Shown here: positions 1 to 56,744 of the stretch, in pieces | Layout: the number at the start of each line of letters is the position of its first letter | How positions within the stretch are numbered: position 1 is the stretch's first letter | The notes under the pieces: model-generated | Seen by the model: only the letters and a program-made list of their open reading frames with translations | What the model was told of the DNA's origin: nothing | The model's database searches: none | Position numbers and translations under genes: made by a program | Assembly: GCF_963675165.1 (NCBI RefSeq) | Contig: NW_026986606.1 | Location: 1-56,744, forward strand | DNA length: 56,744 nt | Direction of reading: 5' to 3' | From: Halichondria panicea | Lineage: Eukaryota; Porifera; Demospongiae; Suberitida; Halichondriidae

Positions 1-57
1 ACCGCGGGTGCTGATGCCTCGGTGGAGGTGCCAAAGCTACATAACATAAAGCTACTA

Positions 58-244
58 CCGCATAGCGGGTAATTTTCGTGGGGTAAAAAATTCGTTATTT
101 TCGTGGGCAAGCTGGAAATTTTAACGTAGGCGTGGCTTTACCGGAACGTATAAATGCTGTGCAGGCAATGAAATGTTTACTCACGAAATCACCGTTTTCG
201 AGATAGACGAATTTTTTACCCCACGAAAATTACCCGCTATACGG
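58..244. mobile_element. TA-flanked MITE (CCGNATAGCGGGTAATTTTCG family)
   Basis: The element starts CCGCATAGCGGGTAATTTTC and ends with the inverted GAAAATTACCCGCTATACGG. It is flanked by TA on both sides (56-57 and 245-246), a Tc1/mariner-like target duplication. Relatives lie at 13231-13427 (diverged), 41011-41211 and 49858-50062. It is non-coding. Confidence 0.8.
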
Positions 245-312
245 TAATAGCGTTTATACACACATTATAATTATTTTTGCATTGATTAGTTTTGCTGCAT
301 GCAGGCAGAATC

Positions 313-797
313 CAGAGGAGGAATGCCAGGGTCAAAAGGTCATCACCACGTGGCCCTATGTTTTACATGTAAAACTGAGTTTACCCTTGCGCCCCTGAGT
401 TTATACACCACCAATAGCTTGATCCTCTTTATAATCACAAGAGGAATCGGTTGAGCTATCGCGCCCCAGACGAATCAGCGAGATCAGGATTTAATTGCAA
501 CCTTTGACCTTTTATTGCATTCTTCAAAACCACAAGATATGCTTTCTGTGGCTAGGATATAAATTTTGATGTACCGGCTTGCGGCACTAGATAGATCTAA
601 GGTATAGTAAGCTTTCTAAGCAAGCAAATAAACAACTAGCCTCGATGCCAGGCCGCACCTTGTTGAGGCCTTGTGAAGGAGGCTACTAAACAACAAGAAG
701 CGCTAGCTGCTATGTGCAGCAAAGGTCAAGAACCCAGAACAAGAATGTTTAATCTTTCATTAAACGTGACCTTATTGACCCTGGCATTCCTCCTCTG
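313..797. mobile_element. Non-autonomous TIR element with 9-bp target duplication (copy 1)
   Basis: A perfect 23-bp inverted terminal repeat begins CAGAGGAGGAATGCCAGGGT. Flanking 9-mers are GGCAGAATC (304-312) and GGCAAAATC (798-806), an 8/9 match, so this is a 9-bp target-site duplication. A second copy at 44830-45282 has a perfect 9-bp duplication. Neither copy contains a transposase frame. A 9-bp duplication is typical of Mutator-like elements; that class assignment is inference. Confidence 0.85.
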
Positions 798-1198
798 GGC
801 AAAATCCAGACCACAAAGAGTGGGTAATGATAGACCATGATTGTTGTTAAAAACGATCGATGCCAAAAGTTCAAGCCTAAGATTAATGGCTGCATCGTGT
901 CAGTAGAGCCTTGCATGCGCAGCTCTCTTCTCACTGTTGCAGCTACCAATAGCTAGCGTTCTAGTGCAGAGCTAACTACTAAGTAGAGTAGATCTAGCAG
1001 CACTCCATGGACAAGTTTCGCTACGCACTCTTCTGAAAAGGCTGCAATGGCATTCCAAGTAAGTAAAACTAGGCATAACTCAAGAACGAAGCATTATTTT
1101 GAAAATCCACGAATTCCAGGTAAACATGACTAGAAGCCTATAGAAACTCTTACTTGCACTTGATTGATCCTTGAGCAGCTGTAGCAGTCCACACATGC

Positions 1199-1242
1199 AA
1201 ACACGCACGCACGCACACACAGTGACACACACAAACACACTA
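1199..1242. repeat. CA/CACG microsatellite inside MITE copy A
   Basis: An imperfect ACAC/ACGC dinucleotide run lies between the MITE core and its right end. Equivalent CA-rich tracts occupy the same place in copies B and E, so it is part of the element. Confidence 0.7.
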
Positions 1243-1560
1243 CCGTATACCTCGCTTGCGCATGCGCACCGAGGCATAACTATGCAAAAGCACACAATTA
1301 CACTGTAAGAATGTATATTAAAGTGTACGCACATCAAAAAAAAGTCGATGGAAGAAGCTGACAATGACAAGAGCCATTCTGTCCCCAGTTGTGTGTAGAG
1401 GAGACCGGTAAACTCTGACAGTGTAGAGGTTACTGTTACTCACGCCTGCATACGTATTAGAGATTAGCAGCTATTCGAATTGTGTGTGCGTGTCAACTGT
1501 GGTATGTTTGGGCTGTGTATAATGTATATGCAAAACACGAACAGTCAAAATAATTATAAC

Positions 1561-4500
1561 CTCTCTTTTTCTGGCCAATTTTGAAAAACTTTTTCAATCG
1601 TGTGACCATCGTTAATGTCCCCTTGTTCCCTCCTGGAGTAAACTCAGACCTGCCCTCTGGTACCTTCTGCCATTCATAGATACTCTTTGAACCAGATCTC
1701 TTGGGAGACGAGTCAGCTTGGAGAAACAGGAGATCATCAGCTTCTTGTTGGGTGGACACTCATACATGATGCTCTATGCTCAGGGTCACCTCTCCGTTTA
1801 GACCTTCACCAGAGATCAAGTAGGATGGACTTGCAGACTGAATGTCTTTAGGCATCACAAACACATCATTGGGGGCAAGGCTGGGTTGGACTTTAATGCC
1901 CACAGAGGTCCCTGCTGGAACAGCATTAGCTGGAACAGTTACTTCAACTCCATTGTCAAAGTCGGCATATCCACCACTGGAGGTGAACTCCTTCTCCTGA
2001 GGCTTGTCATAGAAAGTGACATCAGGGTGTGCGGAAGTTTGGTGGAGGGGATCTATACAGAAAATACGTAAACACATGCAAAGCACCATGCATATGTGGT
2101 GGGTACAGCAGAAACACACAGTACACTTACATCCAGGTGGTGTGGAGCGTATATCTTCTGTTCTTGTCTTGTTCTGGTAGACTGGCTTCTTCCTAATTAA
2201 AAATGACTCACATTCATACATGTAAGCCAGTGACTCAACTGTGCAATAGTCACTAACGTTTCTGTGTCAGTGACAACAGCCCAGTTTTGGGGGAGGACCC
2301 AAACAGACTTCGGAGGTGACTGAGTATGCATGTGTGTGTGATTGTTACGCAATCGGCAAATGACTGACTGCATACACGTACACAATACACTTCAATATTT
2401 ATAAAAGTGAACGCCCATGATCAGTGTACGCACTATTGATATTATGAGCTCACCTGTGATTCAGTAGTTCCCATAAGCAACTTAATTGTTCCAGGATTCG
2501 AATAACCTGATCTCTTGGCCATCATTAGAGCAGTCTCTCCGTTCTGTGATGATGATCGTATAAAGTGATGAGATGTACATTGCAAGAGGTAAAGTGGTCT
2601 AATAGTTATGTATATGTACTTAGCTGACAAATAGATACTGGCAACGGTACTTGCACACTAAGAACTGAAATTAGTTTTGTTAAGGTACAAATGAGAGCTC
2701 GATCTGCATGGTCAGTCGTTAACTACTGTACGAGGTACAGGTGTACAGTACATGTAAAATGAACGTAATAATAAGCAAGTACAGGTGTACAGTACATGTA
2801 AAATTGAACGTAATTATAAGCGAGTACTCGTGCATGTGCTCACTTTATTTGTGCAGTGAACTGAAGCCCCTGATGAGAGTAGCTCCTTTACAGTATCTAA
2901 ATATCCCCCGTAGGCTGCGTCCATGAGTGGAGTGACTCCATACTATAAGATTGGAGGCAGTGATAACACAATATGAATGTACAGTACTTTTCAATCTGTA
3001 TATGCCCTAAATTTCGAACCACATCCAAGAGTGATGGGTACATGTATATGATAAACATTAATACTTTGGGGCACAACCATCACTAAAATAATGTGATCAT
3101 GAACATTCTGCCTATAATTAAGTATCAGATACTCACCTTGTCAGCCAGATCCACTGCGGCTCCTGATGAGAGTAGCTCTCGGACGACATGATGATGACCT
3201 TTCCTTGCTGCCATAGACAATGGAATGCCCCCATACTGAAGAAAAAAAGAGGGTTCATCAACAAACACAACGTGTTGACAACGCGTACATGTACATAAAA
3301 ATGTTCATCATACATATTTTAATTCTATTGAAACTGTTGGACATGATGCCTCGGTGGATGTGCCAAAGCTATTATATTGCTGCGTAATACACACATGATA
3401 ATTATCATGATGAACAATTTGCAACAGGCAGAATTACAGGGAAACTCAAAAAGTGGCAAATGATTGACCATGATTGTTGCTAAAAAGGACGCCAAAAGTC
3501 CCAAGTCTAAAATTAATGGCTGTGCAGTAGAGTCTTGCAGCGGTGCAGTAGAGTAGCAACACTCCATGGAGAAGTTTTTCTATGCACTCTTCTGAAAAGG
3601 CTGCAATGACATTCCAAGTAAGCAAAACTAGGCATAACTCGAGAACAAAGCAAATCCACTAATTAAAATCGAAGAAAACCAGAAGTCTATAGAAACTCTT
3701 ACTTACACTTTATTGATCCTTGAGCAGCTGTAGCAGTATTATACAGACACACAGACAGATACACTACTGCATGTATACCTCGCTTGCGCATGTGCAACGA
3801 GGCATAACAATTCAAGGCCATGTTTAACAGAGTGACTCTTCTCAACCATTTGGGTTGTTTGTGTTAAATCAGTCACTACAACCTCTTGGGCATGCAAACC
3901 GAAAGCACTATGAAATGAGACTCAGGATTGATTATTACCATCAAACATACATGTTTGGGGCACGTACTGTAATAGACGTAGAGCACTACATGTATGTTGC
4001 TTTACTAAAACTGCTTTCGAGCAGTGGTCTTTTTTCGTCAGCAGCTAAAAATAACATTTCATATTGATTGTCTCACCTTGTTAGCCAGGTCCACGGTGGC
4101 TCCAGATGAGAGCAGCTCTCTGGCACAGTCAGTGTGGCCTCCACAGGCTGCCCACCAGAGTGGAGTATATCCACCCTACGAGAGTGAGAGCATAAACATT
4201 GCCGGTTAGTCTGGTGAAGAGACATATACTGTTATTTTCGTATAATACGAAAATTAAAACTACGAAATTATTCTACTGCAATAGATTCAACGTCACTATC
4301 CGAGCTGTAGATGGGCCTGGTATTCACTGCTTGTGCACGCGCTAACCAATAGACAGATACCGGCTAAGGCAGGATAACAACGTATATGACAATGACGTTA
4401 CAACGAACAGATTTTGATTGAGTCCATCTGATAGCACTCTGATAGCTACCCTTAGCCTGCTATGCTAAACCTGCAACAGTGTCGATGACAATCATCTGAA

Positions 4501-5851
4501 CGGAGTGAAAGCTGACACTATAGCCTATATGGACAGGCCACGCCCATCTATACTAACCTTGGTGAAAGCCTACATGTAGAAAATAAACCTACAGCTCTGT
4601 CTCTAGTTAGCTAGCTAGCTATAATTAAAGTTCTATGTACGTGTATTCTTTGTCTGTATACATGTATTCATTCAGGGGCAAACATCGAAGTTTATTTTAC
4701 GGGAAAATATAGCGCGTGCGCAAACAGTCAGTAGCAGGCCTGTGAAGGAGGCTAGCTCCAGCCGGCACAACTACAACAAAATATGTGGTCACATGACATT
4801 GCTTTCGCACTGTTACCGATATACGAGGAGCGGATCGAGGAATTTTGATGGGGGGGAATCACAAAGTATTTTTCTAAAAAAAAAGGGTCAACTGTTTTTC
4901 AATGCTCTACAGTGTAGCTATTTTAGTTCTGAGGAGAGAGTCTGGATCTATTTTTGTGTTTCCCACATGACTCATCATCAAGAATTCTCAGTCACGCTCA
5001 GTATTAAACTGGGTGTGGTAGCTACATCATGATCCAGTGCATGCAGTGAGTGAGTTAATAGCTAGCTAGCTAAGTAGCTGATAGATCACTAATAATTCTT
5101 AGGAGGAAGGGGGGGTGAGCCCCCTATTCCATATCCCTGGATCCGCCCCTGCTGCGGGTTCTGATGCTTCGGTGGAGATGCCAAAGCTACATAACATAAA
5201 GCTACTATACACACTTTATGAAACTTTTTTTGTTTTGCTGCATGTAAACTCAAAGAGTGGGTAATGATCAACCATGATTGTTGTTAAAAACGAGGATCGA
5301 TGCCAAAAGTTCACTCTTCTCACTCTTGCAGCTACCAATAGCTAGCGTTCTAGTGCAGAGCTAACTACTAGCAACGTGATAATGTCCAGGCCAAATGCAC
5401 TGAACTTGTAGTGATTTGTGCACGCATGACAGATGTTGGACCTCCTCTAACGAAGAGGTAATGTGACCTCATGGCCTCATCAATTTACAAAAACCATGCG
5501 ATGAGAAACTACTACTACTTTGCCTGGCCTTACCAGAAAACCCAAAAATTTTTAATATGACAACCATTTAATATCTACCTACCAGTAACCTAGCTACAAA
5601 AAGTGAATCTGATCAGCCTGACCGCTTGGCATTGGGTAACGAAGAAAACTCGTTGATAGGCAGTCCCTTCACTTGCGGATGTGAGACTGGTCAGCGAGTC
5701 TAGTCACCACAATTATTATCAGTAGATCTACATGCAGTGTTTCACTTAAATAACGTTTTACCTCATCCACACTGTTGATATCCTCTCCCTTCCTAATGGC
5801 ATCCTGTACAGCACTCAAGTTACCAACTCTGGCAGCCCTATGTATGCCCAT
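1561..5851 (-). CDS. Ankyrin-repeat/ZU5-domain protein, partial, with in-frame stop
   Basis: Exons in transcript order: 5762-5851 (ATG at 5851; the reading begins MGIHRAARVGNLSAVQ), 4077-4175, 3137-3235, 2844-2942, 2454-2543, 2131-2192 and 1561-2052. The second to fourth are each 99 nt, phase 0, and each encodes exactly one 33-residue ankyrin repeat (TPL...A..GH...V.ELLSSGA). The fifth is a degenerate repeat. The last exon is a ZU5 domain (…SGEGLNGEVTLSIEHH, then EADDLLFLQADS and VPEGRSEFTPGGNKG). Ankyrin-ZU5 proteins are cytoplasmic scaffold or death-pathway adaptors. Oddities: TGA at 1760-1762 interrupts the ZU5 in frame, and I could not join exon 2454-2543 to 2131-2192 without a frame clash. 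The 1561 boundary looks like a splice donor, so more exons may lie left of the window. It is either a decaying gene or carries sequence errors. Domain calls are solid; integrity is not. Confidence 0.7.
3338..3805 (+). mobile_element. MITE, ATGCCTCGGTG family (copy B), in an ankyrin-gene intron
   Basis: It runs from GATGCCTCGGTGGATGTGCC to CGCTTGCGCATGTGCAACGAGGCAT with the same interior as copy A but without nested insertions, so it shows the native element size (about 470 bp). It lies between ankyrin exons 3137-3235 and 4077-4175. Confidence 0.75.
4829..5155. mobile_element. Inverted-repeat element with GGATC-CGCCCCTG ends
   Basis: The left end reads GAGGAGCGGATCGAGGAATT followed by a G run. 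The right end carries CCTGGATCCGCCCCTG preceded by a C/G run. The same CTGGATCCGCCCCTG terminus appears at 31390-31405 and 31580-31597. It occupies part of the first long intron of the ankyrin-ZU5 gene. No coding potential is evident. Confidence 0.45.
5150..5370 (+). mobile_element. MITE, ATGCCTCGGTG family (copy C), truncated
   Basis: It has the left terminus of the family (GATGCTTCGGTGGAGATGCC) and about 200 bp of the interior up to GCTAACTACTAG, then ends abruptly. It abuts the right end of the preceding inverted-repeat element. Confidence 0.65.
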
Positions 5852-5867
5852 TGCAGAGATTACCAAT

Positions 5868-5948
5868 CCAGAGAGAATATCTTTTTAATCCTACCATGTA
5901 CTAGATATAGAATCTAGAACATGGTAGGATTAAAAAGAAATTCTCTAG
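5868..5948. repeat. Near-perfect hairpin just upstream of the ankyrin-ZU5 start
   Basis: AGAGAATATCTTTTTAATCC near 5870 is mirrored by GGATTAAAAAGAAATTCTCT near 5945, with arms of about 33 bp and a short centre. It is followed by a TAGATGGGCGTGGCCCGCC element end. Probably a small foldback repeat rather than a regulatory site. Confidence 0.7.
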
Positions 5949-6162
5949 TCTAGATGGGCGTGGCCCGCCCCCATCACTGATGATCTCTTGTATTTCTAAC
6001 ACTGCTGCATGGCTAGCCTCGACTCAAGTCCGCTTTGAATCGAGGCTATAATGCATGGCCTGATATCTGATGTATTTTGTGCACTGTATAATTATATAAT
6101 TATAGGCCCTGAAAAGTATGCTAGGAACAGGCTGTTATCTATATACTAGATCTACATGCAAA

Positions 6163-6684
6163 TTATAAATTGGTGTTCGGATTTTCTCCTTCATAAAATT
6201 TATGCAGAAGAGTTATTGCATCATCTTTAAGAACACCTTCATGAATAGTGGAGCTGCCTTTCTGCAATGTTTTGTTGTCATAAACATTGAGCACTGAACC
6301 GCATCCACCAAACCGTTCATTTGAACATCCAAACACAATTCGAGAGATTCTGGCAATTCTCAAAGCATAGGCACACATGATACAAGGTTCGACAGTAACA
6401 TATAAAGTTACATCTTTGCATATGTCGGACGATAAAAGTTTCAATTTTGAGCTGTATTCTAGCAGTTGGTCGATAGCAATCATTTCAGCATGTCGGGTGG
6501 AATTTCGTGTAGCATTCACCTCATTGCAGCCTTTTGCAATTATAGCTCCTTCATAAACTATCACGCAGCCAACTGGAACTTCCTTGTGTCTCAAGGCAAA
6601 CTCTGCCATCTTCAGGGCTTCAGACATCCACTTCTTGTGATCACCAACATTGTTCTCCTTAGGGGCATGCGCAGAAGAAGCCAT
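6163..6684 (-). CDS. ADAT2: tRNA-specific adenosine deaminase 2 (ADAT2/Tad2-like)
   Basis: A single exon of 173 aa from the ATG at 6684. It has the cytidine/deoxycytidylate-deaminase zinc site: HAE at residues 65-67 (TRHAEMIA) and PCIMC at 100-104, the order and spacing of the Tad2/ADAT2 clade. Other family blocks are a PVGCVIVYEG strand near residue 37 and FGCSNERFGGCGSVL near 118. ADAT2 with ADAT3 deaminates A34 to inosine in tRNA anticodons; ADAT2 supplies the catalytic Glu (E67 here). The frame stays open upstream to 6888, adding 68 residues rich in Cys/Leu, but I chose the inner ATG because homology starts shortly after it. Length fits the family. It appears intronless, unlike its neighbours. 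The orthology call is strong; the start is moderately certain. Confidence 0.9.
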   Translation of the reverse strand: MASSAHAPKENNVGDHKKWMSEALKMAEFALRHKEVPVGCVIVYEGAIIAKGCNEVNATRNSTRHAEMIAIDQLLEYSSKLKLLSSDICKDVTLYVTVEPCIMCAYALRIARISRIVFGCSNERFGGCGSVLNVYDNKTLQKGSSTIHEGVLKDDAITLLHKFYEGENPNTNL

Positions 6685-6888
6685 AAATCGCAAACCCACG
6701 TGGAATAGAGAGGAGAGCCTGTTAAAAAGATCAATCCAGGTAAACTGTTTCTTCCCAATGGATGCTGACTTAGACATGGACGTACATCGAGGACACAGTG
6801 TTTCTCCCAGAAGACAAGACGCAAGCAATGGTAAGCTGTTGTGTACTAGATCCTCCACATACTCTAGTCTAAGTGTGTTGGTGGTCAC

Positions 6889-7816
6889 GAGAGCAATGAC
6901 CAGCGTTCAACACCCACGCATTAGTTGCTTTACATGCAGTATAGTACAGTTGAAGTAGTGTGGTCAAGTATATTGACCACCAGTTGTTGCCTGCTAAAGC
7001 TCCAGCAAGCTGGATGCTGTTTCTTGTGTTGTATGATATACAGAGCTAAAGTTAAAGTTAAGAGTGTCTTGTTAGAGTGTCTTGTTTGCAGAACTGCTTT
7101 GTTTGCAGAATTGCTATCAACTTGAGGTATGAGAACTGTTGTAATTGTCACTGTTTACAGTTTATGTTAATACTGAGCTGAAATCAAGCATAGAGAGAAG
7201 CTGTTTGTATCTAGGTGCTTCTCACTATTTATGCAACATGTTACTATGAAGTAAAAAGCAGTGCCATAACTTGCTGCAATGTCATAAATTGTTAACATTG
7301 TGCACGCACCATAATGATATCCTTAGAAATTAAAATTGGATGCAGCATGACGTTGTTATTAATTTTAGTTAACCTAGTATAATGTAAAAAATTGTGCAGT
7401 ATGCAATGCATGACATAATGGCTTAAATACATTTTTATGTATACAGCAGTGGGTTGGGGTGCCACTTTAATCCAGTGGTGAGGTGTTTGAGGTGGTAACA
7501 TTAGGAGGTCTTTGCACAGTGTGGGGCAGATGTTCCCAGCTGAGATTAACTCTGTGTGTTCTTGCATGTGGTTGCACTGTAAGAGTTATTGTTAGTTGAG
7601 AATGCACACAGAAGCCTAGCTGATGATGAGCGTCAATGTACTGGTGCATGTGCAGTACCTGCATGTATGCAGTGTTGCATGTATATGCATTCTAATTATT
7701 ATTGCAGTACGTTAGTAGAAAAACAGTTAGTAGAAAAACAGTGAACAGTCGATCGTCTTCTGTGTCAGTTGTCGCTATAACAAAGACTTGTTTCATTTAT
7801 GCAGTGACTGTGCACA
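6889..7816. other. Intergenic/5' region between ADAT2 (-) and the collagen gene (+)
   Basis: I see no conserved coding exon here. Short direct repeats occur (for example AGTAGAAAAACAGT twice at 7711-7742). As the two flanking genes are divergent, their promoters should lie here, but I see no convincing core element. Confidence 0.5.
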
Positions 7817-7901
7817 ATGCCAGGAGTGAGGGAATCCCTGCTCATGATGGCCATTATGGCTTCAAGTTTGTGTCCAGCAATCGCAAGCATTCCAGTCACC
7901 A
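7817..7901 (+). other. Collagen gene exon 1: signal peptide
   Basis: ATG at 7817 opens [17 protein letters not shown] followed by LCPAIAS, a hydrophobic leader with a small-residue cleavage region, ending at the donor A|GTAAGT (phase 1). The other open frame here, starting near 7702, has no leader and does not splice in phase to exon 2, so it was not used. Confidence 0.85.
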
Positions 7902-10900
7902 GTAAGTAAAAAGAAACGTATGAGGTATATATAAGTCCAATGTTCAGTCAATTTCTGTCTAAGTAACTCGACCATGCATGCACCCTTCCATTCACGACAA
8001 AACTTGATGTTCTATGCACGTATAAAGGTAATGTACGTGTACATGTATCAATTGGCCTGTTATAAGTGATACAAGCATGGCTTACTATGATAGATTATGT
8101 TTTTGTGATGAATCATAACTGACCACGGAGCATATGGCGGTGTAATAAAATATCGTTGGCTGTGAAGTGGGTGCTTGTTGATTGGCTTCTAAGCATTCTC
8201 ATCATAGAGGTTGAAAGAGATTACCTGTATGTGTTTGCTTGTGCTTCAAGAAGATAACATACTCTGCTGTTACTATAGTAACTGGTTGGGTGCGTACGGA
8301 ATTTTTATAATAATTATGAGTAAAATTAATGACGTCGATCCTTACAAACGTAAATCCTTGTTTCTCATCCACAATAATTTTGCTGAAGCCTATCACTCCC
8401 TCCCCTCCCCTCGTAGTTGACTTGCTTGCTGAAGCGGGGCTACGTGATGGCAGTCTGTCTGAAGACGGAGCCTCCCTCTCCCCCGGCCCCAGTGGAGTCA
8501 TGGACTCTTTCTCTCTAACCAGACCTCTCTCAGCCGCTACTGACAGCACTCGATGGCAGATACTGGGTGGAGACTCACAGAGCTCACTCTCTCTCTTCAC
8601 TGTGCTTGAGGCATCCGGCTACTCTGGGTCAGTGATCTCGATCGGTGATCAACTCGACGTCTCTTTGAGCACTGTTGTGAGGTAAGTAGCAATAATATTA
8701 GTATTGGAGAGTTTGATTGGTGGTATAAGTATATGTCCTAGCTGTATGTATGGTATTTGATAGCTGTGACAGATTTGGTTGAAATTCACCTCATTCAGAA
8801 CGATACCAGACTGTCATCTTAACATTAAATGTCCCATTATAAATAATATTACTCCATTATGACCATTCAGTTTGTTGATTAAATTCTACTTTAGTTGTCA
8901 CTTCCTCATAATTATTCCGAATGAGCGTTGATAATTATGCCAGACACACATACACAATTGCTTATCAATTGCAAAATTCATGTTTGCTTTGCGCCCACTC
9001 AGGTTTGGGCTGTCAGTGCAGAATCTTGTCATTCGTTTGCCAGGGATGGTGGAGCCAGTGGGTGTGGTCATCCCTGATTCACCCGGCTATCGCTCCATTG
9101 GTCTGCGACTGGACGGGCAGAGACTAACAGTGCTAGTAAACTGTGAGGTACTGGACAAGATCACTATTCCAGAGGAGCTCTCTAGTTTGGACGTCAATGG
9201 ACAAACAGTTACCATATTCAATCAGCCTGTCTCTGTATGTTGATTTAATTATCTAATTGGGTGAGATGATGTCATTGCTGTTAATGACTGCAGGTGAACC
9301 AGTTGCGTGTTTCCAACAGTCCCTATGTCGCTGTATCTGGATGTAGTGTGGTAGGTTGCAATCAGCTCCATTGTAACAAGCTAAAAACTTTACATCATGG
9401 GGATTAATGTTTTTTGGGATATTGTATTTATAAGTCTCAATTACTAATGTCTCAATTATAATAGTGAAACTTAAAAACAGCAATAAACTTTCTGTGTCAC
9501 CTCTTTACTCTTAGCTCCCACCTGGTCCATCTGGACCTCCCGGACCACCTGGATCAATTGGCAACAGAGGCAGCAAAGGAGTACCCGGACTTGATGTGAG
9601 TATTGTCATAAAGTTCACTGTGGATATTGTATACAGTGCCTGTAGAAATTGTGGTGATACAGACGGTATAATTATTATAATTATAGATCGGATAGTGTGT
9701 GTCTTCTAGTAGAGATGATACTGTGCCCATCTAATTATGTGAGATCTCTACTACGTAGCTGTAACTGATATGTTTTCTATACAGGGCTCTTCTGGTGAGA
9801 CTGGTCAACCTGGCCCTCCCGGAGATAACGTCACTGTAGTGGTGAGTACAGTGTAGGATATTCAATAGAGTGTCGTGTTCTGAGTCCTCAAGTGTTTGAG
9901 TTAGCAGTCCACTAACTTGATGTTTTGTCTGTTTGTAGGGACCTCCTGGATTGCCTGGCCTGCCTGGCGTCCCCGGACTGAACGGTACTCCTGGAGTTAT
10001 TGTAAGTTCGATTTGGTACTTCTTAATTGATTTGTGGAGTCTGCCTAGATGTTCCATTGGTAGCACTTAAAGTTGTAATAAGTGGCATGATTATATGATA
10101 TAATTATTGTACATGTATACTAATAGCACCAGGTCCTATATGTAGGCCTACTTTTTCAAATGAACTGCCCTAGCCATTATTTCTGATTGGCGTGGGGTGG
10201 AGCTAATTAATGTGAGTATTGCAGGGACCCTCCGGCAGGAAAGGACTTCCGGGAGATCCTGGAGACAAAGGAGACACTGTGAGTTTCTTACTAATACATA
10301 ATTATTATAATTTTGTCTGTTAGCTAATGTGTACGTACTTACAAGATGTTTGTTCGTGCCCACCACTTCATTTGTTTCTAAATCTCATCAACACAGGGTA
10401 ACCCCGGTATGAATGGAACAGTGGGAGAGCCTGGAAGAAAGGGACTTCCTGGAATAAACGTACGTGTACCTACTTGTAACAGTACATTATCATGCTTAAA
10501 GTGGGACATTTTTAGAGTAGGATCCGAATAAGTATTATTATGGTTAAAGTAATTATGTGTGTGCCGAGTACTTGATAACTTTTGAAAGTCCTCAACCTGT
10601 AAGTTACGTTACAGCACTCCTCCCCACTCCTTTACAGGGTGATACAGGCCCTCCTGGTGAGCCTGGTACAGCTGGTGCTCCTGGAGACCTGGGACTCCCT
10701 GGCACTAATGTGAGCACAGGGGATGTACTGGAATTGTGTTTTGTGTCTCTATGTGCACATTATATATTCGATCAGTATTTACAAGAGCTGCTAGAGAATG
10801 GTTATATATGTATGCTTATGATTGGGCAGAGAACAGCTGACTTCAATTGTTCGTTACTATTAGTTATCACGTCACAGGGCACTGATGGACCTCCTGGTGA

Positions 10901-13900
10901 GCCTGGATCAATAGGCCCCCCTGGAAGATCTGGGACTCCTGGGAAAATGGTAACTGGAGCTGCTATGAAATAACACAGCACGTCATTCATATTATTGTGA
11001 CTCTACAATTACGTACTTGTTCTTCATTATTTTAATGTTGTATCTATATTGACAACGCAGGGTGGGGATGGTATTCCTGGTTCCCCTGGTGATCCTGGAG
11101 AGCCCGGAGCAATCGGACCACAAGTATGGCACATCTTATCCCTTCAATTAATTTTGCCACCAAAGCATTTGTAATTAGAATAGACGTATATAGACGTATA
11201 TTGATGAACTTTTCATTAGCTGAGATGTACAAATGTATGCTAGAATTGACGATATGCACTTCTATTGTAGGGCCCAGAAGGCCCCTCAGGCAGGAAAGGC
11301 CTGCCTGGGCCACCTGGATCTCTAGGACCCATTGGACCACAGGTAGGTACTTACGTATAATTATATGCACATGTATGATAATCATACTTGTAGCTGACAG
11401 TCCATTACTTGCACTTCGCACTTTAGTTACCAAAACATGTCTCAATGTATGAACTAAATATATATATCTACATGACAGTACACACATTGCACTACTTCCT
11501 TTCTTAATTATATTGGATTGTCTTACTCAAACTCAAATCATACAATATTTTTAAAATCTAGGGAGAGCCTGGTTCCCCTGGTAACAACGGTACTGACGGT
11601 AATCCTGGACCACCAGGAGGAATTGGTGAGCCGGGACGCAAGGGACTGCCTGGAGATGAGGTACTTACTTATGAACCATTGTGCACGTAAGGTTATAGTT
11701 GTCAGTCAGTCTGTCTGTCTGTCTGTCTGTGTATTCTGAGTCGACTACTCACCTGGATGCGATAGCACTGCATGTGTTTATGCCATTGATAGCCTCAACA
11801 CAACAAGGTAGTAGTTTTAAATTTGGCAGATTTTGATGTTAAAGCTTCGTTATCGAATAAAAGTGCTAAAAATCTTGAACTTACACGGTTGGCAGCTAGC
11901 CTTTATTCGAGGCACCCTACGTATTTACAGCTGAAGTGATCCTGTACCAGGAATAATGGAAAAAGGTCGCTAAAATAGAAAGCTAGAATTGTGACTGGCT
12001 TGCTGTCTCTGTAGCAGACTGCTAGGTCCTACTCCAGGAGCCATACTTCTCTGAGACTCCAAGCTTCTTTGCTGTGATCCATGTACCACTAAAACTCAGC
12101 ATCTGGTTTAGTTTTATTGCTCCTGAGTTGCTGTGCATGCTAGACAGCTCAGTCATACATCACTACATGCACTGCATTATATCTGCATGGTTTCTTAATC
12201 ATGTCACCAGCCGGCCGAGGGTTTGCACTTTAGTGCTCTAGTTTCTACACTGTATTGCAAGCATTTCTTCTGTAATAATTATGTACAAAAAGTTTAAATT
12301 AAGTGGTACCCTTATAACGTTCACTTGTGAAAAGGGCCAACTGTCACATGCGTACATTTGTATAAGATTTGTAATAGTAAGGCACTGTCCCAAATGAACA
12401 GATTGTGCAAAATTAAAATTACTTCTGTACAATTGTCACAACCTTGTTTCCCTATGCGGTGCTCGGTACTGTAACAATGTAGGAAATCCACTTTATATCC
12501 CGGTAAAACTGGTATCCAAGCTTAGTTAGTTAAAAGGGTACAGCATTGCTTATGTACGAATTAAGTGTTATATCAAATACTCTTGGTTACATGTATTGAG
12601 CATGCCACAGAGGAAAATTAGCTACAACTGCAACAGCCGCCATGAAGTATCAGTCTACTCATTGTATTTTGCTTATGATGCAGGGCACAGCTGGTGGACC
12701 TGGTAGTCCTGGAGACACTGGTCCAATGGGACCGCCCGGGAGGAAGGGAATACCTGGAAGAGATGTACGTAGTAATTAATAGATAATTACCATAGTAATG
12801 GCCTCTCTTAAACACTGCATAATTATACATACAATTCTTCGAACAGGGTCTGCCTGGCTCACCTGGAGAGAATGGAGAAGCTGGAATGAAAGGATTTCCC
12901 GGAAACCCGGTAATGAATAGTTATACTAATGTGGCATGGTTCAGATGAAGAAAGCATGCTGGTACGCTCATATTCAAGCTTTACTCTGGGCAATTGCTTT
13001 GTATGGATTTGTACAGTTTCCATGCACTGTAGGGTGTTAATTTTATGATTAAGATTAATGTCTCATTATATACATGTATACGTACTTCTATAGGGTGTGG
13101 ATGGTCCCCCGGGTCCCCCAGGAACTAATGGTGATCCTGGCACTCCGGGACGGAAAGGAGGTCCAGTGAGTATTGTGATACAATTGACCATCTCTCTTTG
13201 ATGATATTTGCTTTCGGCTCTCAATATCTAATTTTTGTGGGACAAAAGTATTTGTGGTTTTCGTGGTTGAAGCTCTGACCCCAAATATTTTACCTTTTAC
13301 CCACGAATGAAGCGACCTTGCCTACCTTTTAAGCATGCAGCAACCACAAAAATATTATCCACAAAGTGACTTAATATTGCTCAACCACGAATGTTTTGGC
13401 CCCCCTGAAAATTACCCGGTATACATAGTACATGTACATGTAGCCGTAGCTAGTGCAGGAATTTTAAGATTAAGCTTTTTAGTACAGTACTACAGCCTTT
13501 GCAGACGCTGTGTTTTCATGCACACTGTATGAAACATCAGTTTTCTGACCCGATATATAATTATGTGCTCTGTGCAGGGTGATCCGGGGCCCGTTGGTCC
13601 ACTGGGATTGCCAGGTGGGGATGGACCACCAGGAAGAAACGGAACAGATGGAAGACAGGTACATGTAGATACAATTATAAGCATGGCGATGATCGTACGT
13701 AAATTGCATTTTAAGCCGTACGCAAGGCCAATAATAATAATAATTTATTTTGATCTGAACCAGTTATTGTTACACTTGCTGACTCGTTGTTGTAAGTTAC
13801 GTACCTTTTATGATTCTTCTTTGGTATACGTACATGTATATGTATATAGGGTGAGATAGGAGTTCCTGGTTCGATGGGACTACCCGGTGTCAATGGCACC

Positions 13901-16900
13901 CCTGGAGCTAATGTGAGTTACGTGTTGATATCTCATAATAATTATACTTGTTGCAGTTGCCCGGTAACTGTACTCAATATACATAGGTTTCTTAGTTGGA
14001 TCTATATGTACATTGACTTGTCAGTTCAAGCGTACATGTATACAATTAATGAGCACTGTTGTCACATGTCCACCCACTTAACAAACAATGCAGGGTCCGC
14101 CAGGTCAGCTAGGACGTCCCGGCCGTAAGGGAATTCCTGGTAACAATGGAGAACCTGGAATAAAGGTGTAGTACTTTAAACTTACTTTTGTAACTGATTA
14201 CTCGTTGTGTGTGCTACGTATGTAATTTGGAATAATTATGAATCAAAATGTAGGGATTACCTGGTTTACCTGGACCACAAGGTATAAAAGGCCCACCTGG
14301 TAGGAAGGGATTTCCTGGATTAGACGTGAGTATATAATACTGCATTTATAAATCTCAGTGTCATATATACTGTATATTCCATCACCAGGGACAAGACGGT
14401 CTTCCTGGTATACCTGGAGCTGACGGGTTTCCTGGATCCACTGGTCGACCTGGAAAGACGGTGTGTTGTTCGTGCACATTTATTTGTTAATATTACGCAC
14501 ATGTACGTTCATAGATATATACATTATGTATGCACAATAACTTCACCTAATCTATACTTCCGGTAAAATTATCTATAACACATGAGCCTTTATGTTGTAC
14601 GTCCTCTCATCATACCAATGTATAGGGACTTCCCGGGCCTGTTGGACCTTTGGGCCCACCTGGTGAGTCCGGTCGCAAAGGATCTCCAGGTGACAATGTA
14701 AGTGGCTCGATTGTTGTACTGCTTTATAGTCACTTATTCCATTGCATTACCATGCAGGGATTGCCTGGAACTCAAGGAGAGCCTGGAGTACCTGGAACAC
14801 CAGGGTCAAAAGGATTGCCAGGATTGACGGTGGGTTAATTGGTATTTAATGATTGTTTGTTCCGCTTATGTACACAGCTCTATGAATGTTTTTGTGTTAT
14901 TTAAGAAAGTAAGCAAAGAGAAAAGAGCCAAAGCGACGTTAGAAATACACAACAAGATGGCTAAGCTTCCATGGGTCCATGGGCGTGGTTCAGATACATT
15001 TTATCCAAGAAGAGCTTGCAACTCCAGTAAGGGACGTCGAATGGTCAACGCTTGGACCAAGGAAGCTCTTGAGCATCTGTAGGAGTCGATATGTTGCTCA
15101 ACTATCTCTTTGACGGCTGCAAAATCTGGCATTGTCTTGTTCTTTTTTGCAGTCTGCATCGTAGATTGAATTGTTGCTAGGGGGAGGTCCTTTTATAGTG
15201 CTGTGGTATAAGTCAGATATGCCACACCTACTCGGAGGATATGCACTCCATATCTTCCTCTTAGGTGTGGTATATCCTATACTTAGCATGCAATTATTCA
15301 TTTTGTATATCGGATAATTTTCCTGTACTGCACATGCAGGGTATCGCTGGTCCTCCTGGAACCAATGGTGACCCTGGAGTGCCTGGGATGTCTGGACGAC
15401 CGGGGAAGATGGTGAGCACATGGCAGACTGTAATACTCATTGAACACTATCAAAAGGCCTCTTGCTAATGAAAATATGTCACCTTAGGGCAGCCAACTGA
15501 AATTACAATATTATTTTAAGGCTCAAACTCCTGCTATTCACTGTCAGCATTTTCTGCATGCAGCAATTCATTCCTTATACATGTACTTTCAATGAGATAT
15601 TCACAGGATACGTGTTCTTGTGTTTTCCAATAGGGCATAGCTGGAGTGCCGGGTGAGAAGGGAGGAACTGGACGGAAAGGTCTTCCAGGACTGGCAGTGA
15701 GTTAACCATTTTTTTTGGATTGCCAACAGCTATAATTTCAGGGAATGTTGCCATTGTAGGGAGAGCCAGGTGGTCCAGGTGAAAGAGGGGAACAAGGAGT
15801 GTCAGGAGATCCGGGAGAAGCAGGACCTGAGGTACATACGTTTGTGTCATTCTACATGTATATTCGAATTCAAATGTTAAGGCGAATGTACAATGTACAT
15901 GCATATACATACAACTACTTGCTGTGCATGTTGCTGAATAATTATAATGATTACAGAAAAAAAACAAGTTATCATGTGTTAGCCGGAATGGTGCTTTTAA
16001 CTTATAGGGGCCCGCCGGACCACCTGGTGAACAAGGTTCTACTGGTAGGAAGGGACCCCCCGGATTAACGGTAGGTACCCTGATGATACAGACAGCTAGT
16101 GGACGCCATCTTTGTTCCTCTGTAGGGTCCTGTTGGACCAGCTGGTCCCAGTGGAGATCCAGGGTTGTCTGGGGAACCTGGACTGCCTGGAGCAAATGTA
16201 TGACCATGCAGTCAGTTCATGCAGTATAGACTGTTTATGATGCATCGTGTATCTGCTGTTTTTAGTGTGTGTGTATATGTATTTACTTGCCTGACGTGGA
16301 ATAGGTTGCGTGTACATGGCATTGTACTTATACAGTAATAAATATGTTTGGAATCGTGTCTCTCTACAGGGCACAGCTGGAGCTGATGGGTTGCCTGGAC
16401 CACCAGGTAATGATGGGATACCAGGAGCTCAAGGGAGGCCTGGAAAAAATGTGAGTCATCTTAAATCATTTTGTTAATTACTGATTAGTCGTTTTCATCC
16501 TACATGTACGTAGTTAATTTTATGACTATAATTGTTTTAGTTGTTTGAAAAAAGATTTGTGTTTGTTGTTGTACGTGCAGGGTTTGAATGGTCTGCCTGG
16601 ACTGAATGGAACGTCAGGAGAAGCTGGAGAGCCTGGAAGTCGGGGCGTTCCCGGGAAACTAGTAAGGAAGTGTACTATATGATAACGATTAATCGGATTA
16701 GCAGCTCTTTTTATATAAACTCTAACCTGCATCTGTAAAGCGTACTTCCTATATACCGTACATGCACACGTAGCAACAAGGGTTAATTGGGCTTAGCGCA
16801 ACCACAGCCACAGGGAGATTTAGGGTCCATTTGGGTATTTTTCATCGCGCATTTATTGGCGCATTTATTGGTGTAAATAACAATCACATCTGAGCAGAAG

Positions 16901-19900
16901 ATTATATAGTCTTGTCTTGTTGCACAATATTTATGAGTATGAATTTGTGTATCTAAGTGGCAGTACGCATATGTAAGATTTAATCAATGTTACACGTATA
17001 CGCACACAGGGCATGCCAGGACTGCCGGGTGAGAATGGAACTAATGGACCTTCAGGAGCACGTGGAATACCCGGGAAAATGGTGGGATATCTATAATGAC
17101 ATACCTGCAGTGTAGTAGCACATTCACTCCAGCATGCATGTTACATGCAAGCATGCAATAATTATGGTTGGCATCTTTAATCTTTCTGCACTTTATTATT
17201 ACAGGGCCTGGAAGGTCCAAAGGGCGAAATTGGACGAAGTGGTTTGACCGGAAGAACAGGAAAGCCAGTACGTTCATCAATGATAGAATAGCCCACTTTT
17301 AGGTTCTAGGGATTTATGACAGTAAACCCACCAAGCACGAGGGCGAGGTAAGGTTTACGTTGCCATAAATCCCTAGCCATGTCCATTATTCTGTAAAAGC
17401 TTGCTGTTAACAGTTGATTCGTACAGGGGTTGAAAGGTTCACTTGGCGAGAAGGGAATGACAGGAGTGCAGGGTCCAGGTGGCGGTGATGGTCAGCCGGG
17501 GGTGCCTGGTGAACCGGGCCTACCGGGGGAAGAGGGGAGGACTGGGAAACCAGTAAGAACTACTTACACAGCTTTAATAACACCTTGCAACTTGCAATTT
17601 ATACAACCTGTTTGCAATTCCAGATTCAGTTGCTTTTTGATATTGACAAGTTACAAACAAAGCCATACACATACGTACTCACTGTCGTCTATGAGTAACT
17701 CTGAACTTTATAGAAAGAAATGAATTCAGTCGATTAAACTATCCCATTCAGGGTCGAACTGGTCCCAGGGGAGGAAAGGGCGTGCCTGGTTTGAGAGGAC
17801 AACCTGGAGGAATGGTGAGGACGACCTCAGGCATAATTACTCGTCACTGTACAGTGACTTCAATATATATTGTTTGTCCACTTTTACTGCATAACTTTCC
17901 ACTGCGTATACGTTCGTCCTTTTAGGGAGAACCGGGGCTGAATGGTACAGACGGTGTGAGGGGTGAACCAGGGAGGTCTGGACTCCCTGGAAAGATGGTA
18001 CAGCTCTCACATTATACTAATGTGCTCTAGCTTTGTTTGTGTTTACCATGTGTACTTGTTGTAGGGCCGTTCTGGTCTTGATGGCAACCCAGGTGACTCT
18101 GGACGACCTGGAAGTCGTGGGCTCCCAGGGAAAACGGTGGGTGTTCATGAGTGCGTGTTAATGTCTGTTGAGTATATGTGGCCACTCAAACTGTCTCCTG
18201 ATATATACTGTAAAGCTGTTTTTCTATCTTCTCTAGGGTCCGAATGGAGCTCCAGGAGAGACTGGTAGTGAAGGAAGAACCGGGAAACCAGGACTGCCAG
18301 TGAGTGTGCATAGATACATGTATATGTGTTTGTGTGTCCTTGTATTCAATGGGTATAGACGATGATCCGTGAACGTATTATTTATTATACAGCTATCATT
18401 TCATTCAACTATGGCTTAAATGTCCTGTGTATACACGTACAGGGTGCTCCTGGTATGAGTGGTGAAGAGGGCATGCCTGGTAGGGCAGGCTCAAGAGGAA
18501 TACCTGGAAAAATGGTACACAACCTTGTACAGAAAATGCATACATTGTCTGTTTACAGTGTATAGGTGCTTTCTTTAGAATAGTAGCTCAGTTTTTGTAC
18601 ATGGTGTATGCAATAATAATATTGTATTATTGTATATTAATTCTCATTGCAGGGTTTACCTGGAGATCAAGGCCCTGTTGGTCCACAGGTCAGTCGCATA
18701 TGACTGCATGATTATGATTAAGTAGTGTTACAATGCCTTAGGCATACAATGTTGTCCATCTTTTGTTGGTAGAAGAATTAACCCATGTGTACGTACGTAT
18801 ACTGCAGGGTATGATAGGCACTCAAGGCACACCAGGAGGTCCAGGGAGACCGGGGCAGAGAGGAATTCCTGGAAAAATGGTGAGGTTCAACTATTGATCA
18901 GCCCAAAATGAATGATTCATAATGAAAACGCTTGACATGGCTGTATCCAAGCTAGTTTCAGGTTATTGGCTGTTCAATGCAACCATAGTTAATTTAATAG
19001 TCAGAAACAACGTACCATGATTTATGAGTATAATAATGTTACATGTTTACAAGGAGAGCTAGTCAAAATTGGCTTTATATTATAATTATCCGCAGGGTCC
19101 AATTGGTCCCGTTGGTCCCTCTGGCGAGCCAGGATCCACTGGTGACAAAGTAAGATGAAATAATTGTTGATAGTTGCCTATTATGACCTTTGTTGTTTTC
19201 CTCCACCTATAGGGAATGAAAGGCGATCTGGTGAGTCTATGCTGCAGTACAACCTATAGTTATGCATTATAATTCTACTTGTAATACTAGAGAGATTATT
19301 CCGGGAATTCTAGCTTATGGCTTATGGCATAATAATTATATATTCATGCATGTATAATGTAGTTGAGCTATACATATTATCGGTGGCCTCACTAACAGTC
19401 AAGTTGTGTGTACATGTACCAACTATGTGCACAATAGAGTTCTAATTGGTACACTGCACAGGGTGAGATTGGTAGGGCAGGAAGCAGAGGGATCCCTGGA
19501 AAAATGGGACCAGCTGGCATTGATGGAACTCCCGGGGAACCAGGGGACAGGGGGGAGGATGGACAAGACGGACGCAATGGAGCACGAGGTATGTGTGTGT
19601 GTTATGTAGATCCAAGTGCATGTACACGTATGATTAATAAGTGAATCTTTGTCACTAGATTCACTGCAATATACATGCATACTATCTCGTCCTCTCATGC
19701 GCTGTATTTAACTTGTTCCGCACCAGCAATTACGTACACGCATGCATTTATTTACATCGTACAAGTACGAGTGATGCAAGCTGCGCTGTACTGTGCTAAT
19801 GCCTCTCGCCATTTTTTTGTTTCGCTCAAAAAGTATTAGGTATTAGAGTGTTAGAAGAGGTATGTATTGGACTAAGTTTGCTTTGTATATAATGTTGTTA

Positions 19901-22900
19901 TTATTGTTGTTGAAAATGAACCAGCATGGCTAACTCGAGAAAGTTTTTGCGGGCAGCCGATGCTATAAAAGAGTCTGAAGACTGCAACAGCCTTCACTGT
20001 GAGTAAAACTCGAGAAAGAAGCTTTAGTTTGCAAATCAACAAATCAAGAGAACGTGGCTAGAAGTTCGTCGCATTGCAACCGTTGAGCAGTTGCATCTAG
20101 AACAGACATAGTCAGCGTATCCCTCATGCGGCTACGCCTTGAGGCATAATAATTATCGAGGTTTGTTAATAGCTGATAATGGTGATAGAATGCGTCTCAA
20201 AGTTAAACTAATAAATTAAAGTGACAGGCTCTGGGAAAACAGACCAATTGGCGCAAGCTATAATTTTTGCGATCTATATACCAGATGATAGAGCAAAGAA
20301 TTGCCTACACATTGATATGCTTAGTTTGCACATACCTCGTTCCATGCCTGAGTTATGCGCGTTGGAAACTCGGAAGTTGTAAAACAGCAGTATTGAGAAA
20401 CGCCCACTCAAAGATTGCTAAATTAGGAAAAGTAAGGTAATGGTGGCTGCTTAGACAAAGCGCTTTGGTGGAAAGAGTTGGATTCAGAGCATCAGATTTT
20501 ACAAAGAGGTAGTAGAAAGACTGTAGATAACTATAAGCCAAGAAAAAATATATATGAGATTATACACTGTAGTCTATAAACTGGCTATTGCTCAATACCA
20601 ATACCCACTCCAATTGGTCTGTTTTCTCAGAGCCTGTCACCTATAGGCTTCTGTTATTTATGTCATCCTGAAGGTCTCACAGTGACAATTGATTCTTCAC
20701 ATGTAGTAAAGTATGCATGTAGTTAACACGTACATGTTATTCATCCACCAATCACCACATCCACCCATTAATTTTGAAAGGTCTATAGAAGTAGAATTCT
20801 CACTTCAGTAAAATCTGAACTGAAAAAAAAACAAGAATGAAATATATCATTGTTGCTCTAACTCTTCTGGTCGCCATGGTTCTCTTAATTGAGGGCAAAC
20901 CTCAAACAATGAAATTGGAGGAAGGTGAATCTGCTTTTACACGAAGCAAGCGATCAGATAATGACAAAAAGAGTGCAGCTGAGAGCACCGAACCAGGAAA
21001 ATCTTCACCATCAGAGAGTACGGCTGACAACAGTGTTTTGGGGAGTAACTCGTCTTCGCTATCAGCAAACGAAGAAAATACAGCTGACAACACTACTTCA
21101 GAGAGTGACAAGTCTTCGCTATCAGCGAACGAAGATAGTAGAGCTGACAACACTGTTTCGGGGAGTAACTCGTCTTCGCTATCAGCAAACGAAGAAAATA
21201 CAGCTGACAACACTGCTTCAGAGAGTGACAAGTCTTCGCTATCAGCGAACGAAGATAGTAGAGCTGACAACACTGCTTCAGAGAGTGACTCGTCTTCGCT
21301 ATCAGTAAACGAAGAAAATACAGCTGACAACACTATTTCGGGGAGTAACTCATCTTTGCTATCAGCGAACGAAGAGAATACAGCTGACAGCACTATTTCA
21401 GAGAGTGACAAGTCTTCGCTATCAGCGAACGAAGATAGAGCTGACAACACTGCTTCAGAGAGTGAGAAGTCTTCGCTATCAGCGAGTGAAGAGAGTACAG
21501 CTGACAACACTGCTTCGGGGAGTTACTCGTCATCACTATCAGCGAGTGAAGAGAGTACAGCTGACAACACTGCTTCAGAGAGTGACAAATCTTCGCTATC
21601 AGTGAACGAAGAGAGTACAGCTGACAACACTGCTTCAGAGAGTGACAAATCTTCGCTATCAGCGAGTGAAGAGAGTACAGCTGACAACACTGCTTCGGGG
21701 AGTTACTCGTCATCACTATCAGCGAACGAAGAGAATACAGCTGACAACACTGCTCCGGAGAGTGACAAGCCTTCGCTATCAGCAAACGAAGAGAATACAG
21801 CTGACAACACTGCTTCAGAGAGTGACAAGTCTTCGCTATCAGCGAACGAAGAGAGTACAGCTGACAACACTGCTTCGGAGAGTGACAAGTCTTTGCTATC
21901 AGCAAACGAAGAGAATACAGCTGACAATACTGCTTCGGGGAGTGCCTCGTCATCACAAACAGCGAGCGAAGAGAGTACAGCTGACAGCACTGATTCAATG
22001 GATGAATCTTGACAATCTGAAGTTTTAAAGCTTCTCTTTAACTAAGACGGTAGTGAACAATGTATATATATATACATGCACTTTTATCACTATTTATAGT
22101 GAAGAAACAGTTATCTAAAATCAAATGTGCTTGCTTTAGCTATACATGTAGTGTTCTCATTTTGACTGAGTAGCTTGATGTTTTTAGCGAGTTGTACAGA
22201 GATAGCAAAATAGCTCCTTCATCATACAGCATGCATATACTGTATTATGAATGAGTCACTGAAGCAATAGGAGGGGAGAGGGTTGCTATGCACCTGTTAG
22301 ATCTCGCTTGTGCTGAAGTGATTTAGTATTTAGCCACATTCGAACAATATCATAGCTATATACAATCGTATGATGTCCCATTAATAATACATGGTCGTGG
22401 TTTTCGCGGATTAAGCATGTACCGCGAACATCTATAACCTATTAAGCCTAGTTTTGCTTACTTGGAATGCCATTGCAGCCTTTTCGGAAGAGCATGTAGC
22501 CAAACTTGTTTACCGAGTGTTGCTACTCTACTTAGTAGTTGGCTCTGCACTAGAACGCTAGCTATTGGTAGCTGCAAGAGAGCTGCAAGGCTCTGCTGAT
22601 GGCAGCCATTAATTTTAGACTTGAACTTTGGCATCAATCGTTTTTAACAACAATCATGGTCGATCATTACCCACTCTTTGAGTTTGCAGCATGCAAATTA
22701 AAAAATGTTCATCATTATTATGTGTATATATTAGTAGTTTTATGTTCATGTAGCTTTGACATCTCCACCGAGGCATCAGCACCTGCGGTGCTTTCATTAT
22801 AATTATCAGGATTACATAATTAATATATAAATTCTTAATTTTCTATACTACAACTTTAGCCCAGAGTACTAAGTAATGGCAGCATATAAATTAATAACAG

Positions 22901-25900
22901 ACTAAGTTTCCAAAAGTTGTGAGCAGCTATAATAATCGTTACGTTACACGTATCGATACACTTGCATTCAATGTATAATTATTGTCAAAATTGTTTCATC
23001 AGTGGTGAATACTCATCTGGGTATAGGAACCGATGTGGAAGCACGTTACCATCACGCTCCATTTCTTGAATGCTCGTTATTGCTTGTCGATTTTTTTTTA
23101 CATACTAGTGAAAAAACCGGATGACAAAAGTGATGACTCCCCACAATTTGTAGCAAAAGAAGTACACAAGTGGAGTACAAGCAAGAACGTATATTAAATA
23201 TCACCAATTCCAAAGGTTCAAATATGCTTTGATATGCAAATTCCAAGTCATTATAAATACTGCTGATAGCCAAAACAATGAATCGAGGGTGTTGTACCTG
23301 TTTACCTTATAAGGACGTAAGGTAGCAACAATAAACCCTGTAAAGCTTGATACAATGATGAAGTTAAGGTAATGGTTTCTGCTGCTCACTGAAAATATTA
23401 GTATGATTCTAACCATTAAGTAGTACCCGGTAAACCAGCGATGATCTCTTGTTCCAGGCTCAGTACCGTTCTTAAAACCCTTGTAAGTTGTTAGCAACCT
23501 CGTTAAAAAAATTGAAGCGACAGAAGGAAAGAATTTTCTGGAAAGTCTTAAGCTGATAGAGCATAATTAATAGAGCTGGCAAAGCAACTATTGCTATCAG
23601 TACAGTGATTGCTAGTATTTTCAATTTCAGATACTCCTTCGAATAAATTGTGTATTCCACCTTGTAATAAAGCCGTTCAATCATGTTTTCAGACTTTTCT
23701 CTGACCGTTACTGGTTGTAGCAAATACAATGACGTAGAGCAAAACTTGCTGTACGAGAGAAGCAGGAAAGTGACAAACACGTTTATAACAGAGCCTTTGA
23801 GTTTCCAGCTTGTACGAATTCTTGCAAAGCAGGTGTGAAATAGCCTCCAACAAACATATAGTACTCGACAACCTCGGTCATGTAAAGTTATAAGCTAGTA
23901 TAGAAATACAATGAAGAGTATTGAAGAAGTCCAGGCTAAATAGTCCATAGCAGTCTGCTATGAATTTTGTGGTGGAATAAGATTTCTCAAACCCATTTAC
24001 GACAAACAGATTGTAATTGAATTCACTCGTGACAAGTTGAGCAGCTAATACAAATCCATTAAGAGCAGGCGACACTAAATTTATCCGGAATACAATCATG
24101 ACAGTACAGATAGTTGTCATAGGAACAATCACCCTGATAGCAAACAGAATCCACCCCCAAGGATAAGCTATGCACTCCTTGCATTCTCTGTAATAGGAGA
24201 ACATAGCTGGTCCCAGTCCTGGTTGGCATTTACTGCAGAGTAAGCCAGTGTGATTCAGAGGTCCACACATGTCTTGAGTCAACTTAGTCGGATTGGTTGG
24301 TACCGTATGGTAGAGCTCACTGCTGTAGGTGTTGTATGGGCATGCTCCAAAGGACAATGTTCCGTTATCGAATGTCAGACAATATCCAAACAGCACGCTG
24401 GTTCTGTTGGAGTATTGCTCACAGTCTATCATATCTGATGCCGCTGCTGCACACTCGCATCCGTGGTCTGACCGCTCAAACCATGTAGGGCAATCCTCCT
24501 CTGTACTGGCTGGAACCAGCAGTAGTATACCGAGCACCGTCAATGCTTGTAACATGTTGTAGATCAGCACTAGACTAGAAATCTGTGAACAATGACTGTG
24601 AATTTTCAGAAGGAAAAATAATTATGCGACTAACTTACGTAGGTATATTCGCTGTTTATCTGTCAAATGCAATACTTTTATCCACCAGCTTTTGTAAACA
24701 GCCCAGTGTTTATCATGTTTATGACTTCAAAAATGTGCAACTGAGAACAATTGTTAAAGAATTCTGGCTGTCTAGTCAATGTTGTAGAGCTCGTAGTTAA
24801 TGTAACATCAATAGTTTTGTTCGAAAACAACACATGTTATGATGCTTTTACGTACATGTACCCGCAGGTATTCCTGGTAAGATGGGACCCTCTGGCACTC
24901 CTGGCAGTAGAGGTATCCCTGGTAAAGAGGCTATGCCTGGTGTGATTGGTCCACCTGGTGATGACGGTCGTAACGGAGCACCAGGTCAGAGAGGACTGCC
25001 AGGCAAAACGGTGAGTCATTATACCTACTCAATTACGTAGAACCACGTTGTTTATGCATGGTATTTATTATCATAATTTATGAGCACCTGGTCTCCATTA
25101 AATACCGGGGGGGAGGGGGCTTAAACATTGGTCTCACATAAATGCCACACCCTGAAACGTCATGTAGTTAGGAAATAAGTTAATCGAGGGAATATATAGT
25201 GTGCATGCATTCACTACGTGCAAAAATAAGATGATTTATAAGTGCCGATGTTTTGGGTTAATTGCTGGCATGATATCTATACTCGTGGTCACATAATGCG
25301 GTATTATTATGACATCTCCTGCAGGGTATACCTGGCATGCGAGGCATACCAGGCAAAAATGGCCCAGTGGGACCCATTGGCCCATATGGAGTCAACGGCA
25401 GCGCTGGCTCACCAGGTGCTCGAGGTATCCCCGGTAAAAGTGGTCCTTCAGGGATACCAGGGAGACTGGGTATCCCTGGGAAGTCTGGTCGGCCCGGGGG
25501 ACGAGGCATCCCCGGCAAGAGTGGACCAGCTGGACAGCCAGGAAGAAGGGGACATCCAGGAAAGGGTAAGATAGGCCTACATTCAGTTTTATGGCATACA
25601 TAAATGTTCCTTCATCAAAATTCTTGTAGTTTCGATCATTGTAGTAGTTATGTATGTATGCATGCTTTCAGCGCACAAGCCCAATCCTTAAGTATGAAAT
25701 TGTTATATGTAGTTGGCCCAAGTGGTCCAAATGGGGAACCCGGTGGAGATGGTGTAAAGGGAGTCCCGGGAGCTAGGGGAATCCCGGGAAAGCGGGGAAT
25801 AGCTGGTCGTACTGGACAACCAGGCAAACCAGGACCAGTGGGACCGTCTGGAACACCAGGCATTAATGGAGTGCCGGGCAGAAATGCTAGTGATGGAGAA

Positions 25901-28900
25901 CGGGGTGACAAGGTACAGAAATAGTATCATAACTACGATGATATATATACACAACAGTAGAGGAAACGAAATTGATAGAAATTATGATACAAGACTGCAA
26001 TACTATAGAATTACAGTATAATATACTGCTATATTGAGAGCATGATATAATTTAACTGTGTGCAGGGTATGGACGGCATGAAGGGAGACAGAGGAAATCA
26101 GGGTATTCCTGGAACTGTTATTGGTAAGCTCTGTTCAGTTTGTTGACTCAGGAGAAGTTCCTGAAATTAGCCAAAATTGCCTAGAATTATTATAAGCACT
26201 TCTTCTCCCAGTTGCGGGTGGTGAGCCTGGTTTAATGGGTGGCAAAGGGGAGAAGGGTGACCTCGGTCTGAGGGGAACCCCCGGAGAGAGGGGTATGAGG
26301 GGACCTGATGGAACGAGTGGAAGGAAGGGAGACACTGGGGACGAGGGTGAGTGAATGTCTGCATAATGTCTAGCTGGTTTTGTATAAGCTATATAATAAT
26401 GTGTAAATCACCATGCATGCTTTTGGTCACACGGTATATTGATCAGCTTCGTGTTTTACTTTGAGCTTTGCATACGTAGGTTTTCTATTGTAGTTAAACT
26501 ATTAGTTGGGCTGAAGTACAACCAACTGTGTGGGGTTGGGTACCACTCCAATCTGGGTTTTGTTCCACTAGTACTTAGCTTTAGGGTGTGGCTAAGCATA
26601 AATATGATTAATCCCAAGTGGGCGGTAACTTTATACATTGTAGCTCAGTTAGAATGCTACTGCAAGAGTCACTTTTGCATGCCACTAGCTCTAACTGACC
26701 TGGCATGTTCCTGGATCAAGCTGGCTTGTCTACTATTGTTGCATTTTGAGAGAATTACTAGTTACTGACTCGTTCATTAATGAGCCACGCCTTCAGCACT
26801 TGAACTTTGCAATCTGATTGGGCTGCAAAATTTCTGCAGTGGAACAAAACTCAGATTGGAGTGGTGCCCAACCCTACGCAGTTGGTTGGACTCCGCCAAA
26901 CTATTAAACTATGGGAGTCAGTTGGAATGCTCCTTTAGATAGGTTACAGGTTGAGCAAAAATAATGTGTATGTTTATAAATCAATAATTATGCTGAATTA
27001 TTGTGTTTGTGTAGGTCCCAAAGGATGCATAGGAGGTCCTGGTGTGAATGGTAACAAGGGAGACCGTGGAGAGAAAGGTGATGCCAACGGTCCACAGGGA
27101 GACACGGGAGACAAAGGAGATATGGGTGAGCTGACTTCCTGCTAGTATTGAACTCTGTGTGTGTTTGTGTTATACTACCCGAGGTGCTTAGTTTTCGCTG
27201 TTTTCGAGGGTTAGTAATCCTCCACGAAAATGTTCCACACACATAGCTAATAGCGGACGCAACATGCATTGACATACCGTATAGCGCGAAATTTATTCGC
27301 AACAAAATGTTTTTAGAGGTACATGTACTTCCACGTATCTTGATCATTTATGTTGTGCAATAGGCTAAATGTTTTACTGTAGTATTTTCACTGTGCAAAA
27401 ACAGGTGATGCTGGTAGAACTGGAAAGCCTGGCCTGAGGGGTGGGCGTGGGCCTCCCGGTGCTCTTGGACTCACAGGAAACCGTGGTTTCCAGGGCAGGA
27501 AGGGAGACGTCGGAAATGAGGGGCTCAAGGGTTGTCTCGGCGACAATGGAGTGAAGGGAGAGAAGGGCAGCACAGGCAGGAAGGGACCACCTGGTCTGGA
27601 TGGACGTGATGCCTCTCTAATGGTTGGTATCATATTAAAATCATTACTTAGTACGTAGTGTAATAGTCTACCAGCTACCAGGATACAAATTTTGCATTTA
27701 GTTGAAGGTCCCCTTTCAAACTATAATTAGTATTCACTTACGTATGCAACCAAAGTGCTAGCTGTTGATTCTGTAGACTAATTTAACGTACACTGTTTCA
27801 ACTCGTTGAGCATACGTACATACATTTATAATTATGATACGTATCCCTCGTTTGTCTAAAGGTTTCAATCTTCTCATCATTTTCAATGTTGAATGAGTCT
27901 CAGTTGACTGGAGTGTTGGGAGCAGTAGCCTTCGACTCAGAGACCAGTATAATGTACATCTATACAGATGGTGGATGGTTGTCACTCTTCACTGTAAGGC
28001 ACTAGCTCTAGTGTTAGTGAAATAATCTAGTACGTCATTCTCTGTTTTGAATGCCTTAATAGATTATCAGGCACTGCGTGTAAAGATAATATATTTTCTT
28101 CACTGTGAGATACTTATGTGTACACTTATAGGAGTGCGCCCATGTATGTGCCCTTTATGGATGTATAGTCAATCAATATTAGCACCTGTTCTCAACCACA
28201 TACAGCCCTCAAGATCAAGACGGGACGTTAACGATCAATTTCCAGGAGAGGTAACACTTGCGTATACGTAGGTGGATGTTGGCATAGCCACATGCAATGC
28301 CGTATTATTAAAGTTTATGTCGTACTTTTCGATGGTGCTTCATACAGTCATACGTAAATGTGATATCAGTGTTTCAGGGTAATGTATATTGTTTTGTAGC
28401 ACATGCAATCTCTTAACTCAATTATGCATTTCATTCTAACAGTGTGGTAATGGAGTGATAGAGGGAGAGGAGGAGTGTGACGGTAGCGACGTGGGAGAGA
28501 GCACCTGTCAGAGTGTCGTTAAATTACCGTAAGTTGCTATACCCTTTAAGTAGTATGTACGCATGATATCATTTACTGTGTTTATGTGTGATAGGTATGC
28601 AGGCAGGGTATCCTGTACACCGCAGTGCAAACTTGATGTGTCTGGATGTACACCGTTAGCCGTGAGTTCCTATTCATGCATGTACTTATCATCGTATATA
28701 TAGTAGTTGTATAGTCTCTGCTCTTATGTGAAATTAATGTGTGCGTGCCTATAATAATTATAGTCGTTCCGTTTATCCATGTACATACATAATTATACAT
28801 GCAGGCTTTGTTGTTTGCTGTTAAGACACACAAAATGCGAAAGGTTCACATTGATTCTACCAATTGGAACGAACACCATCGCAGTTATTTCAATGAGACG

Positions 28901-29920
28901 TTATCAGCGGACATAGCCTGCCAAGACTCGGCTGTCAGGGCTGGTGTGCCAGGTGTCTTTGTGGCACTGCTGTCTACAAGCAGAAGGTCGATAGGAAAGA
29001 TCATCAGTTTGCAACAAAGCGACAACATTCCAATCATTAACTCACAGGTACGTAAGCGACTGCTTAATTGTGGCTTAAATGCATCCTTTATCCTAGCTCT
29101 CTTAATGTATCAATCCTCTCATGATTGTCATCCAATGAATTACTGTATTACTATGCTTTGCGAGTGAAATACCTTTTTGGGAATGCGACACATTTTAAGG
29201 TAATCAGCAGAAATATTGACACATACATACTTTTTGCAGGGCTTGAAAGCATAATTATGTTTGGTACTTGCAAAACACAGTAAACACGTAATTGGATGCC
29301 CTTGACCTGTGCTTTGCTTAGAAGGCCATACCGTATTCTTGTAGTGAAATGAACAGCCTGTGCCATCTGTGCCCTTATTTGTCTCCCCATACACAGGGAG
29401 AGATACTGCATGAGTCGTGGAAAAACCTTCACTATAAGAATCAAATCAGTCTGCAGAAAACTCTTACACTGAGTGGTTATCCTCTTGCTGAAGAGTAAGT
29501 GAACATCTGAATTGTATTGTAAAAAGCTCATTGATAAATTAAGTGGACGTACATAGTTTTATAGGACAACACACGGATATAGTATATCCGACATTGGCCG
29601 ACTATCAAGCATACATGCATCGGGTGGTGCCTTTTGGCTATAATATACACTATAGTGTATGTAAGCTTACGTACATTGTAGTGTATACTGGTAAGCTTTT
29701 ATGTGATTGTTTTTTCTTTAGGTTCGGCATTTGGTTAAGCCCGTTAACACCTGAGGATAATCAAGCAGGTGATGATTGTGAGTCATGGACGAGTGATTCC
29801 CCAGACGTCTCTGGCTCTGGACGATTGAGAAGACAGGAACAGTCTGCTTTACAATACAGCATTCCATGTAACAATGATATGGCTGTTCTCTGTTTACAAT
29901 TAACACACCGCTTCTCTTAG
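7817..29920 (+). CDS. Multiplexin-like collagen (type XV/XVIII family): TSPN - collagen - Cys-rich - endostatin
   Basis: A 58-exon model with GT-AG junctions gives one uninterrupted frame of 5445 nt (1814 aa plus TAG). Order by residue: signal peptide 1 to ~24; thrombospondin-N/laminin-G-like domain to 213; Gly-X-Y region ~214-1525; trimerisation-like segment 1526-1569; hinge with RSRR 1570-1584; Cys-rich module 1585-1635; endostatin 1636-1814. A TSPN-like N-terminus, collagen and C-terminal endostatin together define multiplexins, secreted basement-membrane-zone collagens whose endostatin fragment can be released by proteolysis. Differences from vertebrate members are a much longer, far less interrupted helix and the Cys-rich insertion. 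A 5.3-kb intron holds two other genes. There is no C4-type NC1 domain (not collagen IV) and no fibrillar C-propeptide. Hand-made exon edges may be off by a few bases at individual sites. Confidence 0.92.
8417..9350 (+). other. Collagen gene exons 2-4: thrombospondin-N / laminin-G-like domain
   Basis: Exons 8417-8681, 9003-9234 and 9294-9350 join in phases 1, 2 and 0. The product (about residues 29-213) has the beta-sandwich pattern of TSPN domains: [12 protein letters not shown], an [14 protein letters not shown] strand, a [18 protein letters not shown] strand and a closing Cys in VAVSGCSV. The two cysteines (VNC, SGC) are placed where TSPN domains form their conserved disulphide. The fold call is from pattern only. 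This domain precedes the helix in multiplexins and other TSPN-bearing collagens. Confidence 0.75.
11661..12683. other. Long intron within the collagen gene, no gene seen
   Basis: About 1 kb between helix exons. It starts with a GTCT tandem near 11706-11730 and otherwise holds low-complexity AT-rich sequence. I find no coding exon or complete inverted-repeat element. Confidence 0.5.
13231..13427. mobile_element. Diverged TA-MITE (GGGTAATTTTCG family) in a collagen intron
   Basis: It contains the family blocks TTTTCGTGG, ACCCACGAATGAAGCGACCTTGCC and a right end GAAAATTACCCGGTATAC, matching the elements at 41011-41211 and 49858-50062. The left terminus is degraded. Confidence 0.65.
14830..15339. 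other. Intron with small inverted repeat, no supported gene
   Basis: A short hairpin pairs ATATGCCACACCTA near 15220 with TAGGTGTGGTATAT near 15265. A short open frame at 14849-15082 has no recognisable domain and I do not call it a gene. Confidence 0.45.
19795..20150. mobile_element. Distant MITE of the ATGCCTC family in the large intron
   Basis: It begins TAATGCCTCTCGCC and ends CGCCTTGAGGCATAA, an inverted ATGCCTC end pair. Interior blocks (AACTCGAGAAAG, CTAGAAGTTC, TTGAGCAGTTGCA) are diverged versions of those in copies A, B and E. Confidence 0.6.
20220..20642. mobile_element. Inverted-repeat element with GTGACAGGCTCTG ends
   Basis: A left end of about 30 bp (GTGACAGGCTCTGGGAAAAC…) is mirrored at 20611-20640 (…GTTTTCTCAGAGCCTGTCAC). 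It is non-coding and lies about 200 bp upstream of the nested repeat-protein gene. Confidence 0.75.
20837..22012 (+). CDS. Secreted Ser/acidic 20-residue-repeat protein (nested in collagen intron)
   Basis: A single exon of 391 aa from the ATG at 20837. Residues 1-21 are a clear signal peptide ([20 protein letters not shown]), followed by a short basic pro-like stretch with RSKRS. The rest is about 16 tandem copies of a 60-bp/20-residue unit, consensus [20 protein letters not shown]. Units alternate between GSNSSS- and ESDKSS-type in the first half, a 120-bp higher-order pattern. One unit near 21430 lacks 3 bp, keeping frame. The product is very rich in Ser, Glu, Asp, Asn and Thr, with no Cys in the repeats and many acidic-Ser contexts suited to secretory-pathway phosphorylation or O-glycosylation. 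No homology is recognised. A role in extracellular matrix or mineral is only a guess from composition. The antisense frames also stay open because the period is a multiple of three; those are shadows. Confidence 0.8.
   Translation: MKYIIVALTLLVAMVLLIEGKPQTMKLEEGESAFTRSKRSDNDKKSAAESTEPGKSSPSESTADNSVLGSNSSSLSANEENTADNTTSESDKSSLSANEDSRADNTVSGSNSSSLSANEENTADNTASESDKSSLSANEDSRADNTASESDSSSLSVNEENTADNTISGSNSSLLSANEENTADSTISESDKSSLSANEDRADNTASESEKSSLSASEESTADNTASGSYSSSLSASEESTADNTASESDKSSLSVNEESTADNTASESDKSSLSASEESTADNTASGSYSSSLSANEENTADNTAPESDKPSLSANEENTADNTASESDKSSLSANEESTADNTASESDKSLLSANEENTADNTASGSASSSQTASEESTADSTDSMDES
22013..22439. other. 3' flank of the repeat-protein gene
   Basis: AT-rich sequence with no coding exon. 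Near 22393-22430 there is a weak remnant of the TA-MITE family (GTGGTTTTCGCGGATTAAG). No canonical AATAAA was located with confidence. Confidence 0.4.
22440..22790 (-). mobile_element. MITE, ATGCCTCGGTG family (copy D), truncated
   Basis: Reverse orientation of copies A-C: core blocks from GCCTAGTTTTGCTTACTTGG to the terminus TCTCCACCGAGGCATCAGCA. The GCGCATGCGC end is missing. Confidence 0.7.
23104..24570 (-). pseudogene. Cys-rich multi-pass membrane protein, decayed (antisense in collagen intron)
   Basis: The start at 24570 gives [19 protein letters not shown], a signal peptide, then a Cys-rich ectodomain with a [20 protein letters not shown] signature, [12 protein letters not shown] and successive hydrophobic helices. 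The same product continues in other frames: [20 protein letters not shown] (23800-23740), then [16 protein letters not shown] (near 23440), then further helices to about 23104. This family, as I remember it from sponge genomes, is an orphan-receptor-like protein with about seven TM helices. Breaks: a frame change with apparent loss of some 30 residues near 23880, a frameshift near a poly-T at 23490-23510, and an in-frame TGA at 23201-23203 followed by one more plausible helix. Three independent lesions favour a pseudogene. Family function is unknown to me. Confidence 0.7.
24868..27622 (+). other. Collagen gene exons 45-51: triple-helix block 2
   Basis: Exons 24868-25010, 25325-25565, 25713-25912, 26066-26123, 26212-26346, 27015-27125 and 27405-27622. 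Unlike block 1, these are long (up to 241 nt), and most junctions are phase 1, splitting a codon (usually Gly). Imperfections: GKEAMPG (Gly to Ala), GRNASDG (Gly to Ala, also an N-glycosylation sequon), GTVIVAGGEPG and GDANGPQG. One RGD occurs in GERGDK. Two helix cysteines (GCIG, GCLG) could form interchain bonds. Confidence 0.9.
26491..26913. mobile_element. Inverted-repeat element in a collagen intron
   Basis: The left arm contains GGTACCACTCCAATCTGGGT; the right arm contains its inverse, CTCAGATTGGAGTGGTGCCC. Arms of about 75 bp, roughly 85% alike, end in TAGTTAAACTATT / AAACTATTAAACTA. It is non-coding and lies between exons 26212-26346 and 27015-27125. Confidence 0.75.
27862..27993 (+). 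other. Collagen gene exon 52: trimerisation-like segment
   Basis: A 44-residue exon directly after the last Gly-X-Y residues: a hydrophobic start ([15 protein letters not shown]), then [20 protein letters not shown] followed by GGWLSLFT. Multiplexin trimerisation domains have the same place and pattern (G-x-L-x-x-V ... short strand ... GW), so I infer the equivalent chain-association role. Similarity is by eye and short. Confidence 0.55.
28206..28250 (+). other. Collagen gene exon 53: hinge with RSRR proprotein-convertase-type site
   Basis: This 15-residue exon encodes [20 protein letters not shown] fits the R-x-[KR]-R furin consensus. It lies between the trimerisation-like segment and the Cys-rich/endostatin part, where cleavage would release a roughly 235-residue C-terminal fragment. 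Cleavage is inferred. Confidence 0.6.
28443..28661 (+). other. Collagen gene exons 54-55: CGNG...ECD Cys-rich module
   Basis: Exons 28443-28528 and 28595-28661 (phase 2 join) encode about 51 residues: [16 protein letters not shown], then C, then [14 protein letters not shown]. The order CGNG-x-EEECD ... C ... C-x3-C ... C is that of the DUF4215/Myxococcus-type Cys-rich repeat found in secreted proteins of protists, bacteria and some animals. I know of no vertebrate multiplexin with it. Six cysteines suggest three disulphides. Confidence 0.65.
28805..29920 (+). other. Collagen gene exons 56-58: endostatin domain and stop
   Basis: Exons 28805-29047, 29397-29494 and 29722-29920 (TAG 29918-29920) encode 179 residues; human endostatin has about 183. 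Landmarks: [20 protein letters not shown] (human [20 protein letters not shown]), [15 protein letters not shown] (human VPIVNLKDELLFPSW), CESWTSDSP (human CETWRTEAP) and AVLCLQ (human IVLCIE). Cysteines at domain positions 39, 133, 163 and 171: the last two gaps (30 and 8) equal human endostatin exactly, the first is 94 versus 102. Histidines near the N-terminus (positions 9 and 15) could serve as metal ligands, as in vertebrates, but this is uncertain. Confidence 0.9.
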
Positions 29921-30519
29921 AAAATCTTTTAGTTTCAGTGTCCAACTATTTTTTAAGAAATGGCTTTTGACGACAGTTATGTAATGTTTGCTGAAGGCGC
30001 CGTATATATTATAGTAGGTGTGGGGACAAAACTAAATACCATGCAGGGTGCATGTATAATTATATGATGTGCACTGGACTATATATACTTATGATGTGTG
30101 ACTTAATTGTATCACTCGATTAGATCCCTTTGAATACAATATTGAAAGTAGGAAACTTGCAGGAACATTATAGTTTATCGTTTGCATTATTTCCGACTGA
30201 TGACAGTTGGCATTGACAGTTGGCATTGACAAATTGACAGCTGCATGTTTTTTCACGTGTACACTTCTGTTCAAATAGGGCTATATATGCAGATTTCAAT
30301 GATGTAAGTGATAGACAAAATTTTTGCGTATCAACTTACTGTGCACGTTTTATCATAAAAAGAGGAATCTATTATAAAGTGGACTAATTATTTGACAATC
30401 CCTACCTACGTCTGAGTGCAAAGCTCTATAGCCCAACTCCTTTTGCTCCGTGAGACCGTGGCACTGTCTTGTAATAGCTCCTACTGTCTACGAAGGTACA
30501 TATGTATGCAAACTGCAGG
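29921..30519. other. Intergenic region 3' of the collagen gene
   Basis: AT-rich, with a short tandem GACAGTTGGCATT near 30202-30230. No coding exon recognised. Confidence 0.45.
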
Positions 30520-30975
30520 ATGAAGTTTTTTCTTACAACTATTATTGTCTTGTCCGTATGCATTGTTGGTAGATTTAGTTGCAGTGGTGTGGAGTATTTT
30601 GTCTCACCAACCCCTTTACCCAACCCCAACTGTCCCGAGAAATCAATTTGTCATATTTTGAGTGACTATGTGAGAGGCTCTCAATTATTCTTCAACAGCC
30701 ACAACAATATTTCCTTGCTTTTTCTGAATGGAACCCACAATTTAGAATTGTCTTTCTTTTTGGAAGATTACAAGAAAAGCTTGTCCTTTTACATGGCAAG
30801 CACCGACTCCAAGTTTAGACCAACAATTGTTGTTCCTCGTAAAATCAAAATCATGTTTGTAGGATTCAGGCACCTGAAGTTGCAGGATATAATTATTTTC
30901 GGTAATGATTTACCTACTCTTTATTTTATGGAATTCCGTCTTGACCAATCAGATTGCAGAAGTCCAGTCAGGTGA
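30520..30975 (+). pseudogene. Truncated N-terminal fragment of a signal-peptide/ectodomain membrane-protein family
   Basis: ATG at 30520 gives MKFFLTTIIVLSVCIVGRFS (signal peptide), then VEYFVSPTPLPNPNCPEKSI, C-H-I-L-S-D-Y and an NISLLFLNGTHNLE strand. I associate this start with large sponge membrane proteins that have an extracellular beta-helix-like region followed by the CGPLNxTG...C multi-TM part, the family of the broken gene at 23104-24570. Here the frame closes after about 151 residues with no TM region, and downstream DNA is repeats, so this is probably a remnant. Confidence 0.55.
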
Positions 30976-31647
30976 TGAACTTGGAGGCAGCAAAGAACTG
31001 CACTTTGCTCAACGCATTTGGATAATCATTACGCATGCATTACGCATGGTTAACACTTCGTACATAGAAGCTGCTGCGAAGCATAAGCAAGCCAAGCAGG
31101 GGTCCTTGGGCAAGATTTTGCAAAACACAAATAGAGAGAGATGCCTTCGCTTGAAATTTATATTAACAATTAGCAAATACGTGTGGGCGTAAGATCACGA
31201 ATTTAATTACTGGTTTTGTGAGCAATCAACATTCCATTTTGAATTGACTTCATGACAAGAGTGCTCAGACGGTGTTCCAAAGGAACGGCGGCTGATTCAT
31301 GAGACTATAACTTTGTACGACTTGGTCACGACAGTACAGTCGTTAGCTAGCTATACTAGCTGGAAGGGTAGTTTGTATGAACCCAACGAACTACCTCTGG
31401 ATCCGCCCCTGGTTAAACATTTTTGGGTATGTTGTAGCTTGGTCATTCACCTACACATTGGTATCAGCACCATTTCTTACAATCAAAAGATATTTACATT
31501 TAAGTACAGCTACTCACACATTTGTGGTAATCTACTCTCTAAGCTGGATGCACTATATAAGAACCCCCCTTCCTTATAAATCCTGGATCCGCCCCTGAAA
31601 GGGGGGGCTATAGCCCCGTCAGCCCCCCTCTGCCTACGCCACTGTTT
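30976..31647. repeat. Repeat-rich spacer with a fragment of the 31.8-33.9 kb foldback element
   Basis: 31406-31555 is closely similar to one arm of the palindrome at 32339-33551 (AAAAGATATTTACATTTAAG, CACACATTTGTGGTAATCTA). It is flanked on both sides by CTGGATCCGCCCCTG termini. No gene is seen. Confidence 0.6.
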
Positions 31648-31814
31648 ATGACTGTAGGATTATGATTAAGTCGAGACTTCAATAATGTTACAATGCCTTA
31701 GCCTCGGTATACAATGTTGTACGTCTTTTGTTGGTAGAAGAATTAACCTATGTGTATGTATACTGCAGGGTATGATAGGCACTCAAGGTACACCAGGAGG
31801 TCCAGGGAGACCGG

Positions 31815-33863
31815 TGTCATAAAATTTTAGGCCCCCCCTGGGCCTAGAATGCTCTTAAAAGTTTAGGCCCCTCCATTATAACAGCGCAACATAGCAGTAA
31901 TTTATGAGCATTGAATGTGTATTCTCAAAAGTACAACAACATAATAATACAGTATTTACAGTCTATGCAGTGCCATGCAGTTGCTGAATGAAGCTCTCCT
32001 CACACGCACACATTTCATGCAACTGGTCAACCGGCTGGTCACAGCCATCACAGCACCATTCCATGAATCAGGTCTCATGCAGCACGAAGCACATAGGGGC
32101 CAACTGTCCCGAATTGGTCAGCCAGATTACTGCTATTCACCTCATGCATAATTATATCCCGGATTTTCAAGGTTGTTGCTGCTTCTGAGCAGCTGGGTTA
32201 CTCTAAAAAGCTTATACTGATCAAGCCTGGACTACTAGAATCTTCAAACAATGAGCTGAGATAGTGATGCTATATACTGGAGCATATCCACAACAATATA
32301 CATCGATCTAGGAAAACATATGGAAGAAGATACAGTTCATTTAGTCTAGAGAGTAGATTACCACAAATGTGTGAGTAGTGTACTTAAATGTAAATATCTT
32401 TTGATTGGAGCATTTCTAAGAAATGGTGTTGATACCCGTGTGTAGATGAATGACTGAACTACAACATATCCAAAAATGTTTCCATGGAAACATAAGATGG
32501 TGGGTTTGTGGTGATTAATAGAACAACAGCAAATTGTTATAGTGGGTAATCGGTTAGAGTAATAAAACACTAACCTTAACAGCTAAGGTCTTAGACTTTT
32601 ATCACACAATAGTTTAATGGTTTAGGTATCCTGACCATCCCTTTGTGGGTCTTACATATGCTCACAGTGTCTATAATTCATGATTTACCGGTTTTTAGGT
32701 ACACTTTTGGTTAGAGTAGTATCTTCTGAAAATTTTATAGCTTAGCTTTAAAAGTTCTCTGGTAAGTTTACAAATAAATGGGCTACATTTTGATACCAAG
32801 AACATCCTCTATGCTTATTCCATTGTTGAGATATCACTGAAAAACTACATATTCTACTATTTTCTACTGTTTTGATGACATCACAAGCTGCTAACCACAA
32901 ATCGATGACACTTAAATTAACCACGTAAGTGGGCGTACAATTATTGTACGCCCACTTTTAATTACGTTTGTGGTTGATTAAAGCATCTTTGGTTTGTGGT
33001 TTGCAGCTGCTGATGTCATCAAAACAGTAGAAAATAGTAAATTATGTAGCTTTTCAGTGTTATCTCAGCAATGGAATAAGCATATAGGATGTTCAATGTA
33101 GCCCATTTATCTGTAAACTTACTACAGAAATTTGAAAGCTAAGGTATTAATTTTTCAAAAGTTATTACTCTAACCAAAAGTGTACCTGAAAATCAGTAAA
33201 TCATGAATTATAAACACTGTGAACATTTGTAACACCCATAAAGGAATGGCCAGGATACTTAAACCATTGAACAATTATGTGATGAAGTCTAGGACCTTAG
33301 CTGTACAAGATTACTGTTTTATTACTCTAACCGATTACCCACTATAACAATTTGCTGTTGTTCTATTAATCACCACAAACCCACCACCTTATGTTTCCAT
33401 GGAAATTAAATATTTTTGGATATGTTGTAGTTCAGTCATTCATCTACACACGGGTATTAACACCATTTCTTAGAAATACTCCAATCAAAAGATATTTACA
33501 TTTAAGTACAACTACTCACACATTTGTGGTAATCTACTCTCTAGACTAAATGAACTGTATGAATTGTTGTCTTTGCACGCACTGAAAATCGTGTGCTTTA
33601 TAATTATTGTGAATTTACAAAATTTCGCCTTCTTTGGCAGCCAGCTGTTCGGGGGATAATGCTACCATGTTTTGTCCTGCTGGGAAAGTTGGAATGGCGA
33701 AGCTAGCATGAAGTTGCAAATAATTTTATGGTGATAGCTATGCACAACATCGATTGTCTTTACATGCAGGCAGATCCAATCTAGGCCCGGGGGACCCAAA
33801 ATATTAAAATTCTAGGCCCTGGGGGGGTGTAAACATGGGGGGCCCAACATTATTTTTATGACA
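31815..33863. mobile_element. 2-kb TIR transposon with CCGG target duplication, containing a giant palindrome
   Basis: The ends are TGTCATAAAATTTTAGGCCC and the inverse …TTTTTATGACA. CCGG is present on both sides (31811-31814, 33864-33867) and once in the uninterrupted source exon (…AGACCGGGGC…), proving a 4-bp target duplication. No transposase frame is seen. Confidence 0.85.
32339..33551. repeat. 1.2-kb foldback palindrome (arms of about 590 bp) within the TIR transposon
   Basis: The left arm starts TTAGTCTAGAGAGTAGATTA and the right arm ends TAATCTACTCTCTAGACTAA. Matching blocks run inward to the centre near 32940 (GTGGGCGTACAATTATTGTA). Arms differ by scattered substitutions and small indels. 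Confidence 0.85.
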
Positions 33864-33978
33864 CCGGGGCAAAGAGGAATTGAACCTTGAACCCTGAGCG
33901 TTTAATCGTGAATGGCGTGTTTTTATTCGACAATACGCCCACCCGCGGCCTCAAATCGAGGTTTGCAATTGTTTATTA

Positions 33979-35235
33979 TGCCTCGGTGCGCATGCGCAAG
34001 CGAGGTATACGGTAGTATATTGTGTTTTAGCCTCGTTCCCAGGCCTTACTTTTTCTTGCTGTTGTCACTGTTCATCCATAAATCACAAGAAAGACATAGT
34101 GAGGCAGCAAAGAAAGAAATGGGCGTACAGTTAAGAAAAGTAAGGCCTGGTTTGGGAAATCGCGTGATCCACAAGGATTTTTATGAACGTGGGCGATATG
34201 TAGCCCACAATCATGACGTAAGGTATTCTCCCACGCATTCAGAGTTAATAAAACTGTACTGAGACAACCACCCAAGCTGTGCTGCTGGTGGCAGTAGCTA
34301 CCTGCTATATGATAATGATGACTAAGCTATTTTTGATCTATACTAGCATGTAGAAAGACACAAGAAAAGGTAATAGTCTGATAGAATCTGAACACACAAT
34401 CTAGACTAGTAGATCATCTAGCTAAGCCTAAGGTATATAGCTAGCTATAGTGCTTGCAAACTTCCAGTTCCAAGTCCATGTCCAGCTTGCTGCAGGCAAA
34501 GTTTTATTAGTCATAGATATCTGCGTGGGCAGTCCAACATCTCTAGCTCAGCATGCCCATGCTCATTTTCACCCTTCTACCACCCTTCTACCCTCACACG
34601 ACTTCCCGATACAGGCTCTCCTTTTTCCTAACTCTACGTCTATTTCTTTCTTTATTCCTCCAATTAATACCGTATTTTATCTCATTAAACGATTAAGACA
34701 GTATTTTATCTTATTGAACGATTGTGATAAAGAACAGAAAAAGGAGAGCCTGTGTAGAGGCTATTTGTGTGTCTGTCTGTGTGTGTAGACTGCTATAGCT
34801 GCTCAAGGATGAATCAAGTGCAAGTAAGAGTTTCTATAGGCTTCTAGTCATGTTTTCTTGGATTTTAATTCGTGCAAAATAATGCTTCGTTCTCGAGTTA
34901 TGCCTAGTTTTGCTTACTAAGTTACTTGGAATGCCATTGCAGCCTTTTCAGAAGAGCACGTAGCCAAACTTGTTTACCGAGTGTTACTACTCTAGTTAGT
35001 AGCTTAGTTAGCTCTGCACTAGAACGCTAGCTATTGGTAGCTGCAAGAGTGAGAAGAGAGCTGCAAGGCTGCCATTAATTTTAGACTTGAACTTTTGGCA
35101 TAGATCGTTCTTAACAACAATCACGGCCGATCATTACCCACTCTTTGAGTTTACATGCAGTAAAATCTATTTATAGTAGCGTTGTTATGTAGCTTTGGCA
35201 TCTCCACCGAGGCATCAGCACCTGCGGTGCTTTCA
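33979..35235 (-). mobile_element. MITE, ATGCCTCGGTG family (copy E), interrupted by other repeats
   Basis: The left end ATGCCTCGGTGCGCATGCGC is at 33979; the remaining core and the other terminus (TCTCCACCGAGGCATCAGCA) are at 34780-35235. Between them are inverted-repeat inserts at about 34028-34162 (GGCCTTACTTTTTCTT / AAGAAAAGTAAGGCC) and 34612-34756 (CAGGCTCTCCTTTTTC / GAAAAAGGAGAGCCTG). Confidence 0.65.
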
Positions 35236-35435
35236 TTAATTTACTGCATTTTAATTTTAATACATAGTATGAACATTTCATTGACAACAACAATGACATT
35301 GTCAATGTTATAAACTAATGCTTGAGTATGATTTGAGAAGCATGACAAGAAGAAGTGGACTCTGACTCTATTCGTTGCTTGTCACTTGTGTCAATGTCAG
35401 ATGTAGCAGAAACTTCCCAAAGATCAGCAGTGGCG

Positions 35436-36280
35436 TATGGCGCGCCATGTGTTTCAATAACAATGTCTGCATATACATAGGCGTGTCCTGGTGTGAATAT
35501 ACCGACATAGCATGCACGTGCAATGATCGCCTTATGCAGTGATCATGTCTGCACATGCAGTGATCATGTCTGCACATGCAACCATTAGTCTATGCACATG
35601 CAGTACAGTACAGGTGTACCTGAGTCCCATTGAGAAACATATACTTTGACCTGATGCAGCAGCTCTATTTAAAGCACGTGTATCAAAGATGTATTAAAAA
35701 TTAATGATGATTAATGGTTGCATGTGCAGACATGATCACTGCACACGCAGAGACTAATGGTTGCATGTGCAGACATGATCACTGCATGTGCAGACATGAT
35801 CACTGCATGTGCAGAGACTAATGGTTGCATGTGCAGACATAATCACTGCATGTGCAGAGCATGATCACTGCATGTGCAGACATGATCACTGCACACGCAG
35901 AGACTAATGGTTGCATGTGCAGACATGATCACTGCATGTGCAGAGACTAATGGTTGCATGTGCAGACATGATCACTGCATGTGCAGACATGATCACTGCA
36001 CACGCAGAGACTAATGGTTGCATGTGCAGACATGATCACTGCATGTGCAGAGACTAATGGTTGCATGTGCAGACATGATCACTGCATGTGCAGAGACTAA
36101 TGGTTGCATGTGCAGACATGATCACTGCATGTGCAGAGACTAATGGTTGCATGTGCAGACATGATCACTGCATAAGGCGATCATTGCACGTGGCATGCTA
36201 TGTCGGTATATTCACACCAGGACACGCCTATGTATATGCAGACATTGTTATTGAAACACACGGCGCGCCATACGTACGTG
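35436..36280. mobile_element. Long-TIR element with an internal minisatellite
   Basis: The left arm from 35436 (GTATGGCGCGCCATGTGTTT) is mirrored almost perfectly by the right arm ending near 36272 (…AACACACGGCGCGCCATAC), with arms of about 150 bp including ATGCAGTGATCATGTCTGCA. The arms grade into the tandem array at 35716-36172, which looks like an expansion of the inner arm sequence. Confidence 0.8.
35716..36172. repeat. Minisatellite: composite ~43-bp unit built from ~21-bp subunits
   Basis: Units combine GACTAATGGTTGCATGTGCA and GACATGATCACTGCATGTGC in varying order, in perfect or near-perfect copies. There are no unique spacers of equal length, so this is not a CRISPR array. Confidence 0.85.
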
Positions 36281-36574
36281 TTTCATTATAAACGTACGTG
36301 TTTCATTTTAGCTTTTTGTGCAAGTCTCTCTGTCACTAGCCTCGATTCCAGGCGGCCTTGAATCGAGGCTATACTCTGTCACTTGCTATGTGTATGTGTT
36401 TCAGATATAACCTAGCCTCAAGACCAGGCCGATTAGTAATCGAAAAACTGGGGCTGGTGCGAGACATCTGACTAGTATACTAAAAGTATTGTCTTAAAAA
36501 TATTTATGTTATATATGAACAGTTGAATGCACACAGTTCAATTGCTGGCTAGAGTATAATATACCTGTTATAAG

Positions 36575-37636
36575 TTAGAAGATAAAATTGTTGATTGCGT
36601 CCCCTAGTACAAACTTTACCATCTCTGAGAATGGAGTCGACATACTAAGTAATTCATTTGGTGGTTTTAATGGTTTCATAAACCCTGTGTTCATATAGTG
36701 AGCCACTGTTTTTTGCCTCCACTCAAGCCCTCCTTCCTTCAACCAGTTTTTAGCCCTAGCATCATTCCAATTACTCATGTGATAATCAACAGTTATGTCA
36801 CGATGACATTCTGGGCAATGGTGTAGTATTCGATTTGGCACATGTCCTGCATTGTATATCTATCCAGGCCTGTAGTTATTCTTGTAACTGTCCAACCATT
36901 TCCCCATAAATGGTGAGCCGGGAACACTTGAGAAAAATCCAGCACAAGTTCTGGTACACTCTTGGTTGTCTCTGCCAATCACTATCTCTGATTGTCGTTG
37001 CATTTCACGCAATTTTGAACCATTGAGGATGACAACATCAAAATCAGAATAAATGCCCCCGTCTGTGAAGCCAGATTTGATTTTTAGATAGTCTGCTTCA
37101 TGGGAAGTATATGCTGGTTTCTGTTTCTTGCCAACAGTAGTTATTCGATCCGTCAGTCTCATCTCAATAGGAGTAGTCAACTTCTGCACCATCTCCCAAT
37201 ACTTACCAGTGATCGATTGGTTACAGTGTATGACAATCTTCTCTGGCTTATAAAACTTATCCACTGAATATATGGACAAAAACTCTCGAAAACCCAATAC
37301 GCTGTCTTTCGGATTGTTTGTAAATAGGACATAGTGAAATATCTCTGGATGAAGATAAACACAGTCTGTACGGTTTGTTCCTGTGAATGCTTCACAAAAA
37401 TTCTTTCCACTGAGAGGTTCTCCACTAGTCGGGTAGGGATCTTCCTCCCTCAGCTGCATACAGTCTGGCAACTTTTCCTCCTCGGTAACTGGATTTGCAG
37501 ATATAGGCCTAGGGCTAGGGAGGAACGCCGTGTTGTCGCTATACAAGTGAAACTTCTGCACCAGAAACAAAGTCCAGAATACAGTGGACAGTACACTGCC
37601 AATAGCCACCAGCTGTGTTTGTGAATAATTTCTCAT
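36575..37636 (-). pseudogene. GT32-like glycosyltransferase, copy 1 (single in-frame nonsense codon)
   Basis: ATG at 37636 gives a type II membrane protein: a short cytoplasmic tail, a TM helix (LVAIGSVLSTVFWTLFLV), a stem, then a catalytic domain with SGFTDGGIYSDFDVV, the GGxYxDxDxx signature of DXD sugar transferases (alpha-1,4-GlcNAc/Gal transferase, Gly_transf_sug/GT32). The frame is intact for 353 codons except TAG at 36860-36862, where other copies have Trp (RPGW). It would lose the last 95 residues (CPECH block included). Expected in the Golgi, using a nucleotide sugar and a divalent metal at the DXD. Also note FTDGG where other copies have FRDGG. Confidence 0.85.
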
Positions 37637-37639
37637 GCT

Positions 37640-38090
37640 AAAATGTTCGCACTATTGAAACAGCTAGTTATATAGTATAGTATAAATATCTATATTATTT
37701 ATTTACTGATTAGCCATCTACGTTCCGCAGCTGCATTTATGATTTAGTGGTGGGCGGGTCTGGTCAAAGTTTATGCATGGCTTCTAGTAGACTGGCGGCG
37801 ACAGCCGCCCGAGCGCGTAGCCTAGACTGGCGGCGACAGCCCCTCGCGCTACGCACGCGAGGGGCTGTCTCCACTGATGTTGAAATGACTGTTTTGCTGT
37901 TTTTGCAGCAGTTTGACTGGTTGCCTAGCTAGTAATTATGGTTTATAAGCAACCTCGTTACCAACCAACGTTAAGTTGAAAAACTGGGGCTGGTGCGAGA
38001 CTAGTATACTAAAAGTATTGTCGTAAAAAATTTTTTATGTTGAATGCACACAGTTCAATTGCTGGCTAGAGTATAATATACCTGTTATAA
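37640..38090. other. Spacer between glycosyltransferase copies 1 and 2
   Basis: It contains a GC-rich hairpin at 37795-37875 (ACTGGCGGCGACAGCC repeated, CCCTCGCG / CGCGAGGGG) and a truncated form of the array's usual 5' flank. It ends with the array's shared 3'-flank block ACTGGGGCTGGTGCGAGAC. No gene. Confidence 0.6.
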
Positions 38091-38091
38091 G

Positions 38092-39138
38092 TTAGAAGAT
38101 AAAATCGTTGATTGTGTCCCCTAGGTACAAACTTTACCATCTCTGAGAATGGAGTCGACATACTAAGTAATTCATTTGGTGGTTTTAATGGTTTCATAAA
38201 CCCTGTGTTCATATAGTGAGCCACTGCTTTTTGCCTCCACTCAAGCCCTCCTTCCTTCAACCAGTTTTTAGCCGCAGCGTCATTCCAATTACTCATGTGA
38301 TAATCAACAGTTATGTCACGATGACATTCTGGGCAATGGTGTAGTATTCGACTTGGCACATGTCCTGCATTGTCTATCCATCCAGGCCTGTAGTTATTCT
38401 CGTAACTGTCCAACCATTTCCCCATAAATGGTGAGCCGGGAACACTTGAGAAAAATCCAGCACAAGTTCTGGTACACTCTTGGTTGTCTCTGCCAATCAC
38501 TATCTCTGATTGTCGTTGCATTTCACGCAATTTTGAACCATTGAGGATGACAACATCAAAATCAGAATAAATGCCCCCGTCTCTGAAGCCAGATTTGATT
38601 TTTAGATATAGTCTGCTTCATGGGAAATATATGATGGTTTCTTTTTATGCTTGCCAATCGTAGTTATTCGATCCGTCAGTCTCATCTCAATAGGAGTAGT
38701 CAAATTCTGCACCATCTCCCAATACTTGCCGGTGATCGATTGGCTACAGTGTATGACAATCTTCTCTGGCTTATAAAACTTATCCACTGAATATATTGAC
38801 AAAAACTCTCGAAAACCCAATACGCTGTCTTTCGGATTGTTTGTAAATAGGACATAGTGAAATATCTCTGGATGAAGATAAACATAGTCTGTACGGTTTG
38901 TTCCTGTGAATGCTTCACACAAATTCTTTCCACTGAGAGGTTCTCCACTAGTCGGGTAGGGATCTTCCTCCCTCAGCTGCATACAGTCTGGCAACTTTTC
39001 ATCCTCGGTAACTGGATTTGCAGATATAGGCCTAGGGAGGAACGCCGTGTTGTCGCTATACAAGTGAAACAAAGTCCAGAGTACAGTGGACAGTACACTG
39101 CCAATAGCCACCAGCGGTGTCTGTGAATACTTTCTCAT
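38092..39138 (-). pseudogene. GT32-like glycosyltransferase, copy 2 (two frameshifts)
   Basis: ATG at 39138; closely matches copy 3. An extra AT dinucleotide near 38606-38609 turns HEADYLKIK into HEADYI-stop, removing the DXD motif from the product. A further 1-bp insertion near 38124 (CCCCTAGG) shifts the last codons. The downstream half (IYSDFDVV… CPECH…) is otherwise preserved. Also Cys to Tyr at the TDYVYLHPEI position. Confidence 0.85.
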
Positions 39139-41325
39139 GCTAAAATGTTGGCACTATTGAAACAGTTATATAGTATATATATATATCTATATTTATTTAT
39201 TGATTAGCTAGCTACATGTACAAACCTCGCAGCTGCATTTAGTGGTGGGCGGGTCTGGTCAAAAGTTTATGCATGGCTTCCAGCTAGCTGAACCTAGCTA
39301 GCTAGCTAGCTCATGTAGCTCTACAGTAGTACTGCTAGTTCTATGCCTGTAACTGTTCTAAATGCATAATTCTGAGGCTGTGAGAGCAAGTTTGACTGTC
39401 TCCACTGATGTTCAAATGACTGTTTTGCTGTTTTTGCAGTAAATAAATCAGTTCAGTGTTGACTGGTTGCCTAGTAATTATGGTTTATAACCAACCTCAG
39501 CCTCGGGCTGCGCCCTCGGCATTGGTTGTTTATAAGCCATAATTACTAGTCAACCAGTCAATAACTATAACATGATTCTTGTATGGCGAGAGGCATTAGC
39601 CATTGCTGATTGGTATGTATTACACTGAAAAAGATGACTTAATTGACTATAATACGTGTTGTTGCATTTTGAGTGGGCAGATCAAAGGAAACACTGTGCC
39701 AATATCTGCCATGGCACAGGTCAAGCCTTAGTATGGCTGAAACGGTCCCTTTTATAGTATAACACTGTCAACAGATTCAGTGGTAGGCAAAAAACGTTTT
39801 TCATGCGTCTGGGTGCATTCCACAGCCACCACAAGTAGTTTAAACTAGTTGCCCTATAAAAGAAGTGATGTGTACACGGAAAGGAATGCACAAGGAATGC
39901 AGTTGTTACACAGCTCACTCATGCGCACATTGGATATATTGGCTGCCTTTGCCCTCGAGGCCTGCGGCCCTCGGGCCTAAGTCACTACTGAGCCATTAGA
40001 TCCCACTTGTGTGTGTTTAGCAGGGAATTATGAGCCATAATCTCATAGTTTCCCAGGGAATTATAAGCTTGAGGGTATATAAAGTACAAGTACTATTTTT
40101 GAATGTACAGAAATGATAATAAAGCTGTAGCTGCATGATAATTAGCTAGCTATGGCTGTTCAGTTTTTTCACTACCAGTTTCTATAGCGTTTGCTGGGTT
40201 GATGGTAGGGTTCACCAGTATCTTTTCTTGTCGAGGAACACTAAGAGCCAATGATTTTAACAGTTCTGGGTCCATTGTCACAAGCATGAAAGCATGTCTT
40301 CAACTTGTAGCATTTGTCAACTTTGTCCTCCTGACTTCTGTTTCTATCCTGCAGCCATGTTTCAAATTGCAGTAGACTCCTGTGTCTTTTTGGGAACGAT
40401 AGTGCACTGTAGCATTGCTGCAAGCTGTTCCTTGCTAGCTAGCCGTACATATCAGAACAGTTTACTGAGAAGCTTGAGCTGGGGTGGGGCTTGAGTGCAG
40501 ATAAAGAGGAGGCTGGGCTCATTTGTTGCAGAGCGCTTCCTGCACAAGGTGGAGTCACTAGTTTGTCCATTCCAATGTTGAAGCAAGGCCAATGCAAAGG
40601 TTTTTTTTTTAGCAGAAATCATCTAGACTAGCTTGTCAGAACAGGACATTTTCAAAAAATAAAGCTGTTGCTAAGGCTTGCTGCTTTTATAGATACACTT
40701 CTTGCCTGAGGCAGCCAATGAAAAGTGGGATCTAAATCAGTTAGCACATGTGCATTCGGTATCTATGGTTATAGTGTCCCTCATCCCTCGGGCAAGCCCT
40801 CGTGATATGGGACACTATAACACATAGATACCTCATGCCCATGTACTATCTATAACATATATCCCATGTGGCACTCGTGCATGTGTCACAACTATAACAT
40901 ACAAAAATCAAATCTATTCAGTTTGGCCAGATATTATTAGTCATACCAGCCCCGAATGTTTTCTATTGGAACGTTAATTAAGTCAAAAAACTGGGGCTGG
41001 TGCGAGACTACCGTATAGCGGGTAATTTTCGCGGGACAAAATATTCGTGGTTTAGCAATATTGAGACATTTCGTGGGTAATATTTTCGTGGTTGCAGTTT
41101 GCACTGTAGGCAAGGTCGCTTCATTCGTGGGTAAAATCTCGTGGTGAGACCTCCAACCACGAAAACCACGAATATTTTGCCCCACGAAAATTACACGCTA
41201 CATGTATACGGTCTAGTATACTAGTATTGTCATAAAAATATTTATTTATGAACAGTTGAATGCACACAGTTCAATTGCTGGCTAGAGTAAATAATATACC
41301 TGTTTATGATAAAATCGTTGATTGG
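39133..41325. repeat. Segmental duplication A (partner 47987-50190)
   Basis: About 2.2 kb, nearly identical to 47987-50190. It starts at the glycosyltransferase start codon region (TCTCATGCTAAAATG) and runs through its 5' flank, hairpins (39463-39567, 40760-40840) and the TA-MITE, to the 3' end of the next copy. Short frames inside it (39721-39918, 40294-40494) are duplicated too but look like no known protein. Confidence 0.85.
41011..41211. mobile_element. TA-MITE inside segmental duplication A
   Basis: Starts CCGTATAGCGGGTAATTTTC after TA and ends TATACGG. The same insertion is at the same site in duplication B (49858-50062), so it preceded the duplication. Confidence 0.8.
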
Positions 41326-42945
41326 TATGGGAGGTGATCACCGCCAAAATTAGCAGTACAAAAATGATGCTGTTTTTTTTACAGAGGGTTTTAAAAAAAT
41401 GATGCTGTTTTAAAATGATGCCGTTTTTTTTACAGAGGGTTTTAAAAAAATGATGCTGTTTTAAAATGATGCCGTTTTTTTACAGAGGGTTTTAAAAAAA
41501 TGATGCTGTTTTAAAATGATGCTGTTTTTTTACAGAGGGTTTTAAGATTTTTTCAGAGAGGTGCAATTTTTGGAGAGGTGCGTTTTTATGAGGTGCCATT
41601 TTGTCCAACTCCTCCCAATCATTTTCCTCTAGATGGTCACATGATTTGGTCACATGACACATGATTTTGCTCTCTCTTTCGACAAAGTTGAGTACCGAGT
41701 ATGAGTTCATGGTCAAGACAAGCACTGAACAGAGTGATTTCTGAAATGCAAGTTCTGCAAGATGGCAGGTGTGCTAGAGTCATGCCTTCTGACTTTAGAG
41801 TTGGTGTGTAGGGAATTTGTCACACAGAGCAGTATAGGTAAACACATTGATGGAAACCACAAGCAGAACTTGCATTTCAGAAATCACTATGTTCAGTTCT
41901 TGTCTTGACCATGAACTCATACTCAACTTTGTCGAAAGAGAGAGCAAAATCATGTGTCATGTGACCAAATCATGTGACCATCTAGATGAAAATGATTGGG
42001 AGGAGTTGGACAAAATGGCACCTCATAAAAACGCACCTCTCCAAAAATTGCACCTCTGAAAAAATCCACCTAAACAGCACCATTTTTTAAAACACACCTC
42101 GGTAAAAAAAAAAACAGCACCATTTTTTTAAAATCCTCTGTAAAAAAACAGCATCATTTTTTTAAAACCCTCTGTAAAAAAACGGCATCATTTTAAAACA
42201 GCATCATTTTTTTACTGCTACAGTGGTTTTCCATACCTTTGCAGGCTATACTCCAAGAGCACTGCAACCACAATGTACTGATTACCTGTCTGTGTTATTT
42301 TAGTCCACCCACACATCACAAAAATCAATGATGGGTAAAATACTGGCTATTGCAGACTTTTAACACAACTCAAGGGCTCTACTTTCACAGCACTCCTTCT
42401 ATAATTATAATGCTTGAGGTCAACAAGCTGCTTTCGGAAATATCCAATTTTGAGCCCAGTAAATATAGGCCCTCCCTCCGCTCCCTATAGCTATGCATAC
42501 AAGTTTTAGCTCATATCATTTAGCCACAATAAACCAAGCAACAAGTTAGCTGAGCTACCATCAGAGCTACCATCACTTCAGTCAGACAAAATATGAGACA
42601 CCTGGAACATTTAGCGGCTATTATAATTATTTGGCGAGTGAGCTATTAGAATTTGGCGATTTTTAATTTGACGTCTTAGGCTACTACAGCAATTAGGTCC
42701 ACTAATTTGGCAGTTTTGAAATTGCCAAATTAAAACCAGTTATATACAGTTTGAATTTTGCAGGCCATAGCAAGTAATTTTGTTGGCTTGTTACTAACAA
42801 TCATAACAGAAGCCAACCAAAATACTATATTTACTACATTGTGGTTGCAGTGCTCTTGCAGTATAGCCTGCAAAGGTAAGGAAAACCACTGTAATTTTGG
42901 CCGTGATCACCTCCCATAGATTGGTCCCCTAGTACAACCTTAAAA
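41220..42945 (-). pseudogene. Relic of a sixth glycosyltransferase copy: 3' end only, split by a transposon
   Basis: 41220-41325 matches the 3' flank and terminal codons of the other copies (GTTCAATTGCTGGCTAGAGT … GATAAAATCGTTGATT). The next bases of the gene (TCCCCTAGTACAA) resume at 42925 after a 1.6-kb insertion, then similarity is lost. Only about ten terminal codons remain. Confidence 0.8.
41326..42918. mobile_element. Palindrome-bearing TIR element with 6-bp target duplication
   Basis: The ends are TATGGGAGGTGATCAC and GTGATCACCTCCCATA, flanked by GATTGG on both sides (41320-41325 and 42919-42924). It contains an inner palindrome at about 41345-42240, centred near 41800. Both arms carry the same short frame (KSCDHL.ENDWEELDKMAPHK) on opposite strands. 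No recognisable transposase. Confidence 0.8.
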
Positions 42946-43165
42946 TTTTTTAAATCATAAATGCATTTTTGTTGGCTTCCCAGCCCCTCCCCTCTCTGCA
43001 GCAAGCTGAGCTTTGTGGTTAAAGGCGCGGCTAATATTAATGATATTCATAGTTAGTACGCAGACCGAATGCTAGATGCTAGCATAGATAGTGTACACTA
43101 TCATGATGCTAGATAGGGCTGCAACCCGTCTCCCCTTTTGGAGGCGGGCCACACCCATCTACACC
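42946..43165. repeat. Partial copy of the TAGATGGGCGTGGCCCGCC element
   Basis: It carries GGCTGCAACCCGTCTCCCC … GGCGGGCCACACCCATCTA and an internal block shared with 45692-46014 (GCGGCTAATATTAATGATAT). Confidence 0.6.
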
Positions 43166-43525
43166 CTCACAGGCAACTGATCCAGGTAGAAAAATAGACC
43201 AGCAGAGATAGACGCGTAAAATTTGGTTGGCTTAAACATCTGGCTTAAATAACTCTTTTTATAAATCATTGTCTATAAAACAGCAATTTTACAAAAAGAT
43301 GACATAATTGACTATACGTGATTGACAAAAATCAATCTATTCAGTTGCCAGGTATTATTTAGTCATACCAGCCCCGAATGTGTTCTATTGGAACGTTAAG
43401 TCGAAAAACTGGGGCTGGTGCGAGACATCTGACTAGTATACTAAAAGTATTCTCGTAAAAAAATTTTTATGTTGAATGCACACAGTTCAATTGCTGGCTA
43501 GAGTAAATAATATACCTGTTATAAG

Positions 43526-44707
43526 TTAGAAGATAAAATCGTTGATTGCGTCCCCTAGAACAAACTTCACCATCTCTGAGAATGGAGTCGACATACTAAG
43601 TAATTCATTTGGTGGTTTTAATGGTTTCATAAACCCCGTGTTCATATAGTGAGCCACTGCTTTTTGCCTCCACTCAAGCCCTCCTTCCTTCAACCAGTTT
43701 TTAGCCGCAGCGTCATTCCAATTACTCATGTGATAATCAACAGTTATGTCACGATGACATTCTGGGCAATGGTGTAGTATTCCAGCTGGCACATGTCCTG
43801 CATTGTCTATCCATCCAGGCCTGTAGTTATTCTCGTAACTGTCCAACCATTTCCCCATAAATGGTGAGCCGGGAACACTTGAGAAAAATCCAGCACAAGT
43901 TCTGGTACACTCTTGGTTGTCTCTGCCAATCACTATCTCTGATTGTCGTTGCATTTCACGCAATTTTGAACCATTGAGGATGACAACATCAAAATCAGAA
44001 TAAATGCCCCCGTCTCTGAAGCCAGATTTGATTTTTAGATAGTCTGCTTCATGGGAAATATATGATGGTTTCTTTTTATCCTTGCCAATCGTAGTTATTC
44101 GATCCGTCAGTCTCATCTCAATAGGAGTAGTCAAATTCTGCACCATCTCCCAATACTTGCCGGTGATCGATTGGCTACAGTGTATGACAATCTTCTCTGG
44201 CTTATAAAACTTATCCACTGAATATATTGACAAAAACTCTCGAAAACCCAATACGCTGTCTTTCGGATTGTTTGTAAATAGGACATAGTGAAATATCTCT
44301 GGATGAAGATAAACACAGTCTGTACGGTTTGTTCCTGTGAATGCTTCACACAAATTCTTTCCACTGAGAGGTTCTCCACTAGTCGGGTAGGGATCTTCCT
44401 CCCTCAGCTGCATACAGTCTGGCAACTTTTCCTCCTCGGTAATAACTGTACGGTTTGTTCCTGTGAATGCTTTACACAAATTCTTTCCACTGAGAGGTTC
44501 TCCACTAGTCGGGTAGGGATCTTCCTCCCTCAGCTGCATACAGTCTGGCAACTTTTCCTCCTCGGTAACTGGATTTGCAGATATAGGCCTAGGGAGGAAC
44601 GCCGTGTTGTCGCTATACGTATACAAGTGAAACAGAAACAAAGTCCAGAGTACAGTGGACAGTACACTGCCAATAACCACCAGCTTTGTCTGTAAATACT
44701 TTCTCAT
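43526..44707 (-). CDS. GT32-like glycosyltransferase, copy 3 (open, with internal 126-bp duplication)
   Basis: An open frame of 393 aa from the ATG at 44707 (MRKYLQTKLVVIGSVLSTVL; TM at about 8-28). The catalytic signature is SGFRDGGIYSDFDVV, followed by the CPECHRDITVDYHMSNWNDA block common to all copies. Distinctive: a direct tandem duplication of exactly 126 bp (unit 44321-44446, repeated 44447-44572) adds 42 stem residues, giving TEEEKLPDCMQLREEDPY twice. It lies in the luminal stem before the catalytic domain, so activity may persist. A further upstream frame to 44809 is flank sequence and unlikely to be translated. The whole coding region is one exon, as in all copies. Confidence 0.85.
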   Translation of the reverse strand: MRKYLQTKLVVIGSVLSTVLWTLFLFHLYTYSDNTAFLPRPISANPVTEEEKLPDCMQLREEDPYPTSGEPLSGKNLCKAFTGTNRTVITEEEKLPDCMQLREEDPYPTSGEPLSGKNLCEAFTGTNRTDCVYLHPEIFHYVLFTNNPKDSVLGFREFLSIYSVDKFYKPEKIVIHCSQSITGKYWEMVQNLTTPIEMRLTDRITTIGKDKKKPSYISHEADYLKIKSGFRDGGIYSDFDVVILNGSKLREMQRQSEIVIGRDNQECTRTCAGFFSSVPGSPFMGKWLDSYENNYRPGWIDNAGHVPAGILHHCPECHRDITVDYHMSNWNDAAAKNWLKEGGLEWRQKAVAHYMNTGFMKPLKPPNELLSMSTPFSEMVKFVLGDAINDFIF

Positions 44708-44829
44708 GCTAAAATTTGAAACAGTATTAGTTATTAGTCTGGGGGCCAGACCTTTTCTCAGAGGGGGGAGGGGGAAGAGAGGAAGAAGGTCTGGAGACTC
44801 TTGCAGCAATTAATGTTACTGAGCTAGCT

Positions 44830-45282
44830 CAGAGGAGGAATGCCAGTGTCAAAAGGTCACTAATTAAAACACCACGTGGCCCTATGTTTTACATGTAAAA
44901 CTGAGTTTACCCTCGCGCCCCTGAGTTTATACACCATCAATAGCTTGATCCTCTTTATAATCACAACAGAAATCGGTTGAGCTATCGCGCCCCAGAGGAA
45001 TCAGCTTGAGAGAGGAGATCCAGGATTTAATTGCAACCTTTGACCTTTTATTGCATTCTTCAAAACCACAAGATATGGAAATTAGCCTTCTGTGGCTAGG
45101 GTATAAATGTTGATGTACTGGCTTGCTGCACTGGATAGATCTAGGTATAGTAAGCTTTCCAAGCAGGCAAATAAAGAACAGAAACGCTAAGCTGCTATAT
45201 GCAGCAAAGGTCAAGAACCCAGAACAAGAATGTTTAATCCTTCATTAAACGTGACCCTATTGACCCTGGCGTTCCTCCTCTG
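44830..45282. mobile_element. Non-autonomous TIR element with perfect 9-bp target duplication (copy 2)
   Basis: Starts CAGAGGAGGAATGCCAGTGT and ends CCTGGCGTTCCTCCTCTG. GAGCTAGCT is present immediately on both sides (44821-44829, 45283-45291). The interior matches copy 1 at 313-797. Confidence 0.9.
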
Positions 45283-45291
45283 GAGCTAGCT

Positions 45292-45691
45292 ATACTAGCA
45301 TAGTTACGTACACAGTACAAAGGTCAGCTAGATGAACCACATTGTAGATATCTCTTGCAAACATGACAATGCCATTGTCATGTTGGGCTTGCCCCCGGAA
45401 AATTTTGGCATTCTACATTAAATTAATCCGGAGATAAAAATTAATTTGGTATAGATCTAAAAATATCACTATCAAAATTTGTCAAAATAAGTAATTCTAC
45501 GTGAGTTTACCTAGATAAATTATTCTGCTATATATTATACTTTAAATCTATAGAATCTGTTAAGTGCCCGGACCCCCAAATTTGTACATCAGCACCCCCT
45601 TACAAAAACATCTTCCTACTCCTCTGTACCATACTTTGTGTTAGGAATGTTTATTTGTCTTTGTTATATTTTTGTGCAGTTTATATAGTTA
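45292..45691. other. Unannotated spacer
   Basis: AT-rich sequence, no gene or clear repeat recognised. Confidence 0.4.
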
Positions 45692-46014
45692 TGTAGATGG
45701 GCGTGGCCCGCCTCCAAAAAGGGAGACGGGATTGCAGCCCTATCTAGCATTCGTTCTGCTGCATCGCGTACTAACTATGAATATCATTAATATTAGCCGC
45801 GCCTCTAACCACAAAGCTCTTGGAGGGGCTGGGAAGCCAACAAAATGCATTACGTAAGGGTTATACAATCTGATTGGTGCATATGCATTCCTGAATGCAA
45901 ACTGCTTACGTAATGTAGGCAGTCTGCAATCTGATTGGTGCTGCATGTTTTTCTGCAGCAAGAACAAGGCTGCAACCCGTCTCCCTTTTTGGAGGCGGGC
46001 CACGCCCATCTAAT
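45692..46014. mobile_element. TIR element TAGATGGGCGTGGCCCGCC
   Basis: The left TIR TAGATGGGCGTGGCCCGCCT continues CCAAAAAGGGAGACGGG; the right TIR is its inverse, ending GGCCACGCCCATCTA, about 45 bp long. Single ends occur at about 4525, 5952 and 43145. Confidence 0.8.
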
Positions 46015-46534
46015 ACTATGCCCTCGGGATATAAACCACGTGCACTCGGGATGCATGGCATATATTGCGGCTTACGCCCTCGTGCTTCAGTGTAATATAT
46101 ACGTGTTATATTTTCAAAGCTAGCTACAAGCTATTACATGCAGCACAGTGTAGTAGAGATGTTCAATAATATTATATGGGAAGTATTACTGTATATAGCT
46201 CTATAGAGTTTAACTGTTACATAAGATACATCAGTGAGGTACTTGTGCAATTGCATGTAGTCTACATACATGTATAGCTAGCTGCATGTACAAAAGATGC
46301 CTTATCACTGCAGCAATTGCATTAGCACAATAGTCACTCACTACTATTAGCAGCGTTGCAATGCCTGTTCTAACATCTCATGTGCACGCAAAAATGTTCT
46401 CCTATATTATTTGTTTAAAAGTGTCAACAAGTCATGGCCTTATCTAATGTTTCATACCACAGGTGGACCTATATAGCTCTCTCTCTGAGGGTCTGGCTGC
46501 GGGGGGCCGTGCGCCCCCTGCTCTCTGGGGGGGC

Positions 46535-47237
46535 TCTCCCTGGGATGTGAGAGTGTAGGGTCCTATGGGCCAAATCACTATAAAATGAACGAGCTTAGTG
46601 ACGTACCTCCTGGGTAGCTTGGAAAGCGTCACACACTATATTCCACAGGTGTGATGGTTCTCTTCCGTATTAAAATCAGGTAAAAATAAACTACTGCTAT
46701 ATTTATATGTAATTCAACATGTTTTTTTTGCTGCAGGGTGAAAATTGAAAGTAGCGTTAGGCATCTGCAAATCATTTCATGGTGCTAGCCTGTTCACCCT
46801 TAAATCTCTATGTGTATGTGCATGTACATGTATACTGTGGCTATTGTCTTGTTCTGTTATTATGTCACTTGTATATACTTTTAACATGTTTTTCTTGTTC
46901 CTTTTGTGTTTTTCTTTAGGACTACCTTTACATCAGCATTCAGTTGCTACTAGTCTTGTTTTTGTCCTTATGCTTGCATTACTAACTATAATTATACTGA
47001 CACAAATTATAGAATTAACCCTATAAACCCAAATGCAAGACACGTACATGTACATGTACATGTAAATGTCGACTCGGTGTCTCTGACAAGCCGGTGCGTC
47101 TCAATAATAATCAAGGGTAGCTAGATAAATAAATTAATGACTTAATTAAGTAAATTTCCCACGGAAGGGAGGGTTGTAGTGTTTTATTTGCTAGAAACTG
47201 AATTATATTTAATTGCACCGCGGGTCAGGTACGGGTG
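46535..47237. repeat. Segmental duplication C (partner 53327-54040)
   Basis: About 0.7 kb closely similar to 53327-54040 (TCTCCCTGGGATGTGAGAGT … CCGCGGGTCAGGTACGGGTG). It includes a small open frame in both copies (46745-47026; 53609-53818) with a hydrophobic predicted product, which may be non-coding. Similarity resumes at 47605-47983 versus 54066-54513. Confidence 0.8.
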
Positions 47238-47339
47238 TAGCCTCGATTCAAGGCTGATTAAAATACGTATTCTACTTGTTGTTAGATCATGTTTGTCATA
47301 AATACTGCAATCTGATTGGTTAGAGGAAATGTTCTATCC

Positions 47340-47602
47340 AATTTAGAAAATCATGTACTTCAATAGAAAATCATGTACTTCAATAGAAAATCATGTAGCA
47401 AAGATTAGATAAGAACATTCAAATCTGATTGGCTAAATACTCATGGTTGCTATGATCTAAAATGCTTAGACACTGTTTAGGAAGTTTCCACATGATTTAG
47501 AAGTCCTCAGGGCTAGTAGAACCCTCACTGCGTTCGGGATACTACAACCAGCCCTTTGGGCTTCTAAATCATGTAGAAACTTCCTAATCAGTGTCTAACT
47601 AT
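47340..47602. repeat. Short tandem repeat followed by an inverted-repeat hairpin element
   Basis: GAAAATCATGTACTTCAATA repeats about three times at 47345-47395. At 47464-47602 TTAGACACTGTTTAGGAAGT and CACATGATTTAGAAG are mirrored by CTTCTAAATCATGTAG and ACTTCCTAATCAGTGTCTAA. It is absent from the partner duplication at 54045, so probably an insertion. Confidence 0.6.
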
Positions 47603-47986
47603 TATTTTCACCGCAAACACTGGTTGTTCTGACGACCTTTCCCCATATTTCAAACTTAGCGGGCAAACGTCGTCAGTGGAACTAACACATTAATTTTGTT
47701 TCTCACAATCCTTTGTTGTGAGTGTTTTGAAAAGTAATTAGTTTGACCTCCCCAACCAGCCCAGAGGTGTATGTATGATTATCTGATTGGAGCTGCTAGA
47801 CGTGTAACATTTTGTTGGCTTAAAGAGACAATATAATTTATTGTACATGCATGCAATGGTATAGTACGACCCTTTATGAGCAATTTTTGAGAAGTAAGTC
47901 ATTGTGTTTAAATCCATGAAATAACAATTCTATTACAAAAAGAGACCATACATGATCAATCTATTCAGTTGCCAGGTATTCTTCTC

Positions 47987-50190
47987 ATGCTAAAATGTTG
48001 GCACTATTGAAACAGTTATATAGTATATATATATATCTATATTTATTTACTGATTAGCTAGCTACATGTACAAACCTCGCAGCTGCATTTAGTGGTGGGC
48101 GGGTCTGGTCAAAAGTTTATGCATGGCTTCCAGCTAGCTGAACCTAGCTAGCTAGCTAGCTCATGTAGCTCTACAGTAGTACTGCTAGTTCTATGCCTGT
48201 AACTGTTCTAAATGCATAATTCTGAGGCTGTGAGAGCAAGTTTGACTGTCTCCACTGATGTTCAAATGACTGTTTTGCTGTTTTTGCAGTAAATAAATCA
48301 GTTCAGTGTTGACTGGTTGCCTAGTAATTATGGTTTATAACCAACCTCAGCCTCGGGCTGCGCCCTCGGCATTGGTTGTTTATAAGCCATAATTACTAGT
48401 CAACCAGTCAATAACTATAACATGATTCTTGTATGGCGAGAGGCATTAGCCATTGCTGATTGGTATGTATTACACTGAAAAAGATGACTTAATTGACTAT
48501 AATACGTGTTGTTGCATTTTGAGTGGGCAGATCAAAGGAAACACTGTGCCAATATCTGCCATGGCACAGGTCAAGCCTTAGTATGGCTGAAACGGTCCCT
48601 TTTATAGTATAACACTGTCAACAGATTCAGTGGTAGGCAAAAAACGTTTTTCATGCGTCTGGGTGCATTCCACAGCCACCACAAGTAGTTTAAACTAGTT
48701 GCCCTATAAAAGAAGTGATGTGTACACGGAAAGGAATGCACAAGGAATGCAGTTGTTACACAGCTCACTCATGCGCACATTGGATATATTGGCTGCCTTT
48801 GCCCTCGAGGCCTGCGGCCCTTGGGCCTAAGTCACTACTGAGCCATTAGATCCCACTTGTGTGTGTTTAGCAGGGAATTATGAGCCATAATCTCATAGTT
48901 TCCCAGGGAATTATAAGCTTGAGGGTATAAAGTACAAGTACTATTTTTGAATGTACAGAAATGATAATAAAGCTGTAGCTGCATGATAATTAGCTAGCTA
49001 TGGCTGTTCAGTTATTTCACTACCAGTTTCTATAGCGTTTGCTGGGTTGATGGTAGGGTTCACCAGTATCTTTTCTTGTCGAGGAACACTAAGAGCCAAT
49101 GATTTTAACAGTTCTGGGTCCATTGTCACAAGCATGAAAGCATGTCTTCAACTTGTAGCATTTGTCAACTTTGTCCTCCTGACTTCTGTTTCTATCCTGC
49201 AGCCATGTTTCAAATTGCAGTAGACTCCTGTGTCTTTTTGGGAACGATAGTGCACTGTAGCATTGCTGCAAGCTGTTCCTTGCTAGCTAGCCGTACATAT
49301 CAGAACAGTTTACTGAGAAGCTTGAGCTGGGGTGGGGCTTGAGTGCAGATAAAGAGGAGGCTGGGCTCATTTGTTGCAGAGCGCTTCCTGCACAAGGTGG
49401 AGTCACTAGTTTGTCCATTCCAATGTTGAAGCAAGGCCAATGCAAAGGTGTTTTTTTTAGCAGAAATCATCTAGACTAGCTTGTCAGAACAGGACATTTT
49501 CAAAAATAAAGCTGTTGCTAAGGCTTGCTGCTTTTATAGATACACTTCTTGCCTGAGGCAGCCAATGAAAAGTGGGATCTAAATCAGTTAGCACATGTGC
49601 ATTCGGTATCTATGGTTATAGTGTCCCTCATCCCTCGGGCAAGCCCTCGTGATATGGGACACTATAACACATAGATACCTCATGCCCATGTACTATCTAT
49701 AACATATATCCCATGTGGCACTCGTGCATGTGTCACAACTATAACATACAAAAATCAAATCTATTCAGTTTGGCCAGATATTATTAGTCATACCAGCCCC
49801 GAATGTTTTCTATTGGAACGTTAATTAAGTCGAAAAACTGGGGCTGGTGCGAGACTACCGTATAGCGGGTAATTTTCGCGGGACAAAATATTCGTGATTT
49901 AGCAATATTGAGACATTTCGTGGGTAATATTTTCGTGGTTGCAGCTTGCACTGCCGGTAAAGGTAGGCAAGGTCGCTTCATTCGTGGGTAAAATTTTGTG
50001 GTCAGACCTCCTACCACGAAAACCACAAATATTTTGCCCCACGAAAATTACACGCTATACGGTAGTATACTAGTATTGTCATAAAAATATTTATTTTATG
50101 AACAGTTGAATGCACACAGTTCAATTGCTGGCTAGAGTAAATAATATACCTGTTATAAGTTAGAAGATAAAATCATTGATTGCGTCCCCT
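47987..50190. repeat. Segmental duplication B (partner 39133-41325)
   Basis: Near-identical to duplication A, including the MITE. It begins exactly at a glycosyltransferase start-codon region joined to the mL37 3'-end footprint (GTTGCCAGGTATTC|TTCTCATGC), meaning the coding part of that copy is missing here. Confidence 0.85.
49858..50062. mobile_element. TA-MITE inside segmental duplication B
   Basis: CCGTATAGCGGGTAATTTTC … GCTATACGG with TA at 49856-49857 and 50063-50064. Confidence 0.8.
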
Positions 50191-51216
50191 AGAACAAACT
50201 TTACCATCTCTGAGAATGGAGTCGACATACTAAGTAATTCATTTGGTGGTTTTAATGGTTTCATAAACCCTGTGTTCATATAGTGAGCCACTGCTTTTTG
50301 CCTCCACTCAAGCCCTCCTTCCTTCAACCAGTTTTTAGCCGCAGCGTCATTCCAATTACTCATGTGATAATCAACAGTTATGTCACGATGACATTCTGGG
50401 CAATGGTGTAGTATTCGACTTGGCACATTTCCTGCATTGTATATCCATCCAGGCCTGTAGTTATTCTTGTAACTGTCCAACCATTTCCCCATAAATGGTG
50501 AGCCGGGAACACTTGAGAAAAATCCAGCACAAGTTCTGGTACACTCTGGGTTGTCTCTGCCAATCACTATCTCTGATTGTCATTGCAATTTTGAACCATT
50601 GAGGATGACAACATCAAAATCAGAATAAATGCCCCCGTCTCTGAAGCCAGATTTGATTTTTAGATAGTCTGCTTCATGGGAAATATATGCTGGTTTCTGT
50701 TTCTTGCCAACAGTAGTTATTCGATCCGTCAGTCTCATCTCAATAGGAGTAGTCAACTTCTGCACCATCTCCCAATACTTGCCGGTGATCGATTGGTTAC
50801 AGTGTATGACAATCTTCTCTGGCTTATAAAACTTATCCACTGAATATATTGACAAAAACTCTCGAAAACCCAATACGCTGTCTTTCAGATTGTTTGTAAA
50901 TAGGACATAGTGAAATATCTCTGGATGAAGATAAACACAGTCTGTACGGTTTGTTCCTGTGAATGCTTCACAAAAATTATTTCCACTGAGAGGTTCTCCA
51001 TGCACTAGTCGGGTAGGGGTCTTCTTCCCTCAGCTGCATACAGTTTGGCAACTTTTCCTCCTTGGTAAGTGGATTTGCAGATATAGGCCTAGGGAGAAAC
51101 GCCATGTTGTCGATATACAAGTAAAACTTCAGCACTAGAAACAAAGTCCAGAGTACAGTGGACAGCACTTGCACTGCCAATATAATAGTCACCAGCTGTG
51201 TCTGTGCATACTGCAC
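50160..51216 (-). pseudogene. GT32-like glycosyltransferase, copy 4 (multiple lesions)
   Basis: Aligned to its sisters it shows loss of the usual ATG (the position near 51216 reads GTG in NVQYAQTQ), a 4-bp insertion TGCA near 51000 that shifts frame in the stem, a 9-bp deletion removing Arg-Glu-Met after NGSKL, and CGA to TGA at the following Arg (SKLQ-stop, near 50580). The catalytic signature SGFRDGGIYSDFDVV and the C-terminal CPECH block are still readable. It is clearly a pseudogene. Confidence 0.9.
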
Positions 51217-51834
51217 GTTTGCAAAAAATGTTAGCACTATTGGAACAGTTATGGTACCTATGATTCTTACATGGCAAGAGGGCATTAGCCATTTATAGCA
51301 TGCAGTGTTGCAAAACACGTCTGTACAAAAGTCATGCATGCATGCACAAAATGCGCTTGCTTCTAGATCTAGTTGTTCTGACGACCTTTCCCCTTATTTC
51401 AATTTCAACTGCTGCTAGCTGAGTGTGAGTACTGTCACCCTCACAGGCAACTGATCCAGGTAGAAATAGACCAGCAGAGATAGACTCGTAAAATTTGGTT
51501 GGCTTAAACATCTGGCTTAAATAACGTATGTATTAATTGAAACAAAGAGCACAAACTAATTTGTATATGCATGCACTCTTTTTATAAATCATTGTCTATA
51601 AAACAGCAATTCTATTACAAAAAGATGACATAATTGACTATACGTGATTAACAAAAATCAGTTGCCATGTATTATTTAGTCATACCAGCCCCGAATGTTT
51701 TCTATTGGAACATTAAGTCGAAAACTGGGGCTGGTGCGAGACTAGTATACTAAAAGTATTGTCTTAAAAATATTTTTATGTTGAATGCACACAGTTCAAT
51801 TGCTGGCTAGAGTAAATAATATACCTGTTATAAG
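51217..51834. other. Spacer between glycosyltransferase copies 4 and 5
   Basis: It holds shared array-flank blocks, including TCACAGGCAACTGATCCAGG (also at 43170), the mL37-tail footprint TCAGTTGCCATGTATT near 51659, and the 3'-flank block CTGGGGCTGGTGCGAGACTA. No gene. Confidence 0.6.
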
Positions 51835-52881
51835 TTAGAAGATAAAATCGTTGATTGTGTCCCCTAGAACAAACTTTACCATCTCTGAGAATGGAGTCGA
51901 CATACTAAGTAATTCATTTGGTGGTTTTAATGGTTTCATAAACCCTGTGTTCATATAGTGAGCCACTGCTTTTTGCCTCCACTCAAGCCCTCCTTCCTTC
52001 AACCAGTTTTTAGCCCTAGCATCAATCCAATTACTCATGTGATAATCAACAGTTATGTCACGATGACATTCTGGGCAATGGTGTAGTATTCGAGCTGGCA
52101 CATGCCCTGCATTGTATGTCCATGCAGGCCTGTAGTTATTCTCGTAACTGTCCAACCATTTCCCCATAAATGGTGAGCCGGGAACACTTGAAAAAAATCC
52201 GGCACAAGTTTCGGTACACTCTGGGTTGTTTCTCCCAATCACTATCTCTGATTGTCGTTGCATTTCACGCAATTTTGAACCATTGAGGATGACAACATCA
52301 AAATCAGAATAAATGCCCCCGTCTCTGAAGCCAGATTTGATTTTTAGATAGTCTGCTTCATGGGAAATATATGCTGGTTTCTGTTTCTTGCCAACAGTAG
52401 TTATTCGATCCGTCAGTCTCATCTCAATAGGAGTAGTCAACTTCTGCACAATCTCCCAATACTTGCCGGTGATCGATTGGTTACAGTGTATGACAATCTT
52501 CTCTGGCTTATAAAACTTATCCACTGAATATATTGACAAAAACTCTCGAAAACCCAATACGCTGTCTTTCGGATTGTTTGTAAATAGGACATAGTGAAAT
52601 ATCTCTGGATGAAGATAAACACAGTCTGTACGGTTTGTTCCTGTGAATGCTTCACAAAAATTCTTTCCACTGAGAGGTTCTCCACTAGTCGGGTAGGGAT
52701 CTTCCTCCCTCAGTTGCATACAGTTTGGCAGATTTTCCTTCTCTGTAACTAGATTTGCAGATACAGGCCTAGGGAACGTGCTGTCGATATACAAGTAAAA
52801 CTTCAGCGACACCAGAAACAAAATCAGGAGTACAGTGGACAGTACACTGCCAACAGCGACCCGCTGTGAACCTTTTCCCAT
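51835..52881 (-). CDS. GT32-like glycosyltransferase, copy 5 (intact)
   Basis: A single open frame of 348 aa from the ATG at 52881, in a purine-containing context. TM helix at about residues 8-32, luminal stem, catalytic domain with SHEADYLKIKSGF then RDGGIYSDFDVV (DFD at 193-195), then CPECHRDITVDYHMSNW. The first 50 residues differ most from the other copies (MGKGSQRVAVGSV). N-glycosylation sequons include NRT and NQS. Expected to be a Golgi type II transferase adding Gal or GlcNAc/GalNAc-type sugars; donor and acceptor cannot be read from sequence. No lesion seen, so with copy 3 it is the likely functional member. Confidence 0.9.
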   Translation of the reverse strand: MGKGSQRVAVGSVLSTVLLILFLVSLKFYLYIDSTFPRPVSANLVTEKENLPNCMQLREEDPYPTSGEPLSGKNFCEAFTGTNRTDCVYLHPEIFHYVLFTNNPKDSVLGFREFLSIYSVDKFYKPEKIVIHCNQSITGKYWEIVQKLTTPIEMRLTDRITTVGKKQKPAYISHEADYLKIKSGFRDGGIYSDFDVVILNGSKLREMQRQSEIVIGRNNPECTETCAGFFSSVPGSPFMGKWLDSYENNYRPAWTYNAGHVPARILHHCPECHRDITVDYHMSNWIDARAKNWLKEGGLEWRQKAVAHYMNTGFMKPLKPPNELLSMSTPFSEMVKFVLGDTINDFIF

Positions 52882-53326
52882 GCTAAGCTATAGCTGCATA
52901 CTTGCAAGATGGGACAAATGTTGGCACTTTTAGTACTTTTGGAACAGTTATAGCACCTATATGATTCTAGAGGCATTAGCACTGCACTCGTTGATTAATG
53001 ATAAGTGTTGTCAAAACACGTCTGCAGGCATGCGCAAAGCATCAAAGGGAATTTGAACAATCTTTTTCTACGCTATTTGACATTGGATCCACAGAATTCA
53101 AGTTATTAGCCAAAAGAATCCCCAAACCCATTGCCATTGCATAAACAGGATGTAGTTAAACATCTTCCAACAGCCGTAACTTGAGTATCGTTGATCCAAT
53201 GTCAAACATTATTTATGATTTTCTAAAAGCTTAGGAATAGACCTTTCAAATGAGGTGTTTCAATTTAAAATGTGTTGGGGCCCTAATTTGTCATTTTTCG
53301 GCCTTGGACCATGGCATCAGCAAATC
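52882..53326. other. 5' flank of glycosyltransferase copy 5
   Basis: It contains a spaced inverted repeat: TTGACATTGGATCCAC near 53078 and GTTGATCCAATGTCAA near 53191. It lacks the 2-kb flank seen at copies 2 and 4. No gene. Confidence 0.5.
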
Positions 53327-54040
53327 TCTCCCTGGGATGTGAGAGTGTAGGGGTCCTATGGGCCGAATCACTATAAAATGAACGAGCTCAGTGACGTACC
53401 TCCTGGGTAGCTTGAAAAGCGTCACACACTATATTCCACAGGTGTGATGGTTCTCTTCCGTATTAAAATCAGGTAAAAATAAAACTACTGCTATATTATT
53501 TTATATGTAATTCAACATGTTTTTTTTTGCTGCAGGGTGAAAATTGAAAATAGCGTTAGGCATCTGCAAATCATTTCATGGTGCTAGCCTGTTCACCCTT
53601 AAATCTCTATGTGTATGTGTACATGTATACTATGGCTATTGTCTTGTTCTGTTATTATGTCACTTGTATATACTTTTAACATGTTTTTCTTGTTCCTTTT
53701 GTGTTTTTCTTTAGGACTACCTTTATACATCAGCATTCAGTTGCTACTTGTTTTTGTCCTTATGCTTGCATTACTAACTATAATTATACTGACACAAATT
53801 ATAGAATTAACCCTATAAACCCAAATGCAAGACACGTACACGTACATGTACATGTAAATGTTGACTCAGTGTCTCTGACAAGCCGGTGCGTCTCAATAAT
53901 AATCAAGGGTAGCTAGATAAATAAATTAATGACTTAATTAAGTAAATTTCCCACGGAAGGGAGGGTTGTAGTATTTTATTTGCTCTGAACTGAATTATAT
54001 TTTAATTGCACCGCGCGGGTCAGGTACGGGTGTAGCCTCG
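53327..54040. repeat. Segmental duplication D (partner 46535-47237)
   Basis: Near-identical to 46535-47237. Beyond it, TTTCACCGCAAACACTGGTT and about 35 following bases occur twice in tandem (54066 and 54150), then sequence matching 47650-47983 runs straight into the mL37 3' end. Confidence 0.8.
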
Positions 54041-54498
54041 ATTCAAGGCCGATTAAAATACGTGTTTCACCGCAAACACTGGTTGTTCTGACGACCTTTC
54101 CCCATATTTCAAACTACCGATACTGTGACACAAGTTGTTAAATACGTGTTTCACCGCAAACACTGGTTGTTCTGACGACCTTTCCCCATATTTCAAACTT
54201 AGCGGGCAAACGTCGTCGGTGGAACTAACACATTAATTTTGTTTCTCACAATCCTTTGTGTAAGTGTTTTGAAAAGTATGACCTCCCCAACCAGCCCAGA
54301 GGTGTATGTATAATTATCTGATTGGAGCTGCTAGACGTGTAACATTTTGTTGGCTTAAAGAGACAATATAATTTATTGCACATGCATGCAATGGTATAGT
54401 ACGACCCTTACGAGAAATTTTTGAGAAGTAAGTCATTGTGTTCAAATCCATGAAATAACAATTCTATTACAAAAAGAGACCATACATGATCAATCTAT

Positions 54499-55623
54499 TC
54501 AGTTGCCAGGTATTCGGTCCATTGGTCGGTTCCACGGTTTTGCTTTATCATATGGTTCAGCCCAGTTCCTTATCTTCCTCATCTCTTCAGGCCTGTTCAA
54601 CAAGAATCTCACTATTAAACTCGCACAGCTTTTGTTCACTCCCTCCAGTTTATCTCCGGGGATCACGTTGTCATAGAGACGCATCGTAGGCCCTGCCCAG
54701 AATACGTTGTGTCTTGTATCGCTCGAGTCTTGACGAAAATCCAGAGTGTTGAGTTGAAACGCTACAAAAGTGAAATATTGACCATCCGTAACTATGCCTT
54801 GGTTGACGAGAGGGAATGGTACAGGTTGGTCCAATTTGAACCCTTTGTGAACCCCTTCACCGGCAGCTTGCGCAAACAGTTGTATAAGCCCATGGGCTAA
54901 TAATTGTTCATTATTGACACAGCTTCTGTACGTCGTGAACAGGGTATGAGCCATTGGAAATGGTCCGTGTCTACGGCAACCCCCAAACGGTGTGATCTGA
55001 TCGAAACTTCTCTTAAAGACTCCGAGGCTTGACGGAAGGAATTTAATTGGTGGTATAGCTCCCAATTGAGCGTCTGGTTCGCAAAACAAGTCAAGACCGT
55101 GTGCAGTGTGTAGTATGTGAAGTGGTGTGTTTTGGCAAATGAAATTGTGCCCATCTCGTCTCCAATAGCACTCAACGGTGGGTTCAAAGGTCAAATGCGA
55201 CTCCCTCAGGTGTGCGTACTCATTTGCTAGAGGCCAAACACTTGCAAGGGTGGACTGAATAAGACCAGATATTTTCAGTTCTGGAATTCGGTAGTTTGGT
55301 CGATTGTGGTCCTGAAAAACGAGGTACTCTTCAGCTCGTTTGATGACATCATCAGTAATTGACTCATTTGGTACTTGGATATTTTGGATTTTATCGGGAA
55401 GTCCTTGAATTGAAACAGATTTTGTTAGCCACTGATATTTCGTAAATGGATCGACAGCTTTGGTATGGGGGTGTACCACATTGCACTTTCTCCATAGCCA
55501 TCCAGGCCCTAGAATGTGTGGAGGCTTCTTCTTTTCCACGTGAACGTAACCATAGCTCCTGGTACAGCTCAGCAACAGCCACCTCTTAGGCAGTGAGTCA
55601 GAAAATGTCTTGAGAAACTTCAT
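54499..55623 (-). CDS. MRPL37: Mitochondrial large-subunit ribosomal protein mL37
   Basis: A single exon of 374 aa from the ATG at 55623 (MKFLKTFSDSLPKRWLLLSC; basic/hydrophobic, fits a mitochondrial presequence). Two blocks identify it: WLTKSVSIQGLPDKI at residues 65-79 (human WLTKTKLIEGLPEKV) and GIVTDGQYFTFVAFQLNTLD at 276-295 (human [20 protein letters not shown]). Human mL37 is about 423 aa. It belongs to the metazoan-specific part of the mitoribosome and is related to mS30; the WLTK and FQLNT blocks favour mL37. The last codons and stop (54499-54515) form the edge of the segmental duplications that lead into the glycosyltransferase array. Confidence 0.85.
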   Translation of the reverse strand: MKFLKTFSDSLPKRWLLLSCTRSYGYVHVEKKKPPHILGPGWLWRKCNVVHPHTKAVDPFTKYQWLTKSVSIQGLPDKIQNIQVPNESITDDVIKRAEEYLVFQDHNRPNYRIPELKISGLIQSTLASVWPLANEYAHLRESHLTFEPTVECYWRRDGHNFICQNTPLHILHTAHGLDLFCEPDAQLGAIPPIKFLPSSLGVFKRSFDQITPFGGCRRHGPFPMAHTLFTTYRSCVNNEQLLAHGLIQLFAQAAGEGVHKGFKLDQPVPFPLVNQGIVTDGQYFTFVAFQLNTLDFRQDSSDTRHNVFWAGPTMRLYDNVIPGDKLEGVNKSCASLIVRFLLNRPEEMRKIRNWAEPYDKAKPWNRPMDRIPGN

Positions 55624-55758
55624 CTTTTTTATATAAAAAATTTATAATTTGCAGCCATGTGGAGAAATTTTGACTTGTTTTTTTTTTTACTATGGGGGGA
55701 GGGGCTGACTAGTCCACATGTGTTAACTCAACCAACCACAGAGAAAACAACCATCACC
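55624..55758. promoter_or_regulatory. Compact bidirectional promoter region (mL37 / nuclear protein)
   Basis: Only 135 bp separate the two divergent start codons. It contains TATATAAAAAATTTATAA near 55629-55648 and a poly-T tract near 55675. Promoter function is inferred from the divergent arrangement. Confidence 0.5.
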
Positions 55759-56558
55759 ATGGCTGTTAGAAGATCTGCTAGACTCAAGTTAAAGGAGGAA
55801 GAAGAACAGGAGCGCTATAGGACTCCATTGAGGGGAGGCCAGGCGGTAAAGAGGCGCCTCTCTAGCACTAGTAATAGTTTTAGTGAAGAAGGTAGTCCAC
55901 CAGCTACTAGTGCTATAAAGGAACAACTCGAGTGTCAAGACATTGTCAGTGCTAGTGATGAAGATGTGGTGGCTGTTACTCCCAAGAGGAAACAAACTCG
56001 CAAAACCAATAACTTCTTGAAACTGTAAGCGTACGTTTGTAAATTTTCTAGTCTATAAATTTACTCGTGTATATAATTATAAACAACGTTTTCAGGTACA
56101 ACTCTTATAATCGTGATGATGGTTACGATCTCTATGAGGATGAATTTATAGACGACAGTGAGGAGGTTGTCAACAAAAAAAATCGAAGGAAGGAAAAAAG
56201 GACTAGACGTGATTCTAACAGTTCCAGCAGCTCAGATATCGGAGGTCGAAGGTCAAAACGTAAAAAAGCAGAAATGCAATTGTCCAGTGATGAAGAGATT
56301 GGGCAAATTACGAGTAACCGTGGAAACGAACCAGCTGGAATCATTATTTCGAAAATCTCTGTCAACGATAGTCATACAAGATACTCAAGTGATTCTGATG
56401 TTGAGTGTAGTTTAAGAAGACCGAGAGCGGCTATTAACCGAAGCAGACTAGACTCTTATCTCTCAGATAGCTCTGAGGAGGATATAAAGGTTAAAACGAA
56501 GACACGGAAGAAGAGACGAGTGCAGTGTCCGGAGAGTGATGAAGAGTTAGCAAGGTGA
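55759..56558 (+). CDS. Ser/acidic and Lys/Arg-rich probable nuclear protein
   Basis: ATG at 55759 lies in a good context (CACCATGG). Exon 1 is 55759-56024 (MAVRRSARLKLKEEEEQERY…), exon 2 starts at 56095 after TTTTCAG, in phase (split Leu codon), and stays open to TGA at 56556-56558, giving about 242 aa. It has several basic nuclear-localisation-like clusters (TPKRKQTRK, RRSKRKK, KTKTRKKRR) alternating with acidic/Ser tracts (DLYEDEFIDDSEE, SSDEEIG, SDSSEED), typical CK2 targets. No fold is recognised; the DEFIDDSEE motif resembles stretches in chromatin-associated disordered proteins. AAG|GTGAAA near the stop could also be a donor, so more exons right of the window are possible. Confidence 0.65.
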
Positions 56559-56744
56559 AACACAGCGATAGTTTTAGTTATCGATGGTACAGAAATATTA
56601 TACAAAATGTGTGTATTCTTAATTGGCAATGAAATGTGTGTAATGGCCATCAGCTTTGTAATACAGTTTTAAAATTATGTTCTTCAAAATACTCCGTAAA
56701 AGGTCAAAAGGAACCCCTCTGTGTGTCTTACGTACATTATACAT

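Follow-up and report, generated by a model that had tools for sequence, protein, structure and literature searches.

Gene structure and triple helix

The window (the whole stretch of DNA analyzed, one complete unplaced contig of 56,744 bp) encodes an endostatin-bearing collagen on the plus strand (7817–29920). The predicted gene model, rebuilt from the sequence, comprises 58 exons that join into one frame of 5445 nt (1814 aa) with a single stop codon at the very end, exactly reproducing the frame of the original prediction. The acceptors are AG in 57 of 57 cases and the donors GT in 57 of 57 (e.g., exon 50 ends at 27125 and is followed by GTGAGC). Exon 1 (7817–7901) contains the start codon and encodes a hydrophobic N-terminus that, judged by eye, resembles a signal peptide. 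The parts of the protein follow in the order N-terminal globule, helix, short segment, hinge and endostatin, an order shared with collagens XV and XVIII. Searches of the window against Rfam and for tRNAs yield nothing at the gathering score and no tRNA, respectively.

The first part of the helix is encoded by exons 5–44 (9515–19588, plus strand); every one of these 40 exons begins in phase 0, and lengths of 72 nt (17 exons) and 63 nt (10 exons) recur among them. Its second part is encoded by exons 45–51 (24868–27622, plus strand), which contain GTPGER and RGD motifs; a GGPGER motif is also present in the helix. The 430 Gly-X-Y triplets form six blocks (13, 306, 54, 8, 22 and 27 triplets) separated by five imperfections of 1–4 residues. 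The helix of typical multiplexins, the human chains included, is far more interrupted. Of the multiplexin assignment that had been proposed for this protein, the C-terminal endostatin stands, but the word itself is doubtful because the helix contains only five tiny imperfections and a run of 306 uninterrupted triplets.

The two groups of helix exons are separated by intron 44 (19589–24867), which at 5.3 kb is the longest of the gene and contains nested genes. One open reading frame (20837–22012, plus strand) encodes a secreted-looking, acidic, serine-rich protein of 391 aa with 20-residue repeats; the other (23878–24555, minus strand) encodes a cysteine-rich, membrane-protein-like sequence of 225 aa (222 aa in the second copy of the locus described below) and probably represents a single exon of a larger gene. 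Both are neighbours that do not belong to the collagen.

This second copy lies on the 7.59-Mb contig C6 (6.27–6.30 Mb) and is intact, with 1,814 codons. All exons are present, their lengths are identical in 58 of 58 cases and every splice dinucleotide is kept, so that the gene model is not a product of chance. In the coding sequence, 50 of 5445 bases differ between the two copies (first codon position 13, second 9, third 28), and in the introns 429 of 15,700 aligned bases do. The codon differences are 27 synonymous and 22 replacement; 20 of the 22 replacements fall in the helix, where every obligatory glycine is left intact. The window itself joins a left part that matches C6 (473–30,928) to a right part that matches contig C7 in inverted orientation (36,437–55,845). 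Neither this composite character of the unplaced contig nor the nested genes, the furin-like site and the cysteine module described below were mentioned in the original prediction.

Two readings would deny that the locus is a single working gene. In one of them, an N-terminal collagen ends at about 19.6 kb and a separate endostatin-bearing collagen starts at about 24.87 kb, with the nested genes in between, in keeping with the exceptional length of intron 44 and with the open reading frame found on each strand inside it. However, the intron splits an 11-residue motif of a kind that the protein contains 14 times, and the joining of exons 44 and 45 restores the phase, the Gly-X-Y register and this repeated motif together; moreover, the C6 copy keeps both splice sites of the intron. 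A break at this position, which had been named beforehand as speaking against a single gene, thus finds no support, and we reject the split as highly improbable. In the other reading, the locus would not be a working host gene but a contaminant, a decayed duplicate or a product of misassembly, and the junction of C6-like and inverted C7-like sequence in an unplaced contig could be taken in its favor. Yet the collagen gene lies wholly within the C6-like part, its C6 copy is preserved intact, the helix is under constraint between the copies, and the nested 391-aa frame is unbroken and of the same length in both; an artefact is accordingly rejected, its probability being close to negligible. A single gene is the reading that we retain.

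The endostatin domain and the weaker similarities

Exons 56–58 (28805–29920, plus strand, including the stop codon) encode an endostatin domain (aa 1636–1814), as had been claimed. The C-terminus matches the Pfam family PF06482 with 41.9 bits (curated cut-off 29.4; E = 1.1e-10), and a PDB search identifies endostatins of collagen XVIII (1dy0, 1koe and 1bnl; E from 1.1e-7 to 8.1e-6) and of collagen XV (1dy2; E = 1.5e-4). The Smith-Waterman (SW) score of 116 is reached by none of 500 shuffles, the best of which scores 48. Four cysteines (1674, 1768, 1798 and 1806, with gaps of 94, 30 and 8) are in register with the four cysteines of solved endostatins (1bnl, 1dy0), so that the gaps of 30 and 8 predicted to match human endostatin are recovered in alignment with known structures; the CE(S/T)W, PI(I/V)N and VLC landmarks likewise align with human and mouse XVIII. 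In the sponge domain, the first two cysteines lie eight residues closer together than in XVIII. The zinc ligands of human XVIII endostatin are His1, His3, His11 and Asp76. Asp76 aligns with glycine in the sponge domain and the N-terminal histidines align poorly, so that a zinc site of the XVIII type is not apparent. The endostatin of XV also has glycine at this position, so that the zinc site does not define the family.

When the genome is searched with the endostatin sequence at E-values of up to 1, the 14 matches all belong to the two copies of this gene. The genome-wide search with the Pfam Endostatin model, which works exon by exon, gives no match and misses even the gene in the window; it is therefore uninformative and may miss distant paralogues. 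Pattern searches for endostatin relatives gave 18 matches in GTDB genomes and 2 in viral contigs, none of which was confirmed. Two other classes of collagen were considered and rejected from a Pfam search of the C-terminal 296 aa, where Endostatin alone is found: a fibrillar collagen, as there is no COLFI propeptide, and collagen IV or spongin, as there is no C4 (NC1) domain.

The N-terminal globular region (exons 2–4, 8417–9350, plus strand; aa 29–213) had been described as TSPN-like. Pfam and PDB searches with this region give no relevant match to TSPN or LamG, so the assignment is without significance there, but comparisons with shuffled sequences are suggestive: a profile of three TSPN sequences scores 5.2 bits, which a single one of the 1,755 scored shuffles (3,000 made) equals or exceeds, and the SW score against TSP1 is reached by 42 of 2,000. 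Against the TSPN domain of XVIII the region scores like shuffled sequence (915 of 2,000 as high), and against NEL 434 of 2,000 score as high. A Pfam hit of the N-terminus to the NOL10 beta-propeller (E = 0.018 and 0.0042, under the 27-bit cut-off) and seven PDB matches to unrelated proteins (E of at least 0.14) are taken as chance. The six matches of this region in the genome are confined to the two copies of the gene.

A similar situation holds for the trimerisation-like segment that follows the helix (exon 52, 27862–27993, plus strand; 44 aa, aa 1526–1569, phase 0-0). Pfam and PDB sequence searches with the segment do not detect the trimerisation domain (PF20010), and a two-sequence trimerisation profile is matched by 106 of 2,158 scored shuffles; this part of the original description thus lacks significance, whereas the pairwise SW comparison is suggestive, with 19 of 2,000 shuffles scoring as high against human XV and 85 of 2,000 against XVIII. 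In a Foldseek search with the structural model of the segment (pLDDT 68.4), five XV/XVIII trimerisation chains appear among the best 50 matches, at E of 3–4 and at ranks 25, 26, 28, 35 and 42, with unrelated proteins ranking higher, and among the matches that VIA-align lists at Z of at least 2 there is no trimerisation chain.

A six-cysteine module in the hinge

Exon 53 (28206–28250, plus strand; 15 aa) encodes hinge sequence and contains a furin-like RSRR site (aa 1572–1575) adjoining a six-cysteine module. The module (exons 54–55, 28443–28661, plus strand) consists of 51 aa (aa 1585–1635) encoded between phase-0 introns, precedes the endostatin and has the pattern CGNGxxExxExCDG...C...GxLxC...C..D.S.C. 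It resembles a repeat of secreted proteins of Myxococcota and Deltaproteobacteria (TIGR02232-like), with which it shares the six-cysteine unit, at 38–57% identity to eight bacterial units. Relatives were sought among bacteria and in the host genome. The E-values of the first bacterial search are relative to the candidate stretches only, and a profile of 32 bacterial repeats was therefore tested against shuffles; these 32 units did not themselves match the query, although the eight open reading frames that contain them also supplied the units that did. The profile omits two of the ten bacterial loci (L040 and L041), in which the six-cysteine unit is incomplete. It finds the module with 45.2 bits, whereas none of 2,000 shuffles exceeds 11.6 bits; the E-value of 1.6e-12 refers to a small set, namely the protein, the 2,000 shuffles and the open reading frames of the window. 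With curated models, the module stays below the cut-offs: TIGR02232 (NCBIfam) gives E = 0.019, with 14.8 bits for a 64-aa piece and 10.2 bits for the 296-aa piece (cut-off 20.8), and DUF4215 (Pfam) gives E = 0.079 and 13.7 bits (cut-off 27). The ten bacterial frames contain neither Gly-X-Y runs nor an endostatin CExW motif and mostly carry the unit as repeats, whereas the sponge protein has a single copy between collagen and endostatin. An exon-by-exon search of the sponge genome with the one module sequence gives four matches, none of them outside the two copies of the gene, and thus no other module copy.

Sponge host and relationship to collagens XV and XVIII

The hallmarks of silicateins are a cathepsin-L-like sequence, serine in place of the catalytic cysteine and a serine cluster before the histidine. 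Silicatein exons with GDCGASYAFS and SSSLNHAM are present in the same genome; these hallmarks are seen in GDCGASYAFSAMGALEGAYALAHGG and SSRCTSSSLNHAM at 658.9–660.5 kb of contig C2. A second gene, at 200.1–202.4 kb of C6, has serine at the place of the catalytic cysteine and also the serine cluster and histidine, and a gene at 667.7–669.0 kb of C2 has the serine but, with CSSYSLDTA, no full serine cluster and no histidine. Because of these silicatein genes, the host is a siliceous sponge, in agreement with the sponge origin that had been proposed, and, to judge by its genes, most likely a demosponge. A COX1 search of the genome returned one short match on contig C1 with two TGA codons, which is probably mitochondrial DNA copied into the nucleus.

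As in human and mouse XVIII (COL18A1; 1bnl, 1koe and 1dy0), endostatin is located at the extreme C-terminus of the sponge protein, but the hinge carries the six-cysteine module and RSRR, Asp76 is replaced by glycine, and the helix of XVIII is far more interrupted. The glycine is shared with human XV (COL15A1; endostatin 1dy2, trimerisation domain 3n3f), to whose trimerisation segment exon 52 is also closer in SW comparison, a likeness that is suggestive only; the hinge of XV is not known to carry a cysteine module. The criteria for collagens XV and XVIII include glycosaminoglycan chains and location in the basement-membrane zone. The endostatin-bearing collagen shares its GRKGxPG-rich helix style with the spongin and collagen IV-like NC1 collagens of sponges, as seen in a collagen on contig C9 of the same genome, but those end in C4 domains, of which the genome has two matches, both on C9. 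The XVIII-like collagen of Nematostella is described with an N-terminal Laminin-G/TSPN region followed by a collagenous domain that is discontinuous and bears a mucin-like insertion (PMC12549020), in contrast to the nearly continuous sponge helix.

The best explanation of these observations, which we consider likely, is a single gene of a siliceous sponge whose product is a secreted collagen of the XV/XVIII type with endostatin at its end, and we file the protein among the endostatin collagens of this type as a new form of them. The competing possibility, that another sponge collagen acquired endostatin by exon shuffling and resembles XV/XVIII in its N-terminal and post-helix segments by position only, draws on the insignificant Pfam and PDB results for both segments, on the trimerisation profile score that does not clearly exceed shuffles, on the 306-triplet run and on the cysteine module, which suggests that the C-terminus has accepted exon insertions. 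We regard it as unlikely given the XV/XVIII order of parts, the SW match of exon 52 to human XV together with the five trimerisation chains in the Foldseek top 50, albeit at E of 3–4, and the TSPN profile score that shuffles hardly ever reach. The origin of the module is a separate question, on which we lean slightly toward an old animal or eukaryotic module, or a convergent one, over any bacterial source. The curated models are weak, the comparison covered bacteria and the sponge genome, and DUF4215 proteins occur in ciliates; on the other hand, the score of the bacterial profile speaks against convergence, and the single copy in the sponge genome, within the limits of the exon-by-exon search, against an old widespread module. 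Only tentatively, then, can we suggest that the hinge contains a bacterial disulfide module that entered the gene as a pair of exons in phase 0, its source being Myxococcota-type secreted proteins of symbionts or prey, and that it forms a stable, furin-released clasp carrying the endostatin; if so, a core animal matrix protein would have taken a bacterial part into its signalling end.

For the collagen of the XV/XVIII type, the architecture suggests that three chains would pair via the exon 52 segment to form a long rod with hardly any interruption, which the N-terminal globule and the GTPGER, GGPGER and RGD motifs of the helix would attach to matrix and cells, conceivably in the mesohyl or in layers beneath the pinacoderm. 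At the C-terminus, the globe of cysteine module and endostatin would be displayed as a trimer and may be freed by cleavage at RSRR, which would stand in for the protease-sensitive hinge of vertebrate XV/XVIII. Given the replacement of Asp76, any signalling by the sponge endostatin would proceed without a zinc site of the XVIII type.

Collagens XV and XVIII reside at basement membranes, and in vertebrates their endostatin acts as a regulator of vessel growth and cell migration. The claim that the sponge gene places this architecture at the base of animals overreaches: with one sponge species, the dating goes no deeper than the common ancestor of sponges and eumetazoans. XV/XVIII has already been reported from Nematostella, ctenophores are reported with collagen IV and laminin only, and a 2017 survey recorded demosponges without detectable collagen IV, with laminin-related domains and spongin only (PMC5395295). 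A long NC1 collagen is encoded elsewhere in the genome studied here; a genome search for the nidogen/perlecan G2F domain gave no match and is uninformative. The cysteine module is an unexpected addition to an endostatin collagen. That a silicatein-bearing sponge has both an intact endostatin collagen and a long NC1 collagen suggests that neither part depended on vessels, nerves or a classical basement membrane, and the sponge gene provides a testable system for the first role of endostatin.

Gene structure, genomic copies and neighborhood

The collagen gene model, built from Gly-X-Y runs in all frames, reading of the DNA and enumeration of exon candidates, spans positions 7817–29920 of the plus strand and reproduces exactly the 58 exons and the single 5445-nt frame of the original prediction. 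It encodes 1814 amino acids, the sole stop codon being terminal; all 57 acceptors are AG and all 57 donors are GT (e.g., exon 50 ends at 27125 and is followed by GTGAGC). A search of the host genome assembly (131.46 Mb, 39 contigs) reveals a second copy of this gene on the contig C6. Over 473–30,928 the window is collinear with the fetched C6 stretch that begins at 6,264,401; the alignment comprises five blocks, which are 87.8–98.9% identical. Projected onto C6, each of the 58 exons has identical length, for a total of 5445 nt with one terminal stop, and all donors and acceptors are retained. The coding sequences differ at 50 of the 5445 positions (13 first, 9 second and 28 third codon positions), and the introns at 429 of 15,700 aligned bases, with 959 more gapped. 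Among the differing codons, 27 are synonymous and 22 are replacements; 20 of the 22 replacements fall in the helix, none of them at an obligatory glycine (P = 0.0003 if the three positions are hit alike). The gene's differences follow the pattern of a triple helix kept by purifying selection.

The window is the complete contig C27 (56,744 bp), which is unplaced, and the collagen gene is located entirely inside its C6-like part. Positions 36,437–55,845 match the contig C7 (866–889 kb, inverted), with 99.7% identity over 44,810–55,845, and repeated DNA lies between the two parts, with the join within 30,928–36,437. These matches indicate that C27 consists of a C6-like and a C7-like part joined by a misjoin or a rearrangement. 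A high-copy 1.2-kb repeat at 32330–33560 also has an 88% self-match in the opposite orientation and has many genome copies with approximately 85–99% identity. On the minus strand, 36860–52881 holds a repeated ORF family related to DNA on C7 and on another contig, C1, three members of which display weak similarity to DXD glycosyltransferases (PF04488, below the cut-off), and 54499–55623 holds a mitochondrial ribosomal protein S30/PDCD9-like ORF (E = 2.7e-29). Directly upstream of the collagen gene, at 6163–6888 on the minus strand, is a cytidine/deoxycytidylate deaminase-type ORF (E = 4.2e-26; MafB19-like deaminase, 5.8e-28).

The 5.3-kb intron 44 (19,589–24,867), which contains nested ORFs, had been named as the place where the locus might break into two genes. 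Such a break appears very unlikely because the splice between exons 44 and 45 restores the phase, the triplet register and an 11-residue motif, one of 14 such motifs in the helix and the sole one split by an intron. A nested 391-aa ORF (20837–22012, plus strand) has a signal-peptide-like start, as judged by eye, and an RSKR site, followed by an acidic, Ser-rich repeat of 20 residues (60-bp unit) that occurs some 16 times. The C6 copy preserves this ORF intact and at the same length; its product may be a secreted protein of the matrix or one associated with mineral. The second nested ORF, Cys-rich and membrane-protein-like (23878–24555, minus strand), is accompanied by further open segments that continue to near 23.0 kb and matches Pfam DUF7630 weakly, below the cut-off (E = 0.02).

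Domains of the predicted protein

A Pfam search with the C-terminus finds the Endostatin family there (exons 56–58) above the cut-off, as originally anticipated (41.9 bits versus 29.4; E = 1.1e-10). The best PDB matches are collagen XVIII endostatins (1dy0, 1.1e-7; 1koe, 1.2e-7; 1bnl, 8.1e-6), with an XV endostatin also found (1dy2, 1.5e-4). The Smith-Waterman score against a human sequence is 116, compared to 48 for the best of 500 shuffles (0/500 as high). All four endostatin cysteines align with those of the solved structures, and both direct counting and the PDB alignment give the predicted last two gaps of 30 and 8 residues. By sequence similarity, then, the C-terminus is identified as endostatin. 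The position aligned to the zinc ligand Asp76 of collagen XVIII is occupied by glycine in the sponge protein, a difference from XVIII and a likeness to collagen XV, which has glycine there in the same PDB output.

The long helix that had been proposed comprises 430 Gly-X-Y triplets in six blocks (13, 306, 54, 8, 22 and 27), interrupted by VTVV, AMP, ASD, IVAG and a single N. Every exon from 5 to 44 begins in phase 0; among these 40, lengths of 72 nt and 63 nt occur 17 and 10 times, respectively. Since the helices of human multiplexins are much less continuous, the multiplexin label appears to fit the ends of the protein rather than its rod. The helix contains GTPGER, GGPGER and RGD, through which it might bind integrins.

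The regions that flank the helix resemble their proposed counterparts less than originally claimed. Pfam and PDB searches with the N-terminal region detect nothing relevant, and in single-sequence comparisons shuffles score as high in 42/2,000 (TSP1), 915/2,000 (XVIII) and 434/2,000 (NEL) cases; a three-sequence TSPN profile gives only 5.2 bits, although 1 of 1,755 scored shuffles (3,000 made) scores as high, with the match falling on a 10-residue cysteine stretch. Exon 52 (44 aa), the candidate trimerisation segment, has no Pfam match and no relevant match in a PDB sequence search; comparison with XV is equalled by 19/2,000 shuffles (XVIII, 85/2,000) and a two-sequence trimerisation profile by 106 of 2,158 scored (3,000 made). 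A Foldseek search started with an AlphaFold model of exon 52 alone (pLDDT 68.4) places five XV/XVIII trimerisation chains in the top 50 (ranks 25, 26, 28, 35 and 42), with E of 3–4 and below unrelated proteins.

Exon 53 encodes SRSRRDV, which includes a furin-like RSRR at the place where vertebrate XV/XVIII have a protease-sensitive hinge. It directly precedes a 51-aa module (residues 1585–1635, exons 54–55) flanked by phase-0 introns, the first of its six cysteines being the exact start of exon 54. Two curated models of Myxococcota-type cysteine repeats match it below their cut-offs (NCBIfam TIGR02232, 14.8 bits versus 20.8; Pfam DUF4215, 13.7 versus 27). A GTDB genome scan with the module gives 81 pattern matches, of which 10 loci are confirmed; the titles of six read Myxococcota/Myxococcales, of three Deltaproteobacteria and of one bacterium. 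Eight of the ten contain the full six-cysteine unit. A profile of 32 units from these eight ORFs, excluding query-matched units to lessen circularity, detects the collagen with 45.2 bits (E = 1.6e-12), against at most 11.6 bits among 2,000 shuffled versions of that stretch. Unlike the sponge collagen, all ten bacterial ORFs lack Gly-X-Y runs and the CExW motif. In the sponge genome, a search with the module yields 4 matches, all within the two copies of the collagen gene. Exons 54–55 thus appear to encode a bacterial-type cysteine module, a label by resemblance that implies no direction or age of sharing.

Host genome, predicted function and evolutionary scope

A probe for silicatein, a protein known from siliceous sponges, has 79 matches in the genome. 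Some are cathepsin-like genes, and several are genes with introns, including ones on the contigs C2 and C6. The exons at C2:658.9–660.5 kb read GDCGASYAFSAMGALEGAYALAHGG and SSRCTSSSLNHAM, with serine for the catalytic cysteine and a serine cluster. The intron-bearing gene at C6:200.1–202.4 kb has the same substitution and keeps a serine cluster and the histidine; the one at C2:667.7–669.0 kb has the substitution and neither a full serine cluster nor the histidine. These silicatein genes mark the host as a siliceous sponge, most likely a demosponge, in agreement with the host originally considered probable. On a nuclear contig (C1:5280527–5280718), a short segment resembling COX1 contains two in-frame TGA codons and probably represents a nuclear insertion of mitochondrial DNA. 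The genome also encodes a long collagen (C9:6766511–6775129, minus strand) with about 360 Gly-X-Y triplets counted and two C4 matches in terminal NC1-type segments, in contrast to the demosponges that one study reports to have spongin but no detectable collagen IV (PMC5395295).

On the most likely model of its function, the protein would form trimers via exon 52, be placed in the matrix and display a trimeric C-terminal globe. This globe would be released at RSRR, and the cysteine module could supply a rigid, disulfide-bonded base for the released fragment.

An XVIII-like collagen is present in Nematostella according to a study that also predicted matrisomes for two sponges (PMC12549020). Among the matches listed in the openly licensed PMC literature, as judged from titles, abstract openings and selected passages (including those of PMC5560861, PMC4224354 and PMC4678570), none describes a sponge endostatin collagen; such a collagen may well have been reported before, or annotated automatically, in other sponges. 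Placement of the architecture at the base of animals, as originally proposed, hinges on the branching position of ctenophores and on their possible loss of the gene, which one species cannot decide. If the sponge gene is orthologous, the architecture dates back to the ancestor that sponges and eumetazoans share.
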